A stretch of 64,000 nucleotides of DNA from Loripinus fragilis. Taxonomy: Eukaryota > Mollusca > Bivalvia > Lucinida > Lucinidae. A program made the position numbers and the translations under genes. Under the pieces are notes generated by a model. It ran no database searches. It saw only the letters and a list, made by a program, of their open reading frames with translations, and was not told the origin of the DNA. Within the stretch, counting starts at the first letter, position 1. Every line of letters starts with the position of its first letter. Positions 1 to 64,000 of the stretch are shown in pieces. The stretch is taken from assembly GCA_964019695.1 (NCBI GenBank), contig OZ026525.1, positions 84,516,279 through 84,580,278 on the forward strand, read 5' to 3'.

Positions 1-2186
1 AATGAAAGGGACTTTGCAGCTGATTGAATTGCAGCATCCCTTCTTGTTTGTTGTAATTCTACAGTCAGAAAAGAAACCATACCCACAGCATGTTTAACTG
101 AAAGAGAAAGTGATTCTAAAATCTGACTGAGCATTTTTGGATTTAAGGACTCTTGTTGTAGACATTTGAAAGCAGCAAATGAGAAAACATCTGTATGAGA
201 TAGCATTCTGAGAGTTTCTCTCAATTGCTTTTCATACATATCCAGGCTTTTGATAGGAATCTGATAATTGCCATTTAAAGACAGATTAAGTTTACTAGCA
301 TCATTATCAAGTGGAGTGGCTGATGAGGTCATAAACTTCTCTGCATGAGCCTGATAATATTTAAGATTGGCAAGAGCCGAAATGTCTTTATTTGTCGGAA
401 GCCAATTTTCAGTGAAAGATTTATTGTTGAGTTTTAACTGATTTTGAATAAAGTTAATACTATCCACAATTAAAGCAGACTGAGGCAGAGAAATTGATTT
501 CCTCTTTTCTTTGACCATCTCAGATTCAATACTAGACTTGGGTCGAGGATTATCGTCAGTCCCAGTTTCTTTCCTTGGAAATTTTTCTTCAGGTAAAATA
601 TTAAAAATTTCATCAATGACCTGGGCGAAGCTGAATTTTTCTTCTTCGTCCTGAAATTCTGGTGGTTCTACATTGGAAAGAAACTGGGAGTCTGCAATAT
701 TTGTGGTTTCTTGAGATTTTGATTTTGATGGGGATTGAAAATCATCATCATGAGGTCCCACTGTTAAACTAATTTCATGTGCAACAGTGGACCTTGAAGG
801 GCTAGGTGTCAAAGATTGTCTAACTGGAGAAACTGACTTCGCATCAGCCCTTTCATTATAAGATTTCTTGCTTCTTCTCTCAGAAGAAGAAGATGATGGT
901 GATCTCCGTCTCTTACGGCCATGTCTATGTCGATGATGTCGTGAGACGGATCTAGATCTATGGTGTCTCTTCTTGTGTCTTCTGGATCTAGATCTAGAAG
1001 AGGAAGAGCTACTAGAAATAGTAGAGCCCGATGAAGAAGAATGCCTGATGCGTTTTTTCTTCTTCTCCGATCTATGTTTCCTCCTAGATCTCCTAGATGG
1101 AGAACTGAAAGAAGGTGACCGGTTATTCGGTGAACTATTTCTTAAGGGTATTCTGAAACCTTGACCATCAAGTCTGCTTGGGCGATCAATCGATTTAGAA
1201 CGATCCCTAGAGACTAATGATCTCCGGTGTCCGGTTTTGTCTGGTACATTATCAGTTCTGTAGCCTATTTTCCGGTAATCAGAACTATTTGTCTGATCCG
1301 GACCAGTAGAATATCTTTTCCTACTGGTAACAGTTGGACCTCTGCCAGAACTATGTCCCATATGCCCAATTGTAGTAGGCTGTTCAGTGGATGACCTTTG
1401 CCCCATTGGAATTCTTCCATGTTGTACAGAAGACAGTTTTAGCTGACCGGTAGACTTATCTAACGTCCTTTGACCGGTAGATAGCTCAACTGTCCCGTGA
1501 CCGGTGGACTCGTCTGTAGATTGGCACCCAGTTCGGTCCGGTCCGGGCCGATCCGGTTCCGTGGATTTGGTCGGTGACTTTTGTCCCGTCCGGTCCCTTC
1601 GGGTAGATAATGGACCGGTCAGCCTGTCCGGAGACTGCTGTTCCGGTCCGCCCGGTCCGGTCGAACATAATTGACCGGTAGACTTGTCCACGAATTCACC
1701 ACTGGTAGATTCATCCAAAGATCGTTGACCGGTGAATCTGTCTGGTGAAGAATGGGATCGAATTTTCCAGTCAGAAAAACCGGATCCCGATGGAGGTGTA
1801 CCGCACTGACTTCCCCTTCCTTTGGCCCTAGGCCTGTCCGGTTGGTCAGTGTGGCGCGGTACGATATCATCCGAAGATGATATGCCTCCCGGATTGATCG
1901 TATGATCAGAAAGGTCATCTACCCCGAACATCTCAGCAGGTGCCGATTTCTTCTTCGGTTTGACCGGTCTTGCAGAAAATGCAAACTGTTCTTTCTCTTT
2001 TGTATTCTTCTTCCCCATCCTGGCTTTGTGAGAACGTCTCTGTTCAAATTTTAACCATGTGCTCAGGGGCCAGGAACAGCAGATTTCACAGGTGTTTTGC
2101 CTGGAACAACAAGAACAATTAGCACATGCCGGGTGGTTGTCCCACAAGGCCTTAAAATGTCCACAAAAACCTTTTGTTTGTGACAT
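1..2186 (-). CDS. Gag-like retroelement ORF with RS-rich region, 3' end outside window
   Basis: An open frame of 728 codons runs without a stop from an ATG at 2186-2184 to the left edge. The N-terminus (residues about 8-40) is Cys-rich (C8, C21, C24, C26, C27, C33, C36, C37) followed by a Trp-containing segment. Residues about 130-260 are rich in Thr/Gly/Pro with a recurring S-T-G-Q/H motif, encoded by recurring accggtca DNA. An Arg/Ser stretch lies near residues 370-430. An acidic linker is followed by a helical C-terminal part that includes RETLRMLSHTDVF and a TRRDAA motif. This layout resembles the Gag-like first ORF of DIRS-type retrotransposons in invertebrates; that family call rests on pattern memory only. 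The enzymatic ORFs would lie left of the window. It faces the reverse-transcriptase ORF at 2285 head-to-head with 98 bp between the start codons. A host SR-type protein is the alternative. Confidence 0.6.
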   Translation of the reverse strand, partial: MSQTKGFCGHFKALWDNHPACANCSCCSRQNTCEICCSWPLSTWLKFEQRRSHKARMGKKNTKEKEQFAFSARPVKPKKKSAPAEMFGVDDLSDHTINPGGISSSDDIVPRHTDQPDRPRAKGRGSQCGTPPSGSGFSDWKIRSHSSPDRFTGQRSLDESTSGEFVDKSTGQLCSTGPGGPEQQSPDRLTGPLSTRRDRTGQKSPTKSTEPDRPGPDRTGCQSTDESTGHGTVELSTGQRTLDKSTGQLKLSSVQHGRIPMGQRSSTEQPTTIGHMGHSSGRGPTVTSRKRYSTGPDQTNSSDYRKIGYRTDNVPDKTGHRRSLVSRDRSKSIDRPSRLDGQGFRIPLRNSSPNNRSPSFSSPSRRSRRKHRSEKKKKRIRHSSSSGSTISSSSSSSRSRSRRHKKRHHRSRSVSRHHRHRHGRKRRRSPSSSSSERRSKKSYNERADAKSVSPVRQSLTPSPSRSTVAHEISLTVGPHDDDFQSPSKSKSQETTNIADSQFLSNVEPPEFQDEEEKFSFAQVIDEIFNILPEEKFPRKETGTDDNPRPKSSIESEMVKEKRKSISLPQSALIVDSINFIQNQLKLNNKSFTENWLPTNKDISALANLKYYQAHAEKFMTSSATPLDNDASKLNLSLNGNYQIPIKSLDMYEKQLRETLRMLSHTDVFSFAAFKCLQQESLNPKMLSQILESLSLSVKHAVGMVSFLTVELQQTRRDAAIQSAAKSLS

Positions 2187-2284
2187 AAAGGCCTTGAGGT
2201 GAAACCCGGGAAGAAAACTAAATAAACAAAGCAAATACGAATTTATCACCCAGAAAAAACTGATAGCTATTCACTCGAAACGAA
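2187..2284. promoter_or_regulatory. Short divergent spacer between Gag-like and RT ORFs
   Basis: 98 bp separate two outward-facing start codons. It is AT-rich with no clear TATA box. It may hold a 5' truncation junction of the LINE or a shared promoter; the sequence does not decide. Confidence 0.25.
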
Positions 2285-5233
2285 ATGGCGGACGTAATCG
2301 AAAGCACCTCTCGACGAGTACTCAAAATCACTGAAGATGCCTTTGATAAGGCTGCAGAAGAGGCAAAGGTGGCTTGGACTCAGGTACTGTGTGGTAAAAT
2401 CTCGTTCGCCAGCTCAGGAAAAGAAATGTGGGAGAGCCTCAACAAACTTACAACATATCAAGAATACAACAGTGGTGGTGTTTTGCCATTAAAAGACGAA
2501 GACAGAAAGGCAGTTTTTGACAGAGAAGAAAAGTGTGCATTATTGGAAAAGGTTTTCTTTGCTGGAAAACACTTGGAAGACTGTAAGTTTGATGAGCAGT
2601 TCAAGAGGTTTGTGGAGAAGTCGGTACTAGTAAACGACGATGATTCATCAGAAAAGAGCAGAGAAGAATTGAATAACTGTAACGAGTTTCTAAATTATGA
2701 AATCTCTATTGGTGAGGTGGAGGCTGCATTGCAGCTTCTCAAAACTAACAAGTCTCCAGGTCCCGATGAAGTTTTCACTGAATTACTGAAGAATGCTGGT
2801 GAAGAGTTTAAAATGGCTATATGTAAATTGTTTCAGAGGTCTTGGAACGAGGCAGTAGTACCATCTAAATGGAAAGTTGCGGAAGTTAAATTCCTAAGGA
2901 AGAATGGCAAAAACAGTTATCATGATCCTGGATCTTACAGACCTATTAGTCTGACCAGTTACCTATGTAAATCCATGGAAAGAATTGTAACGCACAGATT
3001 ATATGGCTTTGCTGAACACTTTAATCTCATAGACAAAGAGCAGGAAGGATTCCGAAGATTGAGAGGAACTGTAGATGCCTTGTTACGTTTGACCCAGGAC
3101 ATAGTTGATGGTTTTAACAAAAAAGAGAGTACTGCTGCCTTGTTCATAGATATAGAAAAAGCATATGACAGTGTTTGGCATGAGGGCCTTTTGTTCAAGC
3201 TGAAGGAATTGGGAATAAGAGGAAGAGTTTGGGAGTGGATAAAGAATTTCTTAAAAGACAGAAAAGCAGTGATCAACATGGCAGGAAAAAGAGCCCAAGA
3301 GTTTTGTATTAAGATTGGACTTCCTCAAGGGTCGGTTTTATCACCATTGTTATTTTTACTGTTCATAGTTGATTGCTTCAAGAATGTGAGTGGAAAGAAA
3401 GTAAAATTTGCGGACGATGGGACTATATGGAAGAGTGGAGAAGATTGGAGATATTTGCTGGATGAATTAAAGGAGGATTTCAAGAGGCATGTATGTGAAT
3501 ATGCAGGAAGATGGCGGGTAAAGATAAGTATAATAAAGACAGAGTTCTGTGTGTTTTCTTTGGATAACCACATCCTGGAAGAGGCCAGTAAATATAATTT
3601 TACCATAGATGACAAGATAATCAAACATAATCCAACTCCAAAATTACTTGGAGTAACCCTAGATGAAAAGTTAAAGTTTGAGTTGCATACAGAGAAAGTG
3701 GAACAGAAAGCATTGAAAACAGTTGCATTATTAAGAAAGGTGAAAGAAACTGAAGCGATAAATACAAAATGTATGCTGCAGCTGTACAAGGCTTTAGTCA
3801 CCCCACAGTTAGAGTATGCAGCTGCAGTATGGCAGATAGGTAATTGTGCAGCATTGGAAAAAATCCAGAGGAAAGGACTGGCTGTATGTTTAGGTGTTCC
3901 AGGAACAGCTGGCTTGGAAGCATTAGAGGTGGAAGCTGGGATAAAACCATTAGAGATAAGAAGAGAAGAACTGGCTGTTAGACAAGCCGTCCGGATAATG
4001 ATGAAGGGGGATGAAGAAAACATAAAAGTTAGTTGGGATAATTTCCAGGACAAAGAGGAAACTGAGCAGAGGTTATCCCCATTTGGGAAAATGAACATGC
4101 AGGTGGCAGATATGGTTTCGAACACTGGTGTTTCATTAAACAACTTAGAGAAGGAGTGTAACTACTTAGACTCTCTACAACCAAGTAAACAGAAACCTGA
4201 ATATTGGAATATCCTTGGTTCTTCAAAGTCAAGGACAGGAGATCAAGAGGAATTGTCTAGAGAGATAATTGGTGGCATTCTGGACAGTTGTGATGATGGA
4301 ACAGCAGTTGTTTTCACAGATGGCTCCTGTCTTGGAAATCCTGGACCCTGTGGTGCTGGAGCTTGTGTCTTTCCTCCAGGAGTAAGTGAACCCATTTTGC
4401 TAAAGCAGCCAGTGAGCAGCAGAGGATCTATTCTCCTTGGTGAGGTAGTTGCAATTAAAATGGCCCTTCAATACCTCTATAGGTACAAAACACAGAAACC
4501 ATCAGGCTTAAGAAAGGTCCATATTTTTTCAGACAGCCAGAGTGCGGTTGGACAGTTGACGCTTGGTTGGGAAGCGAAATCTCATAGGTCTACAACTCAA
4601 GAGGTAAAGTCAGAAATAAATAGGTTACAGGATTTAAGAGTAGAGGTAGAGCTGTCTTGGTCGCCTGGGCATGCAAACATCAAAGGAAATGAGCTGGCTG
4701 ATCAACAGGCAAAGGAAGCAGCTCAGGAAGCCAAAGATGCTGAAAATCTCCAAGCTGTGTCCTCATTTGGTGATGTGAAGATGGCAGCAAAAGAATCCGG
4801 TAACATAAAGTGGCAGAGTAGATGGGAGACTTCAGACAGAGGTAGAAACCTATATACATTTAGACCTAATGTGGGACATACATTAAAACATTCATTTGCA
4901 TCAACAGTAGGGGAGAGTATTATATCTCAATTAAGGACAGGCTATGTAGGTCTTAATGAATACCTACATAAGTGTAATTTCAAAGACTCTGATTTATGTA
5001 AGTGTGGAGCAAAGGAAACTGTCAGTCACTACCTGCTTGAGTGCAATGAGTTTGATACAGCCAGAGAATTAATGAGAAAAAAGCTCTTCGAAACATGCGG
5101 CATCATACATTTGGACATGAACCTATTGTTAGATGCAAAACAGGACGACATTTACAAAGACTGGAGAAGCGTCATACTAACAGAACTGGAGAACTTTGTG
5201 GCAGAAACCAGGCGTTTTGCCACACAAAATTAA
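2285..5233 (+). CDS. Non-LTR retrotransposon reverse transcriptase-RNase H, no endonuclease domain
   Basis: The intact 982-residue ORF carries a LINE reverse transcriptase. Visible motifs are SPGPDEVFTELLK (about 157-169), YRPISLTSYLCKSMERI (218-234), FIDIEKAYD with D289, GLPQGSVLSPLLF (345-357) and the catalytic FADD box with D377/D378. An RNase H domain follows, with D679 (FTDGS), E720, D750 (FSDSQSA) and D806 (GNELAD), so the catalytic set is complete. A terminal Cys/His motif (C905, C907, H915, C920) is typical of these elements. An RNase H C-terminal to the RT points to the I-group (I/Nimb-like) LINEs. The first 110 residues match the linker that normally follows the apurinic endonuclease, so the roughly 230-residue endonuclease is missing. 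This is either 5' truncation on insertion, with a fortuitous start, or an endonuclease-less form. It lies in the 3' part of GPATCH3, in opposite orientation. Confidence 0.9.
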   Translation: MADVIESTSRRVLKITEDAFDKAAEEAKVAWTQVLCGKISFASSGKEMWESLNKLTTYQEYNSGGVLPLKDEDRKAVFDREEKCALLEKVFFAGKHLEDCKFDEQFKRFVEKSVLVNDDDSSEKSREELNNCNEFLNYEISIGEVEAALQLLKTNKSPGPDEVFTELLKNAGEEFKMAICKLFQRSWNEAVVPSKWKVAEVKFLRKNGKNSYHDPGSYRPISLTSYLCKSMERIVTHRLYGFAEHFNLIDKEQEGFRRLRGTVDALLRLTQDIVDGFNKKESTAALFIDIEKAYDSVWHEGLLFKLKELGIRGRVWEWIKNFLKDRKAVINMAGKRAQEFCIKIGLPQGSVLSPLLFLLFIVDCFKNVSGKKVKFADDGTIWKSGEDWRYLLDELKEDFKRHVCEYAGRWRVKISIIKTEFCVFSLDNHILEEASKYNFTIDDKIIKHNPTPKLLGVTLDEKLKFELHTEKVEQKALKTVALLRKVKETEAINTKCMLQLYKALVTPQLEYAAAVWQIGNCAALEKIQRKGLAVCLGVPGTAGLEALEVEAGIKPLEIRREELAVRQAVRIMMKGDEENIKVSWDNFQDKEETEQRLSPFGKMNMQVADMVSNTGVSLNNLEKECNYLDSLQPSKQKPEYWNILGSSKSRTGDQEELSREIIGGILDSCDDGTAVVFTDGSCLGNPGPCGAGACVFPPGVSEPILLKQPVSSRGSILLGEVVAIKMALQYLYRYKTQKPSGLRKVHIFSDSQSAVGQLTLGWEAKSHRSTTQEVKSEINRLQDLRVEVELSWSPGHANIKGNELADQQAKEAAQEAKDAENLQAVSSFGDVKMAAKESGNIKWQSRWETSDRGRNLYTFRPNVGHTLKHSFASTVGESIISQLRTGYVGLNEYLHKCNFKDSDLCKCGAKETVSHYLLECNEFDTARELMRKKLFETCGIIHLDMNLLLDAKQDDIYKDWRSVILTELENFVAETRRFATQN

Positions 5234-5782
5234 AATAAAAGTCATAACACGCATCACCGCATACCGCGAGTCAATACAAGTGTAGTAATACCAGTGATAA
5301 GAAGATACCTGCGAGATTATGTGGCCTGATGGCCTAAATACAGAAATACAGAAATACGAGTGAAAAAAGGACAAATTCGACTATAAAAAATAATCCAAGA
5401 CGAAATGGACAAAGTCCATTCAGTCGGAAAAAATATGTATAAATGCGAGAAAGGTGAACAAAATTCACAGACGAGGACTCGCGGTAAATATAAGAAAGTA
5501 TTGGCAGCAAAATGATGAAAATAGAAGGAGCATAACAACCAAGAACGATGAATTTTAAAAGAAAATTCTTCCGATTCAAAATGTCTGCCTTCTTCCTTTC
5601 ACCAATACAAATTTTATGAAGCCACGTGCACTTCCGTGCTTCAATTCCGGTATTCCGTGATGTCATTCGAGTCTATATTTAATCCTGAACAGGGATACAC
5701 CAAGGTCACGGCTCTTAAGTTTGTATTGGTGGCAACAGGGTTGTAGCTATAAGATAAATATATGGTAGTAGCGCTATTAATA
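5234..5782. other. LINE 3' region and unassigned sequence
   Basis: This is non-coding and AT-rich. The first roughly 170 bases probably belong to the LINE 3' UTR, with a duplicated 'cagaaata' motif near 5340. No poly-A tail or target duplication was recognised. Short minus-strand ORFs here show no protein signature. Confidence 0.4.
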
Positions 5783-6032
5783 TGGCATGGGGTGTTTTGT
5801 CCCGGGATGTTTTGTCCGGCTCCCACTTCGTGCACATACTTTTGCTTGTAACTGACAACAACCCTTCTTGAATGATTCAGCGGAAGGGAGGAGAATGACC
5901 ATAGAAATTATTTCATGATCAATCTCCACAAAAGTATGGGACGGGGCCTTGATCAAACTTGCGACCCCTGGATCTGTAGTCAGACTCACATCTGTTGCCA
6001 GACACGTTACCTACTGCGCTAAGCGGCCCGGT
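5783..6032 (-). repeat. tRNA-derived SINE
   Basis: On the minus strand the 5' end reads as a tRNA-like head. It has a box A-like TAGCGCAGTAGG at about 6021-6010 and a degenerate box B (GTTTGATC) at about 5958-5951. A non-tRNA body follows to about 5783. The 3' end is not sharply defined. Confidence 0.6.
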
Positions 6033-6432
6033 TAAAAATAAGTGTTTTTATTGTAGTAAATCAAGCCTCTAGATACAGTGTAGGAGTATAAAAAAATCTA
6101 CTTTCCCAACCACAACATATGTATTGAGTACTCAATTTGTAACACCCACTTGCATATGAACACATATAACAAATCTTTAAATTGACAGATAAGATTGTTT
6201 AACTGGACCTGTAGTATGTTCAATTTAGACTCAGCCAGGGTCATCCCACTTGAATTCACAGACTTAAAAAGAATGTTAGAGTAAAATTAACTACAGTCTA
6301 GAATCCCTTGAAGACTTTGCAGATTTGACAAATCATAGATTGGGCACTCACATTACCATGAGTACAGCATTAGGTCCAGATAAGTCTATTTTATGCAGCT
6401 AAAATTGCGTTTATTTCCTTACCCATCAATTC

Positions 6433-6507
6433 AAACATGTGTTGTGGATGCTCAAAAGAACCGTCTCATTGAGACGGTTCTTTTGAGAACCCACAACATA
6501 TGTTTTG
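6433..6507. repeat. Hairpin MITE, family H, copy 1
   Basis: Near-perfect palindrome centred on the arms AAAAGAACCGTCTCA and TGAGACGGTTCTTTT, continued by imperfect outer arms (aaacatgtgttgtgg / ccacaacatatgttt). It lies in intron 3 of GPATCH3. Confidence 0.85.
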
Positions 6508-6781
6508 ACTGAAAAATAAAAAAGATAATTTTTCCAGTGCACACTTATCTGGAGGCCTGATTAGAGCAGATTTAGGGAACGGTCGAGCTCTGGCTATATA
6601 CACAGTCACTTACTAGCTTTCTTCTTTTCACTACCACATCACATCAAAGGTATAGATAAAAAAAAATATGAGCATAAAATTGTGATAATGTTCTCATCCA
6701 AAGCTTTATGATTTGTTTTGGGCGCTCAAAAGTACTGAGTAAAATTGTAAATGTTTTTGTACCTATAAATTTAAAATTTAG

Positions 6782-6853
6782 CATTTGTTTTGGTGCTCAA
6801 AAGAACCGTCTCATTGAGACGGTCCTTTTGAGTACTCACAACATATGATTTGA
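6782..6853. repeat. Hairpin MITE, family H, copy 2
   Basis: Same palindrome as at 6433, with one arm mismatch (ggtcc for ggttc). It lies 275 bp from copy 1, also in intron 3. Confidence 0.85.
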
Positions 6854-6924
6854 CTGAGAAATAAAAATAGTACATTTACATACTCTTAACTAAAGGTCTT
6901 TTGCATTCAGTCTGATCGGAGCAA

Positions 6925-7234
6925 ATATGAGAGTCTGGATGGGGTATAATGATTAGTGAATAATGGCCCTTTTTTATAATGAATAGTGAATAATGAGCCA
7001 AAAAAATAATGAATAGTGAATATTGAGGGCCTAAAAATAATGAATAATCCTTTTTTTAATGAATTGAAGAAAAAATAATGAATAGTGACTAATCAGATTT
7101 CTTTGCCACCTTTTTTACTGTTAATGAATAATTGGTCTTATTTTAATGAATAACCAAAAATTTTAATGAGATGAATGATGGGCTAAATATTTAATGAATA
7201 GTGAATACCAGACCCCCCATCCAGACCCTCATAT
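6925..7234. mobile_element. TIR-bounded element with degenerate AATGAATAGTG tandem interior
   Basis: The left end has ATATGAGAGTCTGGATGGGG. The right end is its near-exact inverse complement (one mismatch in 20). The interior is a degenerate array of aatgaatagtgaata-like units separated by short spacers. It has no coding capacity and is probably a non-autonomous DNA element carrying satellite-like repeats. The right end is 38 bp from the donor site of GPATCH3 exon 3. Confidence 0.75.
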
Positions 7235-7272
7235 ATAATTTATATGTTAAAATGAGCTCCTTTAATACTTAC

Positions 7273-7447
7273 CTCCTTCCTGAGCATGCCAGTATTGAGC
7301 ATCAGTATAGAAGACAAGACCACTTCCACCTTTCTCCCACTTCAATTCTATTTCCTCTTCAAATAGCCTCTCCTTGTTCCGCTCCTGGTTAGACGGGTCA
7401 TCATACAGGGCTTCATGTCGCTCCCACTCCTCACAGGAATCATTGTC
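7273..7447 (-). CDS. GPATCH3: GPATCH3 orthologue, coding exon 3
   Basis: The 175-bp exon encodes EEWERHEALYDD, then LFEEEIELKWEKGGSG and LVFYTDAQYW. This is the most conserved acidic block of animal GPATCH3, lying between the N-terminal region and the G-patch. The acceptor is TTTTGTTCAAG just above 7447. The donor is GAAGGAG followed by GTAAGT (7272-7267). It enters in phase 0, fitting the end of exon 2, and leaves in phase 1. A 242-bp MITE ends 13 bp upstream of the exon, so the branch-point region is mostly transposon-derived. The protein is an RNA-associated G-patch factor; in mammals it has been reported to restrain RIG-I-like receptor/MAVS antiviral signalling. The following exons were not found in the window. 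Confidence 0.93.
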
Positions 7448-7460
7448 CTTGAACAAAATA

Positions 7461-7702
7461 ATTGAGCCATGACATGTGATTTCCAACAATGTGTCATTTT
7501 GACAAGTGTAGACTCAGACAAGCCTTTGCAGCCTCCTTTTAAGCTTAGAAACTCCAAATGGTGTTCAATCAGTAGCTTAACACTCATAGAATATTCAAGG
7601 GACTGGCAAAGGCTCTGATCAGACTGTGCATATGCGCAGGCTGATCTGAGGCTTTGCTGGTCGCACATACCACATTGTTGGAAATCTCATGTCAAGGCTC
7701 AA
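7461..7702. mobile_element. MITE, family M1, copy 1 (abuts GPATCH3 exon 3 acceptor)
   Basis: The 242-bp element has ends attgagccatgacatgtgat and its inverse (atctcatgtcaaggctcaat). An internal dyad is built on ctgatcagactg / caggctgatctg. Copies of the same family lie at 51249 and 53127. Confidence 0.85.
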
Positions 7703-7811
7703 TCCTTTCAAAGCTGATAGATTCTTCCACCCACCTAGACATAGGTTTGGATGGTCCCAGGTCTCCAGATAAGAGTTCATTATTGAAAATTAGTTTTTTA
7801 TTTCTCAATCT

Positions 7812-7890
7812 AAACATATGTTTAATGTGGGGTATCCAAAAGAACCGTCTCAATAAGATGGTTCTTTTGAGCACTCAATACACATGTTTA
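7812..7890. repeat. Hairpin MITE, family H, copy 3
   Basis: Palindrome gaaccgtctca / taagatggttc flanked by AAAAG and CTTTT. This is the most diverged copy. It lies in intron 2 of GPATCH3. Confidence 0.75.
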
Positions 7891-8485
7891 TACTAATGGT
7901 TAACAAAATAATTACAATTTTACACATAGAAATATTCTTTTCTGGACCTGCAATCCAAGACCTATACCTTATATATTCCTTTTTTTTTGACCCACCTAGT
8001 AAGGATAAAAATACACACATATAGCACAATATGACTGGTTGACATGAAATACTCACGTTCAACTTGAAAATCTAAAATCTTCTCTTAATATTTACAGTAA
8101 AAATGAAATTGTAAAATCAAACACCTGCATGGGTGTGGAAATAGCAAATGTTGATACTTACTTACCCAGAAACAAATTAATTGTCATTTGTAAGGTACTT
8201 GTCCAAAGAAACTGTTTACTTGTCCCTAAGAAAGAAGCTACATGTAGCTTAGCCCTTACTGCTTAAACAATATACTCACTATTCGTTAATAGACCCCTTT
8301 CACATTGTTATCTCCCTTAGCAATCGCTCTTCAATTGGAAAATCGATAAAGTTGTTTTTGAAAATGAAGGGGCAGATTGCTTGTTAGCTACATTGTCAAA
8401 ACACACAATGATGCTTAATAAGTGGATTATTTGGCCTTTTAACGCCAGAATGAGATTTCTTATTCTAGAAATAATATAAATTAAT

Positions 8486-8716
8486 ACTTTCATATACATG
8501 GGAGCGCACTGGCTCATTGGTAGAGTGCTTGACTCTAGACCGAAGGGCCGCGGGTTCGAGCCTCACCGGCGTCACTGCGTTGTGTCCTTGGGCAAGACAC
8601 ATTAATCCTAGCTTAGTACTGGTTCAACCCAGGAAGACCCGTCCCTTTATAACTGAAAGATTGTTGATGGGACATAAAGAATCAAATCAAACAAACAAAC
8701 AAACTTTCATATACAT
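8486..8716 (+). repeat. Full-length tRNA-derived SINE with 14-bp target duplication
   Basis: A tRNA-like head carries box A (TGGCTCATTGGTAGAGTG, from 8510) and box B (GGTTCGAGCC, 8553-8562). A conserved body follows with gtgtccttgggcaagacac, as in Meta-type SINEs. The tail is an (aaac)n run ending at 8702. The 14-bp sequence actttcatatacat flanks it exactly at 8486-8499 and 8703-8716, so the insertion is complete and fairly young. It lies in intron 2 of GPATCH3. Confidence 0.92.
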
Positions 8717-9401
8717 TTTAAAAGTCTTCCGTATTTTTTGCTTTAAAAAGTGTAAAATATACTTTGATATCGAGCTAAAATCAGCGGCTTCTTCAGGCAC
8801 ATAATCGCCAAAGCTATTTGAAATACATGCATTAATAAAACAAGCGAGTCTGTTGTGCGAACATCGACAGCTCAGACGAGTCTGAGCAGTCTCACCAGGA
8901 CTTTCGCTGCTCACACACACACCTCGGATCCATTGTTGTGTCCATGCGCACACAAACTAGAAAGGCGGTGCGTGTAGACAGGGAGGCTCAGACAGAAATT
9001 AGATCTAAGGCTTCTAGCCCCACCAGATAAGCATGAATGCTGCTGCATGCTACCAAATAGACGTGCGTGCATGCTGCTAGATAGTTGCGCATAATGACTA
9101 AGCATATGCGATATATATCAAAATATCATTAAACATAACCGTAAGTAGATACCTCCATTTATAGACCAATTAAATTCCATAGTTTCTACACAACGTCTAT
9201 TCGTGCGCAGGCTCGCAAGAATCATCGCTGCTCGCTAACACAAATAATGGATGTACATGAAGACTCAGATCAATTTTCTAAAACACCAGCCCGGCTGGTT
9301 GAGACTGCGTGGGTATACTATATATTGGCGCCTATAAGTACCAATTAAAGAAAGGGACATCTCAATTAAAGGACCGGATGCATATTAGTACATATTGGAA
9401 A
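8717..9401. other. Intron 2 sequence, nothing recognised
   Basis: Non-coding, with no convincing ORF. Around 8880-9000 it is locally GC-richer with ca-rich stretches. No gene signature or clear repeat boundary is visible. Confidence 0.4.
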
Positions 9402-9638
9402 GGGCCTCAACACGAGAAAACCTGACATTGGTGCATGTGAACAACAAGGAGCAGGCCCGTATTCGTATCCATCCGCGAAGTCTGATCAGCGCCTTTACTG
9501 TTCACTTATGAAAAGTATAATAACTAAACTTGCTTCATGCAAAATTTCATTTTTACCCGTGGTCTCTTAAGATGAACAGACTGGTTTGAGTTTTACTCGG
9601 TCAGAAACCCGCAAGGCTGGTTTTCTCGTGTGATAGCC
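9402..9638. mobile_element. MITE, family M3, copy 1
   Basis: The ends are gcctcaacacgagaaaacct and, inverted at the right, ggctatcacacgagaaaacc. The interior has ccgcgaagtctgatcagcgc and a block (acagactggtttgag, tcagaaacccg) shared with copies at 44932 and 58366. Confidence 0.65.
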
Positions 9639-9963
9639 TTACTGTATCTTATCTCTTATTTAAACCAGAAAGACCCTGTTTAGATGTCATGTGTATGGAA
9701 TGTAAACTTTTACTCATAGACCGTTACCAGACTCTTCACTGCTCGCATACGCATAGCATTGAAGGAAATTATTGATATGATGTAACGTATGACCAACGCT
9801 GTAATGCACACGCTCATTCGGAAAAAATCAGCCTTGGATGCTTTGAAATCAATTATTCTGATCTCAGATATTCAGAATATTTGAATTAATCACTTATTTG
9901 CTACATTTATCATTTATCTTTAATATAAGTCTAATATTTATTTGCGAATTTATTTTTCTTTTC

Positions 9964-10769
9964 ACCGTTTTTTAGTGTTGTATCGATGATCGATTATAAT
10001 CGATGATCAATCGAAAATTTCTTTCGATTCTACTAATCGATTGTGTTTGGTAATAATCGATTATAATCTAAAAGATTCACACCTGACCCTCTTGTATTAA
10101 AGCTACTATTCTAAATTTGCAACATGAAAATGCAAACCATAAATCTAAAGGTTTATAGAATGTGAGGAATAAAGAAATAAACTGTAATTACAGCAACTTT
10201 GAAGTCTCCAGTGCACACCTTAACCTTTTGTATGCTAATGACTCGGAGTGATTAGAGTTTTCACTCTTTGTTAAAGTACGCTTTTAGGAGTGACTCCTAA
10301 AAAGAGGGAAAACTAATGAAATGCTATGGAATGCGACATTTCATCAGGATCTACACCGTTTGCTAAGACATAAAACATCTTTAGAGAAAGAAATATACTT
10401 TTGTTTGGAAAAAATAACCTGTGACCCCTTGATGTATACAATGGACCTTCTCAAGTTTATTGTTTCAAACCAGAACTTGAAGGAAGAATCCATAAGTGCA
10501 TAAAGGGTTGAAATGCCAATAGCTGTTAAATTGAGTTTGCTGTCAGGACCAGTTGTGGTATTTGATACTGTACATAAAATAGAATGAAACTGACACTAAC
10601 ATTTTTTATAAAGATAAGAGTTTCAAGCAGTACAAGGATAGACATTCTATGGGTTTCCCTTTCATATGATAATTTTCGATTAAAATCGATCATCAATCGA
10701 AACCTCCTGACCGATTATTTTCGATGATCGATTATGAAAAATCCAATCAAAAACAACACTACCGTTTTT
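9964..10769. mobile_element. Non-autonomous hAT-like element with 8-9 bp target duplication
   Basis: The direct repeat accgttttt at 9964-9972 and 10761-10769 flanks a 788-bp element. Its ends are TAGTGTTGT at the left and ACAACACT at the right. Both subterminal regions are rich in atcgat/cgattat motifs in inverted arrangement. An 8-bp-class duplication with AGTGTTG ends is typical of hAT elements. No transposase is encoded. It lies in intron 2 of GPATCH3. Confidence 0.7.
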
Positions 10770-11904
10770 CATATTCCATTGTGTAAAGCAAAGGCAGCCA
10801 GCCATATAAAGGTTGCCCCTTCGAGTGTAATCTCGCGGAGATAACGCGGAATGAGACTGTTTGGCGCATGCGCACTAACAATGTGAAAAGAGTCTATTAT
10901 ACATTATATAAACTATTTTACCATGTTTACAAACAGCATGACACCAGATTTAAACTCTCTTGAACACAGTGTAGGGCGGGTGCTGATCCAGTTTGGCTGG
11001 CTACTAAGCTAGTTGATCAGGATACACATTGTTTTAACTACATTGTGTGAGTTTAGTTCATAATTATTATTGAATGTGTATCAAATTCTTTAAACTTGTC
11101 CCAGGACATAAGTATGGAAAAATGTCTAATCTCCTAATTAAAATGGGACTATGTCAAACAAGTGGGGCATGGTAAATCAATCATATGGAAGCAATCATGT
11201 ATGTTTTTTTTAAAAAAAAATAGAAAATGGAGCTGGAAATCAAGAACTTTTTTCTGCATACTTCTATCAGTACTGATATACTAAAACAAAACTGTTTATG
11301 CCCACTAAAAGATATGGAGCAAATTACCATAAAAAAAGGCCCCTATGGCACAATAGTTCATCAAACTCTCTAAAAATATAATTTGATCATAAAACTGTAT
11401 TTGTTATACAAGAATGGGTATCTAAATAAGATATGTGAAATTCAATCCTTGCGATGGCAGTTAGGTAGATCTGAACCTCAGAGAAGTAGACAAAAAATTA
11501 GGTTCCGATCTGTCAACCATTCTGAGGATTGAAGTTTTCTATCTGATCTCAAATATGGGGACAAAAATTCCACTTGTCCGCTCGTAGTTATGAGTGAAAT
11601 CTAGAAAGGATGAGCAATTCTCCCCACAGCTCTCGTCCTATAGGACAAGTGCTTTGGGATGAATTATTCGAGGAAGTTATATTACATATTACTCCCTTAT
11701 GTTCTTTATTGAATAGTCTTTAAAAGAACGGTGAATGTGTTTGCAGGATGAGTGAGAATTGTAAGTCACTTGTCCTGCAAATATTGAAATAATTTTGGTC
11801 ACGCGTGATTACACATTACATATTCTTGTGGGCTCAGGCTATGGAACCTGAATTATATTATTATATGAGTATGTATAAACAATAGTTTTTGTTACTTCTC
11901 AACC
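10770..11904. other. Intron 2 sequence without recognised features
   Basis: AT-rich non-coding DNA with poly-T/poly-A runs near 11205. No splice-bounded coding segment resembling GPATCH3 and no clear transposon termini were seen. Confidence 0.4.
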
Positions 11905-11974
11905 AAAACATATGTTGTGGGTACTCAAAAGAACCATCTCAATGAGACGGTTCTTTTGAGCAGCCAAAACATAT
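11905..11974. repeat. Hairpin MITE, family H, copy 4
   Basis: Palindrome with arms gtactcaaaagaaccatctc and gagacggttcttttgagcag, and an outer aaaacatatgttgtg arm. It sits 85 bp downstream of the exon 2 donor, in intron 2. Confidence 0.85.
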
Positions 11975-12058
11975 CTTAAAACTGATGGGTAAGAAAATAT
12001 TAACAATTTTATGCTAAAAAATTTTGTATATCTAAACCACCTGGGTGATAAACATACC

Positions 12059-12584
12059 TCTTCAGATTCACTGTGTTCACCAATCAGTTTTTCTTCTATT
12101 CTTAAGTCCATGCTCTTTCTCATCTCCTTGTCGATATAGCTGTTCCTTTTTCTCTTTTCTTTGCTGCCAGAATTATTTGAGCTACCAGACTTAGCGCTAC
12201 CAATACTACATGTATCTATATTATCATTCACAACAAATTCCGGAATTTTGTGTCCAGATGCTGTGCAAATATCAATTATCTCTTCATCAATATTTTCAGG
12301 GGACACAACTGTATCACAATTTCCATAATCGTATGGTACATTACCATACCTTTTATTAGTTTTGGTTTTTGGAAAAATTAACCCTAATTTCTTTATGACG
12401 CTTGGTGGCAGTCTGCACTGTTTGATCAAGTCCATGAAATACATGGTCGGTGTGCCTACGTTCCCATTAGGCAAAATATCAGGGGGATGTAATTCAGGCA
12501 ATTTGTGAAGGTCTGTTAGAGTAAAGAGTTCTCTGTCACTGGGGATTCGCTTTTCTTCTGCTCTTGTGGCAAACTGTTGGTTAT
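12059..12584 (-). CDS. GPATCH3: GPATCH3 orthologue, coding exon 2
   Basis: The 526-bp exon encodes FTLTDLHKLPELHPP, GNVGTP, LIKQCRLPP and FPKTKTNKRYGNVPYDY. All are close to the corresponding block of vertebrate GPATCH3. A Ser/Lys-rich low-complexity stretch and an acidic SESEE end follow. The acceptor is TTGTTTTAATTCAG (AG at 12586-12585). The donor is GAAGAG followed by GTATGT (12058-12053). Exon 1 ends one base into a codon and exon 2 completes it as Asp, so the join preserves frame. The conserved frame suggests a functional gene until recently. Confidence 0.93.
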
Positions 12585-12713
12585 CTGAATTAAAACAACA
12601 AATCAAGATTTTTCTACCAATCATAGGTCCAGTTAAGCAGTGTCTAGAAAGACTTTGAGTTTCTTAAATTTTAAGCTTAAAATTGTTATTATTTTCTTAC
12701 CCATTTACTGTTA

Positions 12714-12788
12714 AAAACATGTGTTTTGGGTGCTCAAAAGAACTGTCTCATTGAGGCAGTTCTTTTGAGTACCCACAAAATGTTTTGA
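12714..12788. repeat. Hairpin MITE, family H, copy 5
   Basis: Palindrome gctcaaaagaactgtctca / ttgaggcagttcttttgagt. Relative to the consensus, the arms carry a change that remains pairable as G-U in RNA. It lies in intron 1 of GPATCH3. Confidence 0.82.
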
Positions 12789-13924
12789 TTGTGCAATAAG
12801 ACAATTAGTTTATAATTATGCACTCTTATCTGTAAGCCAAAACAAAATCAGGGTTTTCATACCAACTCAATTTACAGAAATAGTTTATCATGTATATAGT
12901 TTTAGCACATTCATAAGAAAATCTTATCAGTGCATCTTTTAAAACCAGTATTCATGCCTAATATAGTGAAACTCCATTGTATGCTCAATTATTAACTTAC
13001 ATTGTATGCAGATTAATTTAGTTTTCTTAAAAAAATGTTTATCTAAACCTAAGTTCAATCAATTTAACTACTGTATATGTAGCACCATCTTGAATACCCT
13101 GACTTCTATAATTCTTAATTCCCGTTATAATTCTAATTTTCTAACTGGTCCATTTGACTACAGAATGATATGTGCAAAATGTAGGCTGAACCAGGTTAAT
13201 GCTGCACGTTTGATCAGGTTTATCTGTCAGAATATCTAGGATAAATACTGTATTACGATTGTCATCTCAATTAACAATAATAGCATTATATATGACACTC
13301 CTCCTAATTCTTTATTCTGTTAACCTGTGCACAGCATTCCAGTTATAAGTTTTACATGTATCTACAAGCCGAGTGGAAAAAAGTATGGATCTGGATCAGA
13401 TGGCTTCATTATAAGCCAGCTTATCTGGATTTACAGTGTTTCCAAAAAAGAATAAATGAAGGTTCAGCAGGACAAGGGTTATGGTTAACATTTGCTTGGG
13501 TTTTCACTATTAAACAATTCAGTGTTATATATACCTAGCTGGAATGAAGAATGAGCATATAGGAATCTAGGACCCTGGCACATCCCAGTGCTAACAAAAT
13601 GAATTAATACATTCTTGAAATCTGAGAAAATTCTTCACACCTATTTCTAAGTGTTATTTGTCTGGGAAAACATCAGCTGCCAAAGTAAAGCTATACAAGT
13701 GATCTATACACACTTAAAAACAAAAGAATCTGGGTTGCTCCCCATCAGTAGCTTAATTAGGTTGATTCAAACAGATTAAGGACCACATATCGTATGTCAT
13801 AACTTATTTTTCATTTCTCATTGTTTTTTATGAATATAACATTATTCACTTTGCCTTGAAATGTTTTAAGGTTTAAAACACCAAATTGAATTTTATGAAA
13901 TAAATAAACTTCGCCCGTTCTTAC
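12789..13924. other. Remainder of GPATCH3 intron 1
   Basis: Non-coding AT-rich sequence between exon 2 and the exon 1 donor (GTAAGA at 13924-13919). Short ORFs at 13006 and 13356 lack any protein signature. Confidence 0.45.
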
Positions 13925-14268
13925 CAGCATACACAGGATCTCGAATCTTAGATATGAAACAAATCTGACGCATGATATCGCCTTTCTTATCAACCCAATG
14001 CCTCCTTTGATACATTTTAGTAAGTTTGTGTAACTGTTTCACTTTCATTTTTACCACACAACAAGTTGAACGTTTTTTCTGCGTTTCTGTGTTGTCTGTC
14101 ACCTCAATGTTTTGATTGTTTTCACTCTGGATTTGCTCTGGTCTATGGCGAAAATGAAAACATTCGAAGCCATTTCCTTCTATAAATTGAGAGAAATAGT
14201 TTCTAAGGTCAGCAGAGTGATATTCAAAGGGTATATTGTTTATAATCGCGTAACAATGTGCCAGAACT
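13925..14268 (-). CDS. GPATCH3: GPATCH3 orthologue, exon 1, 5' end cut by transposon array
   Basis: The exon encodes the RRM-like N-terminal region: IINNIP, SADLRNYFSQF, FECFHFRHRPE, STCCVV and MYQRRHWVDKKG. Each block aligns with the start of vertebrate GPATCH3 (for example SAHLRSYFSQF and CFHYRHRPE in human, from memory). The donor is GCTG followed by GTAAGA at 13925/13924. The coding sequence stops at 14268, exactly where the tandem transposon array begins, eight codons before the IINNIP strand. The native start codon is therefore missing here. A plausible one lies on the far side of the array, at 40845. The left end of the array provides an alternative in-frame ATG at 14309-14307, adding 13 transposon-encoded codons. 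Whether this allele is expressed cannot be read from the sequence. Confidence 0.92.
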
Positions 14269-14309
14269 GGCACGAGACCGCAATTATTTCTACTATATAA
14301 TTTAATCAT
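14269..14309 (-). other. Transposon-derived in-frame start for truncated GPATCH3 exon 1
   Basis: On the minus strand the terminal 41 bases of the array read ATG plus 12 further codons in frame with GPATCH3 exon 1, giving MIKLYSRNNCGLV and then a codon split with the host. No stop intervenes. It would allow an N-terminally altered protein if transcription starts within the array. Confidence 0.5.
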
Positions 14310-14724
14310 TCCTTACAACACCTACATTTTAACATGACGAACCTGGCTTTCTGCTATAGCTTGTCCCCAATTCTGCATGGCCTGACAATCACTCCAATGG
14401 GTGTTTAGATAGGGGAAGTTCGGCTCGTTTGTTTACAATCGGAATGTAAACAAACCCTCTTTGACTCAGCAGCTCTCTAGGGTCATTTCGGCAATATTTT
14501 ACCCAGGGTGTGCAGAGGCCCCAATCTATCCAGAATGAACAGCTACAGGGACAGAAGCAACACTCTCTAGAAGCTTAATCATTGGTCAGCCCAGACAAGC
14601 CCAAGAACAAGGATGCTCACATCAACTGGCAGATTTACAGCCCATTGAAAAGGGAACTATCTTGTGTGGAATTATATCCGTTTTCTATTCAACCAATCAA
14701 GGGAAATAATTGTGGTCTGATTCC
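14269..14724 (+). repeat. Module A, copy 1 (456 bp, TIR-bounded)
   Basis: It begins GGCACGAGACC and ends GGTCTGATTCC, with a 22-bp imperfect inverted repeat. Inside is a perfect 9-bp dyad, TTTGTTTAC / GTAAACAAA (14428-14436, 14446-14454), which also contains forkhead-like GTAAACA motifs. It has no coding capacity and acts as the left terminus of the array. Confidence 0.8.
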
Positions 14725-15388
14725 TATCAGCCCCTCATTTTACCCCATATTGAGAAAAGGAACCTATCTACCATCAACAGCATATTCAATGAGTATGTGA
14801 TAGTAATATTAGAACAATAGAATGAGATCACTTAATGTGACAGCCATTTAATCACATGCACCATATTTGTGAAAAAAGAGCCTCCCGAGAAGACATTTTT
14901 TTCTGGTCGAATCATCAGTTTTTTTGCAATAACTTTCTTATTTCTTAAAATTTTGGAATGAAATAAAAAATGTCAGAGTCTCTGAAGTGCCCTCTCTCAA
15001 CATGATCCAAAATTGATGAAAAAAATATCCGCCCAGCAGGTCTAGGGCATTTTAAAATTAAATTTCAATATTTTTAAAAAAATTTAAACTTTAAATTCAA
15101 ATTTTAAAAATAAAAATGAAAATTTAAACAACTAAATTTTAGTCTAAATTATTTCTATAACAATGCTAAAGAAGATAGGAGCCCTTTCAGCTTCTGTGTA
15201 TATGATGCTGAAGAATGCAAAGCAGTCAAACGCGGTATGTGTCAATAAAGTGTCAACGGAATACACACCACCACCTGGACGACATGTGCATATGCTAATC
15301 CGTGTCATCAAAAGTGGCAAGGTCACTATAAATATGATGCCATTCACTATTTAGAATACCCCAAAATCTGACATTTTGTAAAAATGGG

Positions 15389-15422
15389 TATAAATAGCAC
15401 AAGATTTTTTTTCTTTTCATTC
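15389..15422 (+). promoter_or_regulatory. TATA/Inr core promoter of transposase, unit 1
   Basis: TATAAATA at 15389-15396 lies 30 bp upstream of the A of a TCATTC initiator (15417-15422). The transposase ATG is 18 bases further on. The spacing is canonical for RNA polymerase II core promoters. Confidence 0.65.
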
Positions 15423-15436
15423 TATTAGTAATAAAT

Positions 15437-17467
15437 ATGAAAGGCGACAAGAAGAAATCACATAAGTTCAAAAAGGGCAATGTGCCCTGGAACAAGGGCA
15501 TATCCACTCATTGTGCTGACTCTAATGAGGCTTGTGTAGACTCCAGTGATGTTTCAGACCCACCTAGCACTACGATAAAGGCTAACAGAACAGTAAGAAT
15601 GACAGAGGAAGAGTATTACCTGGTAACCAACAAATCAAGAGATGGTACTTCAAGAACCATGCCAGACTGTGAGGGATCAACTAGCTCAACTGGCTCTACT
15701 AGACTTCTTCGACCAGCACGAACGCCTTCATCTGACCTGAAAACAGACAGAAAAGCTCAAGACACTGATGGAATGAGACTTGTTGATAATGACAAAATGG
15801 TAGAATCATGGAATACAGCATACAGGCTCCATAGGCAGGAGAGCTCACAGTGTGATATGCCGCACATGGTAATAGCAAATGAGAGGAAGTGGGGCGTCTG
15901 TTGGAGATTGACTCTAAGGTGTGTTAACTGTGAATTTCACACTCCTGAATTCAAACTGTACAGAGAGATCATTAGCAATAAGCCAGGACCTAACCCAGGA
16001 GCACCTAATATTGGCCTTGGTATTGGCCTGCAAGACACACCCTTGGGAAACAAAGGTGCCCGTCTACTCATGTCAAATATGGATATGCCACCTCCAGCTA
16101 GAAGTAGTATGCAGAGGACATCAAAGATAGTATCAAAGACTGTGAAAGATCTCAATGACAGGGACATGGCTCAAAAGGTTGAAATGCTCAAGGACATTAA
16201 TATTAAGCGTGGCCACGAGGCATCAGAAATAAACATTGCCATGGATGGACGGTATAACTCAGTTACTATTGCGAGCCGCAAGAAGCCCGGACAGAATGCA
16301 TCTCAAGCGATCGGGGTTGCATGTGAAACTATGACGGACAAAAAGTTTGTGATTCAGGCCAGCTTCAAAAATAAGTTGTGTTGGACTGGAAATTGGCTCA
16401 AAGGAAAAGGAATTGATGTGCAGTGTCCCGGTGGACATCCAGAGTGTACAGCTAATATGTCCGTGTTTCAACCTTTCTCAGAGTATGACATGGGACATGA
16501 TATAGGCAGTCAGCTTGCGCTTCAAGGAATGCTTATAAAGTATGCAACAACAGATGGAGACTCGAGATCGGCCGAAGGTATAGATCATGCGATGAAGTCT
16601 TTTCACCCTATGTGGAATGTACAGCGCTTGGCCGACCCAACTCATTTGGGTCAGTCTCAGTTTAGAAAGTGTAACCAGGCAGATTTCAGTCAAGAGATGT
16701 TTCCCGGAAGGACACGTGAACAACGCAAAGAGCAGCAGAAAGTGTTAAGTCAGGATATTAAAGCAAGGTGTAGCCTTATTTTAAAGGAACTTATGATGGA
16801 CTTTGCAGGAGACATGAATTCATTACGAAGAATCTTACCAAAGGTTTTGGAATCAACGCTGGCTTGTTATGATGGGGACTGTTCTAGATGTTCCAGCCAT
16901 TCCGTTGTCTGTAATGGTGGTGTCACTAACAACTGGTGGACTCGTTCTATGTTCTTAGCTTCTAATAGGCTCTTTAACCTGAACATGAATGAAAATGATA
17001 AACAGTTACTCCTTGAAATACTGAAGAAGAAATTGAGTGTAGCTGCAGTTGAGCAAATGAAACTATATACTGATACCCAGAAATGTGAAGCAGTCAATCG
17101 AGCTTTAAGTGTTTCCCTGCCGAAAAATGTCAATTTTTCTGCAACGATGGAAGGGAGAGCTTCATCAGCAATTCACAGGATTAATAATGATCCAGGAACA
17201 TCTTCAATTAAGAAATGTGAAAGTGCGGGTATTGAGCTGTCAACACGGGCGAAGAGAGCTTTGCGATCATTTGATGTTGAGGCAGAATATTCCAGAGATT
17301 ATGCTACGCGATCAGAAGTTGTTAAACATAAACTCATTCAACACAGTAACAAAATTCAAGAACATTCGGAATATAAGCGTGTAACTAAAACCAAATCAGA
17401 CTATAGAAAAGGACAGCTAGATGCATCTCCATCAACTAGCGGACTAAAAAATGATCATACTTACTGA
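15437..17467 (+). CDS. Mutator-like DDE transposase, unit 1
   Basis: The 676-residue protein is intronless and intact. The N-terminus is basic (KGDKKKSHKFKKG, NVPWNKG), probably for nuclear import or DNA contact. A Cys/His cluster follows (CWRLTLRCVNCEFH, about 154-167). Next comes the conserved NIGLGIGLQDT / NKGARLL segment, then an RNase H-like catalytic core with DGRYNS (D270), TTDGDSRS (D373) and KCEAVNRA (E551), a plausible DDE triad. Between the last two acids are ADPTHLGQ and a Cys-rich CSRCSSHSVVC insert. The end EGRASSAIHRINNDPG and a basic tail close the protein. This order matches the 'Mutator-like transposase' domain family (PF20700 as I recall it) of invertebrate genomes. It should cut and join element ends in the nucleus. 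The start is fixed by the TATA/Inr pair just upstream. No partner gene is recognised in the unit. Confidence 0.82.
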   Translation: MKGDKKKSHKFKKGNVPWNKGISTHCADSNEACVDSSDVSDPPSTTIKANRTVRMTEEEYYLVTNKSRDGTSRTMPDCEGSTSSTGSTRLLRPARTPSSDLKTDRKAQDTDGMRLVDNDKMVESWNTAYRLHRQESSQCDMPHMVIANERKWGVCWRLTLRCVNCEFHTPEFKLYREIISNKPGPNPGAPNIGLGIGLQDTPLGNKGARLLMSNMDMPPPARSSMQRTSKIVSKTVKDLNDRDMAQKVEMLKDINIKRGHEASEINIAMDGRYNSVTIASRKKPGQNASQAIGVACETMTDKKFVIQASFKNKLCWTGNWLKGKGIDVQCPGGHPECTANMSVFQPFSEYDMGHDIGSQLALQGMLIKYATTDGDSRSAEGIDHAMKSFHPMWNVQRLADPTHLGQSQFRKCNQADFSQEMFPGRTREQRKEQQKVLSQDIKARCSLILKELMMDFAGDMNSLRRILPKVLESTLACYDGDCSRCSSHSVVCNGGVTNNWWTRSMFLASNRLFNLNMNENDKQLLLEILKKKLSVAAVEQMKLYTDTQKCEAVNRALSVSLPKNVNFSATMEGRASSAIHRINNDPGTSSIKKCESAGIELSTRAKRALRSFDVEAEYSRDYATRSEVVKHKLIQHSNKIQEHSEYKRVTKTKSDYRKGQLDASPSTSGLKNDHTY

Positions 17468-19583
17468 AAAGGTCTGGAGATTGTAGCTCTTAGAAATGTC
17501 TTCTGTGTAGGCTGTCAGTACTGTCTGTGATGCATTGCAGTCAGATCACTCCCGTTGTCTCCAATTCCTAAAATTTAAATATGTAACTTGACAATCTAAC
17601 CTGTATTTATAGTAAAGCATATTGCACAATCTTACATGTGTACTAAAAAAAAAAAGGAAAAAAAAATCTTGTTGTTGTCAGTTGTCAGTTACTGACATTT
17701 GTCAGTTACTGATATTGCAATTTTGACCTTCTTAGCAAATAGTGCAGACCCAGATCAAAGTGCCCTTTAAGAGCACTCTGATATGGGTCTACACTCATAA
17801 GCAGAAGATACAAATCAATACAAGCTAACATGGTGCGGATATAATCACAATCGGTTTAGATTCAGATCAGACAGTTCTGAGAGGAAAAGTTTGATCAGAG
17901 TCCAGACTGCTTGTGAACCACACTTGAAGTTTGAGGCCGCACAGATGATACCGTATAAATCCTAGATATTAACAGGCATGAGCAAGTAGTGTCAACCAAG
18001 ATCAGACAACCTGCATAGGAATATTCTGGTCTGGGCTTACAAAACTTGACCTCATCAAATTTAAAAAAAAAAATCATTTTTAAAAGACTTAAGAAAAAGT
18101 TTGCAGGGTAACTGAGAAGTCCCAATATTTATGGTAAATTCGGTATCCAAACCATTTGAACATGACGACAAATAAACATGTCTTCGAGGTTTGACTCCTG
18201 GACTCTCTCATCAACAATGGAATCTTCCATCACACATCATTACTGCACTAAAAAACCCCACCTTAACTGGAGTTTGAAACAAAACTGGTGTTACCATATC
18301 TATCCTAAATTGCCAGCTTATGTAATGTCAACCCAGATCAAACTGCTCATGGAGGTCTGGTCAGGGTTTACACTAGTTGTCATTCCAATGCTACATTTAA
18401 CCTTGTCGGATTTGTAAAGGGGCATGTTCAAATTTTACGATGCGTTTGGTCACTGGGGGAGATGAGCTGGACTGATGTTTAGGGTAGATACGGTAGACAC
18501 CATATTTGAGCCTTGTGACAAAAAATATATAATTATATGCCCAGAAAATGCCACAATCACAGACAACAGACCAACCAATGGCACCTAGAGGAAGAGATAC
18601 TTAAAGTAAACATTTGTTGTGGGTACTCATTGGAAGCATCACAATATGAGACCCTTCAGAGTCTCATTGAAATGTCTCCAATGTCAGCACCCGGCATATG
18701 TTTTTTTGCAACATTATTCAGAAAGCTGTCATGTTGTACATCAAATTAAAGAAAATGAAGAGAAGAAAACTTGCCCCCACCCCCACCCCCACCCCACTTA
18801 CACCAAAAAAGACCTTACACTTACATTGCCAGACACCAAGAAAATCAACGTTTTCCAAAACCAATCGAAGTGAATTTGAAGAACAGATTACCAACATGTG
18901 AGCACAAATTAAGCCATTTTGAGCCTACTATTTACCTAAAATCAAAACTTCAAATACAAAACACAATCACGAAACTCCCCATGTCCACTACAACAGCAAC
19001 GGTTCACACATTTTTGCCGTGCATTATTCACTGCATGGGGCTCGGCACTAAGATGCTCGCCGCGAACGCACAGCTTGTTATGGCAAAGGTGGCTTATATC
19101 TTGGCCAGTAATGTCCATATTCTGGTTGAAAACCATAAAACTTAGCCGATGTGCTGTGGTGCATCGCCACAGGCCAGATATCGGACATTTATATTTTACG
19201 GCCCCTTAACCATTTTTTTGAGGTTTCCGAGGCCACAAGAGACACTCTCCATTTGGGGCCGGGACGCATTCTGTTTCAAAAAGACACTTATATTTTTCAA
19301 AAAATCCCTCCATTTATGACTTTTAGAAACTCAGATGGAGTAAGAATACATTTGACAACTGCAAAATGACATCATTCTGACAGGCACTAATTCTCGACAC
19401 TATCAAGGCCCTAGAAATCTAAATTTTAACAAAATATTCCAAATTTTTTGCTGATTTTATCTTGAAAGGCTTGAAACTTATCTAATTTCTTATCTCTGGA
19501 CCAACTGTCAGCTCATTCTGGACACAAACATCTCAAAAATTGGAAAATAAAAAATGAATCTACCACACACTAACATCAGAACA
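17468..19583 (+). other. Non-coding 3' part of module B, unit 1
   Basis: It holds an A-rich run (17644-17669), gtcagttactga repeats (about 17685-17715), a 22-bp-arm hairpin (17742-17793) starting GTGCAGACCCAGATC, and an (CCCCCA)n run near 18774-18796. A segment at about 18609-18710 recalls the family H MITE (aacatttgttgtgggtactca). The small ORFs here have no protein signature. The same content recurs in each unit. Confidence 0.6.
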
Positions 19584-20039
19584 GGCACGAGACCGCAATT
19601 ATTTCTACTATATAATTTAATCATTCCTTACAACACCTACATTTTAACATGACGAACCTGGCTTTCTGCTATAGCTTGTCCCCAATTCTGCATGGCCTGA
19701 CAATCACTCCAATGGGTGTTTAGATAGGGGAAGTTCGGCTCGTTTGTTTACAATCGGAATGTAAACAAACCCTCTTTGACTCAGCAGCTCTCTAGGGTCA
19801 TTTCGGCAATATTTTACCCAGGGTGTGCAGAGGCCCCAATCTATCCAGAATGAACAGCTACAGGGACAGAAGCAACACTCTCTAGAAGCTTAATCATTGG
19901 TCAGCCCAGACAAGCCCAAGAACAAGGATGCTCACATCAACTGGCAGATTTACAGCCCATTGAAAAGGGAACTATCTTGTGTGGAATTATATCCGTTTTC
20001 TATTCAACCAATCAAGGGAAATAATTGTGGTCTGATTCC
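19584..20039 (+). repeat. Module A, copy 2
   Basis: Same 456-bp TIR-bounded module as at 14269. It is preceded by the end of module B (catcagaaca) and followed by tatcagcccctc. Confidence 0.8.
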
Positions 20040-20703
20040 TATCAGCCCCTCATTTTACCCCATATTGAGAAAAGGAACCTATCTACCATCAACAGCATAT
20101 TCAATGAGTATGTGATAGTAATATTAGAACAATAGAATGAGATCACTTAATGTGACAGCCATTTAATCACATGCACCATATTTGTGAAAAAAGAGCCTCC
20201 CGAGAAGACATTTTTTTCTGGTCGAATCATCAGTTTTTTTGCAATAACTTTCTTATTTCTTAAAATTTTGGAATGAAATAAAAAATGTCAGAGTCTCTGA
20301 AGTGCCCTCTCTCAACATGATCCAAAATTGATGAAAAAAATATCCGCCCAGCAGGTCTAGGGCATTTTAAAATTAAATTTCAATATTTTTAAAAAAATTT
20401 AAACTTTAAATTCAAATTTTAAAAATAAAAATGAAAATTTAAACAACTAAATTTTAGTCTAAATTATTTCTATAACAATGCTAAAGAAGATAGGAGCCCT
20501 TTCAGCTTCTGTGTATATGATGCTGAAGAATGCAAAGCAGTCAAACGCGGTATGTGTCAATAAAGTGTCAACGGAATACACACCACCACCTGGACGACAT
20601 GTGCATATGCTAATCCGTGTCATCAAAAGTGGCAAGGTCACTATAAATATGATGCCATTCACTATTTAGAATACCCCAAAATCTGACATTTTGTAAAAAT
20701 GGG

Positions 20704-20737
20704 TATAAATAGCACAAGATTTTTTTTCTTTTCATTC
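20704..20737 (+). promoter_or_regulatory. TATA/Inr core promoter of transposase, unit 2
   Basis: Same TATAAATA and TCATTC pair and spacing as in unit 1. Confidence 0.65.
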
Positions 20738-20751
20738 TATTAGTAATAAAT

Positions 20752-22782
20752 ATGAAAGGCGACAAGAAGAAATCACATAAGTTCAAAAAGGGCAATGTGC
20801 CCTGGAACAAGGGCATATCCACTCATTGTGCTGACTCTAATGAGGCTTGTGTAGACTCCAGTGATGTTTCAGACCCACCTAGCACTACGATAAAGGCTAA
20901 CAGAACAGTAAGAATGACAGAGGAAGAGTATTACCTGGTAACCAACAAATCAAGAGATGGTACTTCAAGAACCATGCCAGACTGTGAGGGATCAACTAGC
21001 TCAACTGGCTCTACTAGACTTCTTCGACCAGCACGAACGCCTTCATCTGACCTGAAAACAGACAGAAAAGCTCAAGACACTGATGGAATGAGACTTGTTG
21101 ATAATGACAAAATGGTAGAATCATGGAATACAGCATACAGGCTCCATAGGCAGGAGAGCTCACAGTGTGATATGCCGCACATGGTAATAGCAAATGAGAG
21201 GAAGTGGGGCGTCTGTTGGAGATTGACTCTAAGGTGTGTTAACTGTGAATTTCACACTCCTGAATTCAAACTGTACAGAGAGATCATTAGCAATAAGCCA
21301 GGACCTAACCCAGGAGCACCTAATATTGGCCTTGGTATTGGCCTGCAAGACACACCCTTGGGAAACAAAGGTGCCCGTCTACTCATGTCAAATATGGATA
21401 TGCCACCTCCAGCTAGAAGTAGTATGCAGAGGACATCAAAGATAGTATCAAAGACTGTGAAAGATCTCAATGACAGGGACATGGCTCAAAAGGTTGAAAT
21501 GCTCAAGGACATTAATATTAAGCGTGGCCACGAGGCATCAGAAATAAACATTGCCATGGATGGACGGTATAACTCAGTTACTATTGCGAGCCGCAAGAAG
21601 CCCGGACAGAATGCATCTCAAGCCATCGGGGTTGCATGTGAAACTATGACGGACAAAAAGTTTGTGATTCAGGCCAGCTTCAAAAATAAGTTGTGTTGGA
21701 CTGGAAATTGGCTCAAAGGAAAAGGAATTGATGTGCAGTGTCCCGGTGGACATCCAGAGTGTACAGCTAATATGTCCGTGTTTCAACCTTTCTCAGAGTA
21801 TGACATGGGACATGATATAGGCAGTCAGCTTGCGCTTCAAGGAATGCTTATAAAGTATGCAACAACAGATGGAGACTCGAGATCGGCCGAAGGTATAGAT
21901 CATGCGATGAAGTCTTTTCACCCTATGTGGAATGTACAGCGCTTGGCCGACCCAACTCATTTGGGTCAGTCTCAGTTTAGAAAGTGTAACCAGGCAGATT
22001 TCAGTCAAGAGATGTTTCCCGGAAGGACACGTGAACAACGCAAAGAGCAGCAGAAAGTGTTAAGTCAGGATATTAAAGCAAGGTGTAGCCTTATTTTAAA
22101 GGAACTTATGATGGACTTTGCAGGAGACATGAATTCATTACGAAGAATCTTACCAAAGGTTTTGGAATCAACGCTGGCTTGTTATGATGGGGACTGTTCT
22201 AGATGTTCCAGCCATTCCGTTGTCTGTAATGGTGGTGTCACTAACAACTGGTGGACTCGTTCTATGTTCTTAGCTTCTAATAGGCTCTTTAACCTGAACA
22301 TGAATGAAAATGATAAACAGTTACTCCTTGAAATACTGAAGAAGAAATTGAGTGTAGCTGCAGTTGAGCAAATGAAACTATATACTGATACCCAGAAATG
22401 TGAAGCAGTCAATCGAGCTTTAAGTGTTTCCCTGCCGAAAAATGTCAATTTTTCTGCAACGATGGAAGGGAGAGCTTCATCAGCAATTCACAGGATTAAT
22501 AATGATCCAGGAACATCTTCAATTAAGAAATGTGAAAGTGCGGGTATTGAGCTGTCAACACGGGCGAAGAGAGCTTTGCGATCATTTGATGTTGAGGCAG
22601 AATATTCCAGAGATTATGCTACGCGATCAGAAGTTGTTAAACATAAACTCATTCAACACAGTAACAAAATTCAAGAACATTCGGAATATAAGCGTGTAAC
22701 TAAAACCAAATCAGACTATAGAAAAGGACAGCTAGATGCATCTCCATCAACTAGCGGACTAAAAAATGATCATACTTACTGA
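20752..22782 (+). CDS. Mutator-like DDE transposase, unit 2
   Basis: Protein identical to unit 1, with D270, D373 and E551 intact. It carries the one base that distinguishes any of the five ORFs: c instead of g at 21624, third position of an Ala codon, silent. This marks it as a physically distinct copy rather than pure assembly duplication of the others. Confidence 0.82.
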   Translation: MKGDKKKSHKFKKGNVPWNKGISTHCADSNEACVDSSDVSDPPSTTIKANRTVRMTEEEYYLVTNKSRDGTSRTMPDCEGSTSSTGSTRLLRPARTPSSDLKTDRKAQDTDGMRLVDNDKMVESWNTAYRLHRQESSQCDMPHMVIANERKWGVCWRLTLRCVNCEFHTPEFKLYREIISNKPGPNPGAPNIGLGIGLQDTPLGNKGARLLMSNMDMPPPARSSMQRTSKIVSKTVKDLNDRDMAQKVEMLKDINIKRGHEASEINIAMDGRYNSVTIASRKKPGQNASQAIGVACETMTDKKFVIQASFKNKLCWTGNWLKGKGIDVQCPGGHPECTANMSVFQPFSEYDMGHDIGSQLALQGMLIKYATTDGDSRSAEGIDHAMKSFHPMWNVQRLADPTHLGQSQFRKCNQADFSQEMFPGRTREQRKEQQKVLSQDIKARCSLILKELMMDFAGDMNSLRRILPKVLESTLACYDGDCSRCSSHSVVCNGGVTNNWWTRSMFLASNRLFNLNMNENDKQLLLEILKKKLSVAAVEQMKLYTDTQKCEAVNRALSVSLPKNVNFSATMEGRASSAIHRINNDPGTSSIKKCESAGIELSTRAKRALRSFDVEAEYSRDYATRSEVVKHKLIQHSNKIQEHSEYKRVTKTKSDYRKGQLDASPSTSGLKNDHTY

Positions 22783-24898
22783 AAAGGTCTGGAGATTGTA
22801 GCTCTTAGAAATGTCTTCTGTGTAGGCTGTCAGTACTGTCTGTGATGCATTGCAGTCAGATCACTCCCGTTGTCTCCAATTCCTAAAATTTAAATATGTA
22901 ACTTGACAATCTAACCTGTATTTATAGTAAAGCATATTGCACAATCTTACATGTGTACTAAAAAAAAAAAGGAAAAAAAAATCTTGTTGTTGTCAGTTGT
23001 CAGTTACTGACATTTGTCAGTTACTGATATTGCAATTTTGACCTTCTTAGCAAATAGTGCAGACCCAGATCAAAGTGCCCTTTAAGAGCACTCTGATATG
23101 GGTCTACACTCATAAGCAGAAGATACAAATCAATACAAGCTAACATGGTGCGGATATAATCACAATCGGTTTAGATTCAGATCAGACAGTTCTGAGAGGA
23201 AAAGTTTGATCAGAGTCCAGACTGCTTGTGAACCACACTTGAAGTTTGAGGCCGCACAGATGATACCGTATAAATCCTAGATATTAACAGGCATGAGCAA
23301 GTAGTGTCAACCAAGATCAGACAACCTGCATAGGAATATTCTGGTCTGGGCTTACAAAACTTGACCTCATCAAATTTAAAAAAAAAAATCATTTTTAAAA
23401 GACTTAAGAAAAAGTTTGCAGGGTAACTGAGAAGTCCCAATATTTATGGTAAATTCGGTATCCAAACCATTTGAACATGACGACAAATAAACATGTCTTC
23501 GAGGTTTGACTCCTGGACTCTCTCATCAACAATGGAATCTTCCATCACACATCATTACTGCACTAAAAAACCCCACCTTAACTGGAGTTTGAAACAAAAC
23601 TGGTGTTACCATATCTATCCTAAATTGCCAGCTTATGTAATGTCAACCCAGATCAAACTGCTCATGGAGGTCTGGTCAGGGTTTACACTAGTTGTCATTC
23701 CAATGCTACATTTAACCTTGTCGGATTTGTAAAGGGGCATGTTCAAATTTTACGATGCGTTTGGTCACTGGGGGAGATGAGCTGGACTGATGTTTAGGGT
23801 AGATACGGTAGACACCATATTTGAGCCTTGTGACAAAAAATATATAATTATATGCCCAGAAAATGCCACAATCACAGACAACAGACCAACCAATGGCACC
23901 TAGAGGAAGAGATACTTAAAGTAAACATTTGTTGTGGGTACTCATTGGAAGCATCACAATATGAGACCCTTCAGAGTCTCATTGAAATGTCTCCAATGTC
24001 AGCACCCGGCATATGTTTTTTTGCAACATTATTCAGAAAGCTGTCATGTTGTACATCAAATTAAAGAAAATGAAGAGAAGAAAACTTGCCCCCACCCCCA
24101 CCCCCACCCCACTTACACCAAAAAAGACCTTACACTTACATTGCCAGACACCAAGAAAATCAACGTTTTCCAAAACCAATCGAAGTGAATTTGAAGAACA
24201 GATTACCAACATGTGAGCACAAATTAAGCCATTTTGAGCCTACTATTTACCTAAAATCAAAACTTCAAATACAAAACACAATCACGAAACTCCCCATGTC
24301 CACTACAACAGCAACGGTTCACACATTTTTGCCGTGCATTATTCACTGCATGGGGCTCGGCACTAAGATGCTCGCCGCGAACGCACAGCTTGTTATGGCA
24401 AAGGTGGCTTATATCTTGGCCAGTAATGTCCATATTCTGGTTGAAAACCATAAAACTTAGCCGATGTGCTGTGGTGCATCGCCACAGGCCAGATATCGGA
24501 CATTTATATTTTACGGCCCCTTAACCATTTTTTTGAGGTTTCCGAGGCCACAAGAGACACTCTCCATTTGGGGCCGGGACGCATTCTGTTTCAAAAAGAC
24601 ACTTATATTTTTCAAAAAATCCCTCCATTTATGACTTTTAGAAACTCAGATGGAGTAAGAATACATTTGACAACTGCAAAATGACATCATTCTGACAGGC
24701 ACTAATTCTCGACACTATCAAGGCCCTAGAAATCTAAATTTTAACAAAATATTCCAAATTTTTTGCTGATTTTATCTTGAAAGGCTTGAAACTTATCTAA
24801 TTTCTTATCTCTGGACCAACTGTCAGCTCATTCTGGACACAAACATCTCAAAAATTGGAAAATAAAAAATGAATCTACCACACACTAACATCAGAACA

Positions 24899-25354
24899 GG
24901 CACGAGACCGCAATTATTTCTACTATATAATTTAATCATTCCTTACAACACCTACATTTTAACATGACGAACCTGGCTTTCTGCTATAGCTTGTCCCCAA
25001 TTCTGCATGGCCTGACAATCACTCCAATGGGTGTTTAGATAGGGGAAGTTCGGCTCGTTTGTTTACAATCGGAATGTAAACAAACCCTCTTTGACTCAGC
25101 AGCTCTCTAGGGTCATTTCGGCAATATTTTACCCAGGGTGTGCAGAGGCCCCAATCTATCCAGAATGAACAGCTACAGGGACAGAAGCAACACTCTCTAG
25201 AAGCTTAATCATTGGTCAGCCCAGACAAGCCCAAGAACAAGGATGCTCACATCAACTGGCAGATTTACAGCCCATTGAAAAGGGAACTATCTTGTGTGGA
25301 ATTATATCCGTTTTCTATTCAACCAATCAAGGGAAATAATTGTGGTCTGATTCC
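24899..25354 (+). repeat. Module A, copy 3
   Basis: Same module, intact at both ends. It is the last A before the junction where the next A is missing. Confidence 0.8.
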
Positions 25355-26018
25355 TATCAGCCCCTCATTTTACCCCATATTGAGAAAAGGAACCTATCTA
25401 CCATCAACAGCATATTCAATGAGTATGTGATAGTAATATTAGAACAATAGAATGAGATCACTTAATGTGACAGCCATTTAATCACATGCACCATATTTGT
25501 GAAAAAAGAGCCTCCCGAGAAGACATTTTTTTCTGGTCGAATCATCAGTTTTTTTGCAATAACTTTCTTATTTCTTAAAATTTTGGAATGAAATAAAAAA
25601 TGTCAGAGTCTCTGAAGTGCCCTCTCTCAACATGATCCAAAATTGATGAAAAAAATATCCGCCCAGCAGGTCTAGGGCATTTTAAAATTAAATTTCAATA
25701 TTTTTAAAAAAATTTAAACTTTAAATTCAAATTTTAAAAATAAAAATGAAAATTTAAACAACTAAATTTTAGTCTAAATTATTTCTATAACAATGCTAAA
25801 GAAGATAGGAGCCCTTTCAGCTTCTGTGTATATGATGCTGAAGAATGCAAAGCAGTCAAACGCGGTATGTGTCAATAAAGTGTCAACGGAATACACACCA
25901 CCACCTGGACGACATGTGCATATGCTAATCCGTGTCATCAAAAGTGGCAAGGTCACTATAAATATGATGCCATTCACTATTTAGAATACCCCAAAATCTG
26001 ACATTTTGTAAAAATGGG

Positions 26019-26052
26019 TATAAATAGCACAAGATTTTTTTTCTTTTCATTC
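26019..26052 (+). promoter_or_regulatory. TATA/Inr core promoter of transposase, unit 3
   Basis: Same TATAAATA and TCATTC arrangement as in unit 1. Confidence 0.65.
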
Positions 26053-26066
26053 TATTAGTAATAAAT

Positions 26067-28097
26067 ATGAAAGGCGACAAGAAGAAATCACATAAGTTCA
26101 AAAAGGGCAATGTGCCCTGGAACAAGGGCATATCCACTCATTGTGCTGACTCTAATGAGGCTTGTGTAGACTCCAGTGATGTTTCAGACCCACCTAGCAC
26201 TACGATAAAGGCTAACAGAACAGTAAGAATGACAGAGGAAGAGTATTACCTGGTAACCAACAAATCAAGAGATGGTACTTCAAGAACCATGCCAGACTGT
26301 GAGGGATCAACTAGCTCAACTGGCTCTACTAGACTTCTTCGACCAGCACGAACGCCTTCATCTGACCTGAAAACAGACAGAAAAGCTCAAGACACTGATG
26401 GAATGAGACTTGTTGATAATGACAAAATGGTAGAATCATGGAATACAGCATACAGGCTCCATAGGCAGGAGAGCTCACAGTGTGATATGCCGCACATGGT
26501 AATAGCAAATGAGAGGAAGTGGGGCGTCTGTTGGAGATTGACTCTAAGGTGTGTTAACTGTGAATTTCACACTCCTGAATTCAAACTGTACAGAGAGATC
26601 ATTAGCAATAAGCCAGGACCTAACCCAGGAGCACCTAATATTGGCCTTGGTATTGGCCTGCAAGACACACCCTTGGGAAACAAAGGTGCCCGTCTACTCA
26701 TGTCAAATATGGATATGCCACCTCCAGCTAGAAGTAGTATGCAGAGGACATCAAAGATAGTATCAAAGACTGTGAAAGATCTCAATGACAGGGACATGGC
26801 TCAAAAGGTTGAAATGCTCAAGGACATTAATATTAAGCGTGGCCACGAGGCATCAGAAATAAACATTGCCATGGATGGACGGTATAACTCAGTTACTATT
26901 GCGAGCCGCAAGAAGCCCGGACAGAATGCATCTCAAGCGATCGGGGTTGCATGTGAAACTATGACGGACAAAAAGTTTGTGATTCAGGCCAGCTTCAAAA
27001 ATAAGTTGTGTTGGACTGGAAATTGGCTCAAAGGAAAAGGAATTGATGTGCAGTGTCCCGGTGGACATCCAGAGTGTACAGCTAATATGTCCGTGTTTCA
27101 ACCTTTCTCAGAGTATGACATGGGACATGATATAGGCAGTCAGCTTGCGCTTCAAGGAATGCTTATAAAGTATGCAACAACAGATGGAGACTCGAGATCG
27201 GCCGAAGGTATAGATCATGCGATGAAGTCTTTTCACCCTATGTGGAATGTACAGCGCTTGGCCGACCCAACTCATTTGGGTCAGTCTCAGTTTAGAAAGT
27301 GTAACCAGGCAGATTTCAGTCAAGAGATGTTTCCCGGAAGGACACGTGAACAACGCAAAGAGCAGCAGAAAGTGTTAAGTCAGGATATTAAAGCAAGGTG
27401 TAGCCTTATTTTAAAGGAACTTATGATGGACTTTGCAGGAGACATGAATTCATTACGAAGAATCTTACCAAAGGTTTTGGAATCAACGCTGGCTTGTTAT
27501 GATGGGGACTGTTCTAGATGTTCCAGCCATTCCGTTGTCTGTAATGGTGGTGTCACTAACAACTGGTGGACTCGTTCTATGTTCTTAGCTTCTAATAGGC
27601 TCTTTAACCTGAACATGAATGAAAATGATAAACAGTTACTCCTTGAAATACTGAAGAAGAAATTGAGTGTAGCTGCAGTTGAGCAAATGAAACTATATAC
27701 TGATACCCAGAAATGTGAAGCAGTCAATCGAGCTTTAAGTGTTTCCCTGCCGAAAAATGTCAATTTTTCTGCAACGATGGAAGGGAGAGCTTCATCAGCA
27801 ATTCACAGGATTAATAATGATCCAGGAACATCTTCAATTAAGAAATGTGAAAGTGCGGGTATTGAGCTGTCAACACGGGCGAAGAGAGCTTTGCGATCAT
27901 TTGATGTTGAGGCAGAATATTCCAGAGATTATGCTACGCGATCAGAAGTTGTTAAACATAAACTCATTCAACACAGTAACAAAATTCAAGAACATTCGGA
28001 ATATAAGCGTGTAACTAAAACCAAATCAGACTATAGAAAAGGACAGCTAGATGCATCTCCATCAACTAGCGGACTAAAAAATGATCATACTTACTGA
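26067..28097 (+). CDS. Mutator-like DDE transposase, unit 3
   Basis: Intact 676-residue ORF with protein identical to the unit 1 ORF, including the g-ending Ala codon at the site where unit 2 differs. Full promoter and module A lie upstream. Confidence 0.82.
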   Translation: MKGDKKKSHKFKKGNVPWNKGISTHCADSNEACVDSSDVSDPPSTTIKANRTVRMTEEEYYLVTNKSRDGTSRTMPDCEGSTSSTGSTRLLRPARTPSSDLKTDRKAQDTDGMRLVDNDKMVESWNTAYRLHRQESSQCDMPHMVIANERKWGVCWRLTLRCVNCEFHTPEFKLYREIISNKPGPNPGAPNIGLGIGLQDTPLGNKGARLLMSNMDMPPPARSSMQRTSKIVSKTVKDLNDRDMAQKVEMLKDINIKRGHEASEINIAMDGRYNSVTIASRKKPGQNASQAIGVACETMTDKKFVIQASFKNKLCWTGNWLKGKGIDVQCPGGHPECTANMSVFQPFSEYDMGHDIGSQLALQGMLIKYATTDGDSRSAEGIDHAMKSFHPMWNVQRLADPTHLGQSQFRKCNQADFSQEMFPGRTREQRKEQQKVLSQDIKARCSLILKELMMDFAGDMNSLRRILPKVLESTLACYDGDCSRCSSHSVVCNGGVTNNWWTRSMFLASNRLFNLNMNENDKQLLLEILKKKLSVAAVEQMKLYTDTQKCEAVNRALSVSLPKNVNFSATMEGRASSAIHRINNDPGTSSIKKCESAGIELSTRAKRALRSFDVEAEYSRDYATRSEVVKHKLIQHSNKIQEHSEYKRVTKTKSDYRKGQLDASPSTSGLKNDHTY

Positions 28098-30206
28098 AAA
28101 GGTCTGGAGATTGTAGCTCTTAGAAATGTCTTCTGTGTAGGCTGTCAGTACTGTCTGTGATGCATTGCAGTCAGATCACTCCCGTTGTCTCCAATTCCTA
28201 AAATTTAAATATGTAACTTGACAATCTAACCTGTATTTATAGTAAAGCATATTGCACAATCTTACATGTGTACTAAAAAAAAAAAGGAAAAAAAAATCTT
28301 GTTGTTGTCAGTTGTCAGTTACTGACATTTGTCAGTTACTGATATTGCAATTTTGACCTTCTTAGCAAATAGTGCAGACCCAGATCAAAGTGCCCTTTAA
28401 GAGCACTCTGATATGGGTCTACACTCATAAGCAGAAGATACAAATCAATACAAGCTAACATGGTGCGGATATAATCACAATCGGTTTAGATTCAGATCAG
28501 ACAGTTCTGAGAGGAAAAGTTTGATCAGAGTCCAGACTGCTTGTGAACCACACTTGAAGTTTGAGGCCGCACAGATGATACCGTATAAATCCTAGATATT
28601 AACAGGCATGAGCAAGTAGTGTCAACCAAGATCAGACAACCTGCATAGGAATATTCTGGTCTGGGCTTACAAAACTTGACCTCATCAAATTTAAAAAAAA
28701 AAATCATTTTTAAAAGACTTAAGAAAAAGTTTGCAGGGTAACTGAGAAGTCCCAATATTTATGGTAAATTCGGTATCCAAACCATTTGAACATGACGACA
28801 AATAAACATGTCTTCGAGGTTTGACTCCTGGACTCTCTCATCAACAATGGAATCTTCCATCACACATCATTACTGCACTAAAAAACCCCACCTTAACTGG
28901 AGTTTGAAACAAAACTGGTGTTACCATATCTATCCTAAATTGCCAGCTTATGTAATGTCAACCCAGATCAAACTGCTCATGGAGGTCTGGTCAGGGTTTA
29001 CACTAGTTGTCATTCCAATGCTACATTTAACCTTGTCGGATTTGTAAAGGGGCATGTTCAAATTTTACGATGCGTTTGGTCACTGGGGGAGATGAGCTGG
29101 ACTGATGTTTAGGGTAGATACGGTAGACACCATATTTGAGCCTTGTGACAAAAAATATATAATTATATGCCCAGAAAATGCCACAATCACAGACAACAGA
29201 CCAACCAATGGCACCTAGAGGAAGAGATACTTAAAGTAAACATTTGTTGTGGGTACTCATTGGAAGCATCACAATATGAGACCCTTCAGAGTCTCATTGA
29301 AATGTCTCCAATGTCAGCACCCGGCATATGTTTTTTTGCAACATTATTCAGAAAGCTGTCATGTTGTACATCAAATTAAAGAAAATGAAGAGAAGAAAAC
29401 TTGCCCCCACCCCCACCCCCACCCCACTTACACCAAAAAAGACCTTACACTTACATTGCCAGACACCAAGAAAATCAACGTTTTCCAAAACCAATCGAAG
29501 TGAATTTGAAGAACAGATTACCAACATGTGAGCACAAATTAAGCCATTTTGAGCCTACTATTTACCTAAAATCAAAACTTCAAATACAAAACACAATCAC
29601 GAAACTCCCCATGTCCACTACAACAGCAACGGTTCACACATTTTTGCCGTGCATTATTCACTGCATGGGGCTCGGCACTAAGATGCTCGCCGCGAACGCA
29701 CAGCTTGTTATGGCAAAGGTGGCTTATATCTTGGCCAGTAATGTCCATATTCTGGTTGAAAACCATAAAACTTAGCCGATGTGCTGTGGTGCATCGCCAC
29801 AGGCCAGATATCGGACATTTATATTTTACGGCCCCTTAACCATTTTTTTGAGGTTTCCGAGGCCACAAGAGACACTCTCCATTTGGGGCCGGGACGCATT
29901 CTGTTTCAAAAAGACACTTATATTTTTCAAAAAATCCCTCCATTTATGACTTTTAGAAACTCAGATGGAGTAAGAATACATTTGACAACTGCAAAATGAC
30001 ATCATTCTGACAGGCACTAATTCTCGACACTATCAAGGCCCTAGAAATCTAAATTTTAACAAAATATTCCAAATTTTTTGCTGATTTTATCTTGAAAGGC
30101 TTGAAACTTATCTAATTTCTTATCTCTGGACCAACTGTCAGCTCATTCTGGACACAAACATCTCAAAAATTGGAAAATAAAAAATGAATCTACCACACAC
30201 TAACAT

Positions 30207-30220
30207 CAGAACAGCCCCTC
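30207..30220 (+). other. Module A deletion junction between units 3 and 4
   Basis: Module B ends catcagaacag here and continues directly into cccctcatttta. The 461 bp present at other junctions are absent. The three bases CAG are shared by the two ends (aaCAG / atCAG), as in microhomology-mediated deletion. Confidence 0.85.
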
Positions 30221-30872
30221 ATTTTACCCCATATTGAGAAAAGGAACCTATCTACCATCAACAGCATATTCAATGAGTATGTGATAGTAATATTAGAACA
30301 ATAGAATGAGATCACTTAATGTGACAGCCATTTAATCACATGCACCATATTTGTGAAAAAAGAGCCTCCCGAGAAGACATTTTTTTCTGGTCGAATCATC
30401 AGTTTTTTTGCAATAACTTTCTTATTTCTTAAAATTTTGGAATGAAATAAAAAATGTCAGAGTCTCTGAAGTGCCCTCTCTCAACATGATCCAAAATTGA
30501 TGAAAAAAATATCCGCCCAGCAGGTCTAGGGCATTTTAAAATTAAATTTCAATATTTTTAAAAAAATTTAAACTTTAAATTCAAATTTTAAAAATAAAAA
30601 TGAAAATTTAAACAACTAAATTTTAGTCTAAATTATTTCTATAACAATGCTAAAGAAGATAGGAGCCCTTTCAGCTTCTGTGTATATGATGCTGAAGAAT
30701 GCAAAGCAGTCAAACGCGGTATGTGTCAATAAAGTGTCAACGGAATACACACCACCACCTGGACGACATGTGCATATGCTAATCCGTGTCATCAAAAGTG
30801 GCAAGGTCACTATAAATATGATGCCATTCACTATTTAGAATACCCCAAAATCTGACATTTTGTAAAAATGGG

Positions 30873-30906
30873 TATAAATAGCACAAGATTTTTTTTCTTT
30901 TCATTC
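30873..30906 (+). promoter_or_regulatory. TATA/Inr core promoter of transposase, unit 4
   Basis: Same core promoter as in unit 1. It is retained although module A upstream is deleted. Confidence 0.65.
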
Positions 30907-30920
30907 TATTAGTAATAAAT

Positions 30921-32951
30921 ATGAAAGGCGACAAGAAGAAATCACATAAGTTCAAAAAGGGCAATGTGCCCTGGAACAAGGGCATATCCACTCATTGTGC
31001 TGACTCTAATGAGGCTTGTGTAGACTCCAGTGATGTTTCAGACCCACCTAGCACTACGATAAAGGCTAACAGAACAGTAAGAATGACAGAGGAAGAGTAT
31101 TACCTGGTAACCAACAAATCAAGAGATGGTACTTCAAGAACCATGCCAGACTGTGAGGGATCAACTAGCTCAACTGGCTCTACTAGACTTCTTCGACCAG
31201 CACGAACGCCTTCATCTGACCTGAAAACAGACAGAAAAGCTCAAGACACTGATGGAATGAGACTTGTTGATAATGACAAAATGGTAGAATCATGGAATAC
31301 AGCATACAGGCTCCATAGGCAGGAGAGCTCACAGTGTGATATGCCGCACATGGTAATAGCAAATGAGAGGAAGTGGGGCGTCTGTTGGAGATTGACTCTA
31401 AGGTGTGTTAACTGTGAATTTCACACTCCTGAATTCAAACTGTACAGAGAGATCATTAGCAATAAGCCAGGACCTAACCCAGGAGCACCTAATATTGGCC
31501 TTGGTATTGGCCTGCAAGACACACCCTTGGGAAACAAAGGTGCCCGTCTACTCATGTCAAATATGGATATGCCACCTCCAGCTAGAAGTAGTATGCAGAG
31601 GACATCAAAGATAGTATCAAAGACTGTGAAAGATCTCAATGACAGGGACATGGCTCAAAAGGTTGAAATGCTCAAGGACATTAATATTAAGCGTGGCCAC
31701 GAGGCATCAGAAATAAACATTGCCATGGATGGACGGTATAACTCAGTTACTATTGCGAGCCGCAAGAAGCCCGGACAGAATGCATCTCAAGCGATCGGGG
31801 TTGCATGTGAAACTATGACGGACAAAAAGTTTGTGATTCAGGCCAGCTTCAAAAATAAGTTGTGTTGGACTGGAAATTGGCTCAAAGGAAAAGGAATTGA
31901 TGTGCAGTGTCCCGGTGGACATCCAGAGTGTACAGCTAATATGTCCGTGTTTCAACCTTTCTCAGAGTATGACATGGGACATGATATAGGCAGTCAGCTT
32001 GCGCTTCAAGGAATGCTTATAAAGTATGCAACAACAGATGGAGACTCGAGATCGGCCGAAGGTATAGATCATGCGATGAAGTCTTTTCACCCTATGTGGA
32101 ATGTACAGCGCTTGGCCGACCCAACTCATTTGGGTCAGTCTCAGTTTAGAAAGTGTAACCAGGCAGATTTCAGTCAAGAGATGTTTCCCGGAAGGACACG
32201 TGAACAACGCAAAGAGCAGCAGAAAGTGTTAAGTCAGGATATTAAAGCAAGGTGTAGCCTTATTTTAAAGGAACTTATGATGGACTTTGCAGGAGACATG
32301 AATTCATTACGAAGAATCTTACCAAAGGTTTTGGAATCAACGCTGGCTTGTTATGATGGGGACTGTTCTAGATGTTCCAGCCATTCCGTTGTCTGTAATG
32401 GTGGTGTCACTAACAACTGGTGGACTCGTTCTATGTTCTTAGCTTCTAATAGGCTCTTTAACCTGAACATGAATGAAAATGATAAACAGTTACTCCTTGA
32501 AATACTGAAGAAGAAATTGAGTGTAGCTGCAGTTGAGCAAATGAAACTATATACTGATACCCAGAAATGTGAAGCAGTCAATCGAGCTTTAAGTGTTTCC
32601 CTGCCGAAAAATGTCAATTTTTCTGCAACGATGGAAGGGAGAGCTTCATCAGCAATTCACAGGATTAATAATGATCCAGGAACATCTTCAATTAAGAAAT
32701 GTGAAAGTGCGGGTATTGAGCTGTCAACACGGGCGAAGAGAGCTTTGCGATCATTTGATGTTGAGGCAGAATATTCCAGAGATTATGCTACGCGATCAGA
32801 AGTTGTTAAACATAAACTCATTCAACACAGTAACAAAATTCAAGAACATTCGGAATATAAGCGTGTAACTAAAACCAAATCAGACTATAGAAAAGGACAG
32901 CTAGATGCATCTCCATCAACTAGCGGACTAAAAAATGATCATACTTACTGA
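30921..32951 (+). CDS. Mutator-like DDE transposase, unit 4 (unit lacks module A)
   Basis: Intact 676-residue ORF, protein identical to unit 1. Its unit is 4,854 bp long rather than 5,315 because module A is missing. The core promoter is untouched, so the deletion need not affect expression. It does remove one set of inverted ends. Confidence 0.82.
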   Translation: MKGDKKKSHKFKKGNVPWNKGISTHCADSNEACVDSSDVSDPPSTTIKANRTVRMTEEEYYLVTNKSRDGTSRTMPDCEGSTSSTGSTRLLRPARTPSSDLKTDRKAQDTDGMRLVDNDKMVESWNTAYRLHRQESSQCDMPHMVIANERKWGVCWRLTLRCVNCEFHTPEFKLYREIISNKPGPNPGAPNIGLGIGLQDTPLGNKGARLLMSNMDMPPPARSSMQRTSKIVSKTVKDLNDRDMAQKVEMLKDINIKRGHEASEINIAMDGRYNSVTIASRKKPGQNASQAIGVACETMTDKKFVIQASFKNKLCWTGNWLKGKGIDVQCPGGHPECTANMSVFQPFSEYDMGHDIGSQLALQGMLIKYATTDGDSRSAEGIDHAMKSFHPMWNVQRLADPTHLGQSQFRKCNQADFSQEMFPGRTREQRKEQQKVLSQDIKARCSLILKELMMDFAGDMNSLRRILPKVLESTLACYDGDCSRCSSHSVVCNGGVTNNWWTRSMFLASNRLFNLNMNENDKQLLLEILKKKLSVAAVEQMKLYTDTQKCEAVNRALSVSLPKNVNFSATMEGRASSAIHRINNDPGTSSIKKCESAGIELSTRAKRALRSFDVEAEYSRDYATRSEVVKHKLIQHSNKIQEHSEYKRVTKTKSDYRKGQLDASPSTSGLKNDHTY

Positions 32952-35067
32952 AAAGGTCTGGAGATTGTAGCTCTTAGAAATGTCTTCTGTGTAGGCTGTC
33001 AGTACTGTCTGTGATGCATTGCAGTCAGATCACTCCCGTTGTCTCCAATTCCTAAAATTTAAATATGTAACTTGACAATCTAACCTGTATTTATAGTAAA
33101 GCATATTGCACAATCTTACATGTGTACTAAAAAAAAAAAGGAAAAAAAAATCTTGTTGTTGTCAGTTGTCAGTTACTGACATTTGTCAGTTACTGATATT
33201 GCAATTTTGACCTTCTTAGCAAATAGTGCAGACCCAGATCAAAGTGCCCTTTAAGAGCACTCTGATATGGGTCTACACTCATAAGCAGAAGATACAAATC
33301 AATACAAGCTAACATGGTGCGGATATAATCACAATCGGTTTAGATTCAGATCAGACAGTTCTGAGAGGAAAAGTTTGATCAGAGTCCAGACTGCTTGTGA
33401 ACCACACTTGAAGTTTGAGGCCGCACAGATGATACCGTATAAATCCTAGATATTAACAGGCATGAGCAAGTAGTGTCAACCAAGATCAGACAACCTGCAT
33501 AGGAATATTCTGGTCTGGGCTTACAAAACTTGACCTCATCAAATTTAAAAAAAAAAATCATTTTTAAAAGACTTAAGAAAAAGTTTGCAGGGTAACTGAG
33601 AAGTCCCAATATTTATGGTAAATTCGGTATCCAAACCATTTGAACATGACGACAAATAAACATGTCTTCGAGGTTTGACTCCTGGACTCTCTCATCAACA
33701 ATGGAATCTTCCATCACACATCATTACTGCACTAAAAAACCCCACCTTAACTGGAGTTTGAAACAAAACTGGTGTTACCATATCTATCCTAAATTGCCAG
33801 CTTATGTAATGTCAACCCAGATCAAACTGCTCATGGAGGTCTGGTCAGGGTTTACACTAGTTGTCATTCCAATGCTACATTTAACCTTGTCGGATTTGTA
33901 AAGGGGCATGTTCAAATTTTACGATGCGTTTGGTCACTGGGGGAGATGAGCTGGACTGATGTTTAGGGTAGATACGGTAGACACCATATTTGAGCCTTGT
34001 GACAAAAAATATATAATTATATGCCCAGAAAATGCCACAATCACAGACAACAGACCAACCAATGGCACCTAGAGGAAGAGATACTTAAAGTAAACATTTG
34101 TTGTGGGTACTCATTGGAAGCATCACAATATGAGACCCTTCAGAGTCTCATTGAAATGTCTCCAATGTCAGCACCCGGCATATGTTTTTTTGCAACATTA
34201 TTCAGAAAGCTGTCATGTTGTACATCAAATTAAAGAAAATGAAGAGAAGAAAACTTGCCCCCACCCCCACCCCCACCCCACTTACACCAAAAAAGACCTT
34301 ACACTTACATTGCCAGACACCAAGAAAATCAACGTTTTCCAAAACCAATCGAAGTGAATTTGAAGAACAGATTACCAACATGTGAGCACAAATTAAGCCA
34401 TTTTGAGCCTACTATTTACCTAAAATCAAAACTTCAAATACAAAACACAATCACGAAACTCCCCATGTCCACTACAACAGCAACGGTTCACACATTTTTG
34501 CCGTGCATTATTCACTGCATGGGGCTCGGCACTAAGATGCTCGCCGCGAACGCACAGCTTGTTATGGCAAAGGTGGCTTATATCTTGGCCAGTAATGTCC
34601 ATATTCTGGTTGAAAACCATAAAACTTAGCCGATGTGCTGTGGTGCATCGCCACAGGCCAGATATCGGACATTTATATTTTACGGCCCCTTAACCATTTT
34701 TTTGAGGTTTCCGAGGCCACAAGAGACACTCTCCATTTGGGGCCGGGACGCATTCTGTTTCAAAAAGACACTTATATTTTTCAAAAAATCCCTCCATTTA
34801 TGACTTTTAGAAACTCAGATGGAGTAAGAATACATTTGACAACTGCAAAATGACATCATTCTGACAGGCACTAATTCTCGACACTATCAAGGCCCTAGAA
34901 ATCTAAATTTTAACAAAATATTCCAAATTTTTTGCTGATTTTATCTTGAAAGGCTTGAAACTTATCTAATTTCTTATCTCTGGACCAACTGTCAGCTCAT
35001 TCTGGACACAAACATCTCAAAAATTGGAAAATAAAAAATGAATCTACCACACACTAACATCAGAACA

Positions 35068-35523
35068 GGCACGAGACCGCAATTATTTCTACTATATAAT
35101 TTAATCATTCCTTACAACACCTACATTTTAACATGACGAACCTGGCTTTCTGCTATAGCTTGTCCCCAATTCTGCATGGCCTGACAATCACTCCAATGGG
35201 TGTTTAGATAGGGGAAGTTCGGCTCGTTTGTTTACAATCGGAATGTAAACAAACCCTCTTTGACTCAGCAGCTCTCTAGGGTCATTTCGGCAATATTTTA
35301 CCCAGGGTGTGCAGAGGCCCCAATCTATCCAGAATGAACAGCTACAGGGACAGAAGCAACACTCTCTAGAAGCTTAATCATTGGTCAGCCCAGACAAGCC
35401 CAAGAACAAGGATGCTCACATCAACTGGCAGATTTACAGCCCATTGAAAAGGGAACTATCTTGTGTGGAATTATATCCGTTTTCTATTCAACCAATCAAG
35501 GGAAATAATTGTGGTCTGATTCC
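35068..35523 (+). repeat. Module A, copy 4
   Basis: Full 456-bp module between units 4 and 5, with both inverted ends present. Confidence 0.8.
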
Positions 35524-36187
35524 TATCAGCCCCTCATTTTACCCCATATTGAGAAAAGGAACCTATCTACCATCAACAGCATATTCAATGAGTATGTGAT
35601 AGTAATATTAGAACAATAGAATGAGATCACTTAATGTGACAGCCATTTAATCACATGCACCATATTTGTGAAAAAAGAGCCTCCCGAGAAGACATTTTTT
35701 TCTGGTCGAATCATCAGTTTTTTTGCAATAACTTTCTTATTTCTTAAAATTTTGGAATGAAATAAAAAATGTCAGAGTCTCTGAAGTGCCCTCTCTCAAC
35801 ATGATCCAAAATTGATGAAAAAAATATCCGCCCAGCAGGTCTAGGGCATTTTAAAATTAAATTTCAATATTTTTAAAAAAATTTAAACTTTAAATTCAAA
35901 TTTTAAAAATAAAAATGAAAATTTAAACAACTAAATTTTAGTCTAAATTATTTCTATAACAATGCTAAAGAAGATAGGAGCCCTTTCAGCTTCTGTGTAT
36001 ATGATGCTGAAGAATGCAAAGCAGTCAAACGCGGTATGTGTCAATAAAGTGTCAACGGAATACACACCACCACCTGGACGACATGTGCATATGCTAATCC
36101 GTGTCATCAAAAGTGGCAAGGTCACTATAAATATGATGCCATTCACTATTTAGAATACCCCAAAATCTGACATTTTGTAAAAATGGG

Positions 36188-36221
36188 TATAAATAGCACA
36201 AGATTTTTTTTCTTTTCATTC
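36188..36221 (+). promoter_or_regulatory. TATA/Inr core promoter of transposase, unit 5
   Basis: Same TATAAATA and TCATTC arrangement as in unit 1. Confidence 0.65.
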
Positions 36222-36235
36222 TATTAGTAATAAAT

Positions 36236-38266
36236 ATGAAAGGCGACAAGAAGAAATCACATAAGTTCAAAAAGGGCAATGTGCCCTGGAACAAGGGCAT
36301 ATCCACTCATTGTGCTGACTCTAATGAGGCTTGTGTAGACTCCAGTGATGTTTCAGACCCACCTAGCACTACGATAAAGGCTAACAGAACAGTAAGAATG
36401 ACAGAGGAAGAGTATTACCTGGTAACCAACAAATCAAGAGATGGTACTTCAAGAACCATGCCAGACTGTGAGGGATCAACTAGCTCAACTGGCTCTACTA
36501 GACTTCTTCGACCAGCACGAACGCCTTCATCTGACCTGAAAACAGACAGAAAAGCTCAAGACACTGATGGAATGAGACTTGTTGATAATGACAAAATGGT
36601 AGAATCATGGAATACAGCATACAGGCTCCATAGGCAGGAGAGCTCACAGTGTGATATGCCGCACATGGTAATAGCAAATGAGAGGAAGTGGGGCGTCTGT
36701 TGGAGATTGACTCTAAGGTGTGTTAACTGTGAATTTCACACTCCTGAATTCAAACTGTACAGAGAGATCATTAGCAATAAGCCAGGACCTAACCCAGGAG
36801 CACCTAATATTGGCCTTGGTATTGGCCTGCAAGACACACCCTTGGGAAACAAAGGTGCCCGTCTACTCATGTCAAATATGGATATGCCACCTCCAGCTAG
36901 AAGTAGTATGCAGAGGACATCAAAGATAGTATCAAAGACTGTGAAAGATCTCAATGACAGGGACATGGCTCAAAAGGTTGAAATGCTCAAGGACATTAAT
37001 ATTAAGCGTGGCCACGAGGCATCAGAAATAAACATTGCCATGGATGGACGGTATAACTCAGTTACTATTGCGAGCCGCAAGAAGCCCGGACAGAATGCAT
37101 CTCAAGCGATCGGGGTTGCATGTGAAACTATGACGGACAAAAAGTTTGTGATTCAGGCCAGCTTCAAAAATAAGTTGTGTTGGACTGGAAATTGGCTCAA
37201 AGGAAAAGGAATTGATGTGCAGTGTCCCGGTGGACATCCAGAGTGTACAGCTAATATGTCCGTGTTTCAACCTTTCTCAGAGTATGACATGGGACATGAT
37301 ATAGGCAGTCAGCTTGCGCTTCAAGGAATGCTTATAAAGTATGCAACAACAGATGGAGACTCGAGATCGGCCGAAGGTATAGATCATGCGATGAAGTCTT
37401 TTCACCCTATGTGGAATGTACAGCGCTTGGCCGACCCAACTCATTTGGGTCAGTCTCAGTTTAGAAAGTGTAACCAGGCAGATTTCAGTCAAGAGATGTT
37501 TCCCGGAAGGACACGTGAACAACGCAAAGAGCAGCAGAAAGTGTTAAGTCAGGATATTAAAGCAAGGTGTAGCCTTATTTTAAAGGAACTTATGATGGAC
37601 TTTGCAGGAGACATGAATTCATTACGAAGAATCTTACCAAAGGTTTTGGAATCAACGCTGGCTTGTTATGATGGGGACTGTTCTAGATGTTCCAGCCATT
37701 CCGTTGTCTGTAATGGTGGTGTCACTAACAACTGGTGGACTCGTTCTATGTTCTTAGCTTCTAATAGGCTCTTTAACCTGAACATGAATGAAAATGATAA
37801 ACAGTTACTCCTTGAAATACTGAAGAAGAAATTGAGTGTAGCTGCAGTTGAGCAAATGAAACTATATACTGATACCCAGAAATGTGAAGCAGTCAATCGA
37901 GCTTTAAGTGTTTCCCTGCCGAAAAATGTCAATTTTTCTGCAACGATGGAAGGGAGAGCTTCATCAGCAATTCACAGGATTAATAATGATCCAGGAACAT
38001 CTTCAATTAAGAAATGTGAAAGTGCGGGTATTGAGCTGTCAACACGGGCGAAGAGAGCTTTGCGATCATTTGATGTTGAGGCAGAATATTCCAGAGATTA
38101 TGCTACGCGATCAGAAGTTGTTAAACATAAACTCATTCAACACAGTAACAAAATTCAAGAACATTCGGAATATAAGCGTGTAACTAAAACCAAATCAGAC
38201 TATAGAAAAGGACAGCTAGATGCATCTCCATCAACTAGCGGACTAAAAAATGATCATACTTACTGA
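36236..38266 (+). CDS. Mutator-like DDE transposase, unit 5
   Basis: Intact 676-residue ORF, identical in protein to units 1-4. It is the last transposase before the right end of the array and is followed by the full non-coding B segment and the terminal module A. Confidence 0.82.
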   Translation: MKGDKKKSHKFKKGNVPWNKGISTHCADSNEACVDSSDVSDPPSTTIKANRTVRMTEEEYYLVTNKSRDGTSRTMPDCEGSTSSTGSTRLLRPARTPSSDLKTDRKAQDTDGMRLVDNDKMVESWNTAYRLHRQESSQCDMPHMVIANERKWGVCWRLTLRCVNCEFHTPEFKLYREIISNKPGPNPGAPNIGLGIGLQDTPLGNKGARLLMSNMDMPPPARSSMQRTSKIVSKTVKDLNDRDMAQKVEMLKDINIKRGHEASEINIAMDGRYNSVTIASRKKPGQNASQAIGVACETMTDKKFVIQASFKNKLCWTGNWLKGKGIDVQCPGGHPECTANMSVFQPFSEYDMGHDIGSQLALQGMLIKYATTDGDSRSAEGIDHAMKSFHPMWNVQRLADPTHLGQSQFRKCNQADFSQEMFPGRTREQRKEQQKVLSQDIKARCSLILKELMMDFAGDMNSLRRILPKVLESTLACYDGDCSRCSSHSVVCNGGVTNNWWTRSMFLASNRLFNLNMNENDKQLLLEILKKKLSVAAVEQMKLYTDTQKCEAVNRALSVSLPKNVNFSATMEGRASSAIHRINNDPGTSSIKKCESAGIELSTRAKRALRSFDVEAEYSRDYATRSEVVKHKLIQHSNKIQEHSEYKRVTKTKSDYRKGQLDASPSTSGLKNDHTY

Positions 38267-40382
38267 AAAGGTCTGGAGATTGTAGCTCTTAGAAATGTCT
38301 TCTGTGTAGGCTGTCAGTACTGTCTGTGATGCATTGCAGTCAGATCACTCCCGTTGTCTCCAATTCCTAAAATTTAAATATGTAACTTGACAATCTAACC
38401 TGTATTTATAGTAAAGCATATTGCACAATCTTACATGTGTACTAAAAAAAAAAAGGAAAAAAAAATCTTGTTGTTGTCAGTTGTCAGTTACTGACATTTG
38501 TCAGTTACTGATATTGCAATTTTGACCTTCTTAGCAAATAGTGCAGACCCAGATCAAAGTGCCCTTTAAGAGCACTCTGATATGGGTCTACACTCATAAG
38601 CAGAAGATACAAATCAATACAAGCTAACATGGTGCGGATATAATCACAATCGGTTTAGATTCAGATCAGACAGTTCTGAGAGGAAAAGTTTGATCAGAGT
38701 CCAGACTGCTTGTGAACCACACTTGAAGTTTGAGGCCGCACAGATGATACCGTATAAATCCTAGATATTAACAGGCATGAGCAAGTAGTGTCAACCAAGA
38801 TCAGACAACCTGCATAGGAATATTCTGGTCTGGGCTTACAAAACTTGACCTCATCAAATTTAAAAAAAAAAATCATTTTTAAAAGACTTAAGAAAAAGTT
38901 TGCAGGGTAACTGAGAAGTCCCAATATTTATGGTAAATTCGGTATCCAAACCATTTGAACATGACGACAAATAAACATGTCTTCGAGGTTTGACTCCTGG
39001 ACTCTCTCATCAACAATGGAATCTTCCATCACACATCATTACTGCACTAAAAAACCCCACCTTAACTGGAGTTTGAAACAAAACTGGTGTTACCATATCT
39101 ATCCTAAATTGCCAGCTTATGTAATGTCAACCCAGATCAAACTGCTCATGGAGGTCTGGTCAGGGTTTACACTAGTTGTCATTCCAATGCTACATTTAAC
39201 CTTGTCGGATTTGTAAAGGGGCATGTTCAAATTTTACGATGCGTTTGGTCACTGGGGGAGATGAGCTGGACTGATGTTTAGGGTAGATACGGTAGACACC
39301 ATATTTGAGCCTTGTGACAAAAAATATATAATTATATGCCCAGAAAATGCCACAATCACAGACAACAGACCAACCAATGGCACCTAGAGGAAGAGATACT
39401 TAAAGTAAACATTTGTTGTGGGTACTCATTGGAAGCATCACAATATGAGACCCTTCAGAGTCTCATTGAAATGTCTCCAATGTCAGCACCCGGCATATGT
39501 TTTTTTGCAACATTATTCAGAAAGCTGTCATGTTGTACATCAAATTAAAGAAAATGAAGAGAAGAAAACTTGCCCCCACCCCCACCCCCACCCCACTTAC
39601 ACCAAAAAAGACCTTACACTTACATTGCCAGACACCAAGAAAATCAACGTTTTCCAAAACCAATCGAAGTGAATTTGAAGAACAGATTACCAACATGTGA
39701 GCACAAATTAAGCCATTTTGAGCCTACTATTTACCTAAAATCAAAACTTCAAATACAAAACACAATCACGAAACTCCCCATGTCCACTACAACAGCAACG
39801 GTTCACACATTTTTGCCGTGCATTATTCACTGCATGGGGCTCGGCACTAAGATGCTCGCCGCGAACGCACAGCTTGTTATGGCAAAGGTGGCTTATATCT
39901 TGGCCAGTAATGTCCATATTCTGGTTGAAAACCATAAAACTTAGCCGATGTGCTGTGGTGCATCGCCACAGGCCAGATATCGGACATTTATATTTTACGG
40001 CCCCTTAACCATTTTTTTGAGGTTTCCGAGGCCACAAGAGACACTCTCCATTTGGGGCCGGGACGCATTCTGTTTCAAAAAGACACTTATATTTTTCAAA
40101 AAATCCCTCCATTTATGACTTTTAGAAACTCAGATGGAGTAAGAATACATTTGACAACTGCAAAATGACATCATTCTGACAGGCACTAATTCTCGACACT
40201 ATCAAGGCCCTAGAAATCTAAATTTTAACAAAATATTCCAAATTTTTTGCTGATTTTATCTTGAAAGGCTTGAAACTTATCTAATTTCTTATCTCTGGAC
40301 CAACTGTCAGCTCATTCTGGACACAAACATCTCAAAAATTGGAAAATAAAAAATGAATCTACCACACACTAACATCAGAACA

Positions 40383-40838
40383 GGCACGAGACCGCAATTA
40401 TTTCTACTATATAATTTAATCATTCCTTACAACACCTACATTTTAACATGACGAACCTGGCTTTCTGCTATAGCTTGTCCCCAATTCTGCATGGCCTGAC
40501 AATCACTCCAATGGGTGTTTAGATAGGGGAAGTTCGGCTCGTTTGTTTACAATCGGAATGTAAACAAACCCTCTTTGACTCAGCAGCTCTCTAGGGTCAT
40601 TTCGGCAATATTTTACCCAGGGTGTGCAGAGGCCCCAATCTATCCAGAATGAACAGCTACAGGGACAGAAGCAACACTCTCTAGAAGCTTAATCATTGGT
40701 CAGCCCAGACAAGCCCAAGAACAAGGATGCTCACATCAACTGGCAGATTTACAGCCCATTGAAAAGGGAACTATCTTGTGTGGAATTATATCCGTTTTCT
40801 ATTCAACCAATCAAGGGAAATAATTGTGGTCTGATTCC
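40383..40838 (+). repeat. Module A, copy 5 (right terminus of the array)
   Basis: This final module stops at GTCTGATTCC, precisely where its inverted repeat ends. The sequence then changes to non-array DNA (aatccattttg). Internal copies continue instead with tatcagcccctc. Confidence 0.8.
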
Positions 40839-40845
40839 AATCCAT
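40786..40845 (-). pseudogene. Probable native GPATCH3 start codon, separated from exon 1
   Basis: On the minus strand CAAAATGGATT gives an ATG with A at -3 and G at +4, ending at the array boundary. Earlier ATGs run quickly into stops. Reading on into module A gives 19 codons and then TAA (40788-40786). The position directly opposite truncated exon 1 suggests it is the original start, with Met-Asp as first residues. The gap to the exon 1 fragment is 26.6 kb, so the allele as shown could not use it for full-length protein without excision. Confidence 0.5.
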
Positions 40846-43800
40846 TTTGAAAACAGTATTAAATGGACGCTTGATTTTTATTCATAAAAACATATATCCT
40901 CGAGAAACAAGCGTCTACACGAGTAGAGCCGTTTGTCTTACTGACCGAAACGGAAATTACTATAAAAATGTCTGTGCATAAACCGAAATAAGTCGCGCGA
41001 CAAAGTCAAAACGTTCTCAGGTCAAAACGTCCTAGGATAAGCGTTAAAGGGATAATTCAGACTTTTTTTCATACCCATTTATTATAGAGCTAACAGTATA
41101 CTGGGAACCATATGACCATTAATTTTGTTTAAACTGCTCCAATTAGCCCATAACTTAATTGCACTCACATGCCACAGGGGATCGCCATTAATCACTTGAA
41201 GACTCCGAGAAGTATTCCTCAGGCATCACTACAGAAGTGGCAGTTAGCAGGTCAAATAGGTTAATTACAGTCAGTGTATAGCGTCAGTCTGATCTATCGG
41301 TCTGATCTATTTCTAAACTGTTTGGAAGGTTTATCAAAGAGTATCAAACAGTGCGGATCCAGATCAGGCACGGTAAAATTTCAAACCATTCTCTTGATCA
41401 AAAAATTTTGAAAAGCTTATCAGCAGACGACACAAACAGGTTTAAAGTTAAATGGTATGAGCATCCAGCATCGCATCAGCATTTGATTATAGTTTGATCA
41501 GTGTTTTCACAGAACAGAACAGTAACATAATGGGTAGGTAAGTATCCAAGCTTTGAGGACTGATTAGAATTGGCGGATGCATGAACAAACAGCAGAGACT
41601 CCGATCAGCCTGAATATTTACATTGTTTGGTCAGAGTCTTTGCTGTCTGAATGGGCCAATGCGCAGGATGATCTGAGTCTGTTTGGCTTGCAAGCCATTT
41701 TGTTGGTTTGAATTTTCAAGAATTTGCTCAGATTTATGGAAATTATAATAGGAATGACAAGGTTAGCTTTTAAAAAAGCTTAGAACCATCGCATGGCGTA
41801 TTACAGCTATTAAAGAAGAACTATTATAGTGTTTTATTATTGCATTTGCTGAAGCCACTCTTTTCAGTGTTTCATGGGTTCTGGGTATTTTTTTTTTGTT
41901 TCAGTTACTGATTTGTACATATGTGATCCATTGGAAGCAAATAAAAGACAGGAAATATGCATATTCGAGTAAGATTCTGCTCATGAACACACTGAATAAT
42001 TGTAGAGTTAACCCCTCCCCAGCAGTATGTATTAGGTCATTCAACCGTATTCCTCAATCTAAGTCAATGCACATAATGCCTAGGGGGCATATTGAAACTG
42101 ACCCATCTACATGTAGATATTTCGTCACATTTAGTCTAGAATATCCGGAGGGTCCATGTTTGATCGGGATTCTCGCTCAGTGGTAAGGTCTCTAATAGGC
42201 CTTTTCGCTTTTAGGAGCAATCCAGTATCCAAAGTATATCAACATCGCTCACGCAATGATGGAAATTTGGAAGTAACTTGGTCAATGGGGAGTCTGAGAA
42301 AGAACTGTAAAAGACACTGCTGTTTGGGAGTTAACACCTGATCCATTTCCGCAACTTGCTAATGGAACAGGCCCGAATCGAACACGCGCCCAATGGAAGT
42401 TTACTAACGTATATCACCAGCGCTGACACGCTGGTGAATAAAAATTATGACATTAAATAATGCTCTTTGCGAAAACAGGATTATTTTGAATGTTTAATTG
42501 TCTGCCTATTTCTTTAAGAAATCACGTTTTCAAAAAACTTTTCAGGAATGCAATCACAGCACCAAACAGTTTGGATCCTGATCAGGTCCCTTATTTTGTC
42601 GGACCTGGTCTGGGTCCAAAATGTTTGCAAAGCAGAAGATATCATGAACAGAGATAAATGTTACAATTTCAATTAATGCTATAAATTATTACTTACTTAG
42701 GGGCTCTTAACCAGACTGTTTAATTATGCAATGCAAAAATGTAACATGGGCCGTGTCTAAACCAATTCTCATTCTATCACTTGAAGCCATTACTCAATGA
42801 GATAATTACACGGTCCACTTTGTATATGTAGTCTTCAGAAACTAATTTGTTTTTGCTCCTCTGGGATCTGATATACGAAAAACCAGTCGCCATTCTTAAA
42901 AATCGAAAGCCAAAAGTACAAAAAAATCCGTTATACATGAGCTTTAGAGATAAGTGAAGTTGAAGTTGAGAATGGTAATCTGTTTTGTAAAGAAATATAA
43001 TAGGCTTTTGTCTGTGAGTTGTTTGTCGGTGACATGTCTTTGTCGTTCAGTTGTCCTGTCGGTGAATATTTTTTTGTCTGTCAGTTTTTGTATACGAGTT
43101 GACTTTCGGTCAGTTGTCTGTCCATGAGTTGTCGCACAACGAGATAATTGAATGGAATCATAGCGAATTATAGGCCCTCTTCTGGGAGCTGATTCCATTT
43201 AGTCACACCTGAAGTAAACAGACGCCTGAGTTCAAGCTGTTTAATGTACCAGATGAAAAAGATGTCTGCAGACAGTTATTGGTTTTCAGAGCAATAAACA
43301 GGGCTTTAATCACCTTAGCTAATGAAGAATCAGGGCAGTGAAAACAAATTAGTAATTACTGAGGAATTTATTTTTGATCAAAATAAACTTTCAAAAGATC
43401 CGAATAATCACTTTAAACGGACGCAACTAGCAAAGGCTAAGACATAGACTGGTCCATAACATTATTGTTTTTGTTCTCTCCTTACATGTTTCTTAGGCGC
43501 CTCTTTAATCCGAGCGCACCTGCTAACACTGGCTGAACAATAACGACCCTGTCTTTTCAGCCAGAGAACATAAGCCTGTAATTATGTAGAGCTATGCAAA
43601 ATGTGTATCCCTTCGTCAGAAGAAATAAAATTGAAAAAAGAATATAAGGTCTGGGACCAGACTAGTTAAATACACTGTGTAGTGAGTAAAATGTACCAAA
43701 AAAGCTACCATTTCTTTACATCGATTTTTTATAAATCATGTAACACCAGATGTTTTGTTTGCCTTTTGCAAATACTTAAATTAGTAAACCGGAATCATTT

Positions 43801-44132
43801 CTGTAGTCCTCATTGAAGGCAAAGCAGAAGTTATTGTATGGTTTGTGCATCTGTACCTGCGATAATCCAGTCACTAAAGCTCGTGGATTATGCACTTTGT
43901 GCACTTGCGAGGGTCGATATATTTGACGACAAGCATTGGAATATCAATGAAAGGACAATAAGAAGTAATAGTGGAAAGAAAGAAATGTGACAATACGTAG
44001 AACAAACCCTCACTTGGACAGAACCCATCTACTCATTTTTTGTATAAATGGGCATGGTGCCCCCATATTGTTCGTAAGGTTGGATAAAATCCCCTTTTAT
44101 GTCCACAACAGTAAGCAAGGGGATTCTGTTCA
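40846..44132. other. Flank 5' of GPATCH3, no gene recognised
   Basis: It should contain the GPATCH3 5' UTR and promoter next to 40846, but no TATA box is evident. Scattered gatcag/gatcaggt dyads occur near 41340-41370, 41600-41690 and 42560-42610 and resemble decayed MITE cores. A degenerate run of gtctgtgagttgt-like units spans 43010-43140. The ORFs at 41896 and 42156 show no protein signature. Confidence 0.4.
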
Positions 44133-44475
44133 GGTACTCTGATAATTTCAGACATACGTAGGCTCGGCCCATTTTTTTGGGTTCAAAATTCTGAATTTCA
44201 ATATTTTTTGGGGTTTTCAGAAAAAAGAATATTTTTTTTGGGTATGAAGATTTTGTGGATATTTTTTTTGGGTCATCACAAAATTTGGCTAGTTTGAGGG
44301 TCATTTCTATGCAATTTAGGGTCTTTTTTTAAGGTCAAGGTACAGAATTGGGATATTTTTTTGGGTTGCTAAAATTTTAAATATTTTTTTGGGGTGCTTG
44401 AAATTCCTGATATTTTTTGGGGGTGAACGGTAGATGCTGGGTCCAAGCCTACGTATGCGGAAAAATTAGAGTACC
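44133..44475. mobile_element. TIR-bounded element with TATTTTTTTGGGT-like interior repeats
   Basis: The left end GGTACTCTGATAATTTCAG then CATACGTAGGCT is matched, inverted, at the right end (GGTACTCTAATTTTTC then GCATACGTAGGCT). The interior is a degenerate series of tattttttttgggt units. A poly-C run (to about 44490) abuts the right end. It is non-coding. Confidence 0.7.
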
Positions 44476-44931
44476 CCCCCCCCCCCCCCCGGGATACCAC
44501 CTGTGACCTATATGGTACGATGTAAAATTGATCAGTCACGTTCAACTCTTTTGTAAACTGGTAAATTGCAAACATCAGCATGTGTATGTTGAGCTGTGCG
44601 CAGAGGTCGAGTTTTTGTTTTTCTAGGTGAGCTATTGTGATCGATCTATGTATGTCTTTAATGTTGAGAACCTAAGATCTTATATACATTTAGTAGCCTT
44701 TGTGAAATTTCAGAGGTACGTTGACCAAAATCCATATTTTCCGTGATGGTTATACCTAAGCTGACTTAGAATCAAAAAAGGACTAATGGATGTTTTGATA
44801 CCGAGTCACTCTAATGGCGTAGCATTTAACCGAAATAAACTAGAGGTCTTCTTTTAGATAATACAGTCATGTAGTAAATACATAAGGTTGCTGAACAGGG
44901 TGCAATTGCCTGTAAACAGGCGAATATAATT

Positions 44932-45105
44932 TGGCCTCGACGTGTAAAAACATGTCTTCGGTGCTTATTGGAAAGTTTAAGAATCATATCTAAACTTGCA
45001 ACCAGTGAAATTTAATTTGTTTTCTAGCTAGTCTCTGCAGCTGAGGAGACTGGTTGAGTCTTGCTTTGTCTGAAACCTCAAAGACCGGTTTTGTCGTGAC
45101 GAGGC
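44932..45105. mobile_element. MITE, family M3, copy 2
   Basis: The ends ggcctcgacgtgtaaaaaca and, inverted, gcctcgtcacgacaaaacc match the copies at 9402 and 58366. It contains the family block ttctagctagtctctgcag. Confidence 0.6.
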
Positions 45106-45274
45106 ACAGATGATCTGATGGTACCAAGTAAGTCAATTAAAAAGATAAAGAAGATGATTTGACCGTAAGACCAGGCTCTTCGGCATATCGGATGCGACTG
45201 GGACTGTATCTGAGGCTTGACCATCTACGACTACTTGCTGGTTGCACAAAGAGATTCGCGTGTGGGTGAAAATT

Positions 45275-45417
45275 AAATTAATATAATAGCCTCCTTTATG
45301 GAACACTGTCAAAGACATTTATCGAAAACCATGATGATAAAATGCACCAATCAAATTTATATAATAGCCTCCTGTATGGAACATTGTCAAAGGCATTTAT
45401 CGAAAACCATGATGATC
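45275..45417 (+). repeat. Direct duplication, two ~64-bp units, 78-bp period
   Basis: Both units contain ataatagcctcc, tatggaaca and catttatcgaaaaccatgat, with several substitutions between them. Confidence 0.8.
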
Positions 45418-45539
45418 AGATGTGTCTGCTTGTATCCACGATTCACAGCATCACCCAGGTACCGTTACAGATGATTTCTTGCACAAACGGACTCAAATGG
45501 TTTTGCTTTTGCTAGGAAACCATGTCTTGACAATCAAAA

Positions 45540-47458
45540 TATATGTCTATTAAATATGTCAATTTCAATATTACCCACAATTTCAAAAATATTTGAAAAA
45601 CATCAATCATCATTTAATGGGATATTTAAACAAATACAAGTTGATACATGAAAGTCAATCAGGATTTCGACCAAAACATAGCTGCCAAACTGCACTGATC
45701 AAACTAATAGACCAGTAGAAAGAATGCATTGATAAAGGCGATATTGTAGGCACGCTTTTATAGACTTTCGTAAAGCTTTTGATGTAGTAGATCACAACAT
45801 ATTATTAAGAAAATTACAAATATATAAATTCAGTCCAAATGCCATTCGATGGTTCCAATCATACTTGGAATATCGCCAGCAAGCTTTAGTAACTGATAAT
45901 GGTTTATTAGAATATGCACAAGTACATTCAGGAGTCCCTCAAGGCTCGCTACTTGGCCCTACTTTATTTTTATTATTTATAAATGATCTTCCACTGTCCC
46001 TTCAATACTGTTCATCTGACTTCTATGCAGATGATGCAACTTTTCATACTCATGATATAGATATACATACCATCGAAAGCAGAATACAATCCGATTTCAA
46101 TGCCTCTAAGCTGTGGAGTACCTTAAACAAAATGCACATCCATTATCAAAAAAACATCCTGTATGACAATAGGCACTAGACAACTGTTAGATGGCACAGA
46201 TCATTTAGATATCAAAACTGATAACATAAATATAAGGTCTGTATCCAATCAAAAACTGATGGGACTTCATATTGATGAAAATTTAAACTGGAATACTCAT
46301 ATAGACAATCTTTGTAAGGTCGTTTCCTCCAAAATATCTCTACTGCGACAGCTGGCTGAGTATGTTCCCTTGCAAGTTCAAAAACAATTTTATCAAGGAT
46401 ACATCCTCCCGTTACTTGATTACGGTTCTATAACTTGGGGATCAACATCTACTGCCAATATAGAAAGGTTATCAAAATTGCAGAAAAGAGCAGCACGGAT
46501 AATACTCAAATCAGACTCCTATACTCCATCTGTCTTAATGTTTCAGGAGCTTGACTGGCTTTCTGTTAGAAGCAGAATAAAATATAATAAAGCTGTCATT
46601 ATATATAAGGCATTAAACAATATGACACCGAACTACATGACAAAATTGCTTATGCCGATGTCCCAGACACACTCATTGAATCTAAGATCAGAACAAAATG
46701 GTACTTTATATACACCTTTAGCACGTACTTCGCTGTATAGTGGTGCATTTTCTTGTTCAGCTCCCAAACTCTGGAACTCATTTCCTCAAGACGTAAGAAA
46801 CTCAACATCACTTAGTGCTTTTAAAAGAAACGTAAGAACGATTTGCTAAATACAGCAGGAAGCTGTGATTTTTTTTATAGTTGTTAACTAAGTTTTATAA
46901 CATTTGTACAATTGGTCTCACACACATTAGTTCTCCCATTTACTGCAGGCACACCGTTTCTGCAAAGATGGGAGGTAGTCTACAGAGGATTTTTTTTTAT
47001 TATATATGGATGGCTCTTACAGCTATTTATAAGAATACTTTGCTAGAAGACTGTGATAGCATTTTATTTTTAATATTAACCTAGCTAGCATGTGATAGAT
47101 CTCTGGTTCTTAACTGATCCTCTTGTGTGCGTGATGGATGTTATAACAACTTTTATAGCTTGGAATATCATGTCATTGTATTAAGACATGGTACTTCAAC
47201 ATTTTAAAGAGAACACCAATGTGTTTTTTTTAATCTTGCTGTATTATTATAATTGGTTTAACTGTTTATATGCCCAAGTACATGTGTTTTATATGTATGT
47301 GTGATATAACATGATATAACCACTTCTTTTAATGTAAATCTCTGTAGATATGTTTTATGTGTAAATAGTTATTTTACAGAGGGCCATACGGTAGACTAGC
47401 TTACAAAGCAAAATGTGTCACCCTCTATAAATATTGTATAAATAAATAAAATAAAAAT
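45540..47458 (+). pseudogene. Decayed CR1/L2-like LINE, reverse transcriptase fragment
   Basis: Pieces of one reverse transcriptase occur in shifting frames. LPTISKIFEKH lies near 45560. ESQSGFRPKHSCQTALI lies near 45650, then an in-frame stop. FRKAFDVVDHNILL lies near 45770. An ORF at 45865-46179 has GVPQGSLLGP and the catalytic YADD. An overlapping-frame ORF at 46163-46849 has the C-terminal region, with QKRAARIIL and PKLWNSFP. No endonuclease or RNase H is present, the 5' part is missing, and there are at least two frameshifts and two stops. The 3' end is probably the aaataaataaaataaaaat tail at about 47440-47458. The lack of RNase H and the C-terminal motif favour the CR1/L2 group. Confidence 0.85.
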
Positions 47459-48700
47459 AATGTTATTAACGGGTATATGATCCAATTTCGTTCAACAGAT
47501 GCATATTTATTAATATTTCGAAATATTCATTTAGATCGTATGATACTGGCATGTAGTCATTTGTGCAGGTGGTTCTGCATGTAAAAATATGACTGTATTT
47601 GCTCTTGGACCTTTATCCTGTGGGCCTGAGTAGCATAGGGATCGTAGGCTTGATCCATTGGCTTCACCGGCCTATATGTGGAATTTCAAATTGATACTCA
47701 GTCCCTACAATAACCAGTTGTTATCGGGATAGATATCCAAAAACTAAAACTGCAGGACAATAGTAAATTAACAATGATGTACATTTATTTTCATGCTGGA
47801 TTCGCGCCCAGTCACTAGTTACATTGTAGAGGAATCTCGTGGTTGTATATTCGGTCTAGATAGGTCAGGTGATGGAAAATTTCGATAGTGGGCACACATT
47901 TTCCATGTTTTACGCTAATCACACCGCATGTGACAGGGGTTTGTTATTAGCACAGCTGTCAGAAAATAGTTATGATTCAAAAGTAACAAGTTACATTAAG
48001 GAATATTACATTTTTACCATTTTTGCTACTGAAAGTGCCAGTTTTGATCATGCCATCAGTCAGCTTTGAATTCAGTTCTGAATCAGATGTGCAAAGATTA
48101 TGCTAGGATTTAGAACGTGCCGATCAGATTATGTTCTGTTCTGAGTTTATGCTTGATAATGAATTAATTTCTGTGTGCTAATATGTAGCAAATACATTTA
48201 AAAATCAATTATACGATCATCAAGTGTCGAAACAAACTATATTGTTATTCAGTTACGTTATACTGCACTGTTTGCATATGTCCCATAGAAAGGACGACAA
48301 GGTTGTTTGGATTAAGTGATTTATCAAAGGTCCAACACTTCTTAATCTTTTCAATTATTGGGATATGGGGATCGAAGACAGCGGCAAGTGTAAATACATT
48401 GTACATGTATATTGGTCAGAGGCAAAACACCATGTTAAACACGTGTACTCATATAAATCTAGGGCGGACTTGATTTAGAAATTTTAGAGAACACAGAGTA
48501 CGCCAGAACAGCCATCTAAAACAAGCAAATCTGAGCACTTTGAGTACTCCGCAGTAAATCAAGCGGTTACTGTTTAAATTATGAAATAATAACACAGTCC
48601 GATTGCCAAGAAGATGCCGCAGTTGAAATCACTTACAACCAGAATATGGATATTTCTGTCAAGAGCAGCGGTCCGGATGCCTTATTAAAGTGCAAACATT
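47459..48700. other. Unassigned non-coding sequence
   Basis: AT-rich, with no ORF carrying a protein signature and no sharp repeat boundary. A gtaggcttgatcc motif near 47650 could be a worn tRNA-like fragment. Confidence 0.35.
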
Positions 48701-48735
48701 TCCGGGTATAATATATACCTCGTCGCGAGAATCCC

Positions 48736-48991
48736 TTAACCCATTGTATTCTGATGGATTATCCCATACAGATTAAAGCAATAAGGGTGGGGTTGTCCAT
48801 TATATATTTTAAGGGGCCACAGATCCTCATTTTCCAATTAGTATGTATTTCTGTCCCTGAGTATTGTTTTTACATGAACAAACAGACGAGTGTAGACCAT
48901 TATGAAATGCCACATTATGCAGCATTTCATGTGGGCGCTCACTGTTTGTTAAAGTACCCGTTTATGGGGTTCAAGTATACAAAGGGTTAAT
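48736..48991. mobile_element. Diverged MITE related to family M2
   Basis: It is bounded by ttaaccca and gggttaa. It has a central dyad gaaatgccacatta / gcagcatttcat and the flanking motif cactgtttg, as in the better-preserved M2 copies. Confidence 0.45.
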
Positions 48992-49002
48992 AAACTGCAT
49001 GC

Positions 49003-49200
49003 GGATATCACAGGCGTAGACCATGCAGCCTGCACATCCGCGCAGTCTAATCAGCGCCTTTATTATTTGTTTTCTGGAAAAAAGTAATGGTAGAGTTGCT
49101 ACCTTCAAATTTTCTACATTCTAGCTAGTTCCTGTAGCTGAGCAGGCTGGTCTTACCTGGCCGCAAACCCCGAAGACAGGTTCTCGTGTGTCGAGACCAT
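49003..49200. mobile_element. Partial MITE, family M3, copy 3
   Basis: It contains cctgcacatccgcgcagtct, then attctagctagttcctgtag and ccgaagacaggttctcgtgt, in the order of the family. No left terminal repeat was recognised. Confidence 0.5.
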
Positions 49201-49679
49201 ACTATGATCACTATAAGTTACTGAGATCATGGATATGACAATGTAACTTTCTTTGGAAATGTCTAAAATTACATTTCACGTTTACTGTAGCCATTGCACT
49301 TAGCATATGCGAACCAGAGAACAAAGCACCAGCCTCTCCGAGCCTAGCAGGATCAACGTTTCTATAGGACATGACAGGACAGAACACAAACCAATCGAGC
49401 GTTTGGACAGATGAATAACCATACAGCCGGTATGCAGACATTTGAAAATATAGGATAAAAGCTGTTTCAACGATCGAATTCGAACAAATGTACGTAGGCA
49501 GGACAACCGCACTCATGATAATTTGGCACCCTTCAAATTGTCAATTAACGAAGGCCCAAGCGAGCACATATTCGCAAGAGCCCATGCTGCTCGCATGCAA
49601 AAAGTACGAAGGCAGAAAAAGTATCAGACCAAAAAGTAGGCCTACAGCCCCGCTAGGTACGTCAGCATGTGCGTTAAAA

Positions 49680-50122
49680 ACCAATATAAGCCTAACGTCC
49701 TTTTTGTGGGACATAGACAAACAGTGCAGACCCAGATCAGACGCCGCAGAGTGCGGCGTCTGATCAGGGTATCTACTGTTTGCATACATTGTGTTCTATT
49801 AAAATTTCAATAAAAGTGAAAAACACCACTCAATAACCCATTAAAAACGGAAATTGTCTGGTCCAATTGATAAGGGTGGGAAATTACTTTAAGCTTAAAT
49901 GGTTTGATTTTGTTTGATTTGATTTTTACCTCCCATCAACAATCTTTCAGTTATGTAAGGACGCGTCTTCCTGGGCTGAACCAGTACTACGCTAGAATTA
50001 ATATGTCTTGCTCAAGGACACAACGCAAGTGACGCCGGCGATGCTCAAACCCGCGGTCCCTCGGTCTCGAGTCAAGCACTCTGCCACAGAGCCACTGTGA
50101 TCCATAGGCTTAAATGGGTTTA
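49680..50122. mobile_element. MITE, family M2, copy 1, split by a SINE
   Basis: Left end is tataagcctaacg. The right end gcttaaatgg is duplicated around the inserted SINE (49893-49902 and 50108-50117). The core dyad is CAGATCAGACGCCGC / GCGGCGTCTGATCAG at about 49732-49766. Confidence 0.8.
49903..50107 (-). repeat. tRNA-derived SINE nested in MITE M2
   Basis: Minus-strand copy of the family at 8500. It has box A (TGGCTCTGTGGCAGAGTG), box B-like GGTTTGAGC, the gtgtccttgagcaagacat body and a t-rich (plus strand) tail at 49903. The perfect 10-bp duplication GCTTAAATGG flanks it. Confidence 0.9.
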
Positions 50123-51248
50123 CGCCCATACGATGAGTACCAACATCTCATGGGCTGGCGCATGTGCACTCAGTAACACAGCTTCTTCTGAGCATAGTTT
50201 GATAGGTCACGTACGCATGAAGGTTGATCCTTTTGTACTATAAAATCAATCAAAATATAACGTAGAAGCTGTAAGTAATTGAGACAACATATTGTTTTCA
50301 AGCAACAGCTGGTCGTATAGTCCATTGCCAAAGTAACCGTGTGACAAAAACAACAAAACATAAACAAAAAAACAAAAACGAACGAACGAAAAACATCAGA
50401 AGCACACTACCATATTTTTAGAGCAAAATGTTATAGGAATGAATTTTATGAACAATTTCATGCTTGGACTCATCGGGTGTTTTTGCAGGTTGCAACAATG
50501 CCGTTGCATGACGTCGACTTTGCTATAGATGCTGTCAAACGGTCATAGCATCGCAAGAAAAAATGACTTTCTTTAAAGCTGCATACTCTGTAACTATGAA
50601 CATTTTTCGAAAATTTTTATTTTCTTTTTAAATCATTTGTAAAAGTAGAATTGAGTTACGCTTTCACAATAAATATGTTCACTGGAGCTGAAAACTGCAC
50701 GGAAAAGTGAATTATCTTATAAAACAGGTGTGTATTTCTCGTGTAGGTAATTATTTGCGTCCCTCCAATAATTCTAGACAGTTAATTTTAACATAAATGC
50801 TGTTGTTTTGATACTGATAATTTGTTAAGATTTACGAAATTGGTAAAATGAATACCTGAATTTTAGTTCTTTTACCATGTTCTTGAAAAATAGAAACATT
50901 TGTTCTAAAATTAAAAGATCAAAAGTTACAGACTATGCAGCTTTAAGTGCATACTTTTACTCGTACTGTACATGATAAAACTCCAAAACAACTGACAATA
51001 GTAAAAAGCGACTATAATGTACAAAAGCAACAGAAACAGAAGCTAGGCAATGATGGTCCCAGCCCAAAACAACCATCAAACATAAACCTACTAAGGCTTG
51101 TTTTTGCTCGTAACGTAAAAGAAATATTGAAAAGTAAGCGACCAGGGTATTTGTAAACATACAAGGTCGGTGTCCAGCAAAATTTAAGGATTGACATGTG
51201 CTCCAATGCAGACACTGATTTTCGTTTGCGCTGTTCACACATGCATAT
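50123..51248. other. Unassigned non-coding sequence
   Basis: AT-rich intergenic DNA. No ORF with recognisable domains and no convincing terminal repeats were found. Confidence 0.35.
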
Positions 51249-51480
51249 ATGAGCCGTGACACGTGATTTCCAGCAATGAGGTTTTTTGACAAGTGTAGAG
51301 CCTGTGCAATCTCTTTTTAAGCTTAGAAACTCCAAATGTTGTTCGTCAGTAGATTTACCATCATAGAATATCCAAGCGACTAGCAAAGGCTCTGACCAGA
51401 CTGCGTGTACGCGCAGGCTGGTCTGAGCCTTTGCTGGTCGCACATACCACATTGTTGTAAATCTCATGTCACGGCTCATT
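51249..51480. mobile_element. MITE, family M1, copy 2
   Basis: Ends atgagccgtgacacgtgatt and, inverted, atgagccgtgacatgagatt. The central dyad gaccagactgcg / gcaggctggtc shows matching changes in both arms relative to the other copies. Confidence 0.88.
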
Positions 51481-52005
51481 TATTATGTACTTTATGCTAG
51501 ACCTTTGTAGTTTAACTTACTTGACTAACTTGACGTCGAAATCTTTCTAGGCTAGGTAGCCTCTATGGATGCTTTTCTTGGTCGTTTTTCCTGTCTGTTA
51601 TCCTAGTAATCATCTTGCTGAGGAAGAGATAGTCCCTTACTTTGCTTTAATTAGGAGGTGGCTCTCTATGTTCTGTGTCTCTTCCTCGTGATGTCGTGGG
51701 TTGGTCTGTTGTCTTTGGTCTATAATTGTAGTATTTCCTGGTCATACTCACTTATTGTTTTATTTTAACAGCACGCTAAACATTATGAATAATGTCCAGT
51801 AACAATATACATTCAACAGCAATATGTAAAATATATACTAAAATGTACAATTTGATGTTTTCTTTAAAGGAAACTTTAAAGTACTCCTCTGAAATCAACT
51901 GTCAGTAATGAAATCAAATTGGTATGAATGTTCGCTGGTTGACTTTTTATCAAAATAGCTGAAATGTGGCCACCAAGGTGGCGCATTTTTTTTTTGCTGC
52001 TAAGG

Positions 52006-52078
52006 AAACTTCATGGGCGGATCTAGAGGGGGCGGGGACAGGAGGTCCGGACCCCCCCCCCCCACTAAAGAATAACAA
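52006..52078. repeat. Poly-C containing repeat fragment
   Basis: Contains gggcggatctagaggggg, then gtccggacccc and a C-run. A related inverted fragment (ctagatccgcccctgtca) occurs at 62095-62112, and ggtccggacacc occurs near 56878. Confidence 0.5.
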
Positions 52079-52144
52079 AACATAGGATTTCTTAGCAAAA
52101 CTGGTCCGGGTCGCCTGAAAAATGGCAAAGCTACCACGCCAGCA

Positions 52145-52219
52145 TTCAATGTTGGGCCATCATCGGCCCGCCAGCGAAACACCATTTAGATGGCGTTTCG
52201 TTGACGGGCCGATGATGGC
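52145..52219. repeat. Palindromic repeat, GCCATCATCGG family, copy 1
   Basis: Arms gccatcatcggcccgc and its inverse (gacgggccgatgatggc) continue inward through gcgaaac / gtttcg to a centre at atttagat. A second copy is at 56704. Confidence 0.8.
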
Positions 52220-52520
52220 ACACTTTTAGTTGTAATAGTTTTAAACCGTTTTCAAAGGTTATAAACAGGTTACAAAAGTCCCTTTTAGCAAGGGAAGAGT
52301 TTCAAAAATGAAGGAGGACAGGGGAGTTTGACGGCCAGATGGTACACGAATACCATAGGAAAGTTGTGTAATTGAATCCTAGTTTTCATTAAATGATTTT
52401 GATGCATAGTTATTTCACACGAAATGGCAGGAATATATTGCTAGACACAGCATTCGGGTTTTGTATATTCCATGTGATTGTGGCAACAAAATAGAACTAT
52501 AAAATGCATTTGCGCAGTTT

Positions 52521-52738
52521 AAAGCCCATATACGCCGAGCGTTCTTTTTAACAGTGTATACCCAGATCAGACACCGCTATATATGCGGTGTCTGATCAGG
52601 GTCTCTACTGTTTGATTGCAGAATTTTCTATTAAAATTTTGAATAAAAATTGAATATACCACCCAGCAACCCTTAAAACGGAAGTAGACGGATCAAATAA
52701 ATAAGAGTGAAAAATTCTATTCAGCTTAAATGGGTTAA
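52521..52738. mobile_element. MITE, family M2, copy 2
   Basis: Core dyad AGATCAGACACCGC / GCGGTGTCTGATC, then the shared motif ctactgtttg, and right end gcttaaatgggttaaa. The left end is weaker. Confidence 0.75.
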
Positions 52739-53126
52739 ACACGCTGTCAGCCTATTCTTTAAAATATTGTCATTAAAATATTTCACAGTGCTTTAGTATA
52801 ACAAATAAAAACGCGAATTCCGAATGCCAATACTCGTTACCCGGTTAACGCGTTGAGCTGCACTGTAACGCGTTTGCCTGCTCTACCAATCAATTCAGCC
52901 TGGATCGGACTTGGTTCAACCGGCTCCAGAATCTTCGGAAATAGAGAATTTTAAATCAAGTTGTGCGGAAAATCGTCCTAAAGGCTCTTCCAAACCTGCT
53001 TTTGAACAGGAGGGACGATGAGAGGATTTAGGAAAAAGTTTCAGATGATTTTCCATGCAACTTGATATAAATTTTCTTCATCCGAAGATTCTGGAGGTTG
53101 AATCAAGTCTGACCTAAAAAAAACAT

Positions 53127-53370
53127 ACGAGCCGCGACATGTGATTTCCAACAATGTGGTATTTTGACAAGTGTAGACTCAGACGAGCCTATGCAGCATC
53201 CTATATAGCTTAAAAACTCCAAAATGCTGTTCAGTCAGTAGCTTAACATTCATAGAATATTCAAGCGACTAGCAAAGGCTCTGATCAGACTGCGCGTATG
53301 CGCAGGCTGATCTGAGGCTTTGCTGGTCGCACACACAACATTGTTGGAAATCTCATGTTGCGTCTCATAT
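53127..53370. mobile_element. MITE, family M1, copy 3
   Basis: Left end acgagccgcgacatgtgatt; right end inverted atgagacgcaacatgagatt. The core is ctgatcagactgcgcg / atgcgcaggctgatctg. Confidence 0.88.
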
Positions 53371-54185
53371 TTCATTTATTAACCTTAATTCTAAAAAATA
53401 CATGAGCAATCATGATAGCTTACATAGGTCATAAAGGTGGATTTGATATAAAAGTGTCAGGTGTTTCTCTTGCAAGCAAAAAGCCTCAAGTTGCTATTTA
53501 ACAGTGTTAATTTTGTGACAATTTTGTCCACCATTTTGTAGTTATGGCGTTACCTTCGTACTCTCCACAATCACTTGATTGTCAAGGCTGCCTTCCGTAC
53601 ATTCGGAAGATGTCGAAGACGGCGAATCAAGTCCAACCCTGGTGTATAATCAACGCATATCAACGTGTATCCTCGCATATAAACGCAGTTTTGCGTTGAA
53701 AAGGTTTGCTGCATTGCCAATCGAAAAAGGAGTGCATATGATCAAATATTGAGATAAGTAATAATATTATTTTGCACGCGATGGATTTTCGATTTTACAA
53801 TCATTTAACCGGATTTAGCATCCAGAGAGTCAACACATTTCAATATGGATTGTCAATATTTATTTTTAAAAGAAATTAGATTGGTTAATAGATCAGTGTG
53901 TCTTAACGCTTATAGATATTCATGAATCTTACATTACATTGGTATGCGTTGATTTGCGCGTTTAAACTCAATTTAATCCAACGTACATACAACGCATTGG
54001 AAACTCGCATGAAACGCGTTTTTGAAGTACAGATAGGCAAACGGTAGTATATGACTATACTTTACATAACACTTTCGGCTGTAACAAGTAAACTAATGAC
54101 AACGTCCGTGACAACAATGCAAATTTTCATTGAAATAAACACACTTGGAAGGCGATAGCATCGCATTCAAAAGGTCATAATTATG
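53371..54185. other. Unassigned non-coding sequence
   Basis: AT-rich, with several aacgcatat/aacgcgt-like motifs (53640-54010). They may be diffuse repeats but no boundary is clear. Confidence 0.35.
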
Positions 54186-54192
54186 ATGAACA

Positions 54193-54282
54193 GAATCTTA
54201 CACTCGTGATCATTTCATATTAAACTCGCCGAAGTTGCGTTTAATAGATTTCAAATGAAATGATCACGAGTGTAAGACCCTT
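54193..54282. repeat. Palindrome with 23-bp perfect arms
   Basis: TCTTACACTCGTGATCATTT plus CAT at the left is matched exactly by the inverse at the right (atgaaatgatcacgagtgta plus aga), about 36 bases apart. Confidence 0.9.
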
Positions 54283-54557
54283 TGTATTGGCATCATTTGA
54301 TAATAGGTTTTCCTTTTAACACATTTATCATATCATATCAGCCAAAAGTATCAGCTGATCTATAAGAAACAAAAAAGTCGCAATGTGTATCTTTAAAAGC
54401 TAGTATTTCACTACTAATCTCTCGGGCGTGAGAGTTTATTTGAAAGATTCCATGTATTTTATGGCCTCAGACAATGAGTCTGCGACTGTCAAGCTAAAAC
54501 GCTTTAAAATATCGTATATCTACTTTAACTGTCATAACAGCTACACATAATTAAGAA

Positions 54558-54733
54558 ATAGATCAGCCCAAGCAGTGAATTGAAAGTAATAATTCACTGT
54601 TTGGAGGTCAGTTGTAAAGAAGATCAAATCACAAGCGCGCAGCGCGAGTGATTTATCTTCGTACAACTGACCGACAAACAGTGAATTATTACTCAACAAT
54701 TTACGCACTGGAGCTGATCTATTTCGATTCTAA
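54558..54733. mobile_element. Large imperfect palindrome (fold-back element)
   Basis: The arms run from aatagatcagc to its inverse gctgatctatt. Pairing continues through taataattcactgtttg / caaacagtgaattatta and ggtcagttgta / tacaactgacc to a centre rich in gcgcgc near 54640. Confidence 0.85.
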
Positions 54734-55318
54734 CACATAATAAACGCCGAAAACACATTCGAAGTCTTCAGCTTCTTCCAACTTTCGGCCATTGCACTGA
54801 ATGATTCCCGCCAATAGTTGGACGGTGTCGCATACGTTTACATGTAATTGTAACGTCTTTCAAGCGTAAAAACGACGTTATATCGTCTATCGCCATGAAT
54901 GACGTAATTTTCCAGTGACGTCAGCTATCACACACCTTACATGTAGCTGTGAATTATTGTCCAAAATATCACAGTTTGTTACCGTTGGCTCTATAGGCGA
55001 GGTGTGTTAGAATTGAGCGCACACTGTCATGAAAAAAGGTTTGCATCCCATAAGCTACCAGCGAACTGTGTTCCCGCCTTGTGTTGCCGCTAACTTCGCT
55101 GATGGCTCATATAACAACAACAACAAAAACACTCAAGCATGTTTAGTGTTCGTGCATGCACACACCAGTGATAAAGAATGCTTTACTATAAAAAATTGCC
55201 GAAACCATTAATACATTGAAGTCTTCTTCCGATCAAAGTCGCTGAATTGGTTAGATTTATGTCAGAGTAGTATAGCTATTTTTTATTAAAGCCCAAAGAA
55301 AATAAAATGTAGAATATT

Positions 55319-55542
55319 AACCCATTTAAGCCTAATGGAATTTCCCACTGTTATCAATTGGACCAGTCCAATTCTGTTTAAGGGTTGTTGGTTGGTATTT
55401 TTCATTTTTATTCAAACTTTGACAGAACGTTCTGTAAGCTAACAATGGAGAACCTGATCAGATGCCGCATTTTGCGGCATCTGATCTGGATATGCACTGT
55501 TTGCCAATGTCCCACAAAAATGACGCGAGGCTTATATGGGTT
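55319..55542. mobile_element. MITE, family M2, copy 3 (inverted relative to copies 1, 2 and 4)
   Basis: Ends ttaacccatttaagcctaa and ggcttatatgggttaa. Core dyad GATCAGATGCCGC / GCGGCATCTGATC. Confidence 0.88.
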
Positions 55543-56329
55543 AAGCACGCATGTTATTAAGAGACCGTGGCTAATATAGTCAAGACAAAACCTGACTCGA
55601 ACTGCCATAATCAATCTAAATATTGTGTCTTTGCGGCCTAGTGGTTATCTGCCGGAAGGGACTGGTGTATTACTTTATTGTATCTATTTCTGATCTTTGT
55701 CCCTTACCTACTTTTATATCCCTACACAATAATTGATTTTGCCTTATAAGCCAACCATTTTAGCTAGACTCAGTGTCATACTTCCACATCATCGTAGTAT
55801 AAGTTAGAAGAATGAGCAACAAAATGAAGCGCACTGCTTGATCCTGTAATCGCGTTGAGCATGAGTGGAATAAAAGCCTAAGTTCCATCCTATATGCTGA
55901 CAAAAACTGTATACTGTATTACAACCAATGGTTGTTTAAAAGATCCAAAATATTATTCGTTTATTGCATAAATACGATGATAATCACAACATCATAGCGT
56001 ACACTGTACTATTGAACATGTGAAGTATAAAGATTCGAATAAGTCTTCGGACTTCCTTCTGAATCCCTTTTGTATGATGCTTATATCTATTATTAATGTG
56101 TTGCTTTGTAAATATTTATGTATTGTACAAATGAAATAAGTTTAAACCAATGCAGGTTAAAAGTATTGCAGAATGCTCCAAGGGGTTTTACTGTAATATC
56201 AAATAAAACACTAGAACTCATGCAATTTTTTAAAAATATTTAATAAAACATGATTGTTAGTTTGTGTTTAACTCATATAATGCATACTTATTTTTGAGAT
56301 TGTATTTTAATTTACAAAATATTGTTCAG
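55543..56329. other. Unassigned non-coding sequence
   Basis: AT-rich intergenic DNA. A ggcctagtggttatctgcc motif at about 55635 resembles a tRNA box A, but no box B follows. Confidence 0.35.
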
Positions 56330-56500
56330 TCGTGCTGGGACGTTTTGAAAATTTCCTGGGTAGAACTATTACTAAACGGATAATAACGTGTCTTACTCAA
56401 TGACGCCACAAAGTGCCCCCGGCATGGCTCAAACCAACGACCCCTCTACGACATACCTCAAGTTGGGCACTCTACCGCTGAGCTACTGCGCCCCCTCGTA
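56330..56500 (-). repeat. tRNA-derived SINE, second subfamily
   Basis: On the minus strand GCGCAGTAGCTCAGCGGTAG forms box A, followed by GGTTTGAGCC as box B. The body is a worn version of the Meta-type segment (gagtaagacacg). Confidence 0.75.
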
Positions 56501-56539
56501 ATAAAACATATGCCAACTACAACAAAAACAACAACATAC

Positions 56540-56640
56540 GGGAGCACCGTTGCTCCGTTGACAGAGAGCCGAGCTCGTTATCAAGAGGTTAAATTACGGG
56601 TTCGAATCCCACCGTCGACATTGTTTCATGCCCTCAATCC
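56540..56640 (+). repeat. Possible tRNA-like SINE head
   Basis: GGGTTCGAATCCCACCG is a good box B. Upstream box A is weak (gacagagagccgagctc). The spacing would fit a tRNA with a long variable arm. Confidence 0.4.
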
Positions 56641-56703
56641 ACAGTTCAACTCAGGTAAATGTCCTGATATGACTAACAAATTGTTGACAAATACCACTAT
56701 AAA

Positions 56704-56771
56704 CGGGCCATCATCGCCCCACTAGCGAAACGCCATTTAAATGGCGTTTCGATGGCGTGCCGATGATGGCT
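56704..56771. repeat. Palindromic repeat, GCCATCATCGG family, copy 2
   Basis: GCCATCATCGCCCCACTAGC opens it and the inverse closes it (gtgccgatgatggc). The centre is the perfect dyad cgaaacgccatttaaatggcgtttcg. Confidence 0.85.
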
Positions 56772-57416
56772 CAACATCGAAAGCTTGCTTGGAAGCTTTG
56801 TGATTTTTTAGAGGATCTGGACCAGATTTGCAATGAAACTCTATATTTTGTGATTTTACAGGAAGGGAGGTGGGGGGGGGTCCGGACACCCTGTACCCTC
56901 TTCTTGATCCGAGCATGGTATCGACTAGTTTTTGGTAGGTCCTTTCATCTGTTTCATAAGTTTTGTAGATATCAGAGAAGACCGTCACTAGACAACGTAG
57001 CGGTGATTACTCTTTAGTCGTCATTGGTTGTCCATGCCATAAGTTACATTTTATATGTAGTTGTGCATTTATTATTCTCCCCAAAGATTATGTAAGCAAT
57101 TGGGAGGTTGTAAATTTCGCTAAATGGCTTATGTCATATTTAATGTTTTCAAATGTGATTATTATTCCAAAGATATATAGCAAGACTATGAAATTATCTT
57201 AAAACAAATGATCATCTCTAAGAACACTGGCAGTAAAAAATTATTAAAGGCAATCTATACAACACTATTGTGACAATTGCAAATATCAAAAGTTTTGAGA
57301 GACGTCCTGAGAAAGCCTGCGTTTGTTGCATGCGAACGTGCCCAATTCTGCACATTCTGATTAAAGTATCAACCATTATCCTGCCAAACTTGGATATACA
57401 TGTACCTTCTTTAAAA

Positions 57417-57653
57417 ATGGGTTTACTCATATAAGCCTAGCGTGCTTTTTGTGGGACATAGGCAAACAGCGCAGACCCAAATCAGACGCCACAGAACGCG
57501 GCGTCTGATTTGGGTCTCCCTTGTTTGCTCATAGGTTGTTCTATAATAATTTGGATAAAAATGAAAACTAGCAACCAACAACCCTTAAAAGAGAAATGGA
57601 CTGGTCCAGTTGATAAGGGTAGCCAAGTCCATTCGGCTTAAATGGGTTAAGTA
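57417..57653. mobile_element. MITE, family M2, copy 4
   Basis: Starts tcatataagcctagcg and ends cggcttaaatgggttaa. Core dyad CCAAATCAGACGCC / GGCGTCTGATTTGG. Confidence 0.88.
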
Positions 57654-58079
57654 CTCTGGTGTTTAAGATATTTGTAATCGATGGACACGTTTAGTATATC
57701 TCTTTCTCTGTGTCAACATCATCATATTCTGGTTATTTTAGAGGGGTAGTAGGTGTGGGTGGGCGCGGTGAGGGTGATGGGCAGAAATTGTGGGTAATGT
57801 ATTGGTTGGAAGCTTTAGAAAACACCGGCTTATAAAGATGGTGATTAGAGCATGAAAAATGTTACATTATGAAGAGTCACTGTTAAGCTTTACCAACTCT
57901 GTCACCGTCAAAACGAGTCGGGTATCAACTAAAAATCAAACAAAAACAACAACAACATACACAATAACAAACCAACAAACCAACAGAAACAAACCTCATT
58001 TATAAAACGTATTTCAAGATTATATTTTTTTCGACCTGCCTCGTGACAATCTCGTGGCATAATTATCTGTCTGGTGAAG
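57654..58079. other. Unassigned non-coding sequence
   Basis: Contains a short caacaacaacata / aacaaaccaacaaacc simple-repeat stretch near 57940-57985. No coding signal. Confidence 0.35.
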
Positions 58080-58295
58080 ACACATAATATCCTGGATATC
58101 TGGACATACTGATCAGAGATGTTGACGCATCCGCGCAATCTGGTCAGCATTTCTTTTGTTCATTCTCTGTAAAGTTAAATACCAGCAAAATTTTGACATT
58201 CTAGCTAGTTACTGTCGATGGGCAGACTGGTTAGAGCATTACTTGGTCGCAAAACCCGAAGAAGGTTTTCTTGCGTTGAAGCCCATTTCAAACCT
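58080..58295. mobile_element. Partial MITE, family M3, copy 4
   Basis: Has catccgcgcaatctggtcag, then attctagctagttactgtcg and aacccgaagaaggttttctt. The left end is uncertain. Confidence 0.5.
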
Positions 58296-58365
58296 ACAAA
58301 ATAGCAAGGCTTCTATAGTCACGCAATTTCAGGGCATATTCCAATCAGGAACACAAATATAATTT

Positions 58366-58598
58366 GGGCCCTCTTCGCGAGAAAACCTGACTTTGGTTAT
58401 GCGAACAACAAAGGCGCAGATCAGCCTGCGCATTCGCACAGTCTGATCAGCGCAGTTCTTTATCTCGTTCTAGAATGTACGATAGCGTAACTTCCCTCAT
58501 GCAAAATTCTAATACTCTAGCTAGTCTATTTATCTGAGTAGGCTGCTTTGAGTATAAGCTGGTCAGAAATCCCCCGAAGACAGGTTTTGTCGCGATTA
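58366..58598. mobile_element. MITE, family M3, copy 5
   Basis: Ends tcgcgagaaaacctgac and, inverted, tcgcgacaaaacctg. The interior has the dyad gatcagcctgcgca / cagtctgatcagcgc and the actctagctagtctattt block. Confidence 0.7.
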
Positions 58599-58857
58599 GC
58601 TCTACTTATTTGCAGCCTTCAAGTCTTGATAAATGTTGATCACTTTAGAACTGATTGACAAGCTATCACAGATGCCAAGACAAGCGATGTCCACCTGCAG
58701 GTTTTCTGCAGTCTTCATCTGAACATAGATCTATTGACTGACAAGGAACAGTGCTTCTCTGACAGGCAGTCAGTATGAATAAGGAACTTTTATAAAGCTA
58801 AAAAGCGCAATATGTACATAGCATTTTCAAAATTATATACAGCACTGTAAAATAGTA

Positions 58858-58921
58858 AGTATAAGTTAACACCAAAAGAGGTGGCAGCTGAGCTGCCACC
58901 CCTTTTGTTGTAAACTTATAC
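58858..58921. repeat. Near-perfect 60-bp palindrome
   Basis: ataagttaacaccaaaagag and ggtggcagctgagctgccacc form a dyad that closes with ccttttgttgtaaacttat. Confidence 0.88.
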
Positions 58922-61900
58922 TAATTCTATTACTAAAACACTAAGAGGCCAACATTTTTCTTGTGATAAATGTTTTAACATTTCTACCTGTTATTCTTGT
59001 AATTAGTATCTGGATCAGCGCAATCAAATATAACATAGTTTAATGTTTGAAGAAGTTAAAGGTTACACCAGGATCAGGGGCAGTTCAGCTGCCACTAAAA
59101 TAGGTGTAAAGTAGCACATATATTTTACACTGCATCTTTTGAAAACAATATATATGCAAAGGGTCCTCACTTTTTTCATGCACACAATGATTCCTTCTTA
59201 AGTAACCAGAGGACCATACGCTCCTGAAGCGCTCAGCATACTATGAATCAGAAGAATTTAGATCTTATTATAAGGCATAACAATATCAACATGCTCATTT
59301 GATCATCGATTGAACAAACTTTGTAAGCACATACCCCAATGTTACAGACCAAGATCCAACTTAACTTGGCATGGACGCCACTTTAGTCATGTGACACAGA
59401 CACTATAGTCGTAATAAGGTTCTCTTATCCAAAGAGGGCTCCAAATGAAATTCAACTTCTACTAGCCCTCTGATTTTTTTAGAAAAGATAAGTTTGCAAT
59501 CCAATATGAAATAACTTTTTGAAAGGTCAAAGGTCAACCATGACCTCTGGTGGTAGCCCAGTAATTGTCTCATCAGGCAAACTATATGTAGTAAGTATGA
59601 GGGATTTGGCTTCAATGGTTAGCGAAAAAAACTTGCAAAATTTTATGCATATAAATGCATTTGAAATTATATGTGACCTTGCCATAAAAGTAGGACATGG
59701 TCAACCTACTAGTAGGATCAAAACATTCGTTAAGTTTATACCATGTATGGGCATTGCATCCGTTTTTGTCATGTGGCTCAGACCACATAGTCATTCAATT
59801 TGGCTTCCATTGGCATTATGATTATTGTAAAAAATCGTTTTATATTAATTTTATCGACGCCATTCCAATATAGGTGACCTTGGCTAAAAGGTCAATGATC
59901 AACGTAGATCTTAGGTACTTATCTGTAATCAATGTCTCATAAGGTTAAACCATATCTAATGGGTATAATGACGCTGGCATCAAAAGCAAAAATCGTGTTT
60001 TCAAGATTATTTCCATTTAAATGACATAGTAAACAAATTTGACCTTGCCATAAAGTAGGTCATGGTCAACCATGTCAAACTTACAAGGGCTAACATACCA
60101 TAGTTGATTTTGTGGATACTGTTAAAGAAACAATTCATTTAATTATACACACTAATATAGATATATACTGAGACCAAGTTCTAATCGGTCACCGTACATG
60201 TATACGCTAGTTCAGAAAGTAAAACATAGGGTATGCAAAATTCATGCTTTTATAAATGAAACAATACTTTGCGGTGACTCTGCAAGTTATTTCTTGATCG
60301 GACGAAGTAAGAGTAAATGTATCCGCATTTCAAAAGTCATACTTTTTCCTATGATATAAAATATTCAGCAGAAACGCTATCAATTTACGTTTTTGTTTGT
60401 TTGAAGATGTTACTGACTACCTTGATTTAAGAAGAATAAACGTCAAAGTTTTGTTTCGATAGGACTCTTTGTCTTTGCTACGCACTAACATAACACAAAT
60501 ACTTTTAGCAGCTTAATCATAGAAATTCAGCTTAAGCCTTGCAATTGACATACAAAATGTGCACTGCTCTGTACCCTTTAATATCAGCGACACGGCATTG
60601 AAATTTTCAGCGATAATTTATTATCATCAGACGCCACCATTCGTCTTTGAGAATTGAAATAAAAAAAACATAATGCCATCAAATTAAATTTTAAACTTTC
60701 ACATTGAAACCGGAAGTGTGCAGTAATGGTAAAACTTTTAAATAGTCGAAAATGGACTTACCAAGTTCTATTGTGTTTGACCTACAGTCTTCAAATAAAT
60801 TAGATTGCATTTAAATAATCATAGCATGAGCTACTGATAAATTTCAAAATCTCGGAAAAATTCGAAAAAAACACACAATATTTTTGAAATCTACCATAAG
60901 CAAAATTTCAATTGTTTGGTGCTTTTCAAGTCGGGTAGACCAGTTTGTAACCACTTACACTTCAATTTTATATTATGAAAAAAAAACAAAAACGCGCAAG
61001 AACATTCATTTTCTTAAATAAAGTCGATTTTTGCATTTTAACCCAATTTTGGAGTAAAAGAAAACTGTGCAAAAGCAACGCTAAGCTTTTGCCCAATAAA
61101 AAGCACATATTTAGGCAAAAAACTCATTTCAATTTTATTAGCGTTTGGTCAGAAATAATGATTTTGAAAATGACCGATTAGAACTTGGTGTCAGTTTAGT
61201 TAACATCGGTGAGACAACGACAAGTCCCAAAGGTCGCTCATATAGGATTTCCACCAATACATACATTAAAACATATTTTCTCTCTACCCTATTCGGTCAA
61301 ATTAACTCAAATTTTATTTCAAGGAGGGAATCACAGTTTAAGCAAATGGTTTAGGTCTCAAAACCGAGATAGCCCCAAATGTCAATTATGGAAAAAACGC
61401 CATCAAAATCGTCTTTATTTCTATGGAATCAAAAGGCCACTGTGGCTTTAACAGTTTTCAAAAAATAAACTAGTGTGTGTTTTTTTTTCCAGAGATGGAT
61501 TTGACCTTGACTTAAGTATGTTAAGGTCAATCTAGGATCAACGTTTAAAACAAGTGGTATGCCATACACACATAATGCTATATGCAAGGGCCCAAGGTCA
61601 TATGCCTTCTGGCTATGAAGAAAGAAATATGTTAAATAGTTTTCGGCGGTCATCTTGGTCATGTCACCAGGACCGTTTGAACTAACTTACGTTCCTCCAT
61701 TCTAAGAAGTCTTCATATAAAACTTTAGCTCAATAGGACCTATTCTTTGAATCCAGTGTGCACCAATTTTACTTTAAGTAAGCGAGTAGGCCTATTTCGA
61801 AAAATGGAAGTTCGAACTTACGAGGTTGAATACTGTACTTTGACCTTTGGTCCCAGTGATGTACACGGTTGTAAGATCATTAATAGGCACGCACACGAGA

Positions 61901-61954
61901 TTCTGGTACTCGTCGCTCGAACCCCCCCCCCCCCCCCCTTCGCCCCTCGTTTAT
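58922..61954. other. Gene-free flank with old dispersed repeats
   Basis: Two related segments, near 59670-59720 and 60035-60085, share tgaccttgccataaa and catggtcaacc. A similar gaccttgacttaag motif is near 61500. These look like fragments of an old repeat. The ORFs at 59519, 60975, 61145 and 61209 have no recognisable domains. A C-run occurs at 61922-61938. Confidence 0.4.
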
Positions 61955-61956
61955 GA

Positions 61957-62018
61957 ATTTCCATTAAAATGAAATAATTTGGTCTCAGTGAGACCAAATT
62001 ATTTCATTTTCATTGGAT
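61957..62018. repeat. Near-perfect palindrome
   Basis: AAATGAAATAATTTGGTCTC and its inverse meet around a one-base centre (ggtctca-g-tgagacc). Confidence 0.92.
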
Positions 62019-62744
62019 ATTTAGGGAAAATAAGATAAAATCAGCAAAGCAAACCCCCACACCTTTATATATATGAACCCACTTTCCAGAAACCCTAGAT
62101 CCGCCCCTGTCACTTATGCGCAAATGTATTTGATAAACTCACTTGCTTGACGCACATGAATAATGTGGTGCTATAGGTCTAATTGTTAGTCCGAGTATTC
62201 AGCTATATCCATACTTGTACAGACTTGTCTGAGCCGCCGTTGCTCGATCATGCGATAAGTACCATGATATCGTTTCCTGTCCTACTTGTGTTTAGTATTC
62301 GGAAAGCTGCCTCTACAATGTGCAATTTTTTCTTGTCATTCGAAGCCTCAAAGACTGAACGCAATCAATACAGTTTATTCGCATGTTTTAAGTAACTAAA
62401 ATAGAGAGCTTAGCATGTTGAGGAAATTAACGAGATCTATTAGCTATGAAATCGAAGTATTACTAAAGGAAATACCAATTTGTCTTAACGTTTCAGAATT
62501 AGATGATAATAAAACAGATTGAAACTAGAAAGCTTTTCTATGATAGAACCTTCATGATAATCTTTCGTTTTTTTAAACAACGGCTCCGTCCCGATACAGG
62601 TTTCCCACAAGCTCTGGAAATCATTGAAAACCTGGAAAATTACAAAAAAAGTTCCATGCATGGAAAAATCATGGAATTATAAAAACCCTGAATAATCATG
62701 GAAAAATCATGGAAATTCCAGAATTAATTTGATGAAACCATTAG

Positions 62745-62816
62745 AAGCCAGAAAAACTAGCTGTCAGACACACAAAACTTGTTCGTCTGACAGCTAGTTT
62801 TCTGGCTACTGGTGGT
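62745..62816. repeat. Inverted repeat with ~23-bp arms
   Basis: agccagaaaaactagctgtc plus agac is mirrored by gtct plus gacagctagttttctggct, with about 17 bases between. Confidence 0.9.
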
Positions 62817-64000
62817 TTCAAGTTTTAATTATTTCAAAATGCATGAAAGTATACAAGCATGCTTATTTAAATATATTACTGTTGCTGCATTCCGCATTTA
62901 TCAGCCAAAACGAGTTAAGTTCACCAATTCGGTCATTATTGTGTCCCATCCCCATTTTAGCATGTAAACAGTGTGTTTTCTAACGCTTTAAGGTTTATAA
63001 GTTTAGTTTAGGTTTATGTCTTGGCAATCAAGTAAAAGAAAAGCAATGGAAATGGTCAATAGTCATTTCTTATTACGCTTATCAACAGCAAGTGCCCCCA
63101 AAATGGCCAAAAAATGCTGTCCCATCGTCATAGTATGTAATTTTAAGAATGTATTATGTTCAAATGGTTGTTTTTATAAGCAGTTTTCAACTTTATTTTA
63201 TTGACACACATAAATACCTTTCATTTAATGTCCCTCATTTGATTGAAAAGTGAAAAACAATTTTTTTGTTGTATTGATGATCAATGTCCAATAATCTAAT
63301 GTGAATTACGGTACCAATTTTACCATCTCACAATTTACACACCATGCATCATAAGCTCACATCAAATATCTCTATGTCAAGAGGATTAATATGTGCATGG
63401 ACAAAAGAAACGAATTTTGGGAAACAATTCTTTATTTTTCGCAGATGAAAAGATATCTGAGGTTGTCTAAATATTCTGCAGTTTTGTGAATTACGTTACC
63501 CTATGTGTATTATTTGTATAAGAAGAGGTACACATAACGCAATTAAAGCCAATGTAAGAACTATAACCTAACTATAAAGCAAACCATACAAGAACTTTAC
63601 AAGAAGTTGTTTGCATAGAAAAAAATAAGTGAAAACATAAATTTGTGAATTACGTTACTGTGAATTACGTTACTACAATTTTACTAAAATCCAAATACCT
63701 CTAGAAATGCATACACTAGCTGAAAAAATTGTTTGTTTTTAAGCAAAGCAAATCTGTCCCAGTTAATTAATATCAATTTAAACCATATTGCAGTTGAAAC
63801 TTTATTTTAACAAGGATTTACCTATATGCTCTGGGTACATCAACTCCCCTATTCATGTTACTTACAAATATACCCAATATATCAACACACCATATGCAAA
63901 GTAAACTGTTTGAAAAACAAAATTGAATACTGTAAATCTCTAAGGGATTGTTCGTATGGTTTTTGAATTGAGATGGATTAAACATAGGTAACGTAATTCA
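62817..64000. other. Gene-free flank with gaattacgttac motifs
   Basis: The motif gaattacgttac occurs at about 63488, 63649 and 63662 (variant at 63302) and in inverse form at the window edge (gtaacgtaattc, 63988-63999). It may belong to a repeat continuing beyond the window. No gene is seen. Confidence 0.4.

Follow-up and report, generated by a model that had tools for sequence, protein, structure and literature searches.

The lucinid bivalve Loripinus fragilis carries a tandem array of transposase genes next to the first coding exon of GPATCH3, and the locus raises the question of what the array is, how it grew, and whether it has interrupted the host gene at its coding start. The window analyzed here is the whole 64-kb stretch of DNA, which lies on contig C14 of an assembly of 1.99 Gb in 685 contigs. 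Our explanation as a whole, to which we assign a probability of roughly 0.8, is that the array would be a KolobokP multimer descended from one founder that already bore a stop in its nuclease frame, that it multiplied between its terminal direct repeats, and that it is inserted in coding sequence near the 5' end of GPATCH3.

Structure and identity of the array

The sequence-only reading had described a tandem transposase array at 14269-40838, and the assembled sequence bears this out. Five near-identical units lie there head to tail, each with a 676-aa transposase ORF in the ORF list. A repeat comparison of the array gave a period of 5315 bp with one period of 4854 bp, and the ORF-to-ORF spacings were, in order, 5315, 5315, 4854, and 5315 bp. 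The same 456-bp terminal direct repeat (LTDR), running from GG to CC and having its own terminal inverted repeats (TIRs), is found at both ends, as LTDR 1 at the left edge (14269-14724) and LTDR 5 at the right edge (40383-40838). Between them, and likewise on the plus strand, are internal region (INT) 1 at 14725-19583, LTDR 2 at 19584-20039, INT 2 at 20040-24898 (transposase at 20752-22782), LTDR 3 at 24899-25354, INT 3 at 25355-30213 (transposase at 26067-28097), INT 4 at 30214-35067 (transposase at 30921-32951), LTDR 4 at 35068-35523, and INT 5 at 35524-40382 (transposase at 36236-38266). INTs 3 and 4 meet without an LTDR at 30204-30223 on the plus strand; the INT tips have lost 5 bp at this joint, which is identical to an INT-INT joint on contig C10. 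There were no Rfam matches at gathering score and no tRNAs in the 64-kb window.

Only 1 substitution was found among the 5 INTs of the array. The INT of unit 1 differed from each of 17 INTs at other loci by 21-32 substitutions, and 12 substitutions were fixed in the INTs of the window and absent from those 17. This comparison used 17 of 20 fetched stretches, with L031, L044, and L049 left out.

The DDE transposase ORF of unit 1 (15437-17467, plus strand) matched PF20700 at E 2.1e-75, and the unit's long ORF matched no other Pfam family; Pfam names the family Mutator-like. A pattern search placed a D at 270, TTDGD from 371, DPTH from 400, a CCHC motif (CSRCSSHSVVC) from 482, and a KCE with a candidate E from 549 or 593. 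Downstream of the transposase on the complementary strand is a nuclease frame (18942-19313 in unit 1, minus strand), which matched PF05551 at E 1.4e-10 and is called I-PpoI-like here because it aligned, weakly, with chains of I-PpoI (E 0.12-0.16). A PF20700 protein is also named in a Candidatus Thiodiazotropha metagenome-assembled genome (MAG), where our guess would be host contamination. The unit edges had been taken for Mutator ends, but they are the GG...CC ends of the LTDRs, whose 21 end bases form an inverted repeat with 17 pairs, a degree of pairing reached in 0 of 100000 shuffles.

A genome search with the transposase gave 66 scored matches of 980 candidates. Loci were obtained for 30 of these, 5 being the window's own, and stretches were fetched for 20 of the 25 non-window units (L025, L026, L027, L029, and L030 were left out). 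Single copies elsewhere in the genome had the order LTDR-INT-LTDR in 16 of 16 fetched. Exceptions to the 456-bp LTDR were L049, an interrupted copy, and L033 and L043, whose LTDRs have small deletions; in L041 the end bases are altered. A 4-bp target site duplication (TSD) was present at 11 of 15 single copies, at L049, which was read separately from those 15 (12 of 16 with it included), and at a dimer on contig C16. It was absent at the single copies L033, L037, L041, and L047 and at the window array.

These features can be set against the description of KolobokP by Kojima and Bao (2022), as given in the parts of that paper drawn on here (PMC9587614). KolobokP LTDRs are about 450 bp long, with their own TIRs and RR...YY ends, and the INT carries a DDE transposase on the direct strand and a His-Me finger nuclease on the complementary strand (PMC9587614). 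The transposase combines DDD/E with C/DxxH and a CCHC zinc finger, TSDs are 3-5 bp, and the elements occur as monomers, as (LTDR-INT)n-LTDR multimers, as INT-INT joints with micro-deletions, and as excision footprints (PMC9587614). The elements in L. fragilis share the LTDRs of about 450 bp with TIRs and RR...YY ends, the two-strand gene layout of the INT, the C/DxxH and CCHC motifs of the transposase, the monomers and multimers, the INT-INT joints, TSDs within 3-5 bp, and a bivalve host, and we assign the array as a KolobokP multimer on its architecture and domains as compared with that description. Architecture, multimers, and INT-INT joints were thus already known for KolobokP (PMC9587614). 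The monomer here is 5.8 kb compared with 4,022-4,748 bp in the autonomous KolobokP families of oyster, and the INT-INT joint lacks 5 bp where the usual joint lacks 3-4 (PMC9587614).

Tandem arrays of LTR retrotransposons and bacterial composite transposons likewise have direct terminal repeats common to adjoining units, but here the repeats have inverted ends of their own and enclose a transposase, and nothing else in Pfam matched the long ORF (PMC9587614 for the systems compared). We rejected an LTR retrotransposon on the inverted ends of the repeats and on the DDE transposase as the only Pfam match. Ordinary Mutator (MULE) elements brought into tandem by a chance segmental duplication would agree with the Pfam name of the transposase family; however, Mutator TSDs are 8-11 bp and those observed were 4 bp, all 16 of the single copies fetched are bounded on both sides by LTDRs with TIRs of their own, and the unit also has a nuclease frame that is I-PpoI-like. 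An ordinary Mutator array was rejected on the TSD length and the LTDRs, and we give a chance tandem of such elements almost no credence.

GPATCH3 and the flanks of the array

GPATCH3 lies to the left of the array on the minus strand. Its exon 1 as preserved (13925-14268) is open to the left edge of the array, in agreement with the sequence-only reading, although its outermost bases may be filler. The splice sites of exon 2 (12058-12584) and exon 3 (7273-7447), both on the minus strand, were checked, and exons 1-3 form 346 open codons bordered by the splice dinucleotides GT and AG. The N-terminal NIP...DLRNYFSQF region and the WERHEAL...EKGGSGLVFYTDAQ block of GPATCH3 are both present. The protein had 784 homologues at E ≤ 0.001, and the best six among the 120 listed were from bivalves (Mactra, Mya, Dreissena, Mercenaria, Potamilus, and Sinanodonta), with 56-60% identity; 4 of these six are named GPATCH3 or GPTC3. 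Searching the genome with the GPATCH3 exons returned 4 candidates and 3 matches, each of them inside the window. Within the window there was no notable motif match to a G-patch domain, so that part of the gene presumably lies beyond the left end. In other animals or cells, GPATCH3 has been described, in the parts of those papers used here, as a regulator of RLR/VISA (PMC5407853) and as a splicing regulator (PMC12375585). The gene of those studies belongs to the same family by sequence. Two other frames occupy the left part of the window: a 982-aa plus-strand ORF at 2285-5233, to the left of GPATCH3 exon 3, with reverse transcriptase (PF00078) and RNase H (PF00075) domains, and a serine/arginine-rich open frame of 756 codons at 3-2270 on the minus strand.

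On the other side of the array, the minus strand of the right flank reads ATG GAT T toward the array (40845-40839). The minus-strand ATG that had been noted 5 bases past the right edge is therefore confirmed, and it is a candidate for the original start codon of GPATCH3 (40843-40845, its nearest base 5 past 40838). In 23 mollusc homologues, chosen by name among the 120 listed, NIP begins 9-23 residues from the N-terminus (median 16). Across both flanks, 2 + 10 residues before NIP survive here, a spacing that makes the right flank plausible as the GPATCH3 start. We consider this identification likely on the sequence of the flanks; the ATG could be there through chance.

Joining the flanks directly gave an out-of-frame product, M-D-stop. 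Two of 8 joins that were tried, dropping 7+4 or 4+4 junction bases, were in frame and read M-A-H-C-Y-A-I-I-N-N-I-P or M-L-A-H-C-Y... Among 118 homologues counted from those listed, 84 have A as the second residue, 12 have E, and 0 have D, so M-D is unlikely as the original start. The earlier claim that the gene is split after about two codons is not established by these data, since no TSD flanks the array, joining the flanks directly breaks the frame, and D is second in 0 of 118 homologues.

A haplotype with joined flanks had been suggested as a check, and no empty allele was found in the assembly, either in the GPATCH3 exon search or in the right-flank search, which used a 500-base query and scored 40 of 1121 candidates, such that a short second copy could escape it. 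No other listed match reached into the 199 bases of right flank nearest the array (40839-41037), and the remainder of the flank is a dispersed repeat; no empty allele is on hand for this reason. No host gene was recognized by eye right of the array among frames of at least 75 aa. A 228-aa ORF at 46163, the only frame from that side sent to a family search, had no Pfam match, and two overlapping frames at 45736-46846 resemble by eye the end of a non-LTR reverse transcriptase.

When read from the right-flank ATG into LTDR 5, the frame stops after 19 residues. LTDR 1 contains an ATG at 14307-14309 on the minus strand from which the frame runs into exon 1 without meeting a stop, and the first ATG within the preserved exon is at its residue 74. 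The ATG of LTDR 1 could thus give a chimeric GPATCH3 N-terminus, and loss of function is unproven because the left LTDR offers this in-frame start. A KolobokP copy would have inserted in the 5' coding part of the gene, as both flanks suggest, and in the assembled haplotype 26.6 kb would now separate the probable ATG from the remainder of exon 1. The near-identical units, the finding of GPATCH3 only once, the open exons 1-3, and the NIP spacing support the earlier proposal to the extent of a recent insertion of several copies next to where exon 1 begins. We regard interruption of GPATCH3 at its coding start as likely but not proven.

Two other accounts of the locus were weighed. The multimer might instead occupy the 5' UTR or an intron upstream, or be adjacent to the real start, leaving the coding sequence unsplit, or transcription from or through the LTDR might allow a start at 14309-14307. 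The LTDR ATG in frame with exon 1 without an intervening stop, the otherwise undamaged 346 codons of exons 1-3, and the absence of M-D starts from the 118 homologues counted would all be in keeping with such an arrangement; however, chance could readily produce an in-frame ATG 14 codons upstream, and the right-flank ATG is situated where homologues begin (2 + 10 residues before NIP compared with 9-23 in 23 molluscs). We judge this account unlikely, with about one chance in a few of being correct. An assembly artefact, either in the number of units or in the placement of the array between these flanks, is less probable still. Near-identical units with 1 substitution among 5 INTs are of a kind that assemblers can miscount, and no TSD ties the two edges together, but the units do differ by that substitution and in structure (one INT-INT joint), regularly spaced matches to the same or a related transposase occur on contigs C10, C15, C16, C51, and C132, and the C16 dimer has a TSD.

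Insertion without a target duplication and growth of the array

The window array lacks a TSD: its bordering bases are AACT (left) and AATC (right). In this, and in its position at a conserved gene, it is unlike the KolobokP insertions described in the parts of the publication drawn on here (PMC9587614). The left junction, CAGAACT (14262-14268, plus strand), matches the 3' tip of the INT, CAGAACA, at 6 of 7 bases, and the right junction, AATC (40839-40842, plus strand), matches the 5' tip, TATC, at 3 of 4; both may be carried filler. Three of the four single copies without a TSD among the 15 (L033, L037, and L047) have an exact AGAACA, the last 6 bases of the INT, to the left of the element, and the fourth is L041, whose ends are altered. 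The chance of this pattern is about 7e-9 at equal base frequencies, for a test picked after the pattern was seen. No TSD was found by eye outside the presumed carried bases at the copies without a TSD.

These junctions raise the possibility that the array entered GPATCH3 by a non-standard route, in which a piece of an older multimer, cut a few bases beyond its end LTDRs, would have been joined without a TSD, and multiplication would have continued after the nuclease frame broke. With the supposed filler taken out, the joined flanks read M-A-H-C-Y-A-I-I-N-N-I-P without a frame break. On both sides of the window array a mismatch adjoins the LTDR, which argues against simple carry-over. Because of those LTDR-side mismatches and because no TSD lies outside the supposed filler, we offer this route tentatively, as somewhat less probable than an even chance.

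The nuclease frame contains the same stop in 5 of 5 window units, a feature unlike KolobokP as described in those parts of the publication (PMC9587614), and that codon encodes an amino acid in 20 of 20 units at other loci. The frame was open and ungapped across its whole stretch in 18 of the 20 other units; intact nuclease copies therefore exist in the genome. The shared stop and the 12 private fixed substitutions indicate either that the five units came from one founder already possessing the stop or that the stop spread by exchange. By the first route, the founder would have passed the stop to all five units by descent. Multiplication would have occurred by unequal exchange or circle integration between identical LTDRs, as Kojima and Bao propose (PMC9587614), and one internal LTDR with 5 bp of INT tip would have been lost from the joint, as in LTDR excision. 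If the nuclease drives multiplication, as those authors suggest (PMC9587614), it probably acted in trans here; otherwise, plain exchange between LTDRs would be enough. The identical INT-INT joints in the window and on C10 fit either a repeatable excision footprint or common descent.

Regular series of related transposase matches were also observed on other contigs. Contig C51 has 16 matches at 2044-63406, spaced at 4228-4232 bp in 7 of 15 intervals and at 3761 bp in 8 of 15. The difference of about 470 bp corresponds to one LTDR length, so this series resembles a long multimer with approximately half of its joints lacking an LTDR. Contig C132 has 10 matches every 4220 bp at 11148-50789, and contig C15 has 5 matches every 4188 bp at 5859828-5878241.

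Meaning for KolobokP and for GPATCH3

The published picture of KolobokP, as presented in the parts of the paper used here, is unchanged by the array or by the gene interruption (PMC9587614). The new details are the nuclease-frame stop, common to the five units and absent from 20 of 20 others, and the INT-tip bases beside three insertions without a TSD; together with the identical INT-INT joint at two loci, they are the structural points of interest. The window would hold a clean and very young KolobokP multimer, which bears on how composite-like elements multiply and on whether they need their nuclease in cis. It would also be a natural interruption, in at least one haplotype, of a conserved gene that was found once in the assembly and that has been linked elsewhere, in the parts of those papers cited, to RLR signaling (PMC5407853) and splicing (PMC12375585).
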